Positions 1 through 64,000 of a stretch of DNA of 64,000 nucleotides are shown in pieces. Source of the stretch: Polytrichum commune (lineage: Eukaryota; Streptophyta; Polytrichopsida; Polytrichales; Polytrichaceae); the NCBI GenBank assembly GCA_950295325.1, contig OX485803.1, forward strand, positions 15,314,001 to 15,378,000, written 5' to 3'. The notes under the pieces are model-generated. The model was not told the DNA's origin, searched no databases, and worked only from the letters and a program-made list of their open reading frames with translations. The translations under genes were made by a program, and so were the position numbers. Within the stretch, counting starts at the first letter, position 1, and every line of letters starts with the position of its first letter.

Positions 1-321
1 TTTGGAAGAGGAATGCCATTTATGCGCTGATGAAAAATTAATGACCATGACTCATGATGTCTGCATCACAAATTTCCTGAGGCACAATTATCATGTAGAA
101 ACAATAAAGTGTTGAAATAACTCAATAAATTCCACAGTACTACATTATTCTGCATGATTATCTTATTTTCTTCTAAGATGTCCCACATTCTGCTACTATG
201 AAGCAAATTGTTACATAAAAATAATGATTTTTAAAACAACATATGCATTATACACAACTGGGTATAATTCTAATGTAAAATTTACATAATACACCACCCT
301 TTGGAAACCTGTAATGTGCAG
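1..321 (+). other. Probable intron upstream of the first visible PX exon
   Basis: AT-rich DNA with no recognisable coding sequence. It ends in TGTAATGTGCAG, a usable 3' splice site, directly before the first exon of the PX/DUF4206 gene. The 5' part of that gene therefore lies outside the window. This is inferred from splice-site sequence and the uninterrupted frame that follows. Confidence 0.5.
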
Positions 322-3300
322 GTTTCAAGGTATGTTGAGACAGCCGAAGTGAAGGAAACCTATGTAGAGACAATTTTGGATATGGAAAATGTTCTCCTTG
401 AACGTGACAGGTTGGATGTACGTTGTGAACCCCATTTCTCACAAAACCCACAGGAAGTTTCAATTAGTCAAGTGGATCAAGATGAAACTTCAACTGCCTC
501 AGCATCTATGGACATCACAAAATTGCAATCAAAGAAGCCATCTTCTTCTCCTTCTTGTAACCACCAACAGGTAGAAATTCTAAAGGTTGATGTAATAGGA
601 TCTCACCAACAAAAGGGAGGAGCCTCAATTGGGGACTGGCTTGTTGTTGGCATACAAGATTTTACATTATATCATATACGAGTGCATGGAAGCGATGCGC
701 AAATTTGGGAGGTCGATCGACGATACAAGGAGTTTGTTACACTTCAGCAACAACTGAGTCGACTATTTTCGGGAAGAAATGATGTGTCACTCCCAGCTCC
801 TTGGGATAAAGTTGCAACTGAGACGTGGAAATTAATTGGCAACACCTCACTTCATGTCATTGAGCTTCGTAGGGCTTTAATTCAAGTGAGTGACATGTAT
901 TTGGAGGGTTTTCGCATTGATTTGCTAGTAGCATTAGAGTTATTCTTTAACTCATTGGGACTTTTTGACAGGAGTTGGTCCCTATGGTCTCCTATTGGTT
1001 TTTTTGCATACAAAATCAATCATTTCTTTCCACTTGTACGCACGCTTGGAGGTAGTAGTATGGAATTCTGAAGGCAGAACATTCTATATCGGTCCATTGA
1101 GGGCCAAACTCATTTTAGCACCCCTTGGCATGCGAAAATGAGTTCAACCCTCCATGAACTAATGTAGAATGTTCCGCGATCAAAATTCCATACTACTACC
1201 TCCAAGTGTACACGGAAAACTTACTGAACATTGGAAAGTGTTGTAGTCAAACATCCCAACTCCCCACCAAAAGTCCTTCTGAGTTGAAGGATTACTCTGT
1301 TTTAGAGGTATCCTTCAATTCAACATGACTTTGGAGTTGGTTGTTTTGCATACAACATCTTCCATATTTGATAAATTTTCGGTGCATGATTGGAGATAGT
1401 AGTGTGGAGGCTTGACCAAAGAACATCGATATCAATTCATTGAGGGTAGTATGGCATGCCAAGAGGTTCTACAATGAGTTTGGCCCTCAATGAAGAACCA
1501 AAATAGGTTGGTCTTCATTTAAATTCAAACACTACCTCCGAGCATGCACCAACACAAGTGGAAAGAAAGAAATTTTTTATATTGTATGCAAATCAATGAA
1601 TGAAAGATCATAGGTGACCAACTTTTGATGTAAAGTTCCATTGAAAGGATAGCTCTTTTGTGGTTGAAGAATCAATTGGCAACTAAATGTTTTCAAGAAG
1701 GCTCTGCAGTAGTTCAGTATGATCTATTGGAGGTATTTCATAAGGATGATGTTCCCTTTTTTGAAGATGTAGGCTTACATTATTTTTGTTTTTACAGGTT
1801 TGCTTTCAATCTCTTTTTGAGGCAGGTCCCCCTTTGAGTACTGCTCCCCCTGTACTGCGGTTTTTGCTACCATCAGGGCGCCACGTTGGTGCAAAATCTT
1901 TGAACATTTCAACAACAACAACAGCAACAACATTCATAAACTCTCAGTTACCAGGCTCTTTGTTACCACTGGAGTATATAGGCTCAAATCCCACACTGGA
2001 GAGGCTATCAGCTTCTGATATCTTGGAACCCCTAGTGCAACCACTATTTGGGAAATCCATAAAATTGTTGACGCAGGTCCTTTCCCTTGCCCTATTTTTA
2101 TGCACAAATTTTGTGTCCTTGTTTACAAGAAGTTTGTAAATGCCATTAAGTATAGGTGGTGTATGTTGACTTCCATGTTGAGGTTGTTCCCTCTTGCTCA
2201 CAAAATTCTCAGATAATAGAGATATCCTTTAGTTCAATGGGACCTTTTGTTTCGAGTTGGTCCCCATTATGATTTTCCAGTGGTTGTTTTGCATACAAAA
2301 TCAATCATGTCTTTCCACTTGTGGTGCATGCTTGGAGGTAGTGTTTGAATATGAATGAAGAGCAGCCTATCTTGGTTCTTTGAGAGCCAAACTCATTTTA
2401 GCACCTCTTGGCATGCCAAAACGAGTTTCATCCTCGATGAATCAATATAAAATGTTCTTTGTTCAAACCTCCAAACTACCTCGAAGCATACACTACAAAC
2501 TTTTCGAACATGGAGGTGTTTTATGCAAAACAACCAACTCCCGACTAAAAGTCATGTTGAATTAGAGGATAAGTCTAATAGTTGAATACTGGAAATTGAT
2601 GCACCCTCTTACACCAACCCATGGCTAAGTTCACTATTGCTCAATCACAATAGAGCTATGCACTAACCCAACATGACTTTTGGGTAGGATTTGGTTGTTT
2701 TGCATCCACCACCTTCCAAATTCAGTAAGTTTTCGGTGCATCCTTGGAGGTAGTGTGGAGGTTTGAACAAAGTGCATTCTATGTCAGTTCATCGAGGATG
2801 AAACCCATTTTGGCATGCCAATAAGGTCCTTAATTGACTTTGGCCCTCAACGAACCGAAACAAGCTGCTCTTTGTTCAATTTCAAACACTACCTCCGAGC
2901 ATGCACCACAGTGAAAAAAATGGTTGATTTTGTATGCAAAACAAGCAATGGAACCTCATAGGGTACCGACCTCCGCATGAAAAGTCTTATTGACTGAAAG
3001 GTTAACAACTCTAATTACCTTCTATGTTTACTACGGGCAATGCTGACAATCAGTCCTTTCATGATCGTAGGTGCACAAGAAGAAATCCATGAGTCAACAG
3101 CTTCGTATACAGCACAATGAGTGTGCGGGCTGTCAGAAGGAGTTGGATGTTGTGACAGGTGTTGTATCAGGATTGGCTCAACATTTTAGATTGCGCGGTC
3201 CACAGTGGTGTGAATACAGTGGCCAACTCTTTTGCTGTGTCTGTCACTTGAATGAGCTTGCTGTGTTACCAGCACTCGTCTTACAGCACTGGGATTTTTC

Positions 3301-5749
3301 TCCTCAAAGGGTCTGCCAACTTGCCAAGGCATTTCTTGATTCAATCTATAACCAGGTTTAAATTCCCCTCTACTTTGTGCATCATCATTTTTGACACTTC
3401 TGATTTGGGGGAGGGTTTAGAGTTATGCTCTAGCTGTGGTTAAGGATTTGATATTGTGATCCTATGTTTGTTGTATAATGAGCAGACTGTCAATGGAGAT
3501 GAGGGTTCAAACAAACAAAACAAAAAGTAAATTACTTTGTCACCGACAAGGGATGCACAATCAATGTCATGTATAGTAACTATTGATAATGTACTACCAC
3601 TGCTAACTCAATAACCAATATTGTTGCAACAACGTTTAGGATGTGTATCAATTGAAACAAGATCGGGACACTTAATAGTTCTATTAGTGCGGGCCACAGC
3701 AGTTCTTTAGAATGCACAGTAATTCTCAGAATGAGAATGAATGTGGGCCACGTTAGAGTCCAACCCACGCCAAATCTCTAGTTTAAAATTCGTGTAGGCC
3801 ATTTTTATTTTTTCTAGGAAGTCGATGTGGGTGACTATTTTATTTTATGCTACTTCTGGCCTTGAACTAATACCCAGGTGTTGGTCAGAAGTCTCCACAT
3901 TCTCGGAGTCTAAGTCTTCACTTATAATTCATCTAAGTCTTGAATTAATCTGAATCTCCACATTGAGTTATGTTATTCTTCCAACCAACACCTTGAGTAT
4001 TAGTTCAAATTAATAAAGAAGACTTAATCAATCAAAGTGTTGGTCCCAGGGTCTTCAGCTCACATTAATTCCACCCTGACTCGATAAGTATTGTGGCCCA
4101 CAGTAATTATCTCCACATTAATTTCCACTCACTAATAGGACTATTTAGTGTGAATGACTTTCATTTAAGACACAGGGAGAATGAGAGTTGCATTTCCTTT
4201 TTTTTATTTGTGGTATTGAAATAGGTGTTGGGCCAGCCGATGTTATGTGTAAGTGCAGTAAATCCATATCTCTACTCCAAAGTTCCAATATTGGCACACC
4301 TGAGGGAGTCAAGAAAGCGGCTGAGCAAAATATTTTCCTGCATACAATGTCCTTCACGTACACGGATGCAATCTATGGTAGCTTCAAGGCTGTATCTTCT
4401 TGAGGACAATGATTTTTTTGCTCTCCGTGACCTTGTGGATCTTTCAAAGGGCGCCTTTGCCGGTATGTCAGATCACACAAGCTGACCAATTTCAATTGGA
4501 TTAAGCTGTGCTCCTTTGTGGTCACCTTAGGGCAAATCACTTTTTGTATCAAACTTATGTGAACAAGAAAATCAAAGCTCCATCCTTGTCTACAACCTCT
4601 TCAAGAAGGCTACTTAAATCAATATTGAAGAGGGTATCAGGTTTGTCTTACACATTCAACCTAGGTGTCATGATTTGATTGGACACTTGATATTTAATTA
4701 TTAATATGAGCCCTTTGGAGTGTATATGTATTTGATCTGACATGTTTGGGTGGCCACCTTTGCAGTGCTTCCTGGGTTTGTACAAACTTTGTTCGAGAGA
4801 TTTTCTCTGCACATCAAGAGGGAGTGTTCCATTTGTCTTGCACTCGGGGAGCCTTGTGGTGCTAATGACTTTTGCAATGACCCAAATGATATTATTTACC
4901 CATTTCAAGTAAGTTCTATTGGTTCTATTTAATAGGAGGATTTTGTTGCCTAGTGTCAAATCTGAATTGGTGAAATTCGGGTCAATAAACTTCTGGAATA
5001 TCTGCTTTTAACGCTGTCGAGAATGATATACCCAGTGATGATTGATTAAAGCTTTGAATATGATACGAGACAGGGTGCTTGGAAAGGCCAAGTAACACAC
5101 ATGGTGCAAGTACCATCCATCTGCAAATTATTACATTGCTTTTCCTGTTTTTATTTACCTTTTATATGCTATGGGTCTAGTGCTTCATGAGCAACAGCTC
5201 ATCCATATAAACTGAACTTCTTTCAATGTAAATTGTTCGCTAAACTACATAGAATTTCTAATGCTGAGCCGCAATGCTCTAGGTTGATTTGTCTACCCTA
5301 TGTGCAGGTCAAATTAGGTGTAAAAGTAATCATGTCTGGTCAAAAGGTACCACGTGTCATTACATGATTAGTTGGAACCTCTTTAAAGATAACATGGCAA
5401 TTGATTTTAAGCAGAGAAATGCCCAACCAGACCTGAACGCATGGTATTTCTAATTTCTGTCTGGTGTTCATGTTATCATGGTGGAGGGACAGAAGGGCGA
5501 AATGCAGATAGAAGTTGTTTTTGACCAGAATTTGCACTTGTGCTTTTTGTCTGTTTTTGGCTGCAGGAGGATAATGTGAAGCGTTGCTCCCTTTGCAAGT
5601 TGCCTTTTCATAAGAGATGTTTTATGAAGATCAAGAGCTGTCCAGTGTGTACTCGAGATTACATTCAACATAAGTCACAGAAAGCCAAAGCCTTTTCTGA
5701 TGGTGGTCTAGAGTCAATACCCGAATGTTCGAATAATGCCACACAATAA
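322..5749 (+). CDS. PX domain plus DUF4206 (Rubicon-homology) zinc-binding protein, 5' partial, six visible exons
   Basis: Proposed exons are 322-885, 1798-2076, 3071-3355, 4237-4462, 4766-4908 and 5567-5749 (stop TAA). All joins keep frame and give 559 residues, with the N-terminus missing. Residues ~82-215 form a PX domain: LYHIRV, WEVDRRYKEF, the LPAPW loop and a terminal RFLLPS. The C-terminal half is a DUF4206/Rubicon-homology cysteine domain. It shows HNECAGC, CEYSGQLFCCVCH, LQHWDF, CVSAVNPYLYSKVP, FFALRDLVDLSKGAFA, CSICLALGEPC, CSLCKLPFHKRCF and SCPVC. PX domains generally bind phosphatidylinositol 3-phosphate on endosomes, and Rubicon-homology domains of animal Rubicon/PLEKHM1 bind RAB7. 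A role in endosomal or vacuolar trafficking is therefore likely but inferred. Plants have proteins with this domain order. Introns 1 and 2 carry four foldback elements. The open frame after 885 is read-through into one of them, not coding. The exon 2 donor (CAG|GTCCTT) is the weakest site. Confidence 0.88.
936..1299. mobile_element. Foldback MITE, family F, copy 1 (intron 1)
   Basis: The two ends are inverted copies. The left end (AGAGTTATTCTTTAACTCA) matches the reverse complement of the right end (CAGAGTAATCCTTCAACTCA). Similarity continues inward over most of each arm, including GGAGGTAGTAGTATGGAATT and AATTCCATACTACTACCTCC. The element is about 364 bp with no coding capacity. Confidence 0.75.
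1304..1656. mobile_element. Foldback MITE, family F, copy 2 (intron 1)
   Basis: It lies 4 bp after copy 1. The left end AGAGGTATCCTTCAATTCAA matches the inverted right end AGAGCTATCCTTTCAATGGA. The arms share the GTTTTGCATAC and TTTCGGTGCATG segments with the other copies. Confidence 0.7.
2218..2576. mobile_element. Foldback MITE, family F, copy 3 (intron 2)
   Basis: The left end AGAGATATCCTTTAGTTCAA pairs with the inverted right end AGACTTATCCTCTAATTCAA. The centre has the family signature CAAACTCATTTTAGCACC followed by TTGGCATGCC. About 359 bp. Confidence 0.75.
2652..3012. mobile_element. Foldback MITE, family F, copy 4 (intron 2)
   Basis: The left end AGAGCTATGCACTAACCCAA pairs with the inverted right end AGAGTTGTTAACCTTTCAGT. 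It carries GGAGGTAGTGTGGAGGTTTG and the inverted CAAACACTACCTCC. It ends about 58 bp before the acceptor of exon 3. Confidence 0.75.
3673..4147. mobile_element. Terminal-inverted-repeat element, family V (intron 3)
   Basis: The ends are AATAGTTCTATTAGTG and, inverted, AAATAGTCCTATTAGTG, followed on both sides by a GGCCACA-type block further in. A diverged partial copy lies at 12,983-13,277. No coding capacity seen. Confidence 0.55.
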
Positions 5750-8600
5750 CGCGATAACAGCTTTCCATTTTGATGAATATAAGAGGAAAGGTACAAGAAA
5801 GTACCAACCTCAACCTGAACAATTTCAAGTAACAAGTGTGACATAGAGCAATCAAGTCACTAAAACTTGGTGATTTTTTCAGCTGCCTAGTTTGATGAAG
5901 GTATTGCCTATTGTGTCCCTTCCCATGTTGTACATTGTGGAATTATTGGATTGGGGTCAATGCTATAGACAATAGTGTATATAAAATATCTCCTTCATTC
6001 ATTTTTTGTGGGTTCTCTTGTCCACAAACATAGTAGATAGGAAACAAAGTATTCACAATGCCATGAGAATGAGTGAGCACAAAAGACTATGTTGCACTTT
6101 ATTGTTTCAGTGAAAAAAAAATGATAAATCCATTGCAACAATGTAGAATCCCAACTCTTATTTATATTTCTGAATACAAGCTCCAGTTCTTCAAGCATCT
6201 CTTGTCCACAACAATCACAATGCAATCTACTACTTTGGATATATGTTGTCTCAACTCATTACATACCATGTATATGAATTAATATTTGAGGCCATCCCCA
6301 CACTGTCCATTCAACATGTTGCCAATGATAATTGATTGTTTTGGAACTTTGGAACGGTGATTGTGTCAATGCCCTCTCCATTCCAAAATTCCAAAATGCA
6401 AATTAGATGAACTAAAGAGACATGTGAAACATGTCAAACATGCTACTTGGTTTGGGGCTAACTTATGAGATTTTGTCATTATCACGTGCCTTTCTACTTT
6501 CTGCAAGTGAAAAGGAGAAACTATCTAGGAGTGTGGACCATAGAACTATAGCCGTTTGTACTCATACTCGAATATTAAACAAACATTGGGAGAAAAAGTG
6601 ATGTACCACCATCATGGTGAAGTGCATGTCCTTGGTGGGTGCATATGTGACATTTGGCCATCTTGAAAGATTCTCAAAAAGCTCAACCTTACGCTCAATC
6701 TTTGATGTGGTTGATGAGTGCGTGTCTATGAGTTCGAGGGGTTTATGAGTACTATGACAGTCGAGTGAAGGTGTCATAGGTATGAAGTATGAACTCTCTT
6801 TTAAGCTATCCTTGCTCATTCTTAAAGTCTGTACATTGTGTAAGGGCCTAAGGAATCCATTGTATAGTAGAGTAGCTGTTACATTATTTCCCAAAAAAAG
6901 AAAAAGAAAAGAGGTTAGGTTGCAGTCTCTGTTCCCACTTGCTACTAACAAACAGTTGAGTGTTTTCCATCTAAACTGACATGCGCAATTAGGTTGCCTC
7001 ACGCTAATTTATTGGCATTCCACACTATTTTAAATATTTACTCTCATAATAATAAAACACAATTTTTTTCTTTTCTTTTCTTATGGTTGCTATACAGATG
7101 AATGGCGAATTTTTACATTTTGTGATCAGGTTCGACCCAGGGTAATTTGCATGGGTAGAGAGGCAACATAATTGCAAAGGTTGTGTAATTGCACATATCA
7201 TTGTAGGTTAGTACAATATTGCCCTCAAAGGAACTAGTCGAGAACATACATGTAAACTATTGCAATTGGCCAAGCACAATGGATGTCACTCACATTCCTC
7301 ATATTAAAAACTATATTGGTATCCCTTAGAGGTTAACTTCAACTTCATACATTATTCAGCTACAATTGTAGGTTGGGTGGGGCCAAGACTAAGTCATATA
7401 CTATTTGGAACTATATCATGCTTATTCTCTCTTACCAATAGATTCGGCCTAGTAAACTCGGGTGAAGCACTTTCATTGATATTATTAGAATGAAACGGTT
7501 GATAGTAGTTGAATAATGTTATGTTATAGTTTTCATGTGCTCGATTCAATAATCACATATCATATCATAATGAAATAATTTAACAGTAGTGCACGAGTAC
7601 AAGTCATTCCCACCTTTTGTGTATGATTTTCAAACACCATAGCAATACAATATTCTAGTGGTGGGATCATCATGTAGCATAGCTCGATCCTCAACTAAAT
7701 GAGAGGAAACTTGGTGCCTCGTTTGTGGTCATCTCACCTTATAGGCCATTTGGATTAAAAAGAATGATAAGGTCTTCAACCAAGAACAGCGGCGTGCGTC
7801 CAAAGTCAAATATTGTAGGGTGATACCTAGTTCAACACAAAATAAGTAATTTTTGGGTAACTATTGCCACGTGTTGTATCCAATTTGGTCAAGACCATGC
7901 TCAATCCAATGTGAAAATCAGCTTTCGACACTCAAAGTGTTGAACACTCTTTAGTATCTCAATTGGGACGATGTATCATATATGAAGGAGCCGAATGAGA
8001 TAAGAGTGCTCAAACATGCTAAAACAAATTTGATTTTATAAGGAATTATTCCTAGACAATTTGAGGATGTGCTAGAAGTCTTAGGTCACAAATTAAAATT
8101 TGTTATGATATGAAACGAAAAGAAATTCCAAGCATAGTGGTCAATGATTATTTTATGATGGTGTAGGGGTATACATCTTTGATTGCTTTGTGTTCATGGC
8201 ACATTGTAAATAATTGAATGACCTTCTTCACTCTTTGCGTGGTGGTGTGGCTCCGCTTCCCCTCCAAATGGATGTTTTTCTTCTTCTTCTTCTTAGTTCA
8301 TTTGGCAATGGCCTTTGACCTTCCTAATCAATAGAATTGGACAGTGGTCGACTATTCCTATCTTTAGAGAATATAGAGTATGTCACTTTTTCTCTTATAA
8401 TGTAGTTGAAATTGAGACACACTTTGTGTTGGAGTGTCCCCTGTATAATTCCATAAGTTTTGATTAGAATTTGAGAGTGTTGTATTAAGGAGTCTCAAGT
8501 CTCTTTTTTTCAATCCATCAAGCCAACATTAACCTCAAGCCAACATTAACCTCTATCCCAAATAGATTACCGCACTCAACCATTCTAGGGAATTAGCCAA
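5750..8600. other. Downstream flank of the PX gene and AT-rich intergenic DNA
   Basis: The first few hundred bases should be the 3' UTR. No canonical AATAAA signal stands out. The rest is AT-rich sequence with several chance reading frames of 60-146 codons, none of which shows a recognisable motif or splice context. I see no gene, and no repeat structure that I can define. Confidence 0.4.
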
Positions 8601-8624
8601 TTTGACACCATCATGATGTACATT

Positions 8625-8816
8625 AAATCCCACTCTACTAGGATTGTGGGGCCTAAAGCACACTTCCCATTTGACACAAGCGGTCATTAGGACATGACCC
8701 CTTCGATGACAATCGTAGATTGGACTCAACACATGTAAATGGGGTTGTGGTGCAATGACTGCCCGTGTCAAATATGAAGTGTGTTCTAGGACCATGTTTT
8801 CTAATAGTGCCATTCA
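8625..8816. repeat. Foldback element, family H, copy 1
   Basis: The left arm (GGGCCTAAAGCACACTTC...TTTGACAC) is the inverted counterpart of the right arm (GTGTCAAATATGAAGTGTGTTCTAGGACC). About 190 bp and non-coding. Confidence 0.6.
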
Positions 8817-8929
8817 CTAATGACACATGTTGGTGTCATTCTGGTCACTCCATGTTAGATTGTTATGTCATGAAACTACTATGTTTCTACTAGTGATTAG
8901 AAGCCTTTTGACTTCCCGAACTTTAAAAT

Positions 8930-9178
8930 CACACTATCAGGATTATGGGACCTAGAACACACCTGTCATTTGACACAAGTGGTCATTGCACCACAACCCC
9001 ATTTACATGTGTCAAAGTTCAAATGACACATGCAATTGTTACGACATGACCCCATTTACAATGTGTCAAATTGAATCTACGATAATTGTAAATTGAACTC
9101 AACACATGTAAATGGGGTCGTGTCACAATAATTGCCCCTGTTTAATAGCAAGTGTGTTCTAGAACCACATTCTACACC
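8930..9178. repeat. Foldback element, family H, copy 2
   Basis: It uses the same arm sequences as copy 1: GGGACCTAGAACACACC with CATTTGACACAAG at the left, and AAGTGTGTTCTAGAACCACA at the right. There is an extra internal inverted block built on CATTTACA(T)GTGTCAA. Confidence 0.6.
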
Positions 9179-9218
9179 GATTATCCCAATTAATGTGTAT
9201 CACACCAAGTTGTCCATA

Positions 9219-9389
9219 TTATTATTTGAAGTTACACAATACTAAAACTAGGTAATGAGGATATATAGTCTACCAAGCAAAGTCATTTATGTTCTAAAAT
9301 GTCCGAACAACCTATTCAACTTTCGTTAGTAAAAATCAAACTCATGAGGAAGACATTATTGTGTTGTGTAACTCCAAAAAGTAACACGC
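9219..9389. repeat. Foldback element, family T
   Basis: The left arm TTATTTGAAGTTACACAATA pairs with the right arm GTGTTGTGTAACTCCAAAAA. Related arms (TTGGAGTTAC...CAATGC, TTTAGTGTCAC) recur at about 30.2, 36.7, 41.7, 53.5 and 56.9 kb. Confidence 0.5.
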
Positions 9390-9602
9390 ACGAATCATGA
9401 TAATCAATGTAGTGCTATGTCCGAGAAGAACCGGTAATTAGTTGCAGATGAACCGGCTGAGTTCAAGAAATAACCGGTTGAAGTTCAAGACTTTAGGAAA
9501 TATACCGGTCATTTTAGAGGAATCTATACAAGAATATACCTCAAGTGAATAAAGTAAAACCGGAAGATGTGAACATGCAACCGGCTGGATTTAGAATCAC
9601 TA

Positions 9603-10091
9603 AGGTAGAAATACCCTAACCCGTTGACCACCCCTCTAGCCGTGCACTAGACCGCCGTCATAATGGTGAAGTGCCATTTTTGAAACGGATCATGGCTCAG
9701 CGGCAACTTCAATGCGTGTACACTTAGTGTACCCAATGGGAGTCAAGTGTTAATGTACTCATGAAGTAATCAATTTAGGCGATGTTGTGTATGGAAATGC
9801 GGATTACCGTGTTCGGTGTAGGGAGAATCTAGTGAACAAGTAGGGGTTTGGACAACTTTCCACTTTGAAAAATTGTAACAATTTTTGTATAGAACAAAAA
9901 AACATGAAACAACTTGCATTCTTCATGAATCCTTCTCGTCTATCTTGAAAAATCATCTCATGATTGTCAGACTAGATCTTCAATGCGAATCACCTCATTT
10001 TTATTTTTATTTTTGAGAGACAGGAGGTCAATCGACCAACGCCAAAAATGAATCAATCACCTCATTTTCACGGGTTATGGTATTTCTACCT
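9603..10091 (+). mobile_element. MITE family B, copy 1, TA target duplication
   Basis: The termini AGGTAGAAATACCCTAACCC and GGGTTATGGTATTTCTACCT are inverted repeats. TA occurs on both sides (9,601-9,602 and 10,092-10,093). The related sequence near 40,575 reads TGCTAGGATCTTGACTAA and serves as the unoccupied site, supporting a TA target of the Tc1/mariner type. The element is 489 bp and contains a small secondary insertion. Confidence 0.8.
10003..10054 (-). mobile_element. Short retroposon-like insertion inside MITE B
   Basis: A 52-bp insert is bounded by perfect 14-bp direct repeats AATCACCTCATTTT (9,989-10,002 and 10,055-10,068). The sister MITE at 27,968 has the uninterrupted site (AATCACCTTATTTT). 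Read on the minus strand the insert ends in AAAAATAAAAATA, a tail like that of a 5'-truncated SINE or other retroposed RNA. Confidence 0.6.
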
Positions 10092-10545
10092 TAGGATCTT
10101 GAGTCTTGACCGACTATGCCCAAAAACTTCCCGAACACTGGTGTAGTGTCAGTTCCATTTCATTCCAACGACTATAAATGACGACCTCCAACAAGCGGAA
10201 CCAGAAAGATGATCACCGATTCACCGCATGATATTTTTATCTTTGGCAAACGAATAAAGCTGATTCAGAATCGGGATCATTATACAAATAAGATACACCC
10301 ACGTCGAATTAAACGTACAACTTAGTACTGCTCGTCATCAAGCTCCAGAAATGGAGGAACGCCTGCAGTGAGCTTGAGATCCTTAAAGACCAAGTGGCAA
10401 GATGAGGTTGTCTAAGTTAGAGAGAATATAATAAACACGAAAAGGCGATCCAAGGAAGGTGTCTGCAAGTCGAAAGTCGAGCGCCATAGCTTACGACTAG
10501 TTACAGAAACTCACGATCTCACAAATTATCTGAAACGATTCGGGA

Positions 10546-10608
10546 CCCGGGTCCTTGGGATAGAAAGCTTCCAATTGTCACATAAGATAGTGGATATATA
10601 CTATGGAC
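10546..10608 (+). repeat. 63-bp perfect direct repeat, left copy
   Basis: It begins CCCGGGTCCTTGGGATAG and ends ATATATACTATGGAC. It is identical over 63 bases to 11,272-11,334. Confidence 0.85.
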
Positions 10609-11271
10609 CTATGTTCGGGGAAAACCGACGGCTAGTTCATTATCAGCCGATGGATTTCCCCTCATGGCCGGTCCAAATTTCCAACCATCGGATGGCAATC
10701 CGATTGTAATTTCAATCCTCCGGCAATTAGCCGATGGACCAGAAAATGTCCCGGAAATGTAGTCGATTCTTCTTGTGAGTTACTGGATTTCAGCCGGAAG
10801 CATCCAAAGCGCTATTTGTCTGGGGCATCTGATGATGCACTTCAGGAAGTACCCTAAACCTTAAACTTTTTGAATTATGCAACCTTTCAATGACCAAATC
10901 CAATTGCTTCTATGAAGAATTGGGGGACCCTTGGCCTTCAGGCGGTGAAGGCATTGCTAGGTTCAATTCCTGCCAAGGATATTAACTCTTCAAATTTAAA
11001 GTTTTGAACATGCTTTTCTTTTCACTTATTCAAGATTTTGTACTAAGAAATGATTTCTAATAACTTTTTATACATTTTTTAAACAATTATTGCCGATATG
11101 AATTCCATTTAATCGGATATTGGCCAATGAAAATATGAAAATATAGGCAATTGGCCGATTGATTTTACAAAAGACCGGCTGTTGCCGATGTAAATTGGAA
11201 AAAAATCCGACCCTTCGTAGCAACTACCGTCAATTAGCCACTAGGGCTTCAAAAACTTCCCGAACTCTGGT
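10609..11271 (+). mobile_element. Element Q between 63-bp direct repeats
   Basis: The ends GTTCGGGGAA and TTCCCGAAC are inverted. The right half (10,940-11,270) is repeated in inverse orientation at 38,311-38,622. It contains a pol III B-box-like string GGTTCAATTCC (10,960-10,970), but an A box at normal tRNA spacing is not evident. Non-coding. Confidence 0.55.
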
Positions 11272-11334
11272 CCCGGGTCCTTGGGATAGAAAGCTTCCAA
11301 TTGTCACATAAGATAGTGGATATATACTATGGAC
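11272..11334 (+). repeat. 63-bp perfect direct repeat, right copy
   Basis: Identical to 10,546-10,608. Together they bracket element Q. Confidence 0.85.
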
Positions 11335-11496
11335 ATGTTGCAGAAACATAATTTAAGTAAGCCATGTTGCAGATTCCACAATCGCATGTGCCAAGCTGCC
11401 ACCTCCGGTCGCCTGCAAATAGTGGATTTGCCATTTTTATGTGAGTTACTCTGGAGACTAGGATTCCCACCTTTGAGCTTTCGTGGGTGCATGTTA

Positions 11497-11995
11497 GGGC
11501 CACTTCACACACGAGCCAAGAGCCGTGACCTTGGAATTGTGAGAGCCCAAAAGAAAGTGTCCAAAGGCCGTCCCACCGCACCTCCAAAATCATCTAGTGT
11601 GATCACGGACCCTCAAGTGTAGTGTGAAGTCATATGTGACTAGGCCCTCAACCAAATGCTATTTCAATGAATTTCTGTTTTTGTGGGTCCTCACACATGA
11701 TAACATAGAATAAATCAACAGTCGTGAGTGTTTGGAGTGCTATGGTCTCCTGGTTTTGTGTTAGGCCTGCCTCCAAGAGGTGGTTTTTGAGAATAGTCCA
11801 AGTGACCATGAAACATGATCCGTTCGATGCCATGTAGGAATCCATGTGGACTTTACATCCATCGTGTAGTCACATACTCCGTTGGTCCCTCAAGCGTAGT
11901 GTGAAGCGAACTTGGACCGGCTCCGCCCTTTCCACCAATGAGAGTGCTTGAAGTGTAATGGTCCCGGGCTCTCAGTCTTGTGAGTGAAGTGGCCC
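11497..11995 (+). mobile_element. PIF/Harbinger-like MITE, family A, copy 1
   Basis: 499 bp, starting GGGCCACTTCACACACGAG and ending AGTGAAGTGGCCC. It is flanked by the target duplication TTA (11,494-11,496 and 11,996-11,998). GGGCC-type termini and a TTA target are typical of PIF/Harbinger (Tourist-like) MITEs. Reading frames inside it are repeat-borne and non-coding. Confidence 0.8.
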
Positions 11996-11998
11996 TTA

Positions 11999-12982
11999 TG
12001 CTTCCTCAATCATGCAAGGTAAGCCAAGGTGGTGATGTATTGGAATGGCCATTGTCATTTTTACAAAATAAGTAAATTTGTGGACATTTTTCACCATGTA
12101 TCTAAGTAGTTGTCTTTTTTTATAAAGTTTGATTGATGTCATCCCAACACCTATGATGAAAGTTAGAGAAGAATTCCGAAAAGAATGGATTGAGTGCTCA
12201 AGAGAGAGTATCTTTGATATGAGATTTGAAGTAAAGAGTTGGCAAAGTTTTGTCACATCTATTTACATGAGCTTTCGCGCATCTGCTAATCAAACCATCA
12301 ACATAGGATTTGAGTTTTGCTTGTTTTTTATAGAGTTATTTGTAAAATCTTCCAAACATGAGGACCTCCTCCACTAGATCTTCTTGAATAGGTATGTTCT
12401 GCCCACTCTGGCCATTTGTTGGATTTGTTTTCTTAGCCATATTAGAAGTTGTTGGGTCGTGTGTCATCATGGGCGGTAAGAATCATCAACATCAAAGATC
12501 GGTTTGTCTAAGAAGTAGTTCTCCCATAGCAAGACATTGTGCATCTCAACCCTTCTTCATTTGTTCTCTCCCCTTTTAGGTTGAATCCCTCCACGAACCC
12601 AGGGTTCACGCTCATTAAAGTCATCAACTAACCCAAATGCTTAGAAGTATCAAAATGCCAAATGTTTGCAGGTCCATTGCTCATGCTCTTAGAGCCCACA
12701 CATAACTAGAGTGGAAGAAACCCAATTGAGCTTGGTTTATCAAGGATACAACTCTAATATATTTTTGTGTCTTCAAATTACTGTTCATTTGGGGAGGAGG
12801 GCCAGGGGGGGGCTCATTATGCTAGCAATTCTTTCATTATGAAGAATGTCAAGAAGAAAGTTGTGATTGGAGTTTGTGTGCTCTTGAGATCTCCAATCAA
12901 AAGTGCATGTTTTTTATTCGTAAAGCGATACCGCATGTGGTGGTGGTGAGGGGAGGGTTGTTTTTAGGTTAACGTAATTTTC
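11999..12982. other. Intergenic DNA, nothing recognised
   Basis: AT-rich DNA with short reading frames (for example 12,129-12,377) that show no motif. A short G run occurs near 12,803-12,812. I see no repeat structure that I can support. Confidence 0.3.
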
Positions 12983-13277
12983 AACCAACGCCAAACCTCT
13001 AGTTTAATATTAGTGTGGGGCCACATTAAGTGTTTAATTTGTAAATAAAATAAAACAAATGACGTGGGTGATTTTTTTATGATATGCTACTTTTGTTCTT
13101 GAACCATGTTGGCATAAAGCTTTGTCCATTTGGTCAAAAGTCTTTGTAAAGAAGTAAGGAAAACCCATCATCATGGGCCCACATTATTTCCACCTTGACT
13201 TATAGACAGTCGGAATGGCCCACACTAGTTATCTCCACATCGTTTTTTCATCCAAACTAATAGGACAATCTAGTGTA
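12983..13277 (+). repeat. Partial family V element
   Basis: Parallels 3,765-4,147: ACGCCAAACCTCTAGTTTAA near the left and CTAATAGGACAATCTAGTGT at the right. The left end is missing. Confidence 0.5.
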
Positions 13278-13599
13278 GCTAACCACACAAGAGAAGTGAA
13301 CACGTAAGACACACGTATGTTAAAACCCACAACGGGGTTTCTCACATATGTGTCAATATGTGTTACGCCCTTTGACTTTTTGGATAACCCTAATACATGA
13401 CCTATTTGTGTTCCTTCCACATCTATTCTATAAGCCGCATGTGTGATCTATCTTATGTGCACCGAGACGAGACAAAAAGGCTACCTATGCTTTCAACCAA
13501 CACTTTAGAAGATTCAAAGAGTCTCTCAAAGAAATCTCAAGGGCGTCAATATGTGTGCCCAATTCCAATGACGAGGCAAAGTTGCCGGTCTATGAGCTC

Positions 13600-14010
13600 T
13601 CTTGTTTGTGGAGTCACCAAAACCAAGAGGCTACCATACTTACCTTGAAAAGATATGAGTGACCTCATGAATGTGTTGGAGTCTATGATACTTCCAACAC
13701 CTTTCAAGCAAGCATTGAACCGTGTGTCGTTATAGCTTTTGTAAAACATCTACAAAAGCTTTATCACTTGGCGGGGCACTAGAGAATTTATGCGTGGAAG
13801 TACTTTATTGTTTGTGGAGTTGCAAACCAAGCGGCTACCATCTTAGGTGAGTCAAGTGATCTCATATACGTGTTGAATCTTTGAGATTTTTGAAGCTTTC
13901 AAGTGAGTATTGGTATATGTGCCATAGCTTTCGTCAACACGTAGAAAATATTTGTGACTCTTTTGGGGAACACTTGACAATTAATGTGTGAAAGAATTTA
14001 TTGTTTGTGG
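13600..14010 (+). repeat. Tandem repeat family U, two diverged units (~190 bp)
   Basis: Units are anchored on TTGTTTGTGGAGT..C...AACCAAG.GGCTACCAT, followed by GTTGAGTCTTTGA and GCCATAGCTTT(T/C)GT. The better preserved array lies at 15,770-16,520. Confidence 0.6.
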
Positions 14011-14554
14011 AGGGGGAATGTTATCATGTGAGTGGTAAGCATAATAAACAACATGAATAAAGGGGCACTTGGATCATATGACCGTGGAATTACGAGACAT
14101 TTTAGGAATGCACATGAAAATTACTGAGCCCAAATCCTCAACATTGGGAGGGTTTTAGAACGGGGAATGCTAGGGTATGAGCGATAACATATGAGCAGTG
14201 AGGAAGATAAAATATATGGACATATACCCACTAGTATCCTATACACGTGGTATTTTGGCATAGAGAATACCAAGTTTGTTCAGTAATATGAAAGAAATTA
14301 GTATTTAGCCAAATGAAATGTCTTACTATGCTTTGAATATTGACAAAGACGAGGTTGACTTGGTGGATAAGAATAACTTATCAAAATTATTGATGATTTG
14401 CCAATGCTCATCTCAAGATTCATATGTATTTTGGGTGACGTCCTCCATTTCCCTTGTGTAGACCAAATAAAATGCAAAAAATGGTTCCAAAAATGGGCAA
14501 AAGCTCGACTAGAAATACCCAAAAAATATTTTTCATAATTCTACATTTAGTATC

Positions 14555-14569
14555 CCCCCCCCCCCCCCA
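14555..14569 (+). repeat. Poly(C) tract
   Basis: A run of about 15 C. The exact length is unreliable in most sequencing data. Confidence 0.8.
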
Positions 14570-14830
14570 TTGAGTTTCTCCCCATTGGAAAATGGTTTAG
14601 GGATTCCACTTTAGATTGGAAATGACCCTCTTGTAGATGAGATACCCATTTACCAAATTTTTTTTTTTTTAAATGAACCTCCAATAGTCAACAACAAAAC
14701 AAATGTTAAGGTCTCGAAGAACCACTATGTGTTGTCCAAATTGATTTTTCCTCATTGAAAAATCGTTCACAAGTTCCACTTTGGACTAGGAATGACTCTC
14801 TTGTTGACAAAATATCCACTTACAAAAGAA
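14570..14830 (+). repeat. Two-unit direct repeat (~165 bp)
   Basis: Both units contain TCCACTTTGGACTAGGAATG or TCCACTTTAGATTGGAAATG, followed by AC.CTCTTGT.GA.AA.ATA. They precede the next tandem array. Confidence 0.5.
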
Positions 14831-14856
14831 AAGAAAACTCCCAATATTCAACAAAA

Positions 14857-15325
14857 GCCTTGGGAAGTGTTGGGAGTGTCGTTTCTAAAGAACTTCAAAA
14901 AAAATAGTAAAATTTGGAACCAACCTCAATGTTCTCAAAATGTTGGAAATCACCCTCTCGGCATCAAGAGGATGTTTGTACAAAATTTGAGCAATTCTTA
15001 GGAGCCCTAAGAAGGCCTTAGGAAACGCTGAGAGCGTCATTTCTAACGAATCGACTTAGTAAAATTAACGAATCTTGAAAACTTAGTAAAGTTTGGAACT
15101 ATTTTCAATGTGCCCAAAATGATGGTAAACACCTTCTCAATGCCAAGAGGGTGTTTTTAAAAATAAAAATAAAACATTTTTTCAAGAAACCTAAGAAGGC
15201 CTTTGAAAGCATTAGGAACGTCATTTCTTTTTTTACTTTTTTTACATTAGTAGAATTTGGAACCAACTTCAATGTGTCCAAAATGTTGGAAAACACATTC
15301 TTGAGTGAAGTGGATTGCAACATGA
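14857..15325 (+). repeat. Tandem array of three ~180-bp units
   Basis: Units share AAGAAGGCCTT..GAAA.GC, GTCATTTCT, TTGGAACCAACTTCAATGTG and CAAAATGTTGGAAA. Several poly(A/T)-rich insertions separate them. No protein motif is present. Confidence 0.55.
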
Positions 15326-15711
15326 AAATCTTATAGATCTAATGTTAACATTGTGGCTACCAAGGATCATGAATGTAAAAAATAAAAAATCCAAAATCCA
15401 AAATCCAAATTTTTGCCAACGTCAACAAGATCACCCAAAAATCACATGTAGTTGTTGTTACAATTTCCACACAAAAATCTTGCAAGGGTTAGATGTACAA
15501 AATATAATGGAGGGTATGTTACCATGTCACTCTATGTTGGTGGTTGTTTTCTAGTGCGTCCACAAAGGAAGGCTTCTGTAATCTTTCCAAACAATTGAGA
15601 GCATGGCCTTTCTATTACAAACCATGAATTGGTCACATGCTTTTAGTAGGTTCTTACTACAAACAATTAGTATGTGTTGTGATATACATATGTGTTAAGG
15701 GGTATCTATTT

Positions 15712-15722
15712 GGGGGGGGGGG
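15712..15722 (+). repeat. Poly(G) tract
   Basis: A run of about 11 G beside the start of the family U array. Confidence 0.7.
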
Positions 15723-15769
15723 TATTATGTGAATGATCTTGATCTTCATTTGAATGCACCCAAGTGTTA

Positions 15770-16520
15770 TACAAAAGCTACCGAACCAAGCGGCTACGAG
15801 GTAGCTACCATCTTAGGCTAGTTGAGTGACCTCACATACATGTCGAGTCTTTGATATTTCCAAAGATTTCAAGCAAGCATTGGTGCATGTGCCATAGCTT
15901 TTGTAAACATCTACAAAAGATTTGTGATCCACTTGGTGGGACGCTAGATAATTGATGTATGGAAGTATCTATTGTTTGTGGAGTCACCGAATCAAGCGGC
16001 TACCATCTTAGGCGAGTCAAGTGACCTCACATACATGTTGAGTCTTTGATATTTCCAAAGCTTTCAAATGAGCATTGGGATTAGTGCCATAACTTTTGTA
16101 AACATCTACAAAAGATTACTGACTCACTTGGTGGGACACCCAGATAAATGATGTGTAGAAGTATCTAATGTTTGTGGAGTCACCAAACCAAGCAACAACC
16201 TTGGGTGACTTGAGTTGCCTCATGAACATGTCAAGTCTTTGATATTTCCAAAAGCTTTTAAGCAAGCAATATTGAAACATGTGCCATAGCTTTTGTCTTC
16301 TACAAAAGGTTTGACCCTTGGTGGGGCTCTAGATAATCGATGTATAGACCGAACCAAGCGGCTACGTACCTTATTAGATGACTCATGTAACCTCATGATT
16401 ATGTTGAGTCTTTGATATTTTCAAAAGCTTTCAAGTGAGCAATATTGAAACATGAGCCACAAACTTTTGTTAATTTCATCAACAAAAGGCTACATGGGCC
16501 TTGGGGGCAATATGGAGAAT
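15770..16520 (+). repeat. Tandem repeat family U, four units (~170-200 bp)
   Basis: Four head-to-tail units are anchored by AACCAAGCGGCTAC (about 15,783, 15,985, 16,182 and 16,349). Each runs through CATGTTGAGTCTTTGATATT, a CAAG...AGCATTGG block, GTGCCATAGCTTTTGT, then ACATCTACAAAAG. A minisatellite-like array with no coding potential. Confidence 0.7.
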
Positions 16521-17798
16521 CTGACACGAATTTTGATGCATATTGCACAAGAAAATTTACGCAACGTGGATGAGTCCGACACCCAAACCAAGCTAAAGTA
16601 AAGTTGGTCTTGCACCCAACGTGTTACATAGATATTCCTCCACTTAATAAATGTGTTTTTCAAAGGCACAAATCACCATGAGTCCACGTGATGACCACAT
16701 GCCAACCTACAAGCTTGTTTCATTCTATTTTTTGTAAGGTAGGAACGCCTATAATAAACACTTCGTGCACTTGAGAGCCTCCACCCTTAAACTTGGTCTA
16801 AGGAGATCCATGTGCAACTACTGTACACAATTTTTAACACGTCTCCACCAAGTCCTTTGAAAAAACTTATATTTGATGGGTTTGAAAAACTATCTAGTGC
16901 ATTATCTTATGCCAAGGAGAGGATGTGGACATAGTCATATGTGACATTGATGACCAATTTTACTATGTATGAATTTGCATCAAAGGGCACCCAAGTCTTG
17001 AATTTGAATATGGTTCATTATCATTCAACTATAGAAGTGCACTTGATGAATGTGTTAGTTCTGGATGGGGTCTAGTTTAGATAATTAACTTTATGTGGAA
17101 GTATGTAGCTCAAACACAAGTTTTTGTGCATGTAGAAGCCCAAAATTATAGTGCTTCTCAAATGTTAAGAGGCAAACTTGATTAAAAAAACACACAAAAA
17201 CTCACAAACCAATACAATTAAGCTTATGAAAGTATGACATTGTGTGATTTAAGTACACAATTAATCAAATAAGTTTTTTATTTGCGATCTAAAGTGGTTA
17301 CATATGGCCTCACCCTCAAGGTGGGTCAATGTTGAGTATTGATGCTTTTGTCTTCCTCAACTTATGAGTTGCATGTTTTCTCCTCATAATCATATAAGTT
17401 AACTAGTACACATTTAGACATATACAATTTCCTACTTTGGAACTAAAAATATTTAGTGTTGATAGAGTGTTAGAATTGGGTCACTTCAAGAATTGGACGG
17501 TTCTTTGCATAAGGGATTTCTATTTTCCAATTAGCCCACTTCCTCATAATTTATTTGGCAGTTTCTCAATTGGCAAGACCATTTCATTTTCACGAGTCAA
17601 AAATTATGGAGCTCACTTGAATACCTTATTCATAATCGCAATGAGAATTTCCATCCTTCTCAATGGACCATGTAGCCCCCCCCCCCCCCTCCCCACACTC
17701 CAAAAAAAATCATGTCAATTGTTGAACCTATAAGGCCGGTTCAAACAGGCACCCAAACAAAGCATGAAAAATGATACCCCAACTAGTATTTCATCCGC

Positions 17799-17801
<3 letters not shown>

Positions 17802-17834
<33 letters not shown>
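17802..17834 (+). repeat. (TA)n microsatellite
   Basis: About 16 TA units. Confidence 0.95.
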
Positions 17835-17837
<3 letters not shown>

Positions 17838-18437
17838 TCCAACATGCCAACAACCCCAACCAACCCTAATTGAACAAGCTTGAGTGTTCATCCACCGTAG
17901 AAGTTTGGAACCACCACCCATGCAAAGACCAAAAACTTCCCCATATTGTCCACAAGTTGGCTACATTGGTCTATGACATGGTAGGTTGAAGAAGTGGACA
18001 AACCCTAGGTATGAACAACACATTAGATAAAGTTGTTTTTTTAGCCAATGACATTAGACAATCTTTTGTCCATGCGCTCATCTAAATTGGACCTAATAGT
18101 TTTATTATTATTATTATTATATTTTATTATATTTTAAATGAACACACACTTCAATCTCTTTCAAACAAATGTCATTTCATTTTCATTTATTATATTAGAA
18201 AATAATGCATCCAGTTTAGATAAGTAACCGAATATGTAGACCCATTGTGTTGCTAACTTCTTCTTTTTTTATGTTTCGTAGTCCATCGAGAATTAGGTGG
18301 AAATAAGACCTCATACGAACTATAAATTTCCAACCGAGTAAGTTTGAAAAGGCTATCGTCTCGAGATATCATAAAATAGTGATAGGAAGGATCATACTCT
18401 AATAGAAACATACATGATCCTTGATATCTACACATGT

Positions 18438-18473
18438 TTTTGAGGAGGCTTTTGAGGAGGCTTTTGAGGATCC
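18438..18473 (+). repeat. 12-bp minisatellite, three units
   Basis: Unit TTTTGAGGAGGC repeated head to tail; the third copy is truncated. Confidence 0.85.
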
Positions 18474-18883
18474 TTGATATAAGGCTAGGATTTCAAGTGG
18501 AGGTCCCCATAACATATTTGTTTGTAATACCTGAACATTGCTAGATTTTGTAACTTGTAGTCATCTTGAATTAAATATCAAGCACATATTGTATCTTGAA
18601 TTATTTATGTATGATACATAATTGCAAAAAAATTACCTCATATTTGAATAGTTGTATTACCTCTAGAGTGATTGTATTGGATGGTATTTACTCTTGCACA
18701 ACTTCAATGTTGAAGTTTGGTTGTGATCTCACTTGCTTGGACAACAAGGAGTGATTCCTTGGCCCTGAATGTGTTACCACTTGCTAAATTTGTCGCTCAA
18801 TTCTATAGCCTCTTTGCATGTGAAGTTGTTGAGATATTGTTGCAAGTTTGAGCTAGGGTTTGTGATAAGAGAGTTGGAATGAT

Positions 18884-20160
18884 TTGTTATCTTGTTCCAC
18901 TACAATCATTACCATCACAAGTGATGATTGGACAAGCAATACAATCAACCCACTTCAACAACCGAACGTCACCCCTATACTTAATTACTCTTCCACCCGT
19001 CACCTTACAATACACCACGACCCTACCTTCTTCCCCACCTACTATAACCATAAAGAATCACTACTCACATCCATTCTAATACTCTCCCACACAACCACTC
19101 CACCACGAATATCCACCTTCCACTGACAAATCCCCACAACAAACAGTGGAACAACCCCTCATCTTGGAGCACCTCCATCCACCTCATGGGCCATCAAACA
19201 ACATATTGGCCATCTATCCCCCCGACCTCCACACAACATGATGGCTCAGTTCACAACCTCAAAAGCTATCTAGATAAAGAGCACATGAGTGCACTCATCT
19301 CCCATGCAAAATATACACTACCCTATAGACAAATGGCTCTCTAACATTAATGTATGCATAAAATGGTCAAACCTATTATGGGATGCCCCTTGGATCACTA
19401 ACGCACAAATTACACAAACCCTCAAATTTCAACATGCACGATATTTAGGGAACTACGGGGAAAAAAAACATATCCTTAAACAAGACATATCCCCAGCATG
19501 TAGCTTATGCACATCCCTCTGAAATGTCACATGCCTCCACCTACTATCATGTTGCACAAATAAGCATATAAACAACCTAAGAACAAACTGACGTAATAAA
19601 GCAGTACCCGTCCTAGCAAACACACTACTTGTCCATCCCCACAACACGATGCTTTACCCTAATTATCGAAAGCAAAACTAATGACCGCACTTGACAACAC
19701 CGTCCCCTTGTGGCTACTCCCATGCACATTCACATATGAAGATGTAAATGCCCAACCATGACTTCAGCCACATATACTATGCCTCTTAGGAGCCACACTT
19801 ACAACTAATCAACCCTTCACACCTAGCCTAGACCTCAAAGTACAAAGATTTGAATTCATTCACTACAATGATTAGTTATTTTCCAAAGCTACACACCAAA
19901 AACTAGATAAATACATCATTCTACGCCCACTCCTATCCCGATTAGGGTGGACAATACTACCACCGATTATAATCATGCCATGAACATGAGGCACTATCCA
20001 CACAACAACTACTAAACAACTCCAAGACCTACATATCCCCAAGTCCAAAATCCATAAATTAATGGAATCCTTCTCAAAAATTGCTATAAGGTACCCAACA
20101 CACATTATTCTAAACAAAAGGAAATTAGAAAAGAAACAAGCCCCAATCCCACTCGACTAA
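18884..20160 (+). pseudogene. Decayed non-LTR retrotransposon (RLE-like LINE), C-terminal zinc knuckle and endonuclease region
   Basis: No intact frame, but conceptual translation through stops gives a recognisable LINE C-terminus. TLKFQHARYLGN (~19,420) is followed by CSLC (19,499-19,510) and, in the same frame after a TGA, CLHLLSC, KHINNLRTN and RNKAV. This is the CCHC knuckle with a following RHN-AV-like motif found in non-LTR elements. After a frame change come VPLWLLPCT, FEFIHYND, a GWTILPPIII block, LQDLHIPKSKIHKLMESF, then LNKRKLEKKQAPIP and TAA at 20,158. The order resembles the PD-(D/E)xK (restriction-like) endonuclease tail of R2/Dualen-type LINEs, although the catalytic residues cannot be assigned. 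Most in-frame stops are TGA, as expected from CGA decay. The 5' part is missing or unrecognisable. Confidence 0.72.
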
Positions 20161-20581
20161 ACTACCCACTAGTGCTAAAACTTAAAACTAACATAAAACA
20201 CACATACATGACACCAACCACACGGTCGACCTATAAAAATAGGCACTAAGCCACTCCCACTCCCATGCCCACATAGGCGTGAGAAGGAGCTAGTGAATGT
20301 ACATCGCATGTCAGTGTAAAAACATTGATGTTATTTTTTCTTTTTTTCTTTTTTTCTTTCTTGTGAATGAAGCTAGAGCAATTGGGTCAGTCTTGTAAGC
20401 ACGCGTGTTATCAAGGAGTGTATCCTTGACTTTGGTTGCTAACTTGTCTTGTGTGCCGAACATCTGGCAAAATTGTGATTTAAAACTATAGTTTTGGTGA
20501 ATATGAACAGACAATGAAGACTCCTCTATGTTGTAACTATTGTTTGGGATCATTCCAATTACTTGTTGACTTTTGAGGAAC

Positions 20582-20583
<2 letters not shown>

Positions 20584-20620
<37 letters not shown>
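20584..20620 (+). repeat. (GA)n microsatellite
   Basis: About 18 GA units. Confidence 0.95.
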
Positions 20621-20622
<2 letters not shown>

Positions 20623-21132
20623 GGTCTGATAAAGTAAGTATTGGGGAAGAGAGGTGAATCTTTGATTCCAGAGCAGTTAATTACTTGGTTGAGGGGTTGA
20701 TCACACCGCCCATTTCTGACACCATCCATCAGCATCTCCGACTGTAATAGTGTGAAAAGTGTTGGGTCATCATCTATTTCTCAACATAATCCCCAACAAT
20801 TTCACGGGCGGAACCGGATGGAAAGTTTAGTGTGATCGGGACATGAATCTCTTAAATTCAATACAATGTTTTGAATGTAGTGCATTTATGTCTCTTGACT
20901 GAGTTACTATAAATGAATGTGAATTTTGTATCCAAGTTGTAGTAGCTTTGAGAAAAATTGAAGGTGTCAATTTTCGATAATTTCTTGCCAGAAAATTGAT
21001 TGCAAGCAACAACATCTTTAGCGGATGGTCACAACAACATAATTAGATTGCCTGTGAATGTTGAAGGCTTGAAAAGGCCATTGTTGTTGTACTATTGGGA
21101 AAGTTTCCTCGTGACAAATTGATAGAAGAGTC
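20621..21132. other. Intergenic DNA, nothing recognised
   Basis: AT-rich DNA between a GA microsatellite and a MITE. No coding or repeat signal that I can support. Confidence 0.3.
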
Positions 21133-21135
21133 TAA

Positions 21136-21660
21136 GGGCGGGTTTAGACTTGGAGTCAAGGCTCAAAAATGGGTTGGGGTGAAAGAAATCCACTCCTCTC
21201 ATTGGTAGAGGTTGGGACTCGCCTCTTCAAGTTTACACCATGAGTTGGGGCCAATTAACAAATAAATTATTTTATTCACCATGACAATGGCCTCAAGCCT
21301 TGGAAAAGAGAGCTCCCAACCTTGTGGAATCTTTCCCTCTAGTTGAGGCCATTGTCAGAGCTTTTATTTGCTTGTGGTAGTTTATTCTTTGAGCATTGAA
21401 TAGGAGGGGATAAATTCTAAATTTATTATACTTTAATCATTATCCATAGAATAGTTCATGAGTACGTTGGAACCTCTCATAACCCTCTCATAATTGCAGC
21501 CTCCAAATGGCCCCAACCCCACCTAAATAGGTTTACACATGAAAGCAATGAATGGAGTTAGATTACATTCTTATTAATGGCCTTGGGGCCCATTTGCATG
21601 CCACATGGGACATATTGGCCTTTGTTCACAATGGCCTTGGCCCCAAGTCTAAACATGCCC
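21136..21660. mobile_element. PIF/Harbinger-like MITE, family C (525 bp)
   Basis: The termini GGGCGGGTTTAGACTTGGAG and, inverted, GGGCATGTTTAGACTTGGGG are followed inward by CAAGGC on both sides. TAA is duplicated at 21,133-21,135 and 21,661-21,663. Non-coding. Confidence 0.78.
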
Positions 21661-21663
21661 TAA

Positions 21664-22480
21664 GTAAGAAGTTTGAGTATCAGATGAAGGCATTGTTTGG
21701 TTAACAATATGACTGGTACCTTTCACATGTAAATGCAGTGTAATTGTTGGATAATATGCACAATCAAGGAATTCAAAAACTGAAAAGGATGTGGACTTTA
21801 ATAATCATGAATTCCCTATTTTTTTCCTTCTTCACCTTTGGCAGAAATTGATCGAAATGGCAGCCTAGTAAGACCGTTGGCTATGAAGAGTCAAGGAAGA
21901 GTGTGAAACAACAAGACAACTATGTACGCTAGACTATAGTAAGTGCAAAATGATAATTGGTTGTCCTAGTGCGGTTTCATTATGATATGTTAGAGTGGAG
22001 ACCTTGAATTAATCAAGCCATGCTGGCTAAAAATACATTAGTCAATAGCCTTGAAAGTATTATAAATGGGATGAGTATTCGAATGTGCAGTGGATCAAAA
22101 GGACGAGAATACCCAATTTAAAATGATAAATTAACGAACCATGCCATGATCTACTAATCCGTATTTGTGGATTGGCATATGATTGCAATGAATGGTCATT
22201 ATGGTTACTCTAGCCGAGACTAGGTAAAAGTCCAATGTCTGACAACATAATTAAAACAAGAATCAATCAAGGAAAGCTGAAAATCCTATAAGGATGATTG
22301 CACTGCACCTTCAAGTTACAATAAATAAGCTTAATTAATAAAGACCATTGACTACACCAAAATGGGATATTGCATGCAAAACAATTAATGATGTTTGTGC
22401 CTATGATTGAGCACTTCACAAGGTCTAAATAAAATGAACTCACCGCCAAATTATTGACAGGGTAAAATGTGAGTACGCAT
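21664..22480. other. Intergenic DNA, nothing recognised
   Basis: AT-rich, without a coherent reading frame or recognisable repeat. Confidence 0.3.
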
Positions 22481-22486
22481 CCCATT

Positions 22487-22542
22487 TAAATGGGAGTACA
22501 CATTTAAATGAGAGTACGCATTTAAATGTGTACTCCCATTTA
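22487..22542. repeat. Perfect 24-bp inverted repeat with 8-nt spacer
   Basis: Positions 22,487-22,510 are the exact inverse complement of 22,519-22,542; the spacer is AGAGTACG. Each arm holds the palindrome CATTTAAATG and further CATTTAAATG copies lie beside it, so the whole cluster can fold as a cruciform. Confidence 0.9.
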
Positions 22543-22818
22543 GATGATACATTTAAATGTGTGTTGACGAGTACATGTGAATACCAATGACTGCCACATT
22601 TGCATGTATTGTTGACGAGAGATCTTGAAGTCTTTGTCTCATAAATAATTCAAATTATTGTTAGTTCAAATTCAAAATGATCTGAAATCAACATGTGTTT
22701 ACCCTAAAATAAACTTGTTTGAGACACCTACAATAATCTCCCACTTAAGTACACACCCGTTTTAAGTACGCATCCCAGTTAATGCGCAATTTTTTTGACA
22801 AAAATTAGGATTCATACT

Positions 22819-23142
22819 TTATTGTTTGAAAATGTCATGCAGAGTCATTTGCCACGAATGCATGATTTTTTTACTCTTGACATTCAATGTCAATTTGTTA
22901 ACGTTTCGTTGAAACGTTTCAAACGATCGTCGCAACTCATCATACATTTGTCCATCTTTTGTTTCAACATCGGAGCAAAGCAATTGGTCCTCAACGTCGA
23001 GGATAGTGTTGTGTAGAGCTTCAAAGCCTTCGAAGTCAGTAGCACTTTCAGATTCAACAAATGTCTCAATAGGCTGGATTTCGTTGCAATATGTTCTCCC
23101 GATTGTCCCAGACTTTCCGGACGGCACCTTCAGTGACTTCAT
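22819..23142 (-). pseudogene. Frameshifted continuation of the transposase-like ORF (107 codons)
   Basis: ATG at 23,142 to stop at 22,819. The first ~25 codons overlap the HTH frame and are likely out of frame. The rest (ESESATDFEGFEALHNTILD, then YDELRRSFETFQRNVNKL) is acidic and amphipathic and follows the HTH as the linker region does in pogo/Tigger proteins. I do not recognise a catalytic motif. A genuine small protein is possible but less likely. Confidence 0.35.
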
Positions 23143-23245
23143 ACTCTTGCCCCAACGCCCGTTTGCTCAGCACGTTATGTTTGTGCAACTTTGCAATGAA
23201 TTCACATCGTTGAGCTTCAGTCAAGCGGGTTGCCTCAAGTTTCAT
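23066..23245 (-). pseudogene. Transposase N-terminal DNA-binding fragment (CENP-B/pogo-type HTH)
   Basis: ATG at 23,245 to TGA at 23,066 encodes 59 residues: RLTEAQRCEFIAKL, a K..SKRALGQEYEV segment, then TEGAVRKVWDNRENIL. This has the pattern of the psq/CENP-B N-terminal HTH: a first helix with E-x2-EF, then SKRALxxEY and EGAxRKxW in the recognition helix. Known members bind the inverted repeats of their own transposon. The frame closes just after the HTH. An overlapping frame (22,819-23,142) continues with acidic, helix-forming sequence, so a frameshift probably separates the two parts. Assignment by motif only. Confidence 0.6.
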
Positions 23246-23430
23246 TCATTTCCCGTTGCAATTCATCAAATCAAAAGGTCTAGAAAGCAATATGAGTAAA
23301 GTACACACCTACCAACTAAGTGCGCACCAACGACTCCGATTCAAAATGCGTACTTAAGCAGGAGAATTTAAATGTTGATCATACGAAAATCACCTTAATA
23401 CCTTGGGTGTTTTTCCTAACCAAAATCTAA

Positions 23431-24564
23431 GGGGCGGTTTACACTATGGACCATGAAGTTGGACCAGGGCTCTGCAAGGCAGCTGATTGGTTGTTGAAGT
23501 TCTCCCGGGACAACTTCGGTTTACACTAAGGAAAAAATGGCAAAGGGACCATGGAGGTCGAGGTCCCCAAAATATAATTTTTCAGGCCTAATAAATGCAC
23601 CGACATGGTCCAACGGGTTTTGCATTGAGAGAGCCAAGAGAGGTGGTCTGGTAGGAAAAGGCAAGGGCCCATGTTAGAGAAATACCATTTCAATAATTCT
23701 TTAATGAATCTACCTTTTAAGCACCTTAATTATACCATGGCCCATGAGACATACCAGCACTACCTTGCCCTACCCCTTAAACCGGCTCACACGTGTTTCA
23801 CCAAACAACGCGGGACATCTAGAACTCAAGAATTCAAGTGCAGATTTGTTTTTTTGGTCTACCAAATGCAATGTTTGGAATTATGGGGCTTGTAATATAC
23901 CGTTGGAAAGGTCTTGAAAATACCTTTCCAACAGTATATTACACACCCCAATATGCTTACAAAATGAAGTTGAAAAAGAAAAAAGAAAAATCTGTAGTGG
24001 TTTAGTGATTGTAGATCAGGGTAGTCAAAAGAAGCGCAATGGGAAATCTTCTAACATTAATTATCAAAGAATTGAAAATTAGTGTTGAGCAAGGTAGGGT
24101 GGTAACAACATTAAATATAATCAAACACTAAATATCCTATTTAGTGTAGTGACAACACAAGGTACACGTCACATGTAAATTACATTGAGCATGTACAAAT
24201 TAAATTGCTCATTTTATTTTATTTAAAAAAAATTGTTGTGAGAAGATTTGCAAGCCACATCTTCGACACATTTAACAAGAGGTGAAGACAAGTGAAGCCC
24301 AAGAGAAGACAAGGAATGATCAAACTTAAATTTTTTTCAAAATTGCCCTTTTTGGGCATGTATTAAAAAAATCAGCACCTTCACTTTTTGGTGTGTGGTC
24401 ATTCCTCTTGGTCCACATTCGGTTTACACCTAGTGAGGGGCCCATGAACCATGAAAACTAATATTTTAGTAACTCGGACAATGGAAGTCGTCCCATGAAG
24501 TCGTCCCACGCAAAATAGGCCTCTTACGTGGGACGACTTCATGGTCCATAGTGTAAACCGCCCC
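23431..24564. mobile_element. PIF/Harbinger-like non-autonomous element, family D (1,134 bp)
   Basis: The terminal inverted repeats are perfect for 29 bp, starting GGGGCGGTTTACACTATGGA. TAA is duplicated at 23,428-23,430 and 24,565-24,567. The subterminal regions repeat GGTTTACAC and CCCATGAA(G) motifs. It holds no transposase. A diverged stretch related to family W (about 24,040-24,150) is embedded. Confidence 0.85.
23892..23942. repeat. 21-bp hairpin inside family D element
   Basis: GTAATATACCGTTGGAAAGG and the inverse arm pair with one mismatch across a 9-nt loop. Confidence 0.8.
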
Positions 24565-24567
24565 TAA

Positions 24568-25041
24568 ACTACACCCACCAACAACGAGAGAGACTTCAAA
24601 TAGAGACTAGAGAGTCCCGAATCCCTTCAAATTGGTAATACCATTTTGGAGTTTATGGTGGCCACTCATGGCCGAGGCATGCAGGAGAATATGTGAAGAG
24701 GTCCTATCCGCGAGAGGATACATGGCCACGTACATAAAAAAGCACCATGTGTTGGAGGCTTAGAGGCCTGAAAACCGGGCAGCAATGATGCCCAAAAAAA
24801 AAAAAAGTCTTGAATAACCTAGAGGATAACATGATTCTAATATAAGGTAGAGCTCGTGACTCAGACGACCCCGGGGTGACGCATGCCAAAAATAATCTCA
24901 ATATATTATGTGATCTGGAATTTTGATCTGACCCTTGTGTGTGTAATAGTGTATTGACATGTCCCCGGTTTAGCAGCTAGGAAAGCCATTGCTACAACGG
25001 TATTAAGGGTCTAATGCTTTAATTAGATTCTCATGTGCTTA
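24568..25041. other. Intergenic DNA, nothing recognised
   Basis: A 13-A run at 24,789 and chance frames only. Confidence 0.3.
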
Positions 25042-25044
25042 TAA

Positions 25045-25566
25045 GGGCCACTTCACACATGACATTTAGGGCCACTTCACACACGAGACTGAGAGCCCGT
25101 GGTCATTACACTTCAAGCACTCTCATTGGTGGAAAAGGCGGAGCCGGTCCAATTCGCTTCACACTACGCTTGAGGGACCAACGGCGTATGTGAATACAAG
25201 ATGGATGTAAAGTCCACGTGGATTCCTACATGGCATCGAATGGATCATGTTTCGTGGTCACTTGGACAATTTTCAAAAACCACTTCTTGGAGGTAGGCCT
25301 AACACAAAACCGGGAGACCATGACACTTCGAACGCTTACAACTGTTGTTTTATTCTATTTTATCACAAGTGGGGACATGCATGAATAGAAATTCATTAAA
25401 ATGGCATTTGGTTGAGGGCCTGGTCACATATTACTTCACACCACACTTGAGGATCCGTGACCACACTACGTGATTTTGGAGGTGTCTTGGGATGGCCTTT
25501 GGACACTTTCTTGTGGGCTCTCACAATTCCATGGTCACGGCTCTTGGCTTGTGTGTGAAGTGGCCC
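25045..25566 (-). mobile_element. PIF/Harbinger-like MITE, family A, copy 2, with duplicated left end
   Basis: The outer ends GGGCCACTTCACACATGACA and TGTGTGAAGTGGCCC are flanked by TAA on both sides (25,042-25,044 and 25,567-25,569). A second complete left terminus starts at 25,069, 24 bp further in, so the end is duplicated. Oriented opposite to copy 1. Confidence 0.78.
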
Positions 25567-25569
25567 TAA

Positions 25570-25896
25570 GGCCCATGACCATCGCATTGTAAGATCCCTA
25601 ATTGGTCGATGAGGTTGAGACTGTCAAAGTTCACTTCACACTACAATGTAAAGGCCTAAGGGGGTCCAAAGAAACTATCATGGATGAAAAGCTTCCATGG
25701 ATTCTAACATGACAAATTATAGATAATGTGTTTTTGGTTTGTTGGAATTTGTGTCAGGTCTACCTCCAATAGGTAGGTCTGACACACATTCCAACAAACC
25801 ATGTTAGTTAAATAGTTGGTACGGCCTTTTGATGAGAGTCGAGGGCCCTCACAATTACATGGCCACGACCCTTGGCTCATGTATGTGAAATGGCCC
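25570..25896 (-). mobile_element. Diverged family A relative, adjacent to copy 2
   Basis: It ends GTATGTGAAATGGCCC with TAA at 25,897-25,899, and the TAA at 25,567-25,569 serves as its left flank. The left terminus is eroded (GGCCCATGACC). It contains the hairpin at 25,735-25,801. Confidence 0.5.
25735..25801. repeat. 31-bp hairpin with 5-nt loop
   Basis: TGGTTTGTTGGAATTTGTGT... (25,735-25,765) pairs with 25,771-25,801, with 28 of 31 positions complementary; loop CCAAT. The size and near-perfect pairing are those of a short MITE-derived small-RNA precursor, but that role is conjecture. Confidence 0.85.
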
Positions 25897-25899
25897 TAA

Positions 25900-27965
25900 G
25901 TGCCAAAATAGTGAGGAAGCAAGCAAAATGAGGAGTCGGCTTCCCTAACGTAGGTGTATTGCCCTATTGTAGCCACTTTCAAGTTCCAACTCACACATTC
26001 ATTTTTGATTGTTGGATTAAATTATATGGGTCTTAAATGGTTACTTCCGACTAGCCCATTATGCCTAGTACCTAAACACGCGATTGGCACAAAGTAGTTA
26101 ACAAATCCACGTTAGAGGTTGTAGGCCCTTCACGTATTCTTCAAAGCTCGTATGAATATATGATACATTAACAAAGTGAAGATTCAAGTGATCATTAAAT
26201 GGTCATGATATAGGTTCCCCCAATTATGTTCACAATTGAGCCTAGAAGGGTTACCATGTTTTAAGCATGTAGTCTAATCTCTTCAAAACACATATTTTTA
26301 TGGTATTCATTCTTGGAGCCACACAAATTAGAGACCACTCAAATGTAGATGTCATTATAAGAAAAGTAACCAAATAAGGGTTGACTACCTTAATCTCGGT
26401 CAACAATTGTGGATCGTGAAGATTGTCATTATGAATTTCAAATTCGGAGTCAAGACACAAAATTCTTTAAAAGGGCATGTCCTTCGTTTAGCTGAATTTT
26501 GGCAATCTTTTGGAGAAACTCCACCGCTACACAACCCACTAAATGGTGTTAACTTGTCTATCACTTTAATAAGATTCTCATGTCCATGTGGTTACATTAA
26601 ATGCCAACACCATGAGGAACACACGCACAATGAAGAGCATATACTAAGGCAAGTGGCCCTATTGTGGACACTTCCAACTTCACATACAATTTTTTGATTG
26701 TTGGAACATGTCATGATCGGTTTCATCATGGTCAACAATGTGAAGCTCAAAGAAATTTATCATCTCAAAATTGAAATATGTAGTTGAGACACATGAGTCA
26801 TAAGATGGCAAAGTGTTAGTTCTATTTCTATTTAAGTGATCACATATGCCCTCTTAATTATCATTTGATTCTATATCCAACCTATATCCCCTAAAAAATA
26901 GTGTAGCAAGCTCTATTTATGAAGTAAACTATAAGAGAAATTACACATTACATGAATCTGACCCCATTTTAATAATCTGGATTTTCAAAGGATCCTTAGT
27001 GGCACACACTGCCTAACCATGTGCCATGGAGAGGAGGCTAAGGGCAAGTGTCATGGAGAAAATAATTGTCTCTCTTGTTCCCCTTTGGGTCTCTTCTACA
27101 ACTCCATGGGTGCCCCTTTTCTTGAATTTGATTGGTCAAAGGTCTTTGTTGGAATAAAACATGGCATTTTATTTGTGCATCGCTAAGTTCTTTTAGCGGT
27201 TATAATCTAAAAATTCAAAGGTTTATTCATGCCCAAAAGTTTCCCTCAAAATAGCTCATCTCCCATGTTTCAAGATCCTATGGATAAATATCGTTTTAAC
27301 CTCAAAAATTGTCCATGAAAATTCCACAACCAACATTGAGTGAAATGCATTGAAAAGACCCTTTCATAGGCTTGGGAAATTAGGGGGTTAGGTTCCACGT
27401 CGTTCTATTTAGACCCTTGCACGAAGTTCTCCGTAACCTAGTCCCATTTACATTGAACCCCCACACAAACATTTCAATCTCTTCTTGTCAAAAAAGACCC
27501 CACACCCATCTCTCAAACACAAAACACATAATTTGATGTGACAATAAACAATGTTTCCGGTGAATAGTGCCGGGAATAAATGTCCACCCAAAGCTCCAAA
27601 TGGCAGCTTGAATGTACGAACAATAACCGAATATTACTACTTCGTTCGGGAGGGGGGGCACAAAACATAGTCGCTATGTTCCCAGGTCAGTGGAACTAAC
27701 CCACATGGTTGAATATGTCCTTGCCCATCTAACATGCTATCACCAACCTCAACTCACCTAACACATGAACCCGAGTCAAATAACAACCACTGTAATCAAC
27801 CACAACTTAATAGAAGAGAGTGCATAGAAGCACAACTGACAAAAGTTGTGGAACCGAGGCCGTAGCCACTTTCCTTACACATGTTGGAACTCATGTGAAT
27901 ATCTTATTCATTTCAAAGTGGAAAATTTCCGTACTCATTAAACGACCATACAAGTGCCCCCTTGT
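25900..27965. other. Intergenic DNA, nothing recognised
   Basis: AT-rich with scattered chance frames (for example 26,407-26,697). No protein motif, no splice-supported exon and no clear repeat boundaries. Confidence 0.3.
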
Positions 27966-27967
27966 TA

Positions 27968-28391
27968 AGGTAGAAATACCATAACCCGTTAACCACCCTC
28001 TAGTTGTGCACTAGACCACCATCATAATGGTGAAGTGCCATTTCTAAAACCGATCATGGCTCGGCAACAACTTCAATGTGTGTGTACACTTAGTGTAGCC
28101 AATGGGAGTCAAGTGTTAATGTACTCATGAGGTAACCGATTCATGCATTGTTTTGTATGGAAATGCGGATTACTATGTTCGGTGTAGGGAGAATCTAGTG
28201 AACAAGTAGGGGTTTGGACAACTTTCCACTTTGAAAAATTGTAGCAATTTTTGTATAGGGCAAAAAAAAAACGAAACAACTTGCATTCTTCATGAATCCT
28301 TCTCATTTATCTTCAAAAATTATCTCATGATTGTCAGACCAGATCTTCAATGCAAATCACCTTATTTTCAGAGGTTATGGTATTTCTACCT
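27968..28391 (+). mobile_element. MITE family B, copy 2, TA target duplication
   Basis: The termini AGGTAGAAATACCATAACCC and GGTTATGGTATTTCTACCT are inverted, with TA at 27,966-27,967 and 28,392-28,393. It is colinear with copy 1 but lacks the 52-bp insertion. 424 bp. Confidence 0.8.
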
Positions 28392-28727
28392 TATGTTGGG
28401 TATTGAACTCGAAATGGTTATCATATTACGAGCATGTAGTTCAATCTCTATTCAACAAGTGTCTTTTTTATATCCGTGTTTAGGAGCCACACCTAACCAC
28501 ATACCACTCCAATATAAGTTAGGTGTCCTAATAAGAGAAGTAACTGAATAAGGGCTGGCACTGACAAAGGTCTGCCACAAATGTATCAACTGAACACTTA
28601 TGAGTGTAAAGGTGAACGACTTTGATGATGGTGCACTAGTGTTTTTTTATTCCCTTTCTCCACACACACTTTTGCTTTTATTTTACCAACAAACGTGGTT
28701 TGAAAGCTTGAGCTTTAGCTACCAGTG

Positions 28728-28945
28728 TCCCCGAAGATTTTTGGGCATAATCGGTGCACATTAATCAAGTGTAGAGTTGTTCCCAAGTCCAACCAGTTAC
28801 GTGCCGACAATTTTCGGTTTCTCTTTGTTGAATTCGGGTATGTTCTATAAACTCCTCTAAAAGAATCGGTATTATTTTTCATAAAGTATTGAACTTCAAC
28901 CAGCTGTTTTTCAAATGCAACCAGTTCATTTGTAACTACAAACAA
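28728..28945 (-). repeat. Element P, inverted copy
   Basis: Starts near CCGAAGATTTTTGGGCATAA and carries ACTTCAACCAGCTG and CCAGTTCATTTGTAACTAC, the inverse of the 9.4-kb copy. Confidence 0.6.
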
Positions 28946-29098
28946 GAGCCCACCCACCGCAAGGTGGGCAGTAAACCCCACCCTGCACCAAGGGGATTCT
29001 TGAGTAGGGTAGGACCAATGCGCTCAAATTCACGTTGGATTGCCTGATGTTGGTTTCTTTTCTTTTCATCTATAACTACATTGTTTTGTTTGCTTAGC

Positions 29099-29273
29099 GT
29101 GGGTTACCATTTGGAATTATGTGTTCCTTTTTTTTTAATACCGATAGTGACATTTTTTACCAACTAGGTTATATCATATTCTTCAGTGTGCACACTAATT
29201 ACACTTAATATGAACACATACACTAAACATCAATAACCCTCTGAAAGTAAGTAACATTAAATGGTAACCCACA
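29099..29273. repeat. Foldback element related to family T
   Basis: GTGGGTTACCATTTGGAATT at the left pairs with AATGGTAACCCACAC at the right. About 175 bp. Confidence 0.55.
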
Positions 29274-29496
29274 CTAATTAGACAAAGCAGTGTAGCAGTC
29301 GGTTCTCCCCGTTCCTTGGCAACTACACCATAACCTTCAATCCATCATCCAAGTCACCGATCATCAATTATGTCTTGCTTGAAGAAATTTTGGTGTTAAC
29401 TTATTTGAAGTGCGAGAATGTATAGTAAATACTTATGTACACCTAATTTTGATCCTTGCTCAAACGCTTGGTCAAATTTACCCCCCAAAAAAACTG

Positions 29497-29817
29497 CACT
29501 AAAAAGGATATTTAGTGTTTGATACACTAAATACAAATGCATACACTAAATGTCAATAACCCTATGAAAGTAAATAACATTAAATGTAAACTCAAACACT
29601 AAATATCAAATATGATTATATGTGAAAGTTACGTGTTTGAATTCAATGCTAGTAAGGATATGAAATCCGTGCTTCACATGAAGGTAGGTGACAGTAGGGA
29701 AGGTAGTGGCAGATTTATGTCTAACACTAATGGTCAAAGAATTAAAAAATTAGCGTTGAACATGGTGGGGTGGTAACAACATTAAATATAATCAAACACT
29801 ATATATCCTTTTTAGTG
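29497..29817. mobile_element. Foldback element, family W (~321 bp)
   Basis: The left terminus CACTAAAAAGGATATTTAGT and the inverted right terminus CACTAAAAAGGATATATAGT continue in parallel through GTTTGAT. A 90-bp internal stretch (GGGTGGTAACAACATTAAAT) also occurs inside the family D element near 24,100. Confidence 0.65.
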
Positions 29818-30235
29818 TACTTATTTTCCGGTGAGAATGCAACATGTAAGAGTGTTGTGGACTATGTTGAATCTTCTTTTAGAATTGAATACATGTTGAG
29901 ACTTGTAAGAGCGTGAGAATCTTGAGGAAACACCAACAATCGTCGATATATGCATGATTTACAAAGGTTGGGACATGCATATCTATTTTTGGTATGGGAG
30001 AGGGGAACAAGTGCTTGTCTTTTCAACTGTAACCAAATTCGTGGTTTGTCCACTAATTATGTTAAAGATGGCCACTCTTTGGAGGCTTTGGCCACGTAGA
30101 GGTTCTCATTTTTGCATGGTCAAGGTCCCTAAAGAAAGGCCCACTTAACCATAATAAGTGGAAAACAAAGGATTACGGTTATAAAGAAAGGGACAATCAT
30201 GTTGCCATACTTCAAGAAGTCTTCAAAACTACACA

Positions 30236-30445
30236 AAATATGATATTTAACGTTACTTACTATTTTGGAATTACACAATGCTCTAATTGTATATTGTGCA
30301 TCTCATTTTTTACCAACTATGGTTGAATTGGTTGTTTGCACATTGTAGAACATTAACATCTTTACTTGGTAAGAAATTACATTACTAGTAAAAAGATATA
30401 GGAACATGTAACTCCGAACAATACATCACATTGAGTACCGTATTT
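30236..30445. repeat. Foldback element, family T
   Basis: The left arm TTACTTACTATTTTGGAATT, followed by ACACAATGCT, is mirrored at the right by ACATGTAACTCCGAACAATA. Central ATTTTTTACCAAC segment as in other copies. Confidence 0.45.
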
Positions 30446-30549
30446 TGTGTAGTAGTAGTATAATCTCAAAATTTGAAGGGTCCGGAGAACACAATTTAAT
30501 GAACCAATTCCAACGTAGGGATGGGGTAGGGACCCAACAAACACTGCAA

Positions 30550-30578
30550 GAGAAGAAGAAGAAGAAGAAGAAGAAGAA
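30550..30578 (+). repeat. (GAA)n microsatellite
   Basis: About nine GAA/AAG units. Confidence 0.9.
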
Positions 30579-30798
30579 AAAAAAAGGGTCTAAATTATGC
30601 AATCCAAAATGATCCAAATCATGTTCTTGCATCATTTGGACCAGCTTGCAAAGAACACATTCATGTAGACATGTCCTATTCAGACACCTATCGTGGGTGC
30701 AAAATGGTCCAATATTCTCCTAGAACATACACTTATGATACTAATTTAAGATAATACAATGGCTCATCAATTGGCACAACCAAAAAAGTCAGTGCTCA

Positions 30799-30823
30799 AG
30801 AAGAAGAAGAAGAAGAAGAAGAA
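30799..30823 (+). repeat. (AAG)n microsatellite
   Basis: Eight AAG units. Confidence 0.9.
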
Positions 30824-31030
30824 CTCCGGTCCCCGGAGGAGGCCGGAGTGAATAAAGTGTATGTTCATAAAACATCCTTGGCCATGCCCTAGGGCAATGG
30901 CGTTAGATGTAAAACTACTTCACCCTTTGCAGGGAGTAGACACTACATTAGTAACTAATAGCCATTACCGGTAACCGGTAGCATGTGACCGCCATTAGCA
31001 GAATTCATCCAATAACATGGCACTATTCTA

Positions 31031-31044
31031 GGGGGGGGGGGGGG
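31031..31044 (+). repeat. Poly(G) tract
   Basis: 14 G in a row. Other G/C runs of 9-15 occur near 45,970 and 46,622. Confidence 0.85.
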
Positions 31045-31690
31045 AAGGTATGGTGGGTTGGAAGTTTATTTATTTAGTTATGGCAAGTCATGGAGGTTTG
31101 TGACAAGTTGTCGGTTCTCTAGCCTCTGTTTATGAACTAGTATCAAGTGTGCATATTGTATGGCGATTACGTTGATTTGTTTGAATGTATTGTTGATGTT
31201 CACGACATGGAGTTTAAGCTTTGTTTCCAAGTTTTTCATCGATGGGATGTGTGTTGTGGCTCAACACTTGTTGAACACTTGCTCAACTCTAACCGCATGA
31301 GACACACATTGTTTCTAATCATTTAAAGAAGGTGACATATATTCAATTTGAAAGTTTTGTCACAATTTAATCACCTTAATCTCATTTTTCTTTGACATTG
31401 GATCTCTCTCTAGCTAGCTAGATAAACAATGCATTTAATGCACATCATAAGAGACCAAACCTCATGGAAGTAATTGACATAGTTGTGTGCATTTTGACAC
31501 AATTGTATGTGTTGCTTATGAGCCCGCCCAAATGTCACAAACTTATTATGGTCATTTTGGACGTTGGCATTTAAAGTGGCCCATGCCATCTTGTAATGAA
31601 GTACATACATGGCTGACTCAGTGAGGCCTGGAGAGAGGGAAAATTTTAAATTACCAAAATAAGACTGGCCACAGTTATTACCTTTAATGT
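31045..31690. other. Upstream flank of the serine-rich gene
   Basis: AT-rich with no motif I recognise, changing abruptly at about 31,690 to CpG-rich promoter sequence. Confidence 0.3.
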
Positions 31691-31770
31691 GGCCCCGTGG
31701 GGGGAAAAGGGGACCAAGGGACACCGGGCCGGGCTGGGGGAACCCCGGCCGCGCTGCGCCCCACCCGTTC

Positions 31771-31798
31771 CCGGGTCGTCTCTCTCGTCCCCATAAAG
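31771..31798 (+). promoter_or_regulatory. Core promoter of the + strand serine-rich gene
   Basis: GGGTCGTCTCTCT (31,773-31,785), a 3-bp gap, then CCCCATAAAG. CATAAAG (31,792-31,798) would be the TATA-like box, about 310 bp before the ATG. The same arrangement occurs upstream of the minus-strand paralogue, and the next ~30 bp (CTCGTTTTGAAGCTC versus TTCGTTTTCGAGCTC) also align. Conservation between paralogues is the evidence; the start site itself is inferred. Confidence 0.6.
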
Positions 31799-32107
31799 GA
31801 GCTCGCAGTCGACACACAACTCGTTTTGAAGCTCCTCGCCTCCTCCCCTCTCTCGCATCCCGTCCTCTCTCCCTTGATCCGCTCTCCTGCAGCTGGATCT
31901 CTTATCCAACTATCCACTGAATCTTTTTCTGTCACATTTGGTCCAGAATCGCCTCTGCAAACCGAGTTTTCGTGACTTGTCGGCAGCTGCATCAGAAGTG
32001 GGATGAGTTTGTAGCGGTTTCGTGGATTTGGCGATTTCGTTTCGTTTCGTTTCGTTTTCGTGTTGGCAGATCGGTGGCTTCATTTGAAGACTCGGATTAA
32101 TAGCATC

Positions 32108-33007
32108 ATGTCTTCCGTCGTGTCTACTTCGTCGTCGTCGTCGACGTCGTCGGTGTCTGGGAAGGCGAGTTCGTGTTTGTGTGCGCCCACGACTCACGCG
32201 GGCTCCTTCCGGTGTCGCTTGCACCGCACCCAGCAGTCGTGGGGGAGGCGTCCGTTGCCGAGCTCAGACGTGGACGAGATGTTCGCCTCCGAAGTGGAGG
32301 CGTCCGTAAAGGACGTCCAGCAGACCACGAAGCAGGCATCCGTTGCGTCGTCGTCGTCGTCGACTTCCCCGTTGCCGTCCCCTCCTGCTCGGCGGACGTC
32401 TCCCAGATCAGCCAACAGGCCAAGGTTATCGGTGACGTTCGCGGAAGAAGCTCAGGTCTCCGTCGGGTGAGTTGCCCTTTCTACCTCTCGCCCTGGGGTT
32501 TCGTCGACGTATCCCACATTGTAGCAGACTCCCTTCCTACAATACAAAGGTGGATGGTTGTGGTTGTGGTTAAACCTCGAGATTGAACAAAACGAATGTT
32601 TTTTTTCCACCCATACGTGTGGTGTGCACGACAAATCCTTGTGGTTGTGGTCAATGGCAGGGTCATATTGTAAATCATAGAAATCTATCATTGGTTTCGG
32701 TCTTGGTCTCCGAGATTATCATCCTTGTTGGCCATAGATTAAAAGTGTTTTCCTCCTCAACTTTGTTTTCCTCAGACTACACGAGTCAGCCGAGTGTAGA
32801 GTGTGGAGTTGATCGGACATTCGACAGGTGAGGAAATTGCGTGTTCTTGTCTGATTGGTCCTCGGTATGTAAATTTGCAGAGGGCAATTTCACAACGTGA
32901 AGATGGCCACTGGGACCGGAGGCAGCTATGCATCCAAGCGGGGTGCGCGACCTGACTTGTTCAGGATGGTGAAGACCGGCACCACCACTACAAACATCTA
33001 CTTATGA
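32108..33007 (+). CDS. Serine-rich plant protein, two exons (32,108-32,466 and 32,881-33,007), 161 aa
   Basis: A true ATG opens a 120-residue frame containing a poly-Ser N-terminus, the plant motif CLCAPTTHAGSFRCRLHR (residues 23-40), QQSWGRRPLPS and a second Ser run (CGT/TCG codons). The frame would stop at 32,470, but that TGA lies inside a consensus donor (TCGG|GTGAGTT). Splicing to 32,881 (acceptor TTTGCAG) keeps phase and adds GGQFHNVKMATGTGGSYASK...GARPDLFRMVKTGTTTTNIYL, which is matched by the paralogue at 60,565-61,385. The C/H pattern CxC...H...C..H could bind metal, but I do not know that it does. Related serine-rich proteins in plants have no settled function. CpG-rich codons contrast with the AT-rich surroundings. 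Confidence 0.82.
32776..32827 (+). other. Candidate 52-bp cassette exon in the serine-rich gene intron
   Basis: The segment is bounded by TTTTCCTCAG and GACAG|GTGAGG, both near consensus, and is followed by a 53-bp mini-intron before exon 2. Its length is not a multiple of three. Inclusion would shift the frame and bring a TGA within 12 codons (LHESAECRVWS), so it would behave as a poison or alternative-end exon. No counterpart was found in the paralogue. Confidence 0.35.
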
Positions 33008-35815
33008 TGGTGACATCCGATTTTCGTGGTAGGGTAAAAACAATTATTTTCCAGAATCTATTGATGTATGATACTTTGGGACAGCGGCACTTCGATGAGG
33101 AGTTTTGTGATTATTTAGTTAACAGTATGCATACCTACAGTCTTGTTCAGTCGGTAAGCATACCTATTTGTATAGATTCCGATGATTTGATTTACTCCGC
33201 CATTCATTCCAACGGCGCGAGAAGAGAGAGACGGCTGCTGCTGCTGCTGTCTTGCACCATTGCAATCTTCAATCAAGTCTTGAGGCGCTGTTCGATTCGA
33301 GGAGGAAGGAAAGGGAAGGGAAGGAAGGGGCTGCCACCACTCGAACCCTAGAGGAAAATGTCTGGGTTTAGGAGTGATGATCATTCGCATGAGCTGGTCG
33401 ATGTCAAGAAGACGATAAGAAAATTTTGTACACAGGGCGAGCATCATGAGTGCTCTTTAGCATGATCCATTTTTTTTTCTGTCTGTCGTGTATCCCTCTA
33501 CAGATTGGCCTGAACACATTCTCAGTGTGTGGAGATGGGCATGGGCATGGGGTTTATTTCAAGTCTTTCACACTCTTGCTCAACTTCCCACAAATCTCTC
33601 AAAGTTTCCTACTCAGAGGTTGAATCAGTCTACTAAACTCCGATCTACAACTGACTCTAGATGGTCTTTCAGCTTACCCTCTCCTCCTCTCACTCACACA
33701 TTGTGTGTCAGGTATGAATTTTTTTCCCTCCGCTATTCTTGCTTGTCAACTAAACCGATGTTCTGGATTGGGTATGTGCACATGCACAAACCGCTAATGG
33801 GTGTAGCTACTGAAATAATTTCTGTCTAAACCCAGTTTCTCATGCAACTACTTGCAACATATGCACAAGCAATTGGATATATGTCCCCAAAAAGGGAAGG
33901 GTGTGGACATCTCTGTGGCGGTTGATTACCGTCGTTAGCCTCGCGACCTGCGTTGGTGAAATTTAGATAGGACTGTCACCATGTACGTATGATTTGAAAA
34001 GTTTGTTGCTTTTTGGATGTGTCTGCAGGTTACCACAGGCGTTCCAATTCGTATAACCTCGGCTTGAATGCGGCAATTACTGTTTCTTCCGAAGCCGGAA
34101 GTTGTTAGAAGGTATGTACTCCCGTTGGCAGTAACTCTAATTTCTTCCTTGCTCGTGACAGATCTTTCTGCATAATGGGCAGACAAGCATGGTTCAAGTC
34201 CATGTGAGATCATCTACGTTGAAGTTGCAAGTGTGTTGCCGCATTTCCTTTTGTGGTCTTCGTGTTAGGGTTGAGGTTTTGCAGCCATTTTGAAAGTAAC
34301 TTAGTGATGTCAAGATGCTGCATCGGGAACTTGTGAGTTTTCATGGTACAGGTTCTTGACTCTTTCGGGGCTTGGGAAGACTAAAAAAGATATGTGGCCC
34401 CATTGTCACATTTGACTCCACAATCCACACATCCCACATGTGTGATCATCAAAATTGTCCTGTTAGCGATTGTCGACTCTAAAGGATTGTCATTTCAAGT
34501 CTCAGAATCGGACTTGAGATGCAAAAGTACAAGCAGGTCAAAGTGAAGATGCTGTTTCTATTTGAAAAATCTATCACATGGAGTTTCCCAAATTTGGCTA
34601 ACTGGAATGGTTAACATGTTTTGAGCACACTAATCCAATCTCACAGGAGTAACACATGTCTCATTACTTAGTGTCCATTCTTACCTTGCCATCATATATC
34701 ATGTTGCCTCTAAACTACAGATGTCCAATAAAGTAGAGTGGCCACACACGGCCCACATACCCTAATATGTCGCCACTCTACTCCGATGACGTTGGCCGCT
34801 TACTGATGGATTGCCATGTGGGCACAACCTCAACAGTAACATGACCTTCAGGTTCAAAAAGGTTTCCTTCTCAGAATCTAGACTAGTTTCTTCCTCCTCG
34901 GTGTCTATTCAGCCTGTGATCCACTTTCTGAATCATGTCCTGCAAAGAGCCACTGTTTGCTTCACGCAAGCAGAATAGTACTACTGCAGGTAGCAGGCCG
35001 GGCCGAGTAATCGCATCCTGATTCTTCATCATGGTGAACTGTGAACGCCAGAAGAATTTACTGAAACCTTTTGATTGTGCATCATGGTGAATTTACGTCA
35101 GGAGAATTTTACTGGAAAACCTTCCTGCCGGATTCAGGTAGTTGAAGTGACAGACCTGGGCAGTATTCCTGGCACCCCAATAACTAGATTTGTTGTACAG
35201 GATTGACGGTGTTGATTATTCTGTCACAAATCGTCCCTCCGAGCATGTGGGAGGCTGGGAGTACAGAGTAACGTTGGAACTCGGAATTCGAGCCCGTCAT
35301 GGGTGGAAGATACTTTTGTGTCATTGAAATTCCAACTTCCAAGGGGGCAGCAGCAGCAGCAGCACCACCACCAAAGGTTTGAAAATGCATTGGAACACGA
35401 GAAGCGTGGAATCTAAGGATATATATATTTATTGATCTGTACTCTCGCAATTCATCCTAAAGATTGGAGATAATTTTATCAGAAAATTTGAAGAGACAAG
35501 TGACAAGGGAAACCTGTTGAGGCCTGTGCCTATGAAATAAGTTCTACCAATTCAAGTTATTCAACAATGTAGAAGAACTTGGGTGGCACTTGATGCCATA
35601 ACCAAACATACATGAAATATATATAAAACACGTACTTTGCCCATGATTAGTCAAACAACAATTTCCATATATCTTATGACAACTTCAGCCTGTCATTTGT
35701 TTCATAACTTGTCATCCTTACCAACGCTTTGGGGATTAGTGCCATTCATGCAAGATGGTGCAGAAAGATTCAACTTCTTATAGGCTTATGGTTGATTCAT
35801 CCCAACTTAATCTCA
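33008..35815. other. Serine-rich gene 3' region and intergenic DNA
   Basis: The first few hundred bases should be the 3' UTR. The frame 33,004-33,351 overlaps it and has no motif. Beyond lies mixed-composition DNA with a (CAG)n tract at 35,347-35,363. No further gene recognised. Confidence 0.35.
35347..35363 (+). repeat. (CAG)n/(CAC)n tract
   Basis: Five to six CAG units followed by four CAC units. Confidence 0.9.
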
Positions 35816-35819
35816 CTAC

Positions 35820-36540
35820 ATTGGGTATGGTATTTAGTGTCACATACACTATTTGCGAAGGGCCTAAACAACACTTAAAATGATATTTAGTGTCATCCAA
35901 ATGTCAATCATCTATGACAATATTTCATCACAAGTTGTTGATGAGAGAAGACATGGTTTTGGCCAATGAATGAACTCATCCATCATCCATGACAATATTT
36001 GTTCACTTATTCATGAGTTGTCATCCAAAAAATTACCATAGTGACATAAATTACCATATGACACTAAATACATTGGATATTTGGTGTAGATGCCTAGAGG
36101 TCTCAAAGTGTCACACCCGCTAATTGTCAATAGATTCCATTCATCAACATAATATGCTCTTTAAAGTGAAAAAATACCTACATTATGACATTTAGAGTAG
36201 CATAGTGGGATCATGTAGATGACAGTCTTGTGTTTTAGTATACAATGGGAAGATCTTTTTGAGCGTACTAATGGCAAGAGGGAGATATTCTTGAGCATGC
36301 TAATGGCAAGTGTCATTTGTGTACACTTTAGTCAATTGTAGACCATTGTGTAACATAGGCATACACCTCATAAAACTATTGAACATACTCGTGCTAAGAT
36401 ATTAGTAAGCGCACTTGAACGCCAAGTGTCATGAGACAACACTTATAGTGAAGTTGTTAATCATCAGTGTATCCTAGCATACGCCTCAAAATAGGTAAGT
36501 GACATTGTTACTCATATGACACTTAATACCATAAATGGTG
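35820..36540. repeat. Composite of family T-related repeats
   Basis: Several blocks carry GGTATTTAGTGTCAC and its inverse, plus ACAATATTTCATCA, GGTTTTGGCCA(A/G)TG and CATCCATCATCCATGA. The same blocks occur at 42,000-42,180, and the GTAGATGCCTAGAGGTCTCA block recurs inverted near 56,730. Confidence 0.5.
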
Positions 36541-36639
36541 TTGCTCGTAATATGGTGTCTTTGATTCTAATCTTGTGATTAACTTTGCTGGACACATACA
36601 TTCTAATTCATTGAAGGTTTTCAACGTTTTCACCTTCAA

Positions 36640-36900
36640 CTTACAATTGCATTGCCATTGTTATAATATTTAGTGTCACTACTACTTGGAGTATTGCAAT
36701 GCTATAACTTGTTATTGTTAAGGTAAGTTTTGACCAAGTAAAAATGTTAATGTTCTATAATGTTTAAACAACCAATTTGACCCTTGTTGGTAAAAAAAAA
36801 ATGAGATCTACAATAAATAATTATAGCATTGCGTGATTCCAAATAGTAAGTGACACTAAATATCATAAAAACGGTGTAGACCACCATATGCTATATACAC
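36640..36900. repeat. Foldback element, family T
   Basis: ATATTTAGTGTCACTACTAC, a TTGGAGTATTGCAATGCTAT arm at the left, and ATAGCATTGCGTGATTCCAA with AGTGACACTAAATAT at the right. About 220-260 bp with matched inverted arms. Confidence 0.65.
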
Positions 36901-38235
36901 AAATAAGCGTACTAAGGGTGAGTCTCCAAGTAGGATGCTCGCCCATTAGATTCTAGATAATATTGGGTCATAGATGTTCTCATGTAGATAAGCACAAGTG
37001 GCCTACTAGAATGTGAGGGTTGTGGACATGGGCCGCTAGACTTTCATGCGCCTACTGAAGCACCGTTTAACCTACAAATGCCGGTCATTGAAGGATAAAA
37101 GACCGCTCTTGGGAGGAAGAGGTTTTAATCTGGAGGAGGTTAGTAGATGGGCCCGGATTCAAGAAGATGAAAATAACTAGCCAACACACACGAACTCTAC
37201 CCCGCATGTCTCCATCTACATTTGGACGAGTTTGTCCTTGTTCCCACTACAATGTGGTGGGCGAGTGGCCTACATACAAACACACCCTAAACCCACCACA
37301 TTTCTTTCTTTCTTTCTTTCTTTCTTTCTTTGGCCACGGAGAACCTACGTGTCCCTTGAGTGCCGTACCATTTGGATAGCTTTTTATATCCAAAGCTTCA
37401 CATCAAAATACGAAGTCACCGGCACCAATCATTGTAGAGTACATTCCACGATAAGGCAAAGCGCAAGCCGTATGCCACCCGTATTCCCATTTTTTCGTAA
37501 ATATTTGGGCTCTTGACGAAGAGTCCCACATCAGACTCAGCATGATAGCTTTTTGAGCCTTGCCCCCAGAGCACTGCCCAGTACTGTGAGGTGCTTCCTG
37601 GGTTCCTCCTTTACGACGCCGGACAATAATGTCCACGTGGGATTTGGATGCGTCTCAAGCAATGTAAGGCTCCCATGTGGCAATGTACGAAGAATACCAA
37701 TGTACCAAGAGCCGAAGTAGCAAGCACTCTACAGATCACGGAATTAGGTTGTTAGGCTCGGCCAAGGATCTGTGGTGTCCACGTAAACTCTACCATTACG
37801 AAGGTGAAAATATGGAGATCTACATACTTCATAGCCTAGAAACGATTATTCTTAAAGGATTCGACTCTGGAAATTGCATCAGACACGTCGAAGTAGTCCA
37901 GTGAAGTCGAACCGGAATGAATTGGCCCTTGACCTGGAGAAGGAGGGGGGTTTGTTGTTCTTATGACCCCTTCATCCACGATGGATAAAGGGGGTTATAG
38001 CAAGAACAATCATGTTGCAAGTTGGAGGCCGGTCTAGTTTAGACTGACCTCGCTAGACCAATGCGGGGCCGTCTGTTGCTATTTCCGGAGTCCGAGCCTC
38101 TCCAAATAATCATTTCCAAGCTACAAAAACACAGATCTCCGCATCAAATCGTCACGGTCCTAGTGGATGGATGCGTATACGTAGACACCACAACTCCCTC
38201 GGGCCCGAGCCATTAGTCAGGCTTCACCAGTCATA
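36901..38235. other. Intergenic DNA with a (TTTC)n microsatellite
   Basis: Chance frames only; (TTTC)n at 37,301-37,331. No recognised gene. Confidence 0.35.
37301..37331 (+). repeat. (TTTC)n microsatellite
   Basis: Seven to eight TTTC units. Confidence 0.95.
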
Positions 38236-38240
38236 CCCTC

Positions 38241-38308
38241 CCCACACATACTGGTGGCGGGGGGCAGTGAACGGACGAAGTCCGTTCGCCGCCACCAGCA
38301 TGTGTGGG
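38241..38308. repeat. GC-rich double-stem hairpin
   Basis: An outer 20-bp stem (CCCACACATACTGGTGGCGG with its inverse at 38,289-38,308, one mismatch) encloses an inner perfect 8-bp stem GAACGGAC/GTCCGTTC with loop GAA. Confidence 0.9.
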
Positions 38309-38310
38309 CC

Positions 38311-38622
38311 AGAGTTCGGGAAGTTTTTGAAGCCTCAGTGGCTAATTGCCGGTAGTTGCTACGAAGGGTCGGATTTTTTCCAATTTACATCGGTAAGAGC
38401 CGGTCTTCTGTAAAATCAATCGGCCAATTGCCTATATTTTCATATTTTCATTGGCCAATATCCGATTAAATGGAATTCATATCGGCACTAATTGTTTAAA
38501 AAAATGTATGAAAAGTTATTAGAAATCATTTCTTAGTACAAAATCTTGAATAAGTGAAATGAAAGGCATGTTCGAAATTTTAAATTTGAAGAGTTAATAT
38601 CCTTGGCAGGAATTGAACCCGT
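38311..38622 (-). repeat. Inverted partial copy of element Q
   Basis: Colinear with the reverse complement of 10,960-11,270, from TTCGGGAAGTTTTTGAAGCC to GGAATTGAACC (the inverted B-box-like string). Truncated at that point. Confidence 0.75.
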
Positions 38623-38624
38623 AA

Positions 38625-38778
38625 CTTACCATTTTTAATTTTTAATTTTTTAGGCAAACAAAGTCAAGAATTTCCAAAAAGTTTAGGTAGATTTGTAAAT
38701 AATTATTTTCTGCCTAAGATGCTATTAACCTATGGTAGGACTTCAACCAATTATGCCCAAAAATCTCCCCGAACACGG
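38625..38778 (-). repeat. Short repeat S, copy 1
   Basis: On the minus strand it carries GGTTGAAGTCCT, a weak B-box-like string, and ends CTTGACTTTGTTTGCC followed by an AAAAAATTAAAAATTAAAAA tail. SINE-like, but no convincing A box. Confidence 0.4.
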
Positions 38779-38799
38779 GCCACTAAACTCAAACCAATG

Positions 38800-38930
38800 A
38801 TCGGGGAGAACCGGCAGTTAGTTACAAATGAACCGGTTGAGTTTGAGAAATAAACGGTTGAAGTTGAAGACTACAGGAAAATTACCGATCATTTAAGAGG
38901 AATCTATAGAATCTATAGAATATCATCGAG
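38800..38930 (+). repeat. Element P, partial copy
   Basis: CGGGGAGAACCGGCAGTTAG, followed by the P body through AAGAGGAATCTATAGAAT. Confidence 0.6.
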
Positions 38931-38969
38931 TTCTAGGCTTTAGACTTTAAATTACTTGTGTGGCTAGCT

Positions 38970-39118
38970 AACCCAATTTTAATTTTTAATTTTTTGAGCA
39001 AACAAAGTCAAGAACTGCCTAGGTGTTAAGGCACACTTGGTAATAATTATTTTAAGCCTAAGCTTCTAGTAACCTACGGTAGGATTTCAACCAATATGCC
39101 CAAAAATTTCCCCGAACA
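38970..39118 (-). repeat. Short repeat S, copy 2
   Basis: Same order as copy 1 (GGTTGAAATCCTACC at one end, the AAAAATTAAAAATTAAAA tail at the other). Both copies lie in the same orientation beside P/Q-type ends (CCCCGAACACGGGCC). Confidence 0.4.
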
Positions 39119-39277
39119 CGGGCCAATGAACTCAAACGGCCGTTGTCACTCTGGCGCACTTTAGTAAGTTTCTGGTCCTAAACCCGAAAACTTACCTGGG
39201 CTACCTGCGAACGGCCAAATATTAAGGGCCTTGCGCCCAGTCGCTGGTGGGTCAACTTTTTGGACGAAAAGTCCCTC

Positions 39278-39318
39278 CCTGCTGGTGGGGGCCTTCCACT
39301 GCCTCGCCCACCAGCAGG
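39278..39318. repeat. Perfect 12-bp GC hairpin
   Basis: CCTGCTGGTGGG (39,278-39,289) pairs with CCCACCAGCAGG (39,307-39,318). The core GCTGGTGG resembles the stem at 38,241, so the two may be diverged versions of one foldback. Confidence 0.85.
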
Positions 39319-39479
39319 TGTGGGCAGGCCCTCAGTTATTAGCAGGTGCAACACACAAGCTATACCGGTAGGTCCTCCTCTCCACTACACCATATCATGG
39401 ACCCGCCGGCGTGTCAGGCTCAATCACTCCCTAATTTTTAAGAGGCCTCCACGAGCAGCCCTTCTCACTGGTCCCTTTT

Positions 39480-40180
39480 AAGTTGTTTCGTTTGTGTCTC
39501 CGATCCCACGCGGGGCCCACCGCCACGTGGACCCCGCCGCCGCCGCCGCCTCCTCCTTCAACTCCCTCCTTAGAAGACGCGGCACCCCCGTTCCCATTGG
39601 CGGGGGCGGGGCTTTGAGCGAGCGCCTGATATTTTGGCGAGCTTGGCTAGGGTTAGGGCCTCGTCGAGCTTCAATGATGGCGTTTTCCATGGTCCGTCTT
39701 CCACCAATTCACGGCCCTTCCATCCACACGAGGCTCATCACCCGCCTGGGCCTCCGCTTGCGGCCACTGTGGTGGGGGAGGAAGACACCCACTTCTGTGG
39801 TGCGCTTCCAAAGCGACACGGGGATGCAGATAAGGTTGTGTGTGTTGTGTGTGTTGTGTGTGTTGTGTGTATGCTGGCTTGTGAGGAAATCATCAATTTG
39901 TCTGAACTCTTTTCTTTTCAACTATTGGCTGTCAACGGCTCCAAAGAGAGTCAAATGCCTTCAACTTCACGGGAACAATCGAACGGGGGAGGGCCCGGCC
40001 GCTACGAAGTTACAGATGAACCGGTTGAGTTTGATAGCCGGGCCGCACCGGCCGGTTCTAGCCCAGTCAGCCGGTGGGCCCCGCACTGGGAGGTAGTGGG
40101 TTGGGCAGGCTTGGTGTGGTCCTGGGCCAACCATCTCTCCAGTTGGGCCTTGGATAGAGATTGAGGGTTCTTGCGTGACA
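39480..40180 (+). other. GC-rich island with unassigned reading frames
   Basis: CpG-rich sequence in AT-rich surroundings, with long frames at 39,494-40,096 and 39,634-40,164. An ATG pair at 39,674 opens MMAFSMVRLPPIHG. The other frame reads ATVVGEEDTHFCGALPKRHG before AAG|GTTGTG. Either might be a first exon, but I recognise neither, and no second exon is apparent. A 9-bp minisatellite follows at once. It could equally be a promoter relic or GC-rich repeat. Confidence 0.3.
39833..39871 (+). repeat. 9-bp minisatellite
   Basis: About four units of TTGTGTGTG. Confidence 0.85.
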
Positions 40181-40445
40181 CTTAAAAAGAGTTTAGCATT
40201 TGATTAAAAAAAAATATGACAAAATTCAGCCAAGTGGGCCGGCCGGGTCTGTCATGTGTTGTCGGCAACAAGCTCAACTTGCCCGGCCGGAGGCAGTGGG
40301 CATGCACCTTGGTTGGGTGCAGGGGGAGGGTGCCTTGCTGCCAGCCAGTTGAGCCACTGGCTCGGCTCTGGCTGTAGTGTCTTGGCTAGATGCAGAGCCC
40401 CTCGGACCGCCAGGGTTGGCTGGCCTTGGTGTGGCTAGGGTATGA

Positions 40446-40610
40446 CAAGTAACTGGTTGAAGTTCAAGGCTTCAGGAAGATTAGCCACCATTTGAAAGGG
40501 GTTTTAGAGAATATACCTCGAATTAAGGAAGAATAATAAAAAGGTGTTAGCATGTGACTGGTTGGACTTGGTAGTGCTAGGATCTTGACTAATTATGCCC
40601 GACCATTGTG
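40446..40610 (+). repeat. Element P copy carrying the unoccupied MITE-B site
   Basis: ACTGGTTGAAGTTCAAGGCT ... GACTGGTTGGACTTGGTAGT, then GCTAGGATCTTGACTAATTA. The TAGGATCTTGA string corresponds to the MITE-B insertion point of the 9.4-kb copy. Confidence 0.65.
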
Positions 40611-41690
40611 TGGGGAGAGGGGGATTTTTATCGGATACAAGTGCACCTCTCATTCATCCATGTGAAAGTGTGTAGTATGCAACTAGTGTGTTTACTATTT
40701 TAAAGTCAATTTTGACACCAAAGTTAGGTTCAAAGACCCCATATTAGTATTCACCAAGTTATTTGAGATGCATTGGTCACATATTTATAGGGGTCAGGTT
40801 ATTATGTTGGATGAGAGAGGGTATGCTATCTCTCTCTCACACACACCTCGTAGTGTAGCTTTCCTTGTACTCCTCATTATTCAAATATTTCATCCAAGAA
40901 AATTAATTCATGAATGATATTACATGATAGTACACTATATCCTCTAAGGATGTTGTGGAATACTTGACTCCACTTTTTCTTCTCTATGATGTGCACCTCA
41001 CTATTTCAAGACTTAAAAAAAAATTAAAAATTAAAACATAAATGACAACCAAACCAACTGTCTCTTATCCACATATTTAGAAGCTACTCTTTTGAGAGCC
41101 AATTCCAAACTCTATGTTTCAATGACACATATCCCACTCACATTATTTTAGTTCCCACGCTAAAGAGAAGGAATGTAGTTAAGATAGACCTCCATCAAAT
41201 TCACCCCTAACAAAAGCTTAAGATGCATCTCATGATCAATGTACATAATAATCATAAAATCTATCATTGTGGATACATAAGTAGGAAATCTCCGACCCCT
41301 ACTTTTGAATATGGTGTGGTATTGTGGGATCTAAATGTAGGCATACTTTATCTATTTGACCATCTAATAAAAAGCAACGATTGGTAAGATGACCATGCGA
41401 TCCCCGTAGTGAAGAGAACTGGCCGTTGCTATGCCCCCAAGCTTTATGTTCCCATAGGGTTTCATTATCATCATGGGATCACTCACTCAAACTTTCTCCG
41501 ACATTGACGCACAAGACGTAGTCTCAACTACGACAACAACACCAACAACAATGACGTCAAGAGCAAGAGCAAGAGGAAAGAGAAAGGAAACCGTCCACCA
41601 AGACTTCAAAGTTGTCCGGTTCTACTAATCGACACGTCTTTGGCATGGACGTGACTACATTGAATTGTCCTATTTACTGTGGGTTGTCAT
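40611..41690. other. Intergenic DNA, nothing recognised
   Basis: AT-rich, no supported gene or repeat. Confidence 0.3.
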
Positions 41691-42235
41691 TTGGAGTTAT
41701 GTGTTGCTATAGCTTTTCACTGAGCGTATGATTTTTTAACTCAACCTACATATATAGTTAGTATGCACATCAAAGAACATGATATATACCCTTACTTGGT
41801 AAAAAAAGGGTATACTACAATGAATATATTATTTAGTGTCATCAGTTTCTAATTGTCTTGCTCAATACTAATTGTAAACCGTAGTGTAGTGTCGGTAACA
41901 CTAAATGTTAACCCAACGTTATTTATCATTCCTTGGGATTTTTTTAGGGGATTGTGGATTATAGTGTTGCAACTAATGTCACTTACCAAGTGATTTCTTG
42001 TCCAAATTTCAAACATCCACAACAATATTTCATCAAAAGTTACTGACAAGAGAAGGTAGGGTTTTGGCCAGTGGATGAACTTATCCATCATCCATGAGAA
42101 GTTTTGAAAACTTATTTATAAGAAGCGTCATCCAAAAAGTTACCGTAGTGATATAAAATACCATATTTAGTGTAGTAAAATGTCATAGCAAACACATAAC
42201 TCCAGATGGTAACTCACATTAATAGGACAATATTC
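41690..42235. repeat. Composite of family T-related repeats
   Basis: GTGGGTTGTCATTTGGAGTT at the left. At about 42,005-42,180 the ACAATATTTCATCA, GGTTTTGGCCAGTG and ACCATATTTAGTGTAGT blocks are shared with 35.9-36.1 kb. Confidence 0.5.
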
Positions 42236-42548
42236 AGTGTAATTACATTTGTTTTGAGTGGGAATGGGGTCGTTGGCCTGCCGCCTCCAAAAGTTAAGAC
42301 AACTTATAAACTATTTTAACATATAGCATTTGAACAACTTGGTGACGGTGGACACAAAGAGCTTGTTGGAGGAGTAGTTTTACTGCAAACCGGCCAATGG
42401 TTGAAGAATAGAAGTAAAGTGTTGAGGCAACATTGAGATACAGCTAGCACACCCCCTTGTAGTCCTTCAATTTGAAGAGTACACCAACTTGGAGGGACTC
42501 GTGGGACCGTGTTGATAAATCTACATATCTTACAATTATCCTGCAAAA

Positions 42549-42597
<49 letters not shown>

Positions 42598-42598
42598 G
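42549..42598 (+). repeat. (TTG)n microsatellite
   Basis: About 16 TTG units. The poly-Asn/poly-Gln frames on the minus strand are artefacts of it. Confidence 0.95.
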
Positions 42599-43429
42599 CT
42601 CTTTGGTGTCAAATCTTTGGCACCCTAGCAAGCACCAATACGATTTGAGATGCCTGTCACAAATGCTGGAATGACCAGAAAATAAAAGGAAAAGGAAAAA
42701 AGAAAGAAAGAAAGAAAACATTGCGTTGCATCCCAATATTGGACATTTATAATCAAGTTGGGATCAATCAACCACAAACCTAACATTCATGGATAAGGAT
42801 AGCAAGTTTTGTTGGACCCTTAACCCCTAAACGCTCAAGCCTTCACATTAAAATTTCGGGCACCTCCAACACCGGTGCTAAAATTTTGTGTAGAAAAATA
42901 GATGATGTTTTCTTCAAATCCAACCGTATGGATGTGGACGAGACTACCATATATTCTTGCTGTGAAAATTTCAAGTCAATTGGTCCATAGTTTCTAGGTC
43001 AGATTGGCATGTGAACATGGCCTTCACATGGGAGGCACCTAGAGAAAACTCTGAAAATTTTCGTTTTATGACCGTTTTGGTCATGCCACAAATTTCAGAA
43101 AGTCGAAAACTTCGCCATAATATGTTATGTGGATGAAAAATGAGCTACTCCCAAAAATTTGGTCTTTTTGAGTAGATCTAGATAAAGTCCGCCACCCTCA
43201 AAGTTGGAGGGGCCGCATGAGGTCATTCTGAGAGATTTCCCCTTTTCATGAAGCAAGCAACATGTGCACCAAGTTTTTTTCTCCCAAATCCACTTGGTCA
43301 AGTTGTGCATAACTGTCACCTTGTCCAAGTGTTCAAGTTTGAAGTGTGCACATGCATTTCAATGTGAAGGGCTTCAAAATAATCACACTTCACTCAAACT
43401 TTCAAACTTTTTTTTGCAACACTTCACAA

Positions 43430-43452
43430 TATATATATATATATATATATAG
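43430..43452 (+). repeat. (TA)n microsatellite
   Basis: About 11 TA units. Confidence 0.9.
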
Positions 43453-45208
43453 GTTGTTTTGTATTGAATATGAAAAAAATACGATGTCTCACTATATTGA
43501 AGAAGTACATGCAATAAAATGATGCACTAAAATTATTTAGATTGCCTAATGCACTTAATCATCATCCAACTCCAAAGGCAAAGCCCTCCGGTTTTTGGTC
43601 GATTTCCAAGTGTCAAAAATTCTAGCCCAATGCATATTTCCCATCGGAAGATTGCATAACGGCACTCACACCAATGCATCCAATGTTTCAATTTTCAATC
43701 GACTCCTGCAATCACTCTTCACCCAATTTTATTTGGGAAATCCACGTTCACATATAGTTGTGCTCACCAAGGCGAAGTTGTAGTTTTTGCCGAGTCAAAG
43801 TTGGAGATTTGAAATTGCAAGAGTTATTGGAATTTGGAAGTGTTTGCTAGAGTGCAAGATTGGAGTCCAACTATGTTTTTATTTGCAAATTACAGCCATT
43901 ATATTTTGCGACATGCATTTTTTGGAGAGGCCTTCACTGTGATTGGTTATAACTTTGCATAACACATTTTTGTGAAGTGCCAAAAGAAAAAAAAGAAAAA
44001 AAAGAAACTTTTTTGACGGCCAAATGGCATTTGACATGTGTTGAAGACTTCAATATTGAACATTGCTTTGTCCTAAGGAAGAAAACAAAAAACCCACCCA
44101 AATTGGACATCATTTGTGAAAGATATTGGCTCCTAAATGTGGCTCCTACATCTGAGCAACGCATGGAACTGCCTCCCAAAACAAACAATACCAACCTAAC
44201 AAAAAATTCCTACATGCTTGGAGTATGAGGTTCTTTATATGCTATTTTGACCTGCATGATAATGGACACCACTTTACACCAGTAGATACCTTCTATCCAC
44301 GTAAATTTCCACCTAGTAGATCGCAAACCCCAATACAATATTAGGTGACGACCCAATTCGGGTTGCTTGAACATCTAAAAATTAACTAACATGGATGCCA
44401 CCAATCCTAAGCTACCAAAAGTGTGATAAAAGTGCATATGTTGTAACCGGTCATGATAAACTGGAAGATGTAGTAGAGAAAGGATCCGAAGGCTATCTCT
44501 TGAGACCTTGAACTTTGAACCTTAAACTTTGAAGGCGTCACCTGCAAAAAGCATTCAAAGTAGGTCGGGATCTTTTGGTAGCCAATCATCAACTCGTAGG
44601 TTCCCAAAGCTCAAAGCCGAAAGAATCGTTTGAACACGAATGTAGAATCTCTCTCCGGCTTGAAGACTTGCGAGAGATCGGTATAAGGAGCTTGGAAATA
44701 TGAGATATTTGGTATCTATTCGATGATGAGAACCTTTAAGATTACAAAGGTTACACCAAGAGTCGGTAAACATTTTGGAATGTACTATCTCGGGTGATTG
44801 AATATCATATAAAAATTTCTTCGCCACACCTCACAATCCACACCTACTATGGCACCCGAACCACTAGCATTCATCAATACTTTTGCCGACCATTTGCAAA
44901 GAAGATGTGGGAAAAAGGTATGATCCCCCATGCGTGGAGATATCTTTGTGGAAGATGAGCTATAGCGGTTGAGATTGAGATTGAGGTGGGTGTTGTTGCC
45001 GTGTGTCTTCACGTCTACTTGGCAAATGGAGAGAATACGAGTCTCAATTTGTCATGTTGTTTACGGAACCACGTGTTATCTTAGCAACGAGGCTAGTGGT
45101 ATCTACCATGCAATTGGGGTTAGCTAATGCCATGTTCACCGAAGCCTTGATTTTGCGTGAGAGATAAATAGTGTGGGATGTCGTATGTGTTGGTTGTGTT
45201 TGGAGACT

Positions 45209-45724
45209 TCGTTGAACACGGGTAGATCACTCTAAGGCATTTTTGTGCACCACGTGCGGCTGGGAGTTTTTTGTTTTGGGGCTATTTACCTTCAAGGGTT
45301 GAATTAAAGCCTCCCTATAATTACTTAAATTTCAAAAATGGCCCATTTGTTTGCACCCTTCCATTACTTATATTGTCCAAGTCACTGCAATGTTTTGTAC
45401 TCTATATTCCTTTTAAGTAATTTTCATCCATTTTTTGACAGACGGAAATCCCAATTATCATCCATCCCCGTGAGTCCTAAACCCATTTACATACCTTCTA
45501 AGATCCTTATCTTCAACCCCTATATTAATTTTACAAAAAAATAATGGCCCACGTTTTATGTCCATCTAACTTACTTATAATGGGGTTGTCTACATTTAAT
45601 GGCCCCTTCATTATTTGGAATTCCTTTGTAATTTTTATTTCAAATGATTTTAATCCTCTCTATATTATGCCGCACGTCATTTTTAAAATGCACTAAGTGA
45701 TCTACCCGTGTCGTTGAACCCTGT
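45209..45724. mobile_element. Terminal-inverted-repeat element with ~50-bp ends
   Basis: The left end GTTGAACACGGGTAGATCAC and the inverted right end (AGTGATCTACCCGTGTCGTT) match with one insertion. Inner blocks GCATTTTT and CACGTGCGGC / GCCGCACGTC are inverted too. About 510 bp, no coding capacity, and no clear target duplication. Confidence 0.6.
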
Positions 45725-47085
45725 TGTTACATGTGGTATCAGATGTGTGATGATGATTGATTTTGAGAACCTTGAGCTTGAGAATAATGGCAATTCAAAC
45801 TACGGGAGAGTTTTTCCTTTGTTGATTGGCTATATTGTGGACGAGGTGAAAAATGTACAAATGAGTTCCGTAGGGGCTGATTATAGGCTAAGATCTTGAG
45901 GATTTTTGATGGGGGTCATTGTGTATGCTTGTGTTGCATAGCATATTTCAATCATGTGTACCGAGGTTTGGGGGGGGGGGGTGGGAAATCGTGCCCACAT
46001 AATTTGGGCATATTTCTCTTGGGATTTCCAAGAGCATCAATTGCAAAGTCAACATTAGCTACATGTTGGAAGGGTTTAGTATAGAAGGAGAACAATCTTG
46101 TTTGTGGAATAATAAATGTTATGTGTATATTCTCTTAAGAGTCAACGCTCCTCGAACATATCAATTTGCGAAGTCTAATCCAATTACCAAGGTATGTGGG
46201 TCTTATGTAGTCACTCTTCTTATATGTTCATCATTCACACTACATGAGGACCTACATGATCACTCAAAAAGAAAGAGAATTTTGCCTTTTGACCTCTTAA
46301 AACATTTGCATCTTAATTCCGTTTCTAAGACTCAAAGTGACCAACTTCAAAAGATTGTATGTGGAATTGGAAATGCCCACAAGAGTTCCACAAAAGGTAG
46401 CTGAGCCTAAAGTGACACTGTCCCCCCAATAATTATAACTATAATTATATATATATATTTCAAGCAAGGTAAATAGCTTGGAAAATTTTCAAAAATATTC
46501 CATAGATTTGAAAATTTATACAAAGTCTACAATTTTTTTCTTCCAAAAATAACAAATTTACATGTAACTAACAAAAATCTGCAAGTTCATTTCAAGAGAT
46601 GAGCCTTTTGTTCTTGACTAAGGGGGGGGGGTTCAATAATGTTGGGTTGCTAGGTGAGAATCACCATAGAAGCAACCTTATTGCGGGTGAGAGTTTATTA
46701 TTAAATGAAGGGGGTGTCCCCCTTTTGTGGATCACTTCTTACACCGCCTCATTGAGCATATAGATCCCCAATCAACCATTGTCATCGGCCAATATTGGTG
46801 CTTTTCTTAAAGCATTCTTACATCCTTCTTACACCGCTACTATGAATCACCAAAGTGGTGCTATCTTTTACTTAATGTTGCTTATGATTGATTGCTTTTA
46901 ACAATGACTAACTTGATGGCACCATTGCACTCACTTGTTGATGGCTTAAGGATAAAAAAATAAAGAAGGTGTTGCCAACATGAAGATGTTACTTTAAGGC
47001 ATTGCTACCTTACTAGTATAGGAGCCTAAACAAAAATCAAAGTTCACTAACGACTAAAGTCCACTGTGTCTAGGGAGACTTTTGG
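45725..47085. other. Intergenic DNA, nothing firm
   Basis: TGTGGTATCAGATG (about 45,731) resembles a plant LTR primer-binding site but stands alone. The 45,708-45,899 and 46,063-46,404 frames have no motif. Confidence 0.3.
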
Positions 47086-47089
47086 ACAT

Positions 47090-47230
47090 CTTTCGGTTGT
47101 TCTTTATTGATTTGAGGTATATTCTCCAAATTCCTCTAAAACGATCAATAATTTTCCTGAAGTCTTGAACTTCAACTGGTTATTTCTACAAAACCAACTG
47201 GTATTTGTAACTACACTGGTTATCCCGGTT
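47090..47230 (-). repeat. Element P, inverted partial copy
   Basis: GAGGTATATTCTCCAAATTC, then CCTCTAAAACGATCAATAAT, CTTGAACTTCAACTGGTTAT and GGTATTTGTAACTAC: the inverse of the 9.4-kb body. Confidence 0.6.
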
Positions 47231-48969
47231 ACTAGGGGAGGGTTAACAATGAATGTGGAGTATTAATAAAGGTGATACGAAATTTCTTTACGTTGTGAAA
47301 CTAGAGCCACCAAAAGATCCAAGGAGTATTGTTCATCCTGGCACTGTTCACAAAATACTATTCATAGCAACACTATTCATTGAAAGTACCGCCACTTGGT
47401 ATTATTCCCTCAAAGTATTGGCACTTGGCACTATTCACTGACAAGCATGTGTTTCCCTATGATTGTTTTTATCACTCTACGAACACCGTAGAGCACGCAT
47501 TCATTTTCTTGAAATCTACGATAACCGAAAATGTAATCCTGAATTTAGTCTCACTTACTGTAGTAAGAAATTCCAGCCCTCAATGACTTTGAGATTTGGC
47601 TAAATAGTGCGTGCTTTGGGAATTAACACCACCCTCACTAATTGGGATAATTAGTGTAGCGGTAGATTCTCCCCGTTCATTAGTTAAGGTGTTTATTGGG
47701 TACGGCCCACACGTCCTTCAGTAGGCTGTTAGTTCTATCCATCTAGTAGGCAAAGGAAGAGTGTTGGAGTTGTGGATAGCCTAGTTTCTCAAACAAGGTA
47801 CTACCGTACTAGACTAGTTGGACTAGGCTTGCCACTACGACAATAAAGCCAATTGCATTTGTTGTGTGCCATGGGTTGCGGTTGATGGGGTGGATTGTAA
47901 GGTACGTGTGCCTAAAAGCAACACTTCCAACAAGTTTTAATCTTTTATTGGTTTTAAAGAAGTCGGTAGAGTTTCATAACATGCTTGCAACAAGTATGGA
48001 AGATGTGTGAAGAGTGCATAGATTTTTTTTAAAGAATAAAGTAGTTTATATGCATCCTACAAACATCTGCAATGTCATTTTGGGGTTTAGGCATTTTTAT
48101 TGTCGAGTAGGGAAGTCCACTCTCACATACATTTGTATTGTGTACCTTCCTTTATAACCTCTACTTATGAATCAACCCTAGCAAGCATTAGATGTAACCA
48201 ACCTAGATTAGACTAAACTACAGTAGCTTTTGGTAAAAGGATGGCAATGCTTTTAGACGCATGTACCTGATCTCAACTTTGACCTAATCCATGGTCTTCA
48301 CTCTAATCTAAACTTCGTTGAAATAATCAAATTTCAAAACTACTCTCTAGATTTTCGAAATGCCACACTAGTTCCACATACCCTCAAGGTGAGCAGGACC
48401 TGATTCGATTTCTCATCTCAAATGAAAATATATACAAATTCAAAGCATATACCAAATTCCTTTGCAATTGAACATGGCTTCTCTATCCACATGCGCGGAG
48501 TAGCCAAAATGCAGGGTTCGCAAATCGGGGTTGTATTTCACAGGGAACATGGAATAGTAACCATCTAAGAGCCTAATCATGTTTTAAGGTTTACTAATGA
48601 CTGCATAACAACTTTATGGTAGAGTCCACAAGCCATTTGGTAAATTGTTGCTACTCTTCCATCCGTTAGGGTGATGAAGATGTAGATAGCATAGATTCTC
48701 AAAACAAAGTCAATACTACAACTACTAGGCCTTGAACTTGCTATAATCATAAACTAGGCTTGGTGACGTAGTAACAAGTTACAACAAAGTCAATTGAATG
48801 CGTAAAGTGTTATTAAGTTGAGGATGGAGTGAACTGCAAGAACTTTCACACCTGAACTCCCATGTAAAATTCGAAATGACCAATTTCAAAAAAGTTGTCT
48901 TTGGAGTTCGAAATATTGCCCGCAATACTTCCGTATACAATTTCAAGAGCCTAAATTGGTTGTGGGTTT
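47231..48969. other. Intergenic DNA, nothing recognised
   Basis: AT-rich with weak internal repetition only (the pair CGCCACTTGGTATTATTCCC / GGCACTTGGCACTATTCACT near 47,400). No gene. Confidence 0.3.
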
Positions 48970-48972
48970 TTA

Positions 48973-49471
48973 GGGCCACTTCACACACGAGACTGAGAGC
49001 CCATGACCATTACACTTCAAGCACTCTCATTGGAGGAAAAGGTGGATCTCTCCAAGTTCGCTTCACACTACGCTTGAGGGACCAACAAAGTATGTGAATG
49101 CAAGATGGATGTAAAGTCTACATGGATTCCTACGTGGCATCGAATGGATCATATTTCATGGTCACTTGGATTATTTTCAAAAATCATCTCTTGGAGGTAA
49201 GCCTAATACAAAACCAAGAGACCATGACACTCTGAACGCTCACCACCATTGGTTCATTCTAATTTATCATGTGTGAGAACACGCATGAATAGAAAGTCAT
49301 TGAAATAGCATTTGGTTGAGGGCGCGGTCACATATGACTTCACACTACACTTGAGGGTCCGTGACCACACTACATGATTTTGGAGGTGTATTGGGGACGG
49401 CCTTTCGACACTTCCTTTTGGGCTCTCACAATTTCATGGTCACGGCTCTTGGCTTGTGTGTGAAGTGGCCT
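48973..49471 (-). mobile_element. PIF/Harbinger-like MITE, family A, copy 3
   Basis: 499 bp in the same orientation as copy 2. GGGCCACTTCACACACGAG at the left, GTGTGTGAAGTGGCCT at the right. TTA is duplicated at 48,970-48,972 and 49,472-49,474. Confidence 0.8.
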
Positions 49472-49539
49472 TTACTAACGGCAGTCCTCTTGTGGTTCCC
49501 ACAAGCCATTCAGTAGATTGTTGTTGCTCTTGTTGCTCT

Positions 49540-49803
49540 TGCATCTGTTAGGGCAGAGGGAGGGAGACGAAGTTCGGAGGGCGATTACGAAGTGCGTGAT
49601 GAAGACGACCTAGATGAGGCCAGTGACGACCACGATCACGTTGCGAGCACTCTGTGGACTACAGATGCCAATGCATCACTCACATTCAAGCTCCCTTCCC
49701 CACATTCCTCTTTCTCACCACCTTCTTTACTCTCCCTCTCCGCATGCGCATGCTGCTTGTCTCCCCCAACTCCCCTCACCACCTGCAACATCAGCACCTC
49801 CTA
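49540..49803 (+). other. Possible exon or gene relic, unrecognised
   Basis: A frame without an ATG reads IVVALVALASVRAEGG, then an acidic stretch (DYEVRDEDDLDEASDDHDH) and a Ser/Pro-rich tail ending at 49,803. It is richer in GC than its surroundings. The hydrophobic stretch followed by an acidic one could be a signal-anchor remnant, but I recognise no family and the frame could be chance. Confidence 0.2.
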
Positions 49804-50869
49804 GATTCGATGCCTAAATGGGCATTCCAAGCCAAACATTAGAGGTCTCACTTTTGGATAGCACCAGGGTTCAGACGTTCATGAATATACACTAGGGTGC
49901 CTGCCGCCCCTTTCAATTCGAATCTCACTACTGATTCTAGCAGCAGCAGGTAGAATGCACATTGGGCATTAGATTGTGGCAAGCATGCTGGCCAAGTAGC
50001 CAGCCAATTTTGTGGCAGAGTTTATATTCTTTGAAAAGAATAATCGGCCATTCTCACAACTTCTTGTCTTGTTTTTTGCAATTCCGGCCTTTTGTCCACC
50101 AGTTCTCTAGCACATTCGTTTGGATTTGACTGTAGGCATTACATCTGTTAAGTTTTGGTCTTGCATGTCCAATTCTGATGTGAGCTTGCTTGTGTCCATT
50201 TTGGAGCAGCATTTGATGTCAACTCCACGTTTGATTTTAATTTTTGGCTGGACTTTACTTTTCTGCTCGTACCTGAATGTTTCTAGTTTCGTCTGTGATC
50301 GAGGTATGGCCATGCAGGTTGTAACGATTGTCTGTCTTCGTCGTATCGAACTCTAGAGCTTGTTTAGTGGCATTGCAGGTGTTTGAACTGGCACCATTGA
50401 TTGGAGTAGGTTGTTGTTTCAATTCGAAAGCAGGACGATGAAAGTTACATGCTAGCTGCAGCGTGATGTAGGGTGAGATACATAGCTGTGATTTCATAAT
50501 GGTTTTCTTTTTTGGGTGGACACCCATAAACCTCAAACTGGATTCATAGTCTTCGGGTACATTCTCATGTTAGATTCCTAAAGGTATTGCTCACTATCAC
50601 TTTACTTGATCCCTATAACAGTGGACCCCAAACCATTACACTTTGAATTGAAGAGGAATTCTAAAGTGATGTGAAACCTACACCATGTCACTCATAAGTA
50701 TTATAGCCCTTAACTTGCATATAACACATTTTGGGTATTTAACATTATTACACAAATGACACTAAATACATAAACAACGCACATACTAGGCATGGACCTA
50801 CCACAATAATAACACGTATAGGCTTGCCACTAGAGTCCCTCAAAGGCTAACTTCAAGGAGCTTGGTTTC

Positions 50870-52245
50870 AAGGTTGGTCCCTCTTTTATTTATTGGGTAG
50901 AATCATCCGTTTTCATCTCCAATCCAAGACATCGTTTTTGCAAGGCTTAGAAACCTTTGTTTGATCAGAGTCGGAAACCGAAAGAAGAGGGACTGACCTT
51001 GAAATCCAACTCCTCGACATTGGACACATGTCAAGGCCGAAATTCTTTTACCTTGGCTCACCAAACTCCATTTCCGAAACCGGCGTTTTTGAACATGTGT
51101 GGCATGCCCTTCAACAACCAAAGCAAGCCAATCGAATGTGTGGAGTGCCATGGGGTGTAAATTGTGTGTGTGTGTGAGGGGGGCTAGAGTTAGGCGGGCG
51201 TCAAGTGTTGGTGCAAGGAAGGGGCCGCAACTCCCTCTTGTATTTACTAGGTAGAATCATCCGTTTCCATCTCCGATTCAAGACATCGTTCCTGCAAGGC
51301 TTAAAAATCTCCGTTTCCGATTGGAGTCGGAAACCAACAGAAGAGGGACCAGCCTTGAAACCCAGCTCCTCAAAGTTAGCCACATGTCAAGGCCGAAACT
51401 CTTTTACCTTGGCTTACCAAACTCCGTTTTCGAGCGTGTGTGGCTTCCCTTCGGCAAGTGAGTCAATCAAAGGTGTGGAGTGGCATGGGTGTGGATTGTG
51501 GGGGGGTTGGAGTTAGGCGGGCGTCAAGTGTTAGTGCAAGGAAGGGGCCGCAACTCCCTCTTGTATTTACTCGGTAGAATCATCCGTTTCCATCTCTGAT
51601 CCAAGACATCGTTCCTGCAAGGCTTAAAAACCTCCGTTTCCAATCGGAGTCAGAAACCGACGGTTTAAACCAACAGAAGAGGGACCAACCTTGAAACCCA
51701 GCTCCTCGAAGTTAGCCACATGTCAAGGCCGAAACTCTTTTACCTTGGCTTACCAAACTCCGTTTTCGAGCGCGTGTGGCCTCCCCTTCGGCAAGTGAGC
51801 CAATGAAAGGTGTGGAGTGGCATGGGTGTGGATTGTGGGGGGGTTGGAGTTAGGCAGGAGTCAAGTGTTGGTGCAAGGAAGGGGCCGCAACTCCCTCTTG
51901 TATTTACTGGGTAGAATCATCCGTTTCCATCTCCGATCCAAGACATCGTTCCTGCAAGGCTTAAAAACCTCCGATTCCCATCAGAGTCAGAAACCGACGG
52001 TTTACACCAACATAAGAGGGACCAGCCTTGAAACCCAGCTCCTCGAAGTTAGCCACATGTCAAGGCCAAAACTCTTTTACCTTGGCTTACCGAACTCCGT
52101 TTTCGAGCGTGTGTGGCCTCCCCTTCGGCAAGCGAGCCAATGAAAGGTGTGGAGTGGCATGGGTGTGGATTGTGGGGGGGCTGGAGTTAGGCGGCCGCCA
52201 AGTGTTGGTGCAAGGAAGGGCCGCAACTGGCAGCTAGTAAAAGGA
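50870..52245 (+). repeat. Tandem satellite, four units of ~323-337 bp plus a partial
   Basis: The anchor GTGCAAGGAAGG recurs at 51,211, 51,534, 51,871 and 52,208, giving spacings of 323, 337 and 337. Each unit holds GTAGAATCATCCGTTT, CAAGACATCGTTCCTGCAAG, CGGAAACC, AAACCCAGCTCCTCGAAGTT and CCTTGGCTTACCAAACTCCG. Units 3 and 4 carry a ~14-bp insertion (GACGGTTTAAACC type) absent from unit 2. The most distal unit (from 50,870) is the most diverged. Open frames across it are repeat-borne, not genes. Confidence 0.85.
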
Positions 52246-52365
52246 AAAAAGCAGATCTCCCAAGTTAAGTTAAGAGCAACAGAAGCTTGCTTGGGGGAGG
52301 AGTCATAAGTTATCATGTCATGTGGGCTGCCACTCTTGTTCCAAACGCTAGCACAAGGAAGGCAG

Positions 52366-52373
52366 CCACGTGG
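52366..52373. promoter_or_regulatory. G-box-like palindrome CCACGTGG
   Basis: A palindromic ACGTG core, in a short GC-rich stretch after the satellite. No transcript start or gene can be tied to it, so its role is unsupported. Confidence 0.15.
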
Positions 52374-52525
52374 CGAGATGCCACGCCAGACCCACACCCC
52401 TCTTTCCCCCACTCCACTCTCGCCTCCAGCTGGAGCTCTCCCATTCGCTGGCTGCGATCCAAGGACCACACAACCCCCCACCCAAAGCATGGGAATAACA
52501 GCAAGCTAACCTACAATAGGGTACT

Positions 52526-53400
52526 TACTTTATCCACTTTGCTATCCATCCCCTAGGATGTAATGTAGTAGGTGGCAAGATTCTCACTTCTTACTATTAG
52601 GGAAAAAGTGTGGTCCAATGCATTGTTGGACCGGTGTTTAGGTGTATGAATTGCATCAATAAGCAATGTTAATTATAATGGTATCAAAGAAGTTGCCTGC
52701 GGGTATTGGTATTGCAAAACCGTTCATTGTTGACATATGATGGGTATCGTTAGGCGAGAGAATCTTTGTATACTGGAGTTATCATTTGGGTCAGTGCCAT
52801 TCTGAGCCATATTGATACGAGGGCGATTTTAGCTAAGAGGTGAAGGTTCTTTGCATGGTATATAAACCCCAATGGGTGTTTTTTTAATATAGAAATATAA
52901 AGATTTGAAATACCATTTTTTATACCCTGAGATGGTATGAAAAATGGTGAAATCCTCATTATAGATGCATGAGTGATATCAAATGAAGATGATTCCAATC
53001 CAGCATTAGTTAAGATAACAACATGGTTGGAAAATTGACATGGCCATGATCCAAAAGAGCACGAACTTGTAATAAGCACATTTAATCTTCTTTTTACTTT
53101 TTCTTTGCCGAATCAGCACGACAATTCTATTAAGGCTTTATTCCAAGGCCACTTTTTCCATCCATTCTAAAGGAGGTATGCAACAAGATTCTCACTTATT
53201 ACACTAGTGGAATACATGGCTTTGAACAACACACTTGTAAATCGACAAAAGCGTGGTTCTATACAATACAATTTTGTGTTGTTTTGGACCACGTCGTGTC
53301 AATTTGACGACCTTGTTGTTTGGACCATGTTTTATAGTAGTGTTATAAGTGAGAATCTTGCCTACCTCCTTTGGGAATGATGGATAGTAAAGTGGGTATC
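52526..53400. mobile_element. Foldback element X with ~80-bp inverted ends
   Basis: The left end (CCACTTTGCTATCCATC...GGTGGCAAGATTCTCACTT) and the inverted right end (CCCACTTTACTATCCATCA...GGTAGGCAAGATTCTCACTT) are parallel to TGGTCCAA. A second left-type end at 53,157-53,215 lies inside, so the element is partly duplicated or nested. Confidence 0.55.
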
Positions 53401-53519
53401 TATGAAGCTTGGTTTATTTGTTGCCATCTGTTGGTTGGGATCAAAGTGATCTTGGCATCGGAATATAAGCTAAGCTACATAGGTGTTCGCTTTTCTATCC
53501 ATAGATTCGTTGCCTACAT

Positions 53520-53640
53520 CGGCAACAAGAATCTCACTTATTACACTACACCATTTATGGTATTTTTCGTGTCACTTAATATTTGGAGTTACGTTGTGCC
53601 ATAACATTTCCTATAGATCTCATTTTTTTAACCAACAAAG
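53520..53640. repeat. Partial family T element
   Basis: ACACCATTTATGGTATTTTT, TGTCACTTAATATTTGGAGT, ATTTTTTTAACCAACAAAGG. Confidence 0.5.
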
Positions 53641-55165
53641 GTCAAATTGGTTGAAAAGGAGGTCATGATCATCTTGTCTAAAGGCTCAACCACATAAACT
53701 TGCGATTGTGAGCTTGAGGGGTCAAGGTGAGAGAATATGGGCCTTTACATATGTCATAAATGATGGAGCTTCGGTTCCTCCTTTTATAAGGAAGATTGAT
53801 TTTCAAGGTTAAGCCCAAACTTAAACTTGTAGTCATCGGACTTGAAAAGTCTACAAGCTTGTGTTTGATGTCATGAATTCCATCTCCCCCAAAAAGCTTG
53901 ATTTTGAACATTGAGACAATATTGATCCAACATTTTAGACATATGTAAGGTCTCGAACTTGGGGTTTGCACCTTTCATAACATGTATGAGTATATGCGAG
54001 TGCACAAAAAGGATATTTATTTGAACTTTAATGTACTATGTATACATATGCTACACAAATTATAACTCGTAGTTATGTACTTGTATCGAGGACCTCCAGA
54101 AAATATATAATTTTTTGTACATGTATGGTTCGGTCACTAGACTTTATGGGATAAGTATTTAATGTTGAATAATTTTCTCATTTCCTTTTCTCATCCATGT
54201 ATTTATGGACGAGGCAATATTAGGGTTTTGGAAAGGGTGGTTAACCTGAGAACGAGGCCACTTCTTGCTTAGGGTTGCAAGAGGAATGGCCGGCACTTCT
54301 TTCTGGCCCTTCTTTGTGGTTGATGTAGGTGGTTTATGCGGGTTGTTGTTGTAGGTGCTTGTGGGTGATGGATGCCTTTGTTAGATCATGGGCGACATTG
54401 AAATTGTGAAGGTGCTTATTCCCAAGTTGGTTTTCTCTCAATCGGTTTCATATCATTAGTAAACCTCCGATGTGTATAACAAATCGGTGGTGAGTAATAC
54501 AAGGTGATTTAGCCGCCGCTTTGATGATATTTGGGTCACTTGCCCTCACAGAAGTGAAACTACACCCACCATCCTTCATAATGAGGAGTGTTATCCACCA
54601 AGCTATGACACACTTCATTTTTGTGCCTGAGGTGGGAAATTAAGAGACGCCAAGTTGGGCAAATTAGGAGGCAGCATGTGGCTGTGAGGTGCTGACCAAC
54701 TTGTATTGTGGGTATTCTATAATGAAAAAAACAATTTAGCAACATTTTATCTTACATGTGACCGTTTTAAAGGCACGACGCAACCAATATTCGCATTAAA
54801 CTTGGTTTTTATTGGCAAATGACCCATATAGAATCTACTAATGATGTTGTCCACTTACACAACATTGAAAGACAAAAGATTCCCCCCCCCTTCGCCGTAA
54901 CACTGCATTGGGAAGAAGTACAAAATCCTTGACTACGGAGCCTAGATGAACACCTTCCTCAACTCCGATTTCAATAAGCCCAAATTCTTTGGTCATGATT
55001 CGTAATTGCTAACTTGCTCAACTTCTAATGCTCGAATCCATTGACTAAATGATTCCACAAAGCTGGAGATATCCACATTAACCTCATCTACCTTACCAAC
55101 AAATTCAGCTTGAAAAACTCGGGTATAACATTGTCGTTGATTAGAATGAAACAGTTGATAGCAGC
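53641..55165. other. Intergenic DNA, nothing recognised
   Basis: AT-rich with a C run near 54,884. No supported feature. Confidence 0.3.
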
Positions 55166-55168
55166 TAA

Positions 55169-55472
55169 GGGGCTTACCCCACTACAGGCCCTCAAATTTC
55201 GGTGGTGGCAGCGATTGGTTGGGTGCAACTGCCGCTACCCTAATGGGTACCACACAGACGGGAGATAAGAACAACGTGGCTTTGAAAAGTGGAGTGCTTC
55301 CTCACGATGAACTGCCGTTGGATTTTCCCTGGAAGTTTGTGTGGTGCTAAACTGCCAGTAGTGTGATACATGACCACTGGCAAAGTGATGAGATGTAAGC
55401 ATTTGCTTTGAAAAGTTGCCGGAACTATAGTCCACATCACGGAACCCCAATTGCCATAATGTGGTAAGCCCC
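55169..55472. mobile_element. PIF/Harbinger-like MITE, family E (304 bp)
   Basis: GGGGCTTACCCCACTA and, inverted, GGGGCTTACCACATTA form the termini. TAA is duplicated at 55,166-55,168 and 55,473-55,475. The interior is GC-richer and non-coding. Confidence 0.75.
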
Positions 55473-55475
55473 TAA

Positions 55476-56515
55476 GTAACGTTATGTCGGGTCTCCCTGC
55501 TCATTGCTCAAAATTATACCGGACCACAGTAATAGGTGCAAAAAGTGTGGCTAGGCAGCCAAACTAGGGCAAATCTCCCTTTCATGAATGACTCCCTTTT
55601 ACTTGCATGCAGGGCTAGTAAATTAAAAGAGGCCATGATGCACCATTGATCAGCGCCTGTCTAAACTTGTGTTGACTTCCTGCAACATAGATGGGGTGGC
55701 TTGGCCAAATTTAGTGTTCAAATTTAATGGTACTGTCCTACAAAGTAGTAGCGTTTACTAGCATATGTGTACTAAGGTAGAGGGTGCTTAAACCAACACT
55801 TTAAGCTATTGCACATACATGTCGCACATTACATGGTTGATATAAAATAATATATATTTATATTAGCCTTTGTTCTAAACATAGGTAAAAAGAAATAAAA
55901 AATATTTTTAGCCTCAATTAGATATTTGATGAATATTTAAAGTCAAAACCACTAGTTTCCTTGAACCAATATATAGGTCATGTGTATGACGACCTTGGAT
56001 ATGATGAGGGCCCCCACTCTCATTGCCTAGAACCAACACAACATAGCTGGGTACTGGACCCAAACTATATCAAAGCCCAAGTAGTAATGATACGCAAAGC
56101 CACATGGCCACCTCCATGATCCCACCTACTGTAGTTCGCTTGCAAAACCATCACCTTGCGTCTCGGGAACCAAGCCCCTTGCATCCTGGGAAATGACCCT
56201 TTGTGCTTTGTGGACTTACCTCCTTGGCTTTGTGAATAGAATGGCTAGAAAAGGCATTGACAAGCCACCCTAATCCCACCTTGAACCAACTCGAGATAGA
56301 GTGAAGCCCGTTACCTACCCTACATGAAGGTAGTGAAGGCCGATATGAGGTGGCACCACTAATGGCACCTGAAAACCGTCGCTCCGTGGGCCCGGACACT
56401 CCTATATCAGGGAAACGGTTCAAGGTAATAAAGTGTTGGCAATTGGGAGGCGTTCATAGGTGTTGGTTTTGGGTGGGATGTTGGTTTTAGCACCCTCTAC
56501 TTTAGCAACTTACAA
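55476..56515. other. Intergenic DNA, nothing recognised
   Basis: Chance frames (for example 56,151-56,423, minus) without motif. Confidence 0.3.
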
Positions 56516-56519
56516 GCGA

Positions 56520-56790
56520 GTACACCGTTTATGGTATTTAGTGTGTTGCATGTCTATTAGTGTCACTCACCTTAGTTAGTGTCACCTCATGACAATTGGC
56601 ATTCAAGTTCACGTCCTAATATCTTGGCTCTATAAATAATCTTTCACTTAAAGAAGTTACTTATGTTGATGAATGGTATCATAGTGATAATTAGCCATGT
56701 GACACTTTGAGACTTCTAGGCATCTAGTTTAGGCCCTTTACAAATATTGTACGTGACATGAAATACCATAAAGAATGTAGCACAATAGGA
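56520..56790. repeat. Family T-related foldback
   Basis: ACACCGTTTATGGTATTTAG at the left and GAAATACCATAAAGAATGTA at the right are inverted. It includes CTTTGAGACTTCTAGGCATC, shared in inverse with 36,090. Confidence 0.55.
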
Positions 56791-56854
56791 GCCTTAGATG
56801 TGTGAAGAGGGATGTAGAATTCAAATATGTCAAAGTTTGCAGGACTACAACGTC

Positions 56855-57060
56855 TATGGTGTTGAGTTTCACTTACTATTTGGAACTACACAATGCTAGA
56901 ACTTCTTACTACATATTTCAGTTTTTACCAACAAAGTGTAAATATACACCATAAATGACTTACCTTGATAGAAAATTTACATTCCTGGAGCAAAAAGTTA
57001 TAACACTGCGTAACCCCGCAAAGTAAGTGACACTAACTACCATAAACGGTGTAGCGCAAT
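56855..57060. repeat. Foldback element, family T
   Basis: GAGTTTCACTTACTATTTGG, AACTACACAATGCTA at the left and TAACACTGCGTAACCCCGCA, AGTAAGTGACACTAACTACC at the right are inverted arms. The centre has ACCAACAAAG. Confidence 0.65.
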
Positions 57061-57489
57061 GGTTGTTTGATTTTTGTCAAGGGAGATAAGCAACTTATAC
57101 CATGCCCACACTAGGGCCAAGCGCTGCTCCTTGGCAACAACATGAGTCCCTCTTGCCCGGGAAAGTTCATCACTTTCCGAGACTTACTGTTACCAATAAG
57201 GATATTCGTCCTACTCACAGAAACGTCACCAAATGCAATGTACTGTAGTTTCGCCGGTTGCAGATGAAGACAAGAACTCCTGTCAAGATGGAAACCCTCC
57301 TATTGGTGTGGGCCAGTCGTTAGTCGTAGTGTGAGCATGATATTAGCCTCTTTGACAATGGAAAGGGGGCAGGAAGTTCAAGTGGACGTCGGTGTGGAGT
57401 AAGATCCCAGAACTTTATCTTCATCTCCAAGAATGGCCCTGCTGGGAATCTCTTTATCCACTTTCCTTTGCTGAATATTTGTTGAAGAA

Positions 57490-57553
57490 ACACGTGGACC
57501 CAGGCTACTTATCCAACTACCCCCATAGTTGGAGCTGTCGTACATATATATAG
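57490..57553 (+). promoter_or_regulatory. Possible promoter (ACGTG core and TATATATA)
   Basis: ACACGTGG near 57,490 and ACATATATATAG near 57,543 are spaced like an upstream element and a TATA box for a + strand transcript. It is considered only because coding-like frames follow at 58,273 and 59,292. Confidence 0.2.
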
Positions 57554-58272
57554 TCGCAAGCATGACCCATAATCCATTATTCCCTGTATTAGGTGTTCGG
57601 CTCTTGTGAATAGACTATCTTTATGACTTTGGTTTGCCTTGTGGAGCTTCGGGTTTTTGTGTTTTTGTTTGTAAATTTCTTTTTAACATCGAATGGGAGT
57701 TGCATATATAAATTGATAAGAACGTAAACAAAGGTATGTGGGTGTTAATTGGTTCATTTTCCATGTTGTCCAACTTCTACCCATTAGATTTACACAATAA
57801 AAACTTGTGTTGTGTTAGCAAATGTACGATGAAACATTGTAAAAATTGGATTGAAAATTGGACCTCCCTTGACTAAGTTATGCTTATCGGAAGTGCATGT
57901 TTGTTGATTTCTTAAATGAGTACATAGGTCCTCCCATTTGTGTTCACTACTGAGTGTAGAGTAGTTATGAATATTTGAAGACATAATCCAATCCCTTTTG
58001 AACATGTGTCTTTATGACGTTTGCTCTTTAATCCTCACCAAACCACATATCAATCAAATATAGGGGTCTGATTAAGAAAACGAGTCACTTGAGACATGTC
58101 TACCTTACACCCCCAAGAGACAAGCCATAAATTCCTTGCAAGGTAGAAGAAATGCAAGAGGGAGAGTGGGGCTTTATTATACTGACTTAGATTTAGAAAG
58201 ATAACATTAGTTCCTAGACTGAGTAAAATAATATGAAACTGGGATGGCTTATGAAACTAAACCTACATCAAG

Positions 58273-58551
58273 ATGGTGTCAAAAAGTCCAATTCCTTACA
58301 TCATCGGAGTGTCGGAGTGCCGTAGCCTCCGTGAGATAGAAACTACTATCAACTTGATGAATCGTTTGGAAGGACTTTTGACACTGCATAGTACAACATG
58401 CTCAAAAAATAGGGAAGGAAATTCATGTGTAATGGAGTTGTGGAGGGGGCAAAAGTGTGCCTCATTTTCAAATCTCAGTCATGCAAAGTTGATTGGTGAC
58501 CTCAAGTTTGGAATTGTTACTGGACGCTTGGGATATTTGGACTCTAAATGA
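58273..58551 (+). CDS. Hypothetical 92-residue frame, unrecognised
   Basis: A true ATG opens MVSKSPIPYIIGVSECRSLR, then EIETTINLMNRLEGLLTLHS and a Cys-containing C-terminal half ending at TGA. The region lacks recognisable repeats, unlike most of this window, and codon use is unremarkable. I do not recognise a family. It may be one exon of a gene extending to about 59,438, or a chance frame. Confidence 0.25.
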   Translation: MVSKSPIPYIIGVSECRSLREIETTINLMNRLEGLLTLHSTTCSKNREGNSCVMELWRGQKCASFSNLSHAKLIGDLKFGIVTGRLGYLDSK

Positions 58552-59291
58552 TCAATGCAAACTTTCGGTGGACCGGTGGCAACGACAGCATGCAGCAACA
58601 CTGATACGACAAGGTGACGAGAAACTTACACAGATTACAAAGTGCATGGAGAAAGCCATACCCAACCAAATTGGTCGCATGTTGAGTAAAAACACTTGAG
58701 AAGGTCTACTGTACATACCTTGTAACCTCGTGAAGGAGCCTGCAGGAGACATAAAATCAGGAACCAAAAAGGTCTGACATGTGCTGAAGATGAATCTGGC
58801 ATTTAATTATTCATGTCAGTTATTAGTAAGGATAATGCGTGGTGAATCCCAAGCTGGATGGGTACTGGCCCAAAGAGTGTGATCATCATCAGTCTCGCAA
58901 AGAATCGTATTAGATCAAGTGACGAGTGCATGATTGCAGGATTTCGGGTTGGGCATGTCATTTTGTCTTGCATACTTTCCAGGGTTTATGGTCAACAAAG
59001 GATAACAAGTCTATTTGTCAATTAATGTCCAATATGAGTCTTCCACCGTGGAGTGGTTTTGGATTCTTGAGACTTCAAGATTATTATTCCCTCCCTTATC
59101 ACCGTCATCACAAGTTTTAAACATCAAAGAGAAGTTACATACTCCTTGCCTCACCCAATTTGCAGTGCAAGTTAATAGAGTGGTAATACACAACCAAAAC
59201 TCTGCATTTTAACCCTCCTAGGCAAGCCTGCATCCGGGATCGGCAGAGGCAATCATCACAAGAGTTTGCAAGGATTAGGGGAATTAGGTGA

Positions 59292-59438
59292 ACTTTCGAT
59301 TCTGAATGCATAATCAGAGCAAATATACGTGAGAATTGCAAGTTTGAATTTGATCTTTCATGGATTCGAACCATGCTTATCTGCCCATTGTGCAGGAAGA
59401 TCTTGGATGGTGATGATGATGTTGATGATGACTCTTGA
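59292..59438 (+). other. Possible terminal exon with RING-like end (CPLCRKIL)
   Basis: After GGGGAATTAG a frame runs FDSECIIRANIRENCKFEFD, LSWIRTMLICPLCRKIL, then an acidic tail and TGA at 59,436. W-x6-CPLCR is the usual end of a RING finger, but the preceding Cys/His ligands are not in canonical order and no upstream exon completes the domain. The same bases contain a perfect tRNA T-arm-like palindrome on the minus strand (59,359-59,375), so chance is a real possibility. Confidence 0.22.
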
Positions 59439-59439
59439 T

Positions 59440-60560
59440 TAATCCCAACATTTCAAACTGGAAGAAAAAAATTCTCACCTTGAATCGATACCTAGGACGT
59501 AGTAGTTGCCAAGCATAATGTTAACTTTGACTCCGATTCTGGATCGGTGCCACCATTTTGCTTTTTCGAGAAAACAAGCAGTTAACAGGGACACACGGAG
59601 GGCCTGCAAGTGGAGAAGAATCAGTGGCACATGACGAGACATCAGGAGTTATTGTCGGTCGGTTGGGAGAGTTCGGAGATTATCCAGGAACCCCAAATTG
59701 CGGTGTTTGCATGTCCCCAGTGGCAAATATTTGCAGTTCCTAACCTCATCTCTCTAGAAGATTTCTATATTTCCGCAACGAAGACCACCTCAACCAATGA
59801 GTAGAAGACATGTAGATATTCAAGGAAACGGTGGGCGCAGGGGCCGGGTAAGTTATGGGGCGGTTAATTACCTCGACCGAGTTATAAACATCAACATATC
59901 GGCATGCCATTGATGGTTGTTAAATGTCACAGTTGCTGACTGATACATGCACCTTGTAATTACAGGCGCCAACACAACCACCTGGAACTACACATACAAA
60001 TACGGTGAAGTGAAAAAAATGTGAAATCATGTTGATGATGAAGGCCCATCGCTCCTTGTTTTTTGTGCACAATTTGGTCAAGCATGGTATCCAAAAGCTC
60101 AGACCTGTGATTCAAGCTCAAACAGACACAGAAATCCATCCCAGGAAATTGCTGTGAGTAGTGTTTTGTGAATTGTGAACAATGCTGCTTGACTCAAATG
60201 TACATCATCATCATCATCATGCTAAGAGCATAAATGTTGCTCGCACTATGTACAAAATTCCTTCGTCCACCTCGGGACGATAGATATTGACAAAATACTC
60301 ATCTGACCAGAACAATATCCTAAGATGCCTGAATTAATCCTTCCTGCTTGTGTGACGTTGTCAAGGAGTGGAGGGGTTAAGCAATCGATACTGGTGCAGC
60401 TTCTATACAAAAGGTTACGCGGTTGTTTCTTTCCGGAGTTTGGCAGCGAGAAAATCATCACTAATTACAGAATGAGGCAAGGCGCTGAGTGGTTATAATA
60501 ATATCACACATAGTAGCCTGCGGGGTATGTTACCTACTCGAACAAAAATTTTAAGGCAAT
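59440..60560. other. 3' flank of the minus-strand serine-rich gene
   Basis: Probably includes its 3' UTR. A (CAT)n run at about 60,205-60,220 and the 59,558-59,743 frame show no motif. Confidence 0.3.
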
Positions 60561-60564
60561 CTTG

Positions 60565-61385
60565 TCACATGCAGATGTCGGTTGCCGAATTGCCTGTCTT
60601 GAGCATCCGGAAGACTGAGCTAGGTCGTGCACCGGCTTGATAGCTACCTCCGGTTCCGGTGGCCATCTTCATGCCTTGAATTTGCTCTCTGTAATGTACA
60701 GGAAATCGGTAACCAGTCAGATTCAACAGTTTAAAACATCAACTTGCAAGTGGAAAAGAAAAATACTCCCCGTAATAGAATCATCCTCTAACTCAACACG
60801 ACATTCAGTAGGGAGTTGATCGAATTGCATACAACACCTTCCATATTCAGTAAGCTTTCGGTGCATGCTTGGAGGTAGTGTGAGGTTTGAAAAACGAGAT
60901 AGGTTGATGTTCGTTCAAATTCAAACACTACCTTGGAGCATGGCACCATCACATGATGCATATTAGAATTTACACTGGAATGATGATCAGGAGGAGTTCA
61001 TTAGGATGATGCAAACGCACTCTTGATGAGACTTGTCTGCGTTGGGATGATTTGCGTCCGAAGAGTCTTCTTGGGAGAAAGTGACCGTGTGCTTGAGCCG
61101 AGAGGTGCGTCGGGGTGAGGTGGACATGGAAGTAGGTGACGTGGCGGGAGAAACTGACGAAGCTCGGCTTGAACTCGAGCAGCTCGATAGATGATCCCTA
61201 CCCTCCACCGAAGCTTCAACTTCCGCTGCGAAATCGGTCGCGTCCTCCACCGACGAAGACCGAGATGGCAGAGGTCTCCGCCCCCACGATTGCTGCGGTC
61301 GGTGCAAACGGCACCGGAAAGAGCCCGCGTGCGAGGTCGGGGCACATAAACATGCCATCTTCGGAGAAGTCGACGGCGAAGACAT
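60565..61385 (-). CDS. Serine-rich plant protein, paralogue, two exons (61,385-61,021 and 60,688-60,565), 162 aa
   Basis: ATG at 61,385. Residues 12-29 are CLCAPTSHAGSFRCRLHR, followed by QQSWGRRPLPS. Then come acidic and Ser-rich stretches, SPRRTSRLKHTVTF and an unspliced stop at 60,987. Exon 2 is placed by homology. After ATTACAG it encodes EQIQGMKMATGTGGSYQAGA, then RPSSVFRMLKTGNSATDICM, with the same 22-nt lead to KMATG as the paralogue. The donor that fits the required phase is AAGA|GTGCGT (61,020), usable but not ideal; AA|GTCTCATC also fits. The intron (61,020-60,689) holds a truncated family F foldback. Product length matches the 161-residue paralogue. Function unknown; the two probably arose by duplication, now lying ~28 kb apart in opposite orientation. 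Confidence 0.75.
60777..60965 (+). mobile_element. Truncated family F foldback MITE (intron of the serine-rich paralogue)
   Basis: The left end AGAATCATCCTCTAACTCAA and the interior TTCAGTAAGCTTTCGGTGCA, TGCTTGGAGGTAGTG, CAAACACTACCTTGGAGCAT match copies 1-4 in the PX gene introns. The right terminal arm is missing. Confidence 0.7.
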
Positions 61386-61734
61386 TCTTAAAATAAAAAC
61401 AAGAACTCCTCCCGAGCAAGAAAATTCTCAATCAGCTCCAAATCAGCTCCAAATCGGCTCCAAATCGGTTCCAAATTAGCTACAGAAATTTCTATCGTCC
61501 TCCCGCCTGCTCTAGCCAACACTTCGGAGCTTCCGGAGCTTGCTTGGTTACCTTCGTGTGCAGGTTACAAGACAGCGAATAAGCTTGCGAATATGGAAGC
61601 AAAAAAGTGGACCGGAGGAATCAGTGGGAAGCCAGAGAAACAGAGAATATTACAGACCTCAAGGATTGAGAGCACGAGAGAGAGAGCGAAAGAGCGAAAG
61701 AGCTCGAAAACGAAGTGATTGTCTTCGGTGGCTA

Positions 61735-61760
61735 CTTTATGGGGAAAGAGAGACGACCCG
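61735..61760 (-). promoter_or_regulatory. Core promoter of the minus-strand serine-rich gene
   Basis: Reading the minus strand: CGGGTCGTCTCTCTTTCCCC, then ATAAAGTAGC, the same order as at 31,771-31,798. CATAAAG (61,741-61,735) is the likely TATA-like box, about 350 bp before the ATG. A CT-rich leader (GCTCTTTCGCTCTTTCGCTC) follows. Confidence 0.6.
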
Positions 61761-61789
61761 GTGGAACGACGGGTGAAGGCCGGGTGACC

Positions 61790-62589
61790 CGGCGGGTCTC
61801 CTCCCCTTGACAACTCAACTTCGCTCTCACGTTACATCCAGATCTCAACAGTTTTTATGCAATGGAGTGTAAGCTATGGGGGCCTTTATTATGTGGTCAC
61901 TCTTCTTAACCTATGTGGGCCTATTTTGATTACTTTTCTTAATTGGACACCTACCTTAAGTTCATCACTTTGTGACTCGGTGTGGATCTAAGAATGGACA
62001 CCAAAAAATTTGGACTATGTGTGGATCGAACGTGAGTCAAAATATTGTTAATTACTCTAGGTTCAGTAGTCAACATACTGTGGAGAAGACTTACACTTCA
62101 CCCTTGATATGTGTTATCTCGATAAGTATTGAAATCATCTATGTGTTGAAGAAAATTGCGCTCCCCAAAAAGAATCCAAAAATTACACTAGTAAGTGTTA
62201 ATTGTTATATGTTAAGAGAATTCATAAAAATTATGCTCCCCTCTTCAATGAATTCACCTCGATAAGTGTTAATTTGTATGAAAGGGAGGTTATGAACTTT
62301 TGTAACTTGGATGAGATTGAATTAGGTCCATCATGTATTTGACTTCTGCAAAGACTGAAACTAGACCACTATAAAATGCACATGAGCTCATCACTTATGA
62401 TGTAATTTGAGCTAAACAATCCATACATACCTATTGAGCAAGAAATTACAAGTATACTTGATGAAAGAGATGATGCAACTTATAATCTCATTGAAGAAGC
62501 TGATAATGCACGAATTGGTGATGTGGTGGTAGATAGAGTAGGACTCAAGGATGCTGAAAGTGAATGAGTGACATTGGAACAATTTTTTG

Positions 62590-62625
<36 letters not shown>

Positions 62626-63860
62626 ACTAATGTTACACTCTCCTCTAGAGCAATTGAACACTTCAAAAGGAGCTAAAATCTTGACGTGCACAAGAATCTC
62701 ATCAAAATACTTTAGATTTGTCCTTCCATTACACTTAGATGTATAATGAAATTCACATCTTCTTTATTTTTATCCTTTATTTATATAAGTATTACTTTTT
62801 TAATTCCAAAGTCACATAAGCGTCATTCATGTAAGTGTTAAAAATTGTCCATGCTACCCCCAATAAGTGTTAAAGTGTTAACACCACATAAGTGTTACAA
62901 GCTTCCTTGCTCCCAAGTGTCAACAGATATGAAGGGTGGACTGTATATGTTCATTTTGAAATGAAGAGAATCTTTGTGCTTCAATAATGGATAAGATATT
63001 CATGCAAGCTTTGAAGATTACGAGGCAACTAGCTACAGGTCTTGAGCCAATGTTGCCAATCGTGTGTCATGCAACATCTTAGGAGAAGTGGGTGTAGATC
63101 CAAAAGTGCCCATTTCATATCCACTTAGATCACCATATTTCAACATGTTTTGTAATTGCATGTTATTGATTTCAAACTTGCCAAAGGACTTATGGGCCTG
63201 AAATAATTGTCGATTGCTCGGTCCACCACATGTCACTCTTTTAGGCAAGCCCTACGCTCACTGTATTAAAGACACCCTAGTTATGGTTGCCGGTGTATAA
63301 ATATTCGTTGAAAAAATATAGACTTCAAAATCTTATTATGGGCACTTTCAACTCCATAGGCAATTAGACCGTTGGATCAAATTGAAAATTCTCGAAGATT
63401 CGTCTCATCTAGTCAGAGCAATTGTGACTCAAAAATACTATTCTTTCCAGTTCAAAATTATACGAGGTGGAAAGAAAACATTCCCTATCCCTTCAAGCGA
63501 GTACACATGGCCTCCCAATCATGGTCACTCTTAGAAACCTAGAACGGTGTCTATATTCTAAGATTATAGTCCAATCTCATCATAAACACGTGTAGTATTT
63601 TGGGCACGCATTCTTCACTACAAGCAATTCCCTATACCACTCAAGAATAGGTCTCCAACCCGTACTCGAGACCCACATAAGGCCCCCACACACACACACA
63701 CCTTAGGTGCTTGGGTTGACCGCATAGGAATTTGTAAGAGTTTGAGTCCCTCTTCCCAAAGCGTTAAAGGACGTTGTTGTCACGTGTGATTCCCTTTAGC
63801 TTGGACGTGGATCTTGGCAAGGAATTTAAGTTAGACATAGCACACAAACCAAGGGCAGAG
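61790..63860. other. AT-rich intergenic DNA with simple repeats
   Basis: Poly(A) at 62,590-62,623 and (AC)n at about 63,688-63,702. AAGTGTTA recurs several times between 62,200 and 62,910. Frames without motifs. No gene recognised. Confidence 0.35.
62590..62623 (+). repeat. Poly(A) tract, 34 nt
   Basis: 34 A in a row. It could be the tail of a retroposed sequence, but no upstream body or target duplication is evident. Confidence 0.9.
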
Positions 63861-63865
63861 TATAA

Positions 63866-64000
63866 GGCCCACTTCACACACGAGCCAAGAGCCGTGACCA
63901 TGCAATTGTGAGAGCCCAAAAGAAAGTGTCCAAAGGCCGTCCCAACACACCTCCAAAATCATGTAGTGTGGTCATGCACCCTCAAGTGTAGTGTGAAGCC
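63866..64000 (+). mobile_element. PIF/Harbinger-like MITE, family A, copy 4 (cut by window end)
   Basis: GGCCCACTTCACACACGAGC, AAGAGCCGTGACCATGCAAT, in the same orientation and order as 11,497-11,640. Preceded by TAA (63,863-63,865). Confidence 0.75.

Follow-up and report, generated by a model that had tools for sequence, protein, structure and literature searches.

Gene organization of the two loci

The window analyzed here, a stretch of 64,000 nucleotides from Polytrichum commune, contains two inverted paralogues spaced about 29 kb apart, which are named A (starting at 32108, forward strand) and B (starting at 61385, reverse strand). The ORF listing of the window includes a single-exon open reading frame at each locus, of 120 amino acids in A (32108-32470, +) and of 132 amino acids in B (61385-60987, -), as originally predicted. 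That prediction also held that a block carrying KMATGTGGSY, GARP, and FRM.KTG lies downstream of both genes and that a phase-2 junction would extend them to 161 and 162 residues. The three peptides were indeed found in both A and B, encoded by exon 2 as the tail of each protein. Joining 32108-32466 to 32881-33007 in A gave an open frame of 161 amino acids, and joining 61385-61021 to 60688-60565 in B gave an open frame of 162 amino acids, the length of exon 1 being 2 modulo 3 in both genes. The two-exon model comprises the following features:

32108..32466, + strand: exon 1 of A, coding, 119 codons plus 2 nt
32467..32880, + strand: intron of A, 414 nt, GTGAGT...TTTGCAG, with a CTGAT branch-point-like site near the 3' end
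32881..33007, + strand: coding part of exon 2 of A, stop codon TGA at 33005-33007
61021..61385, - strand: exon 1 of B, coding, 121 codons plus 2 nt
60689..61020, - strand: intron of B, 332 nt, weak donor GTGCGT and acceptor ATTACAG, with a CTGAC branch-point-like site
60565..60688, - strand: coding part of exon 2 of B, stop codon TGA at 60567-60565

The G+C content was 64% (A) and 58% (B) in exon 1, 45% (A) and 40% (B) in the intron, and 54% in exon 2 of both genes. All conservation measures given below are pairwise, being derived from the two sequences A and B.

Splice sites and the proposed join to exon 1

Splice sites were scored with approximate matrices. The donor of A (CGG/GTGAGT) ranked first among 32 GT sites, and that of B (AGA/GTGCGT) was weak, with a score of -2.04 and rank 3 among 18 GT sites. 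The acceptors, described beforehand as good, ranked second of 20 in A and first of 15 in B on the same approximate matrices. Openness by itself says little in favor of any one pair, as 32 of 640 donor-acceptor pairs in A and 27 of 270 in B were both open and in frame. Among these in-frame open pairs, the proposed pair of A had the highest score by a clear margin (8.49 vs. 6.44), while that of B came first narrowly (-1.31 vs. -1.35), and the runner-up pair of B would remove most of exon 1. The predicted join to exon 1 is thus firm in A, while in B it rests largely on homology because of the weak donor and the margin of 0.04 over the next pair.

The alignment of A and B runs from exon 2 upstream across both acceptors as far as TCTGA(T/C)TGGT. 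This element looks like a branch point, which is only suggested, as CTGAY is common (117 occurrences on both strands of the window). In the frame of exon 2, a stop codon begins 11 nt (A) and 53 nt (B) before the exon. The bodies of the two introns were unalike, with an alignment score of 13, a value that 78 of 1000 random pieces also attained.

The ATG within the conserved block begins 22 nt after the acceptor AG in both genes, which agrees with the spacing first reported, and this in-frame ATG at matching places could suggest that the block is a separate small ORF (MATGTGGSY...) translated from its own start downstream of a single-exon gene. Such an arrangement is very unlikely, given that the similarity continues upstream of the ATG across the acceptor, that the introns have no block in common, and that the promoter-like block common to the loci (described below) lies upstream of exon 1.

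Reading on from exon 1 into the intron, an in-frame TGA occurs at intron nucleotides 2-4 in A, where it overlaps the donor, and at nucleotides 32-34 in B. Both forms of the protein might be made, splicing adding the tail and intron retention, under regulation and perhaps mainly in B, yielding the proteins of 120 and 132 residues. The poor score of the B donor would fit this extension of the two-exon model, as would the position of the TGA at or near the donor, through which retention would give a cleanly truncated protein in A and B. We consider it unlikely, however, since the intron bodies differ and so do the extra residues gained by read-through in A and B, so that there is no sign of selection for the short form.

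The intron of B also contains a palindromic repeat, called MITE-like here, which takes up over half of the intron:

60773..60953, - strand: MITE-like palindromic repeat, positions 68-248 of the intron of B

In a blastn search, the intron of B had 10 matches outside itself, all of them at window positions 1195-2908 (E 9e-25 to 4e-4).

Conservation and coding character of exon 2

When the 700 nt past the exon-1 stop codons of A and B were compared, the local alignment score was 54; the maximum was 17 among 2000 random pieces of the window and 20 among 500 dinucleotide shuffles. The exon-2 peptide of either gene retrieved the other by tblastn of the window at an E of about 6e-10, and no third copy of exon 2 was seen in the window, the next match having an E of 0.45 (A as query) or 2.2 (B as query). 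In the protein alignment, 61 of 107 residues were identical in exon 1 and 23 of 40 in exon 2; two of these 40 pairs sit at a gap, where the junction codons of A are matched to exon 1 of B.

Nei-Gojobori estimates for the 40 aligned codons of exon 2 were dS 0.77 and dN 0.33, and those for exon 1 were dS 1.98, which is near saturation, and dN 0.42. Differences at codon positions 1, 2, and 3 numbered 15, 7, and 16 in exon 2 and 44, 27, and 64 in exon 1. A frame test was carried out on a hand-set alignment of exon 2, comprising 39 codon pairs including the stop and leaving aside the two junction codons of A. The meaning of the codon was kept in 24 of the 39 pairs vs. 18.9 expected, and at least 24 were obtained in 114 of 10000 random placements of the 32 differences. 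Synonymous codon changes numbered seven in the coding frame vs. one and two in the other frames.

The similarity could alternatively reflect a conserved noncoding element or a repeat lying downstream of two single-exon genes, as the frame test alone stands at about 1% and the loci have in common other conserved blocks that are probably noncoding. We regard this as highly improbable, even more so than a separate small ORF. The two gaps in exon 2 (6 and 3 nt) have lengths divisible by three, and second codon positions had the fewest differences; the coding frame stays open until stop codons that coincide in position in A and B, while the other two are interrupted, one in both copies and one in B alone. 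Furthermore, none of the 2000 random pieces reached the observed score, and the lack of a third copy by tblastn in the window speaks against a repeat. The evidence for a coding exon 2 can be called good but not overwhelming, because the stretch is short and just two sequences were available; the frame test is moderate. Taken with the open phase-2 joins and an alignment far above chance, this coding pattern bears out the proposal of a second exon common to both paralogues.

Conserved blocks flanking both genes

Comparison of the loci revealed four islands in common, namely a promoter-like block, exon 1, exon 2, and a 3' block of 45 nt; these islands, together with the repeat in the intron of B, are new here. 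The flanking blocks are located as follows:

31766..31877, + strand: promoter-like block of A, 112 nt, with the TATA-like CCCCATAAAG at 31789, 319 nt before the ATG
61659..61768, - strand: promoter-like block of B, 110 nt, with CCCCATAAAG beginning at 61744, 359 nt before the ATG
33422..33466, + strand: conserved 3' block of A, 45 nt, TTTTGTACA followed by GAGCA/TGCTC arms around 7 nt
60216..60259, - strand: conserved 3' block of B, 44 nt, with the same layout as in A

The promoter-like block, in which CCCCATAAAG is invariant, ends 230 nt (A) and 273 nt (B) before the ATG, and its score of 43 between A and B was reached by none of 1000 random pieces (maximum 19). Between this block and the ATG the sequence has diverged (score 9 for the 5' UTRs), and upstream of it no clear similarity of A and B was found (score 11), both of these scores standing without a null of their own. 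The 3' block begins 414 nt (A) and 305 nt (B) past the stop codon of exon 2, and its score of 29 was reached by none of 2000 random pieces (maximum 18).

The layout of the 3' block is AATTTTGTACA.AG.GCGAGCA, followed by seven positions that vary and lie at or near the loop, then TGCTC and (T)TTAGCATGAT. The pattern of GAGCA, 7 nt, and TGCTC, which is its own reverse complement, has two matches per strand in the window, one in each 3' block. A hairpin was considered and is not claimed, as the minimum-energy fold uses the GAGCA/TGCTC stem in B but not in A. Within the block, TGTACATA of B fits the Pumilio-type site UGUANAUA, and the corresponding TGTACACA of A does not. The 3' block is probably part of the 3' UTR or a 3'-end signal.

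The islands would most simply mark both ends of one transcription unit containing exon 2, and exon 2 appears to sit within one duplicated unit. As the conserved blocks bracket both exons upstream and downstream, they strengthen the two-exon reading. It is therefore highly probable, judging from the sequence comparison, that A and B arose by an old inverted duplication of one complete plant gene with two exons, a phase-2 intron, and a coding exon 2. The four-island pattern also illustrates how the extent of an entire transcription unit can be traced from two paralogues of the same window, independently of RNA data.

Features of the predicted proteins

Serine accounts for 33 of 161 residues in A and 34 of 162 in B. 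Both proteins have an N-terminal CxCx4Hx5CxxH motif, of the type C.C.PT.H.GSFRC, starting at residue 23 in A and 12 in B, by which zinc could be bound. Three SP pairs occupy the same alignment columns of the serine-rich stretch in A and B (residues 87, 91, and 98 of A) and could be used by a proline-directed kinase. A VTF motif is also present in both proteins. The consensus of the PP1-binding RVxF motif is [HKR][ACHKMNQRSTV]V[CHKNQRST][FW], which is fitted by HTVTF of B, while LSVTF of A is without a basic or His residue at the first position. The product would be a small, serine-rich, probably disordered protein.

Searches of the family databases gave little. Spliced A had no match in Pfam or NCBIfam, spliced B matched in Pfam Period_C alone, with an E of 1.1 that is below the family cut-off, and the four unspliced exon peptides and ORFs had no match in Pfam. 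Against PDB, spliced A gave one match (E 1.8) and a two-row A/B profile none, and Rfam gave no match over the whole window at gathering scores. In contig collections of prokaryotes (A as query) and viruses (B as query), 595 and 20 pattern matches were obtained, respectively, of which none was confirmed; these two results say nothing about plants. A literature search for peptide strings of the proteins returned no match.

Relation to known plant proteins

By description only, A and B can be likened to the land-plant "serine-rich protein-related" proteins such as Arabidopsis AT5G25280, which are likewise small and rich in serine. This family presumably has an N-terminal Cys/His motif resembling C.C.PT.H.GSFRC of A and B, and we take AT5G25280 to be a member of the same family as the two genes. 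In all likelihood the two genes are an ordinary two-exon pair of this kind, and the outcome is a refinement of gene models inside a seemingly known plant family, not biology of a novel type. The term "serine-rich protein-like" was in none of the general moss and liverwort papers listed.

In the excerpts available from published studies, AT5G25280 is listed as a "gene with unknown functions" among the heat-dependent pollen changes differing in cngc16 (PMC6057101), is 3.15-fold up in esr1-1 (PMC4436139), is named in an RNA-binding-proteome study among the most up-regulated proteins without a known RNA-binding role (PMC6460520), and appears in a pathogen-response table (PMC2664814). For the SP sites, the Arabidopsis MAPK substrates PRP, PH1, and PH2 (At3g23170, At4g14450, and At1g04330), which are small, rich in Ser and Pro, and share a conserved [S/T]P phosphosite (PMC5594048, in excerpt), offer a possible analogy of how such sites might act in A and B, drawn by description and not by sequence comparison. 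That source describes a basic MAPK docking site and found orthologues in dicots but no monocot orthologue (PMC5594048), and its excerpted text makes no mention of a Cys/His motif. A mangrove serine-rich protein of 223 amino acids, likened to a peanut protein (PMC3910099), was set aside, as the excerpted source shows no link to the family of A and B.

Proposed expression and role of the tail

Under the two-exon model, transcription would start near the common TATA-like promoter block, and the pre-mRNA would lose one phase-2 intron of 332-414 nt. Loss of the intron would remove the in-frame TGA just inside it and add about 41 C-terminal residues, and the message would end in a 3' UTR with the conserved 45-nt block. 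The product would carry the N-terminal CxCx4Hx5CxxH, the three SP sites, the VTF motif, and the tail of exon 2. As a tentative guess, the protein might be a regulatory or adaptor protein controlled by phosphorylation, with the exon-2 tail as its binding peptide.

If transcripts agree, the gene models of the pair would be extended by a conserved tail of about 40 residues, which makes up a quarter of the protein. This tail, possibly the partner-binding part, would be absent from constructs confined to exon 1. The interest of the pair is modest unless a wider comparison reveals an ancient, unrecorded module. A bolder version, to which we give little credence, is that exon 2 encodes a C-terminal binding module that is old in land plants, belongs to the serine-rich family, and is largely missing from gene models and databases; retention of one intron, with an in-frame stop at or just after the donor, would control its attachment.

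Other features of the window

At the left end of the window, a PX domain ORF (382-1068, +; E 3.3e-6) and an ORF with the first part of a Rubicon homology domain (3071-3358, +; E 5.2e-14) are probably exons of one gene, and several palindromic MITE-like repeats at 1195-2908 adjoin them. A tandem array with a 337-bp unit occupies 51173-52228 (3.2 copies, 93% matches). A dispersed repeat of about 500 bp occurs in both orientations at 11494-11996, 25065-25569, 48969-49475, and 63863-63998, the last copy being cut by the end of the window, and its copies are 87-95% alike among the matches listed.
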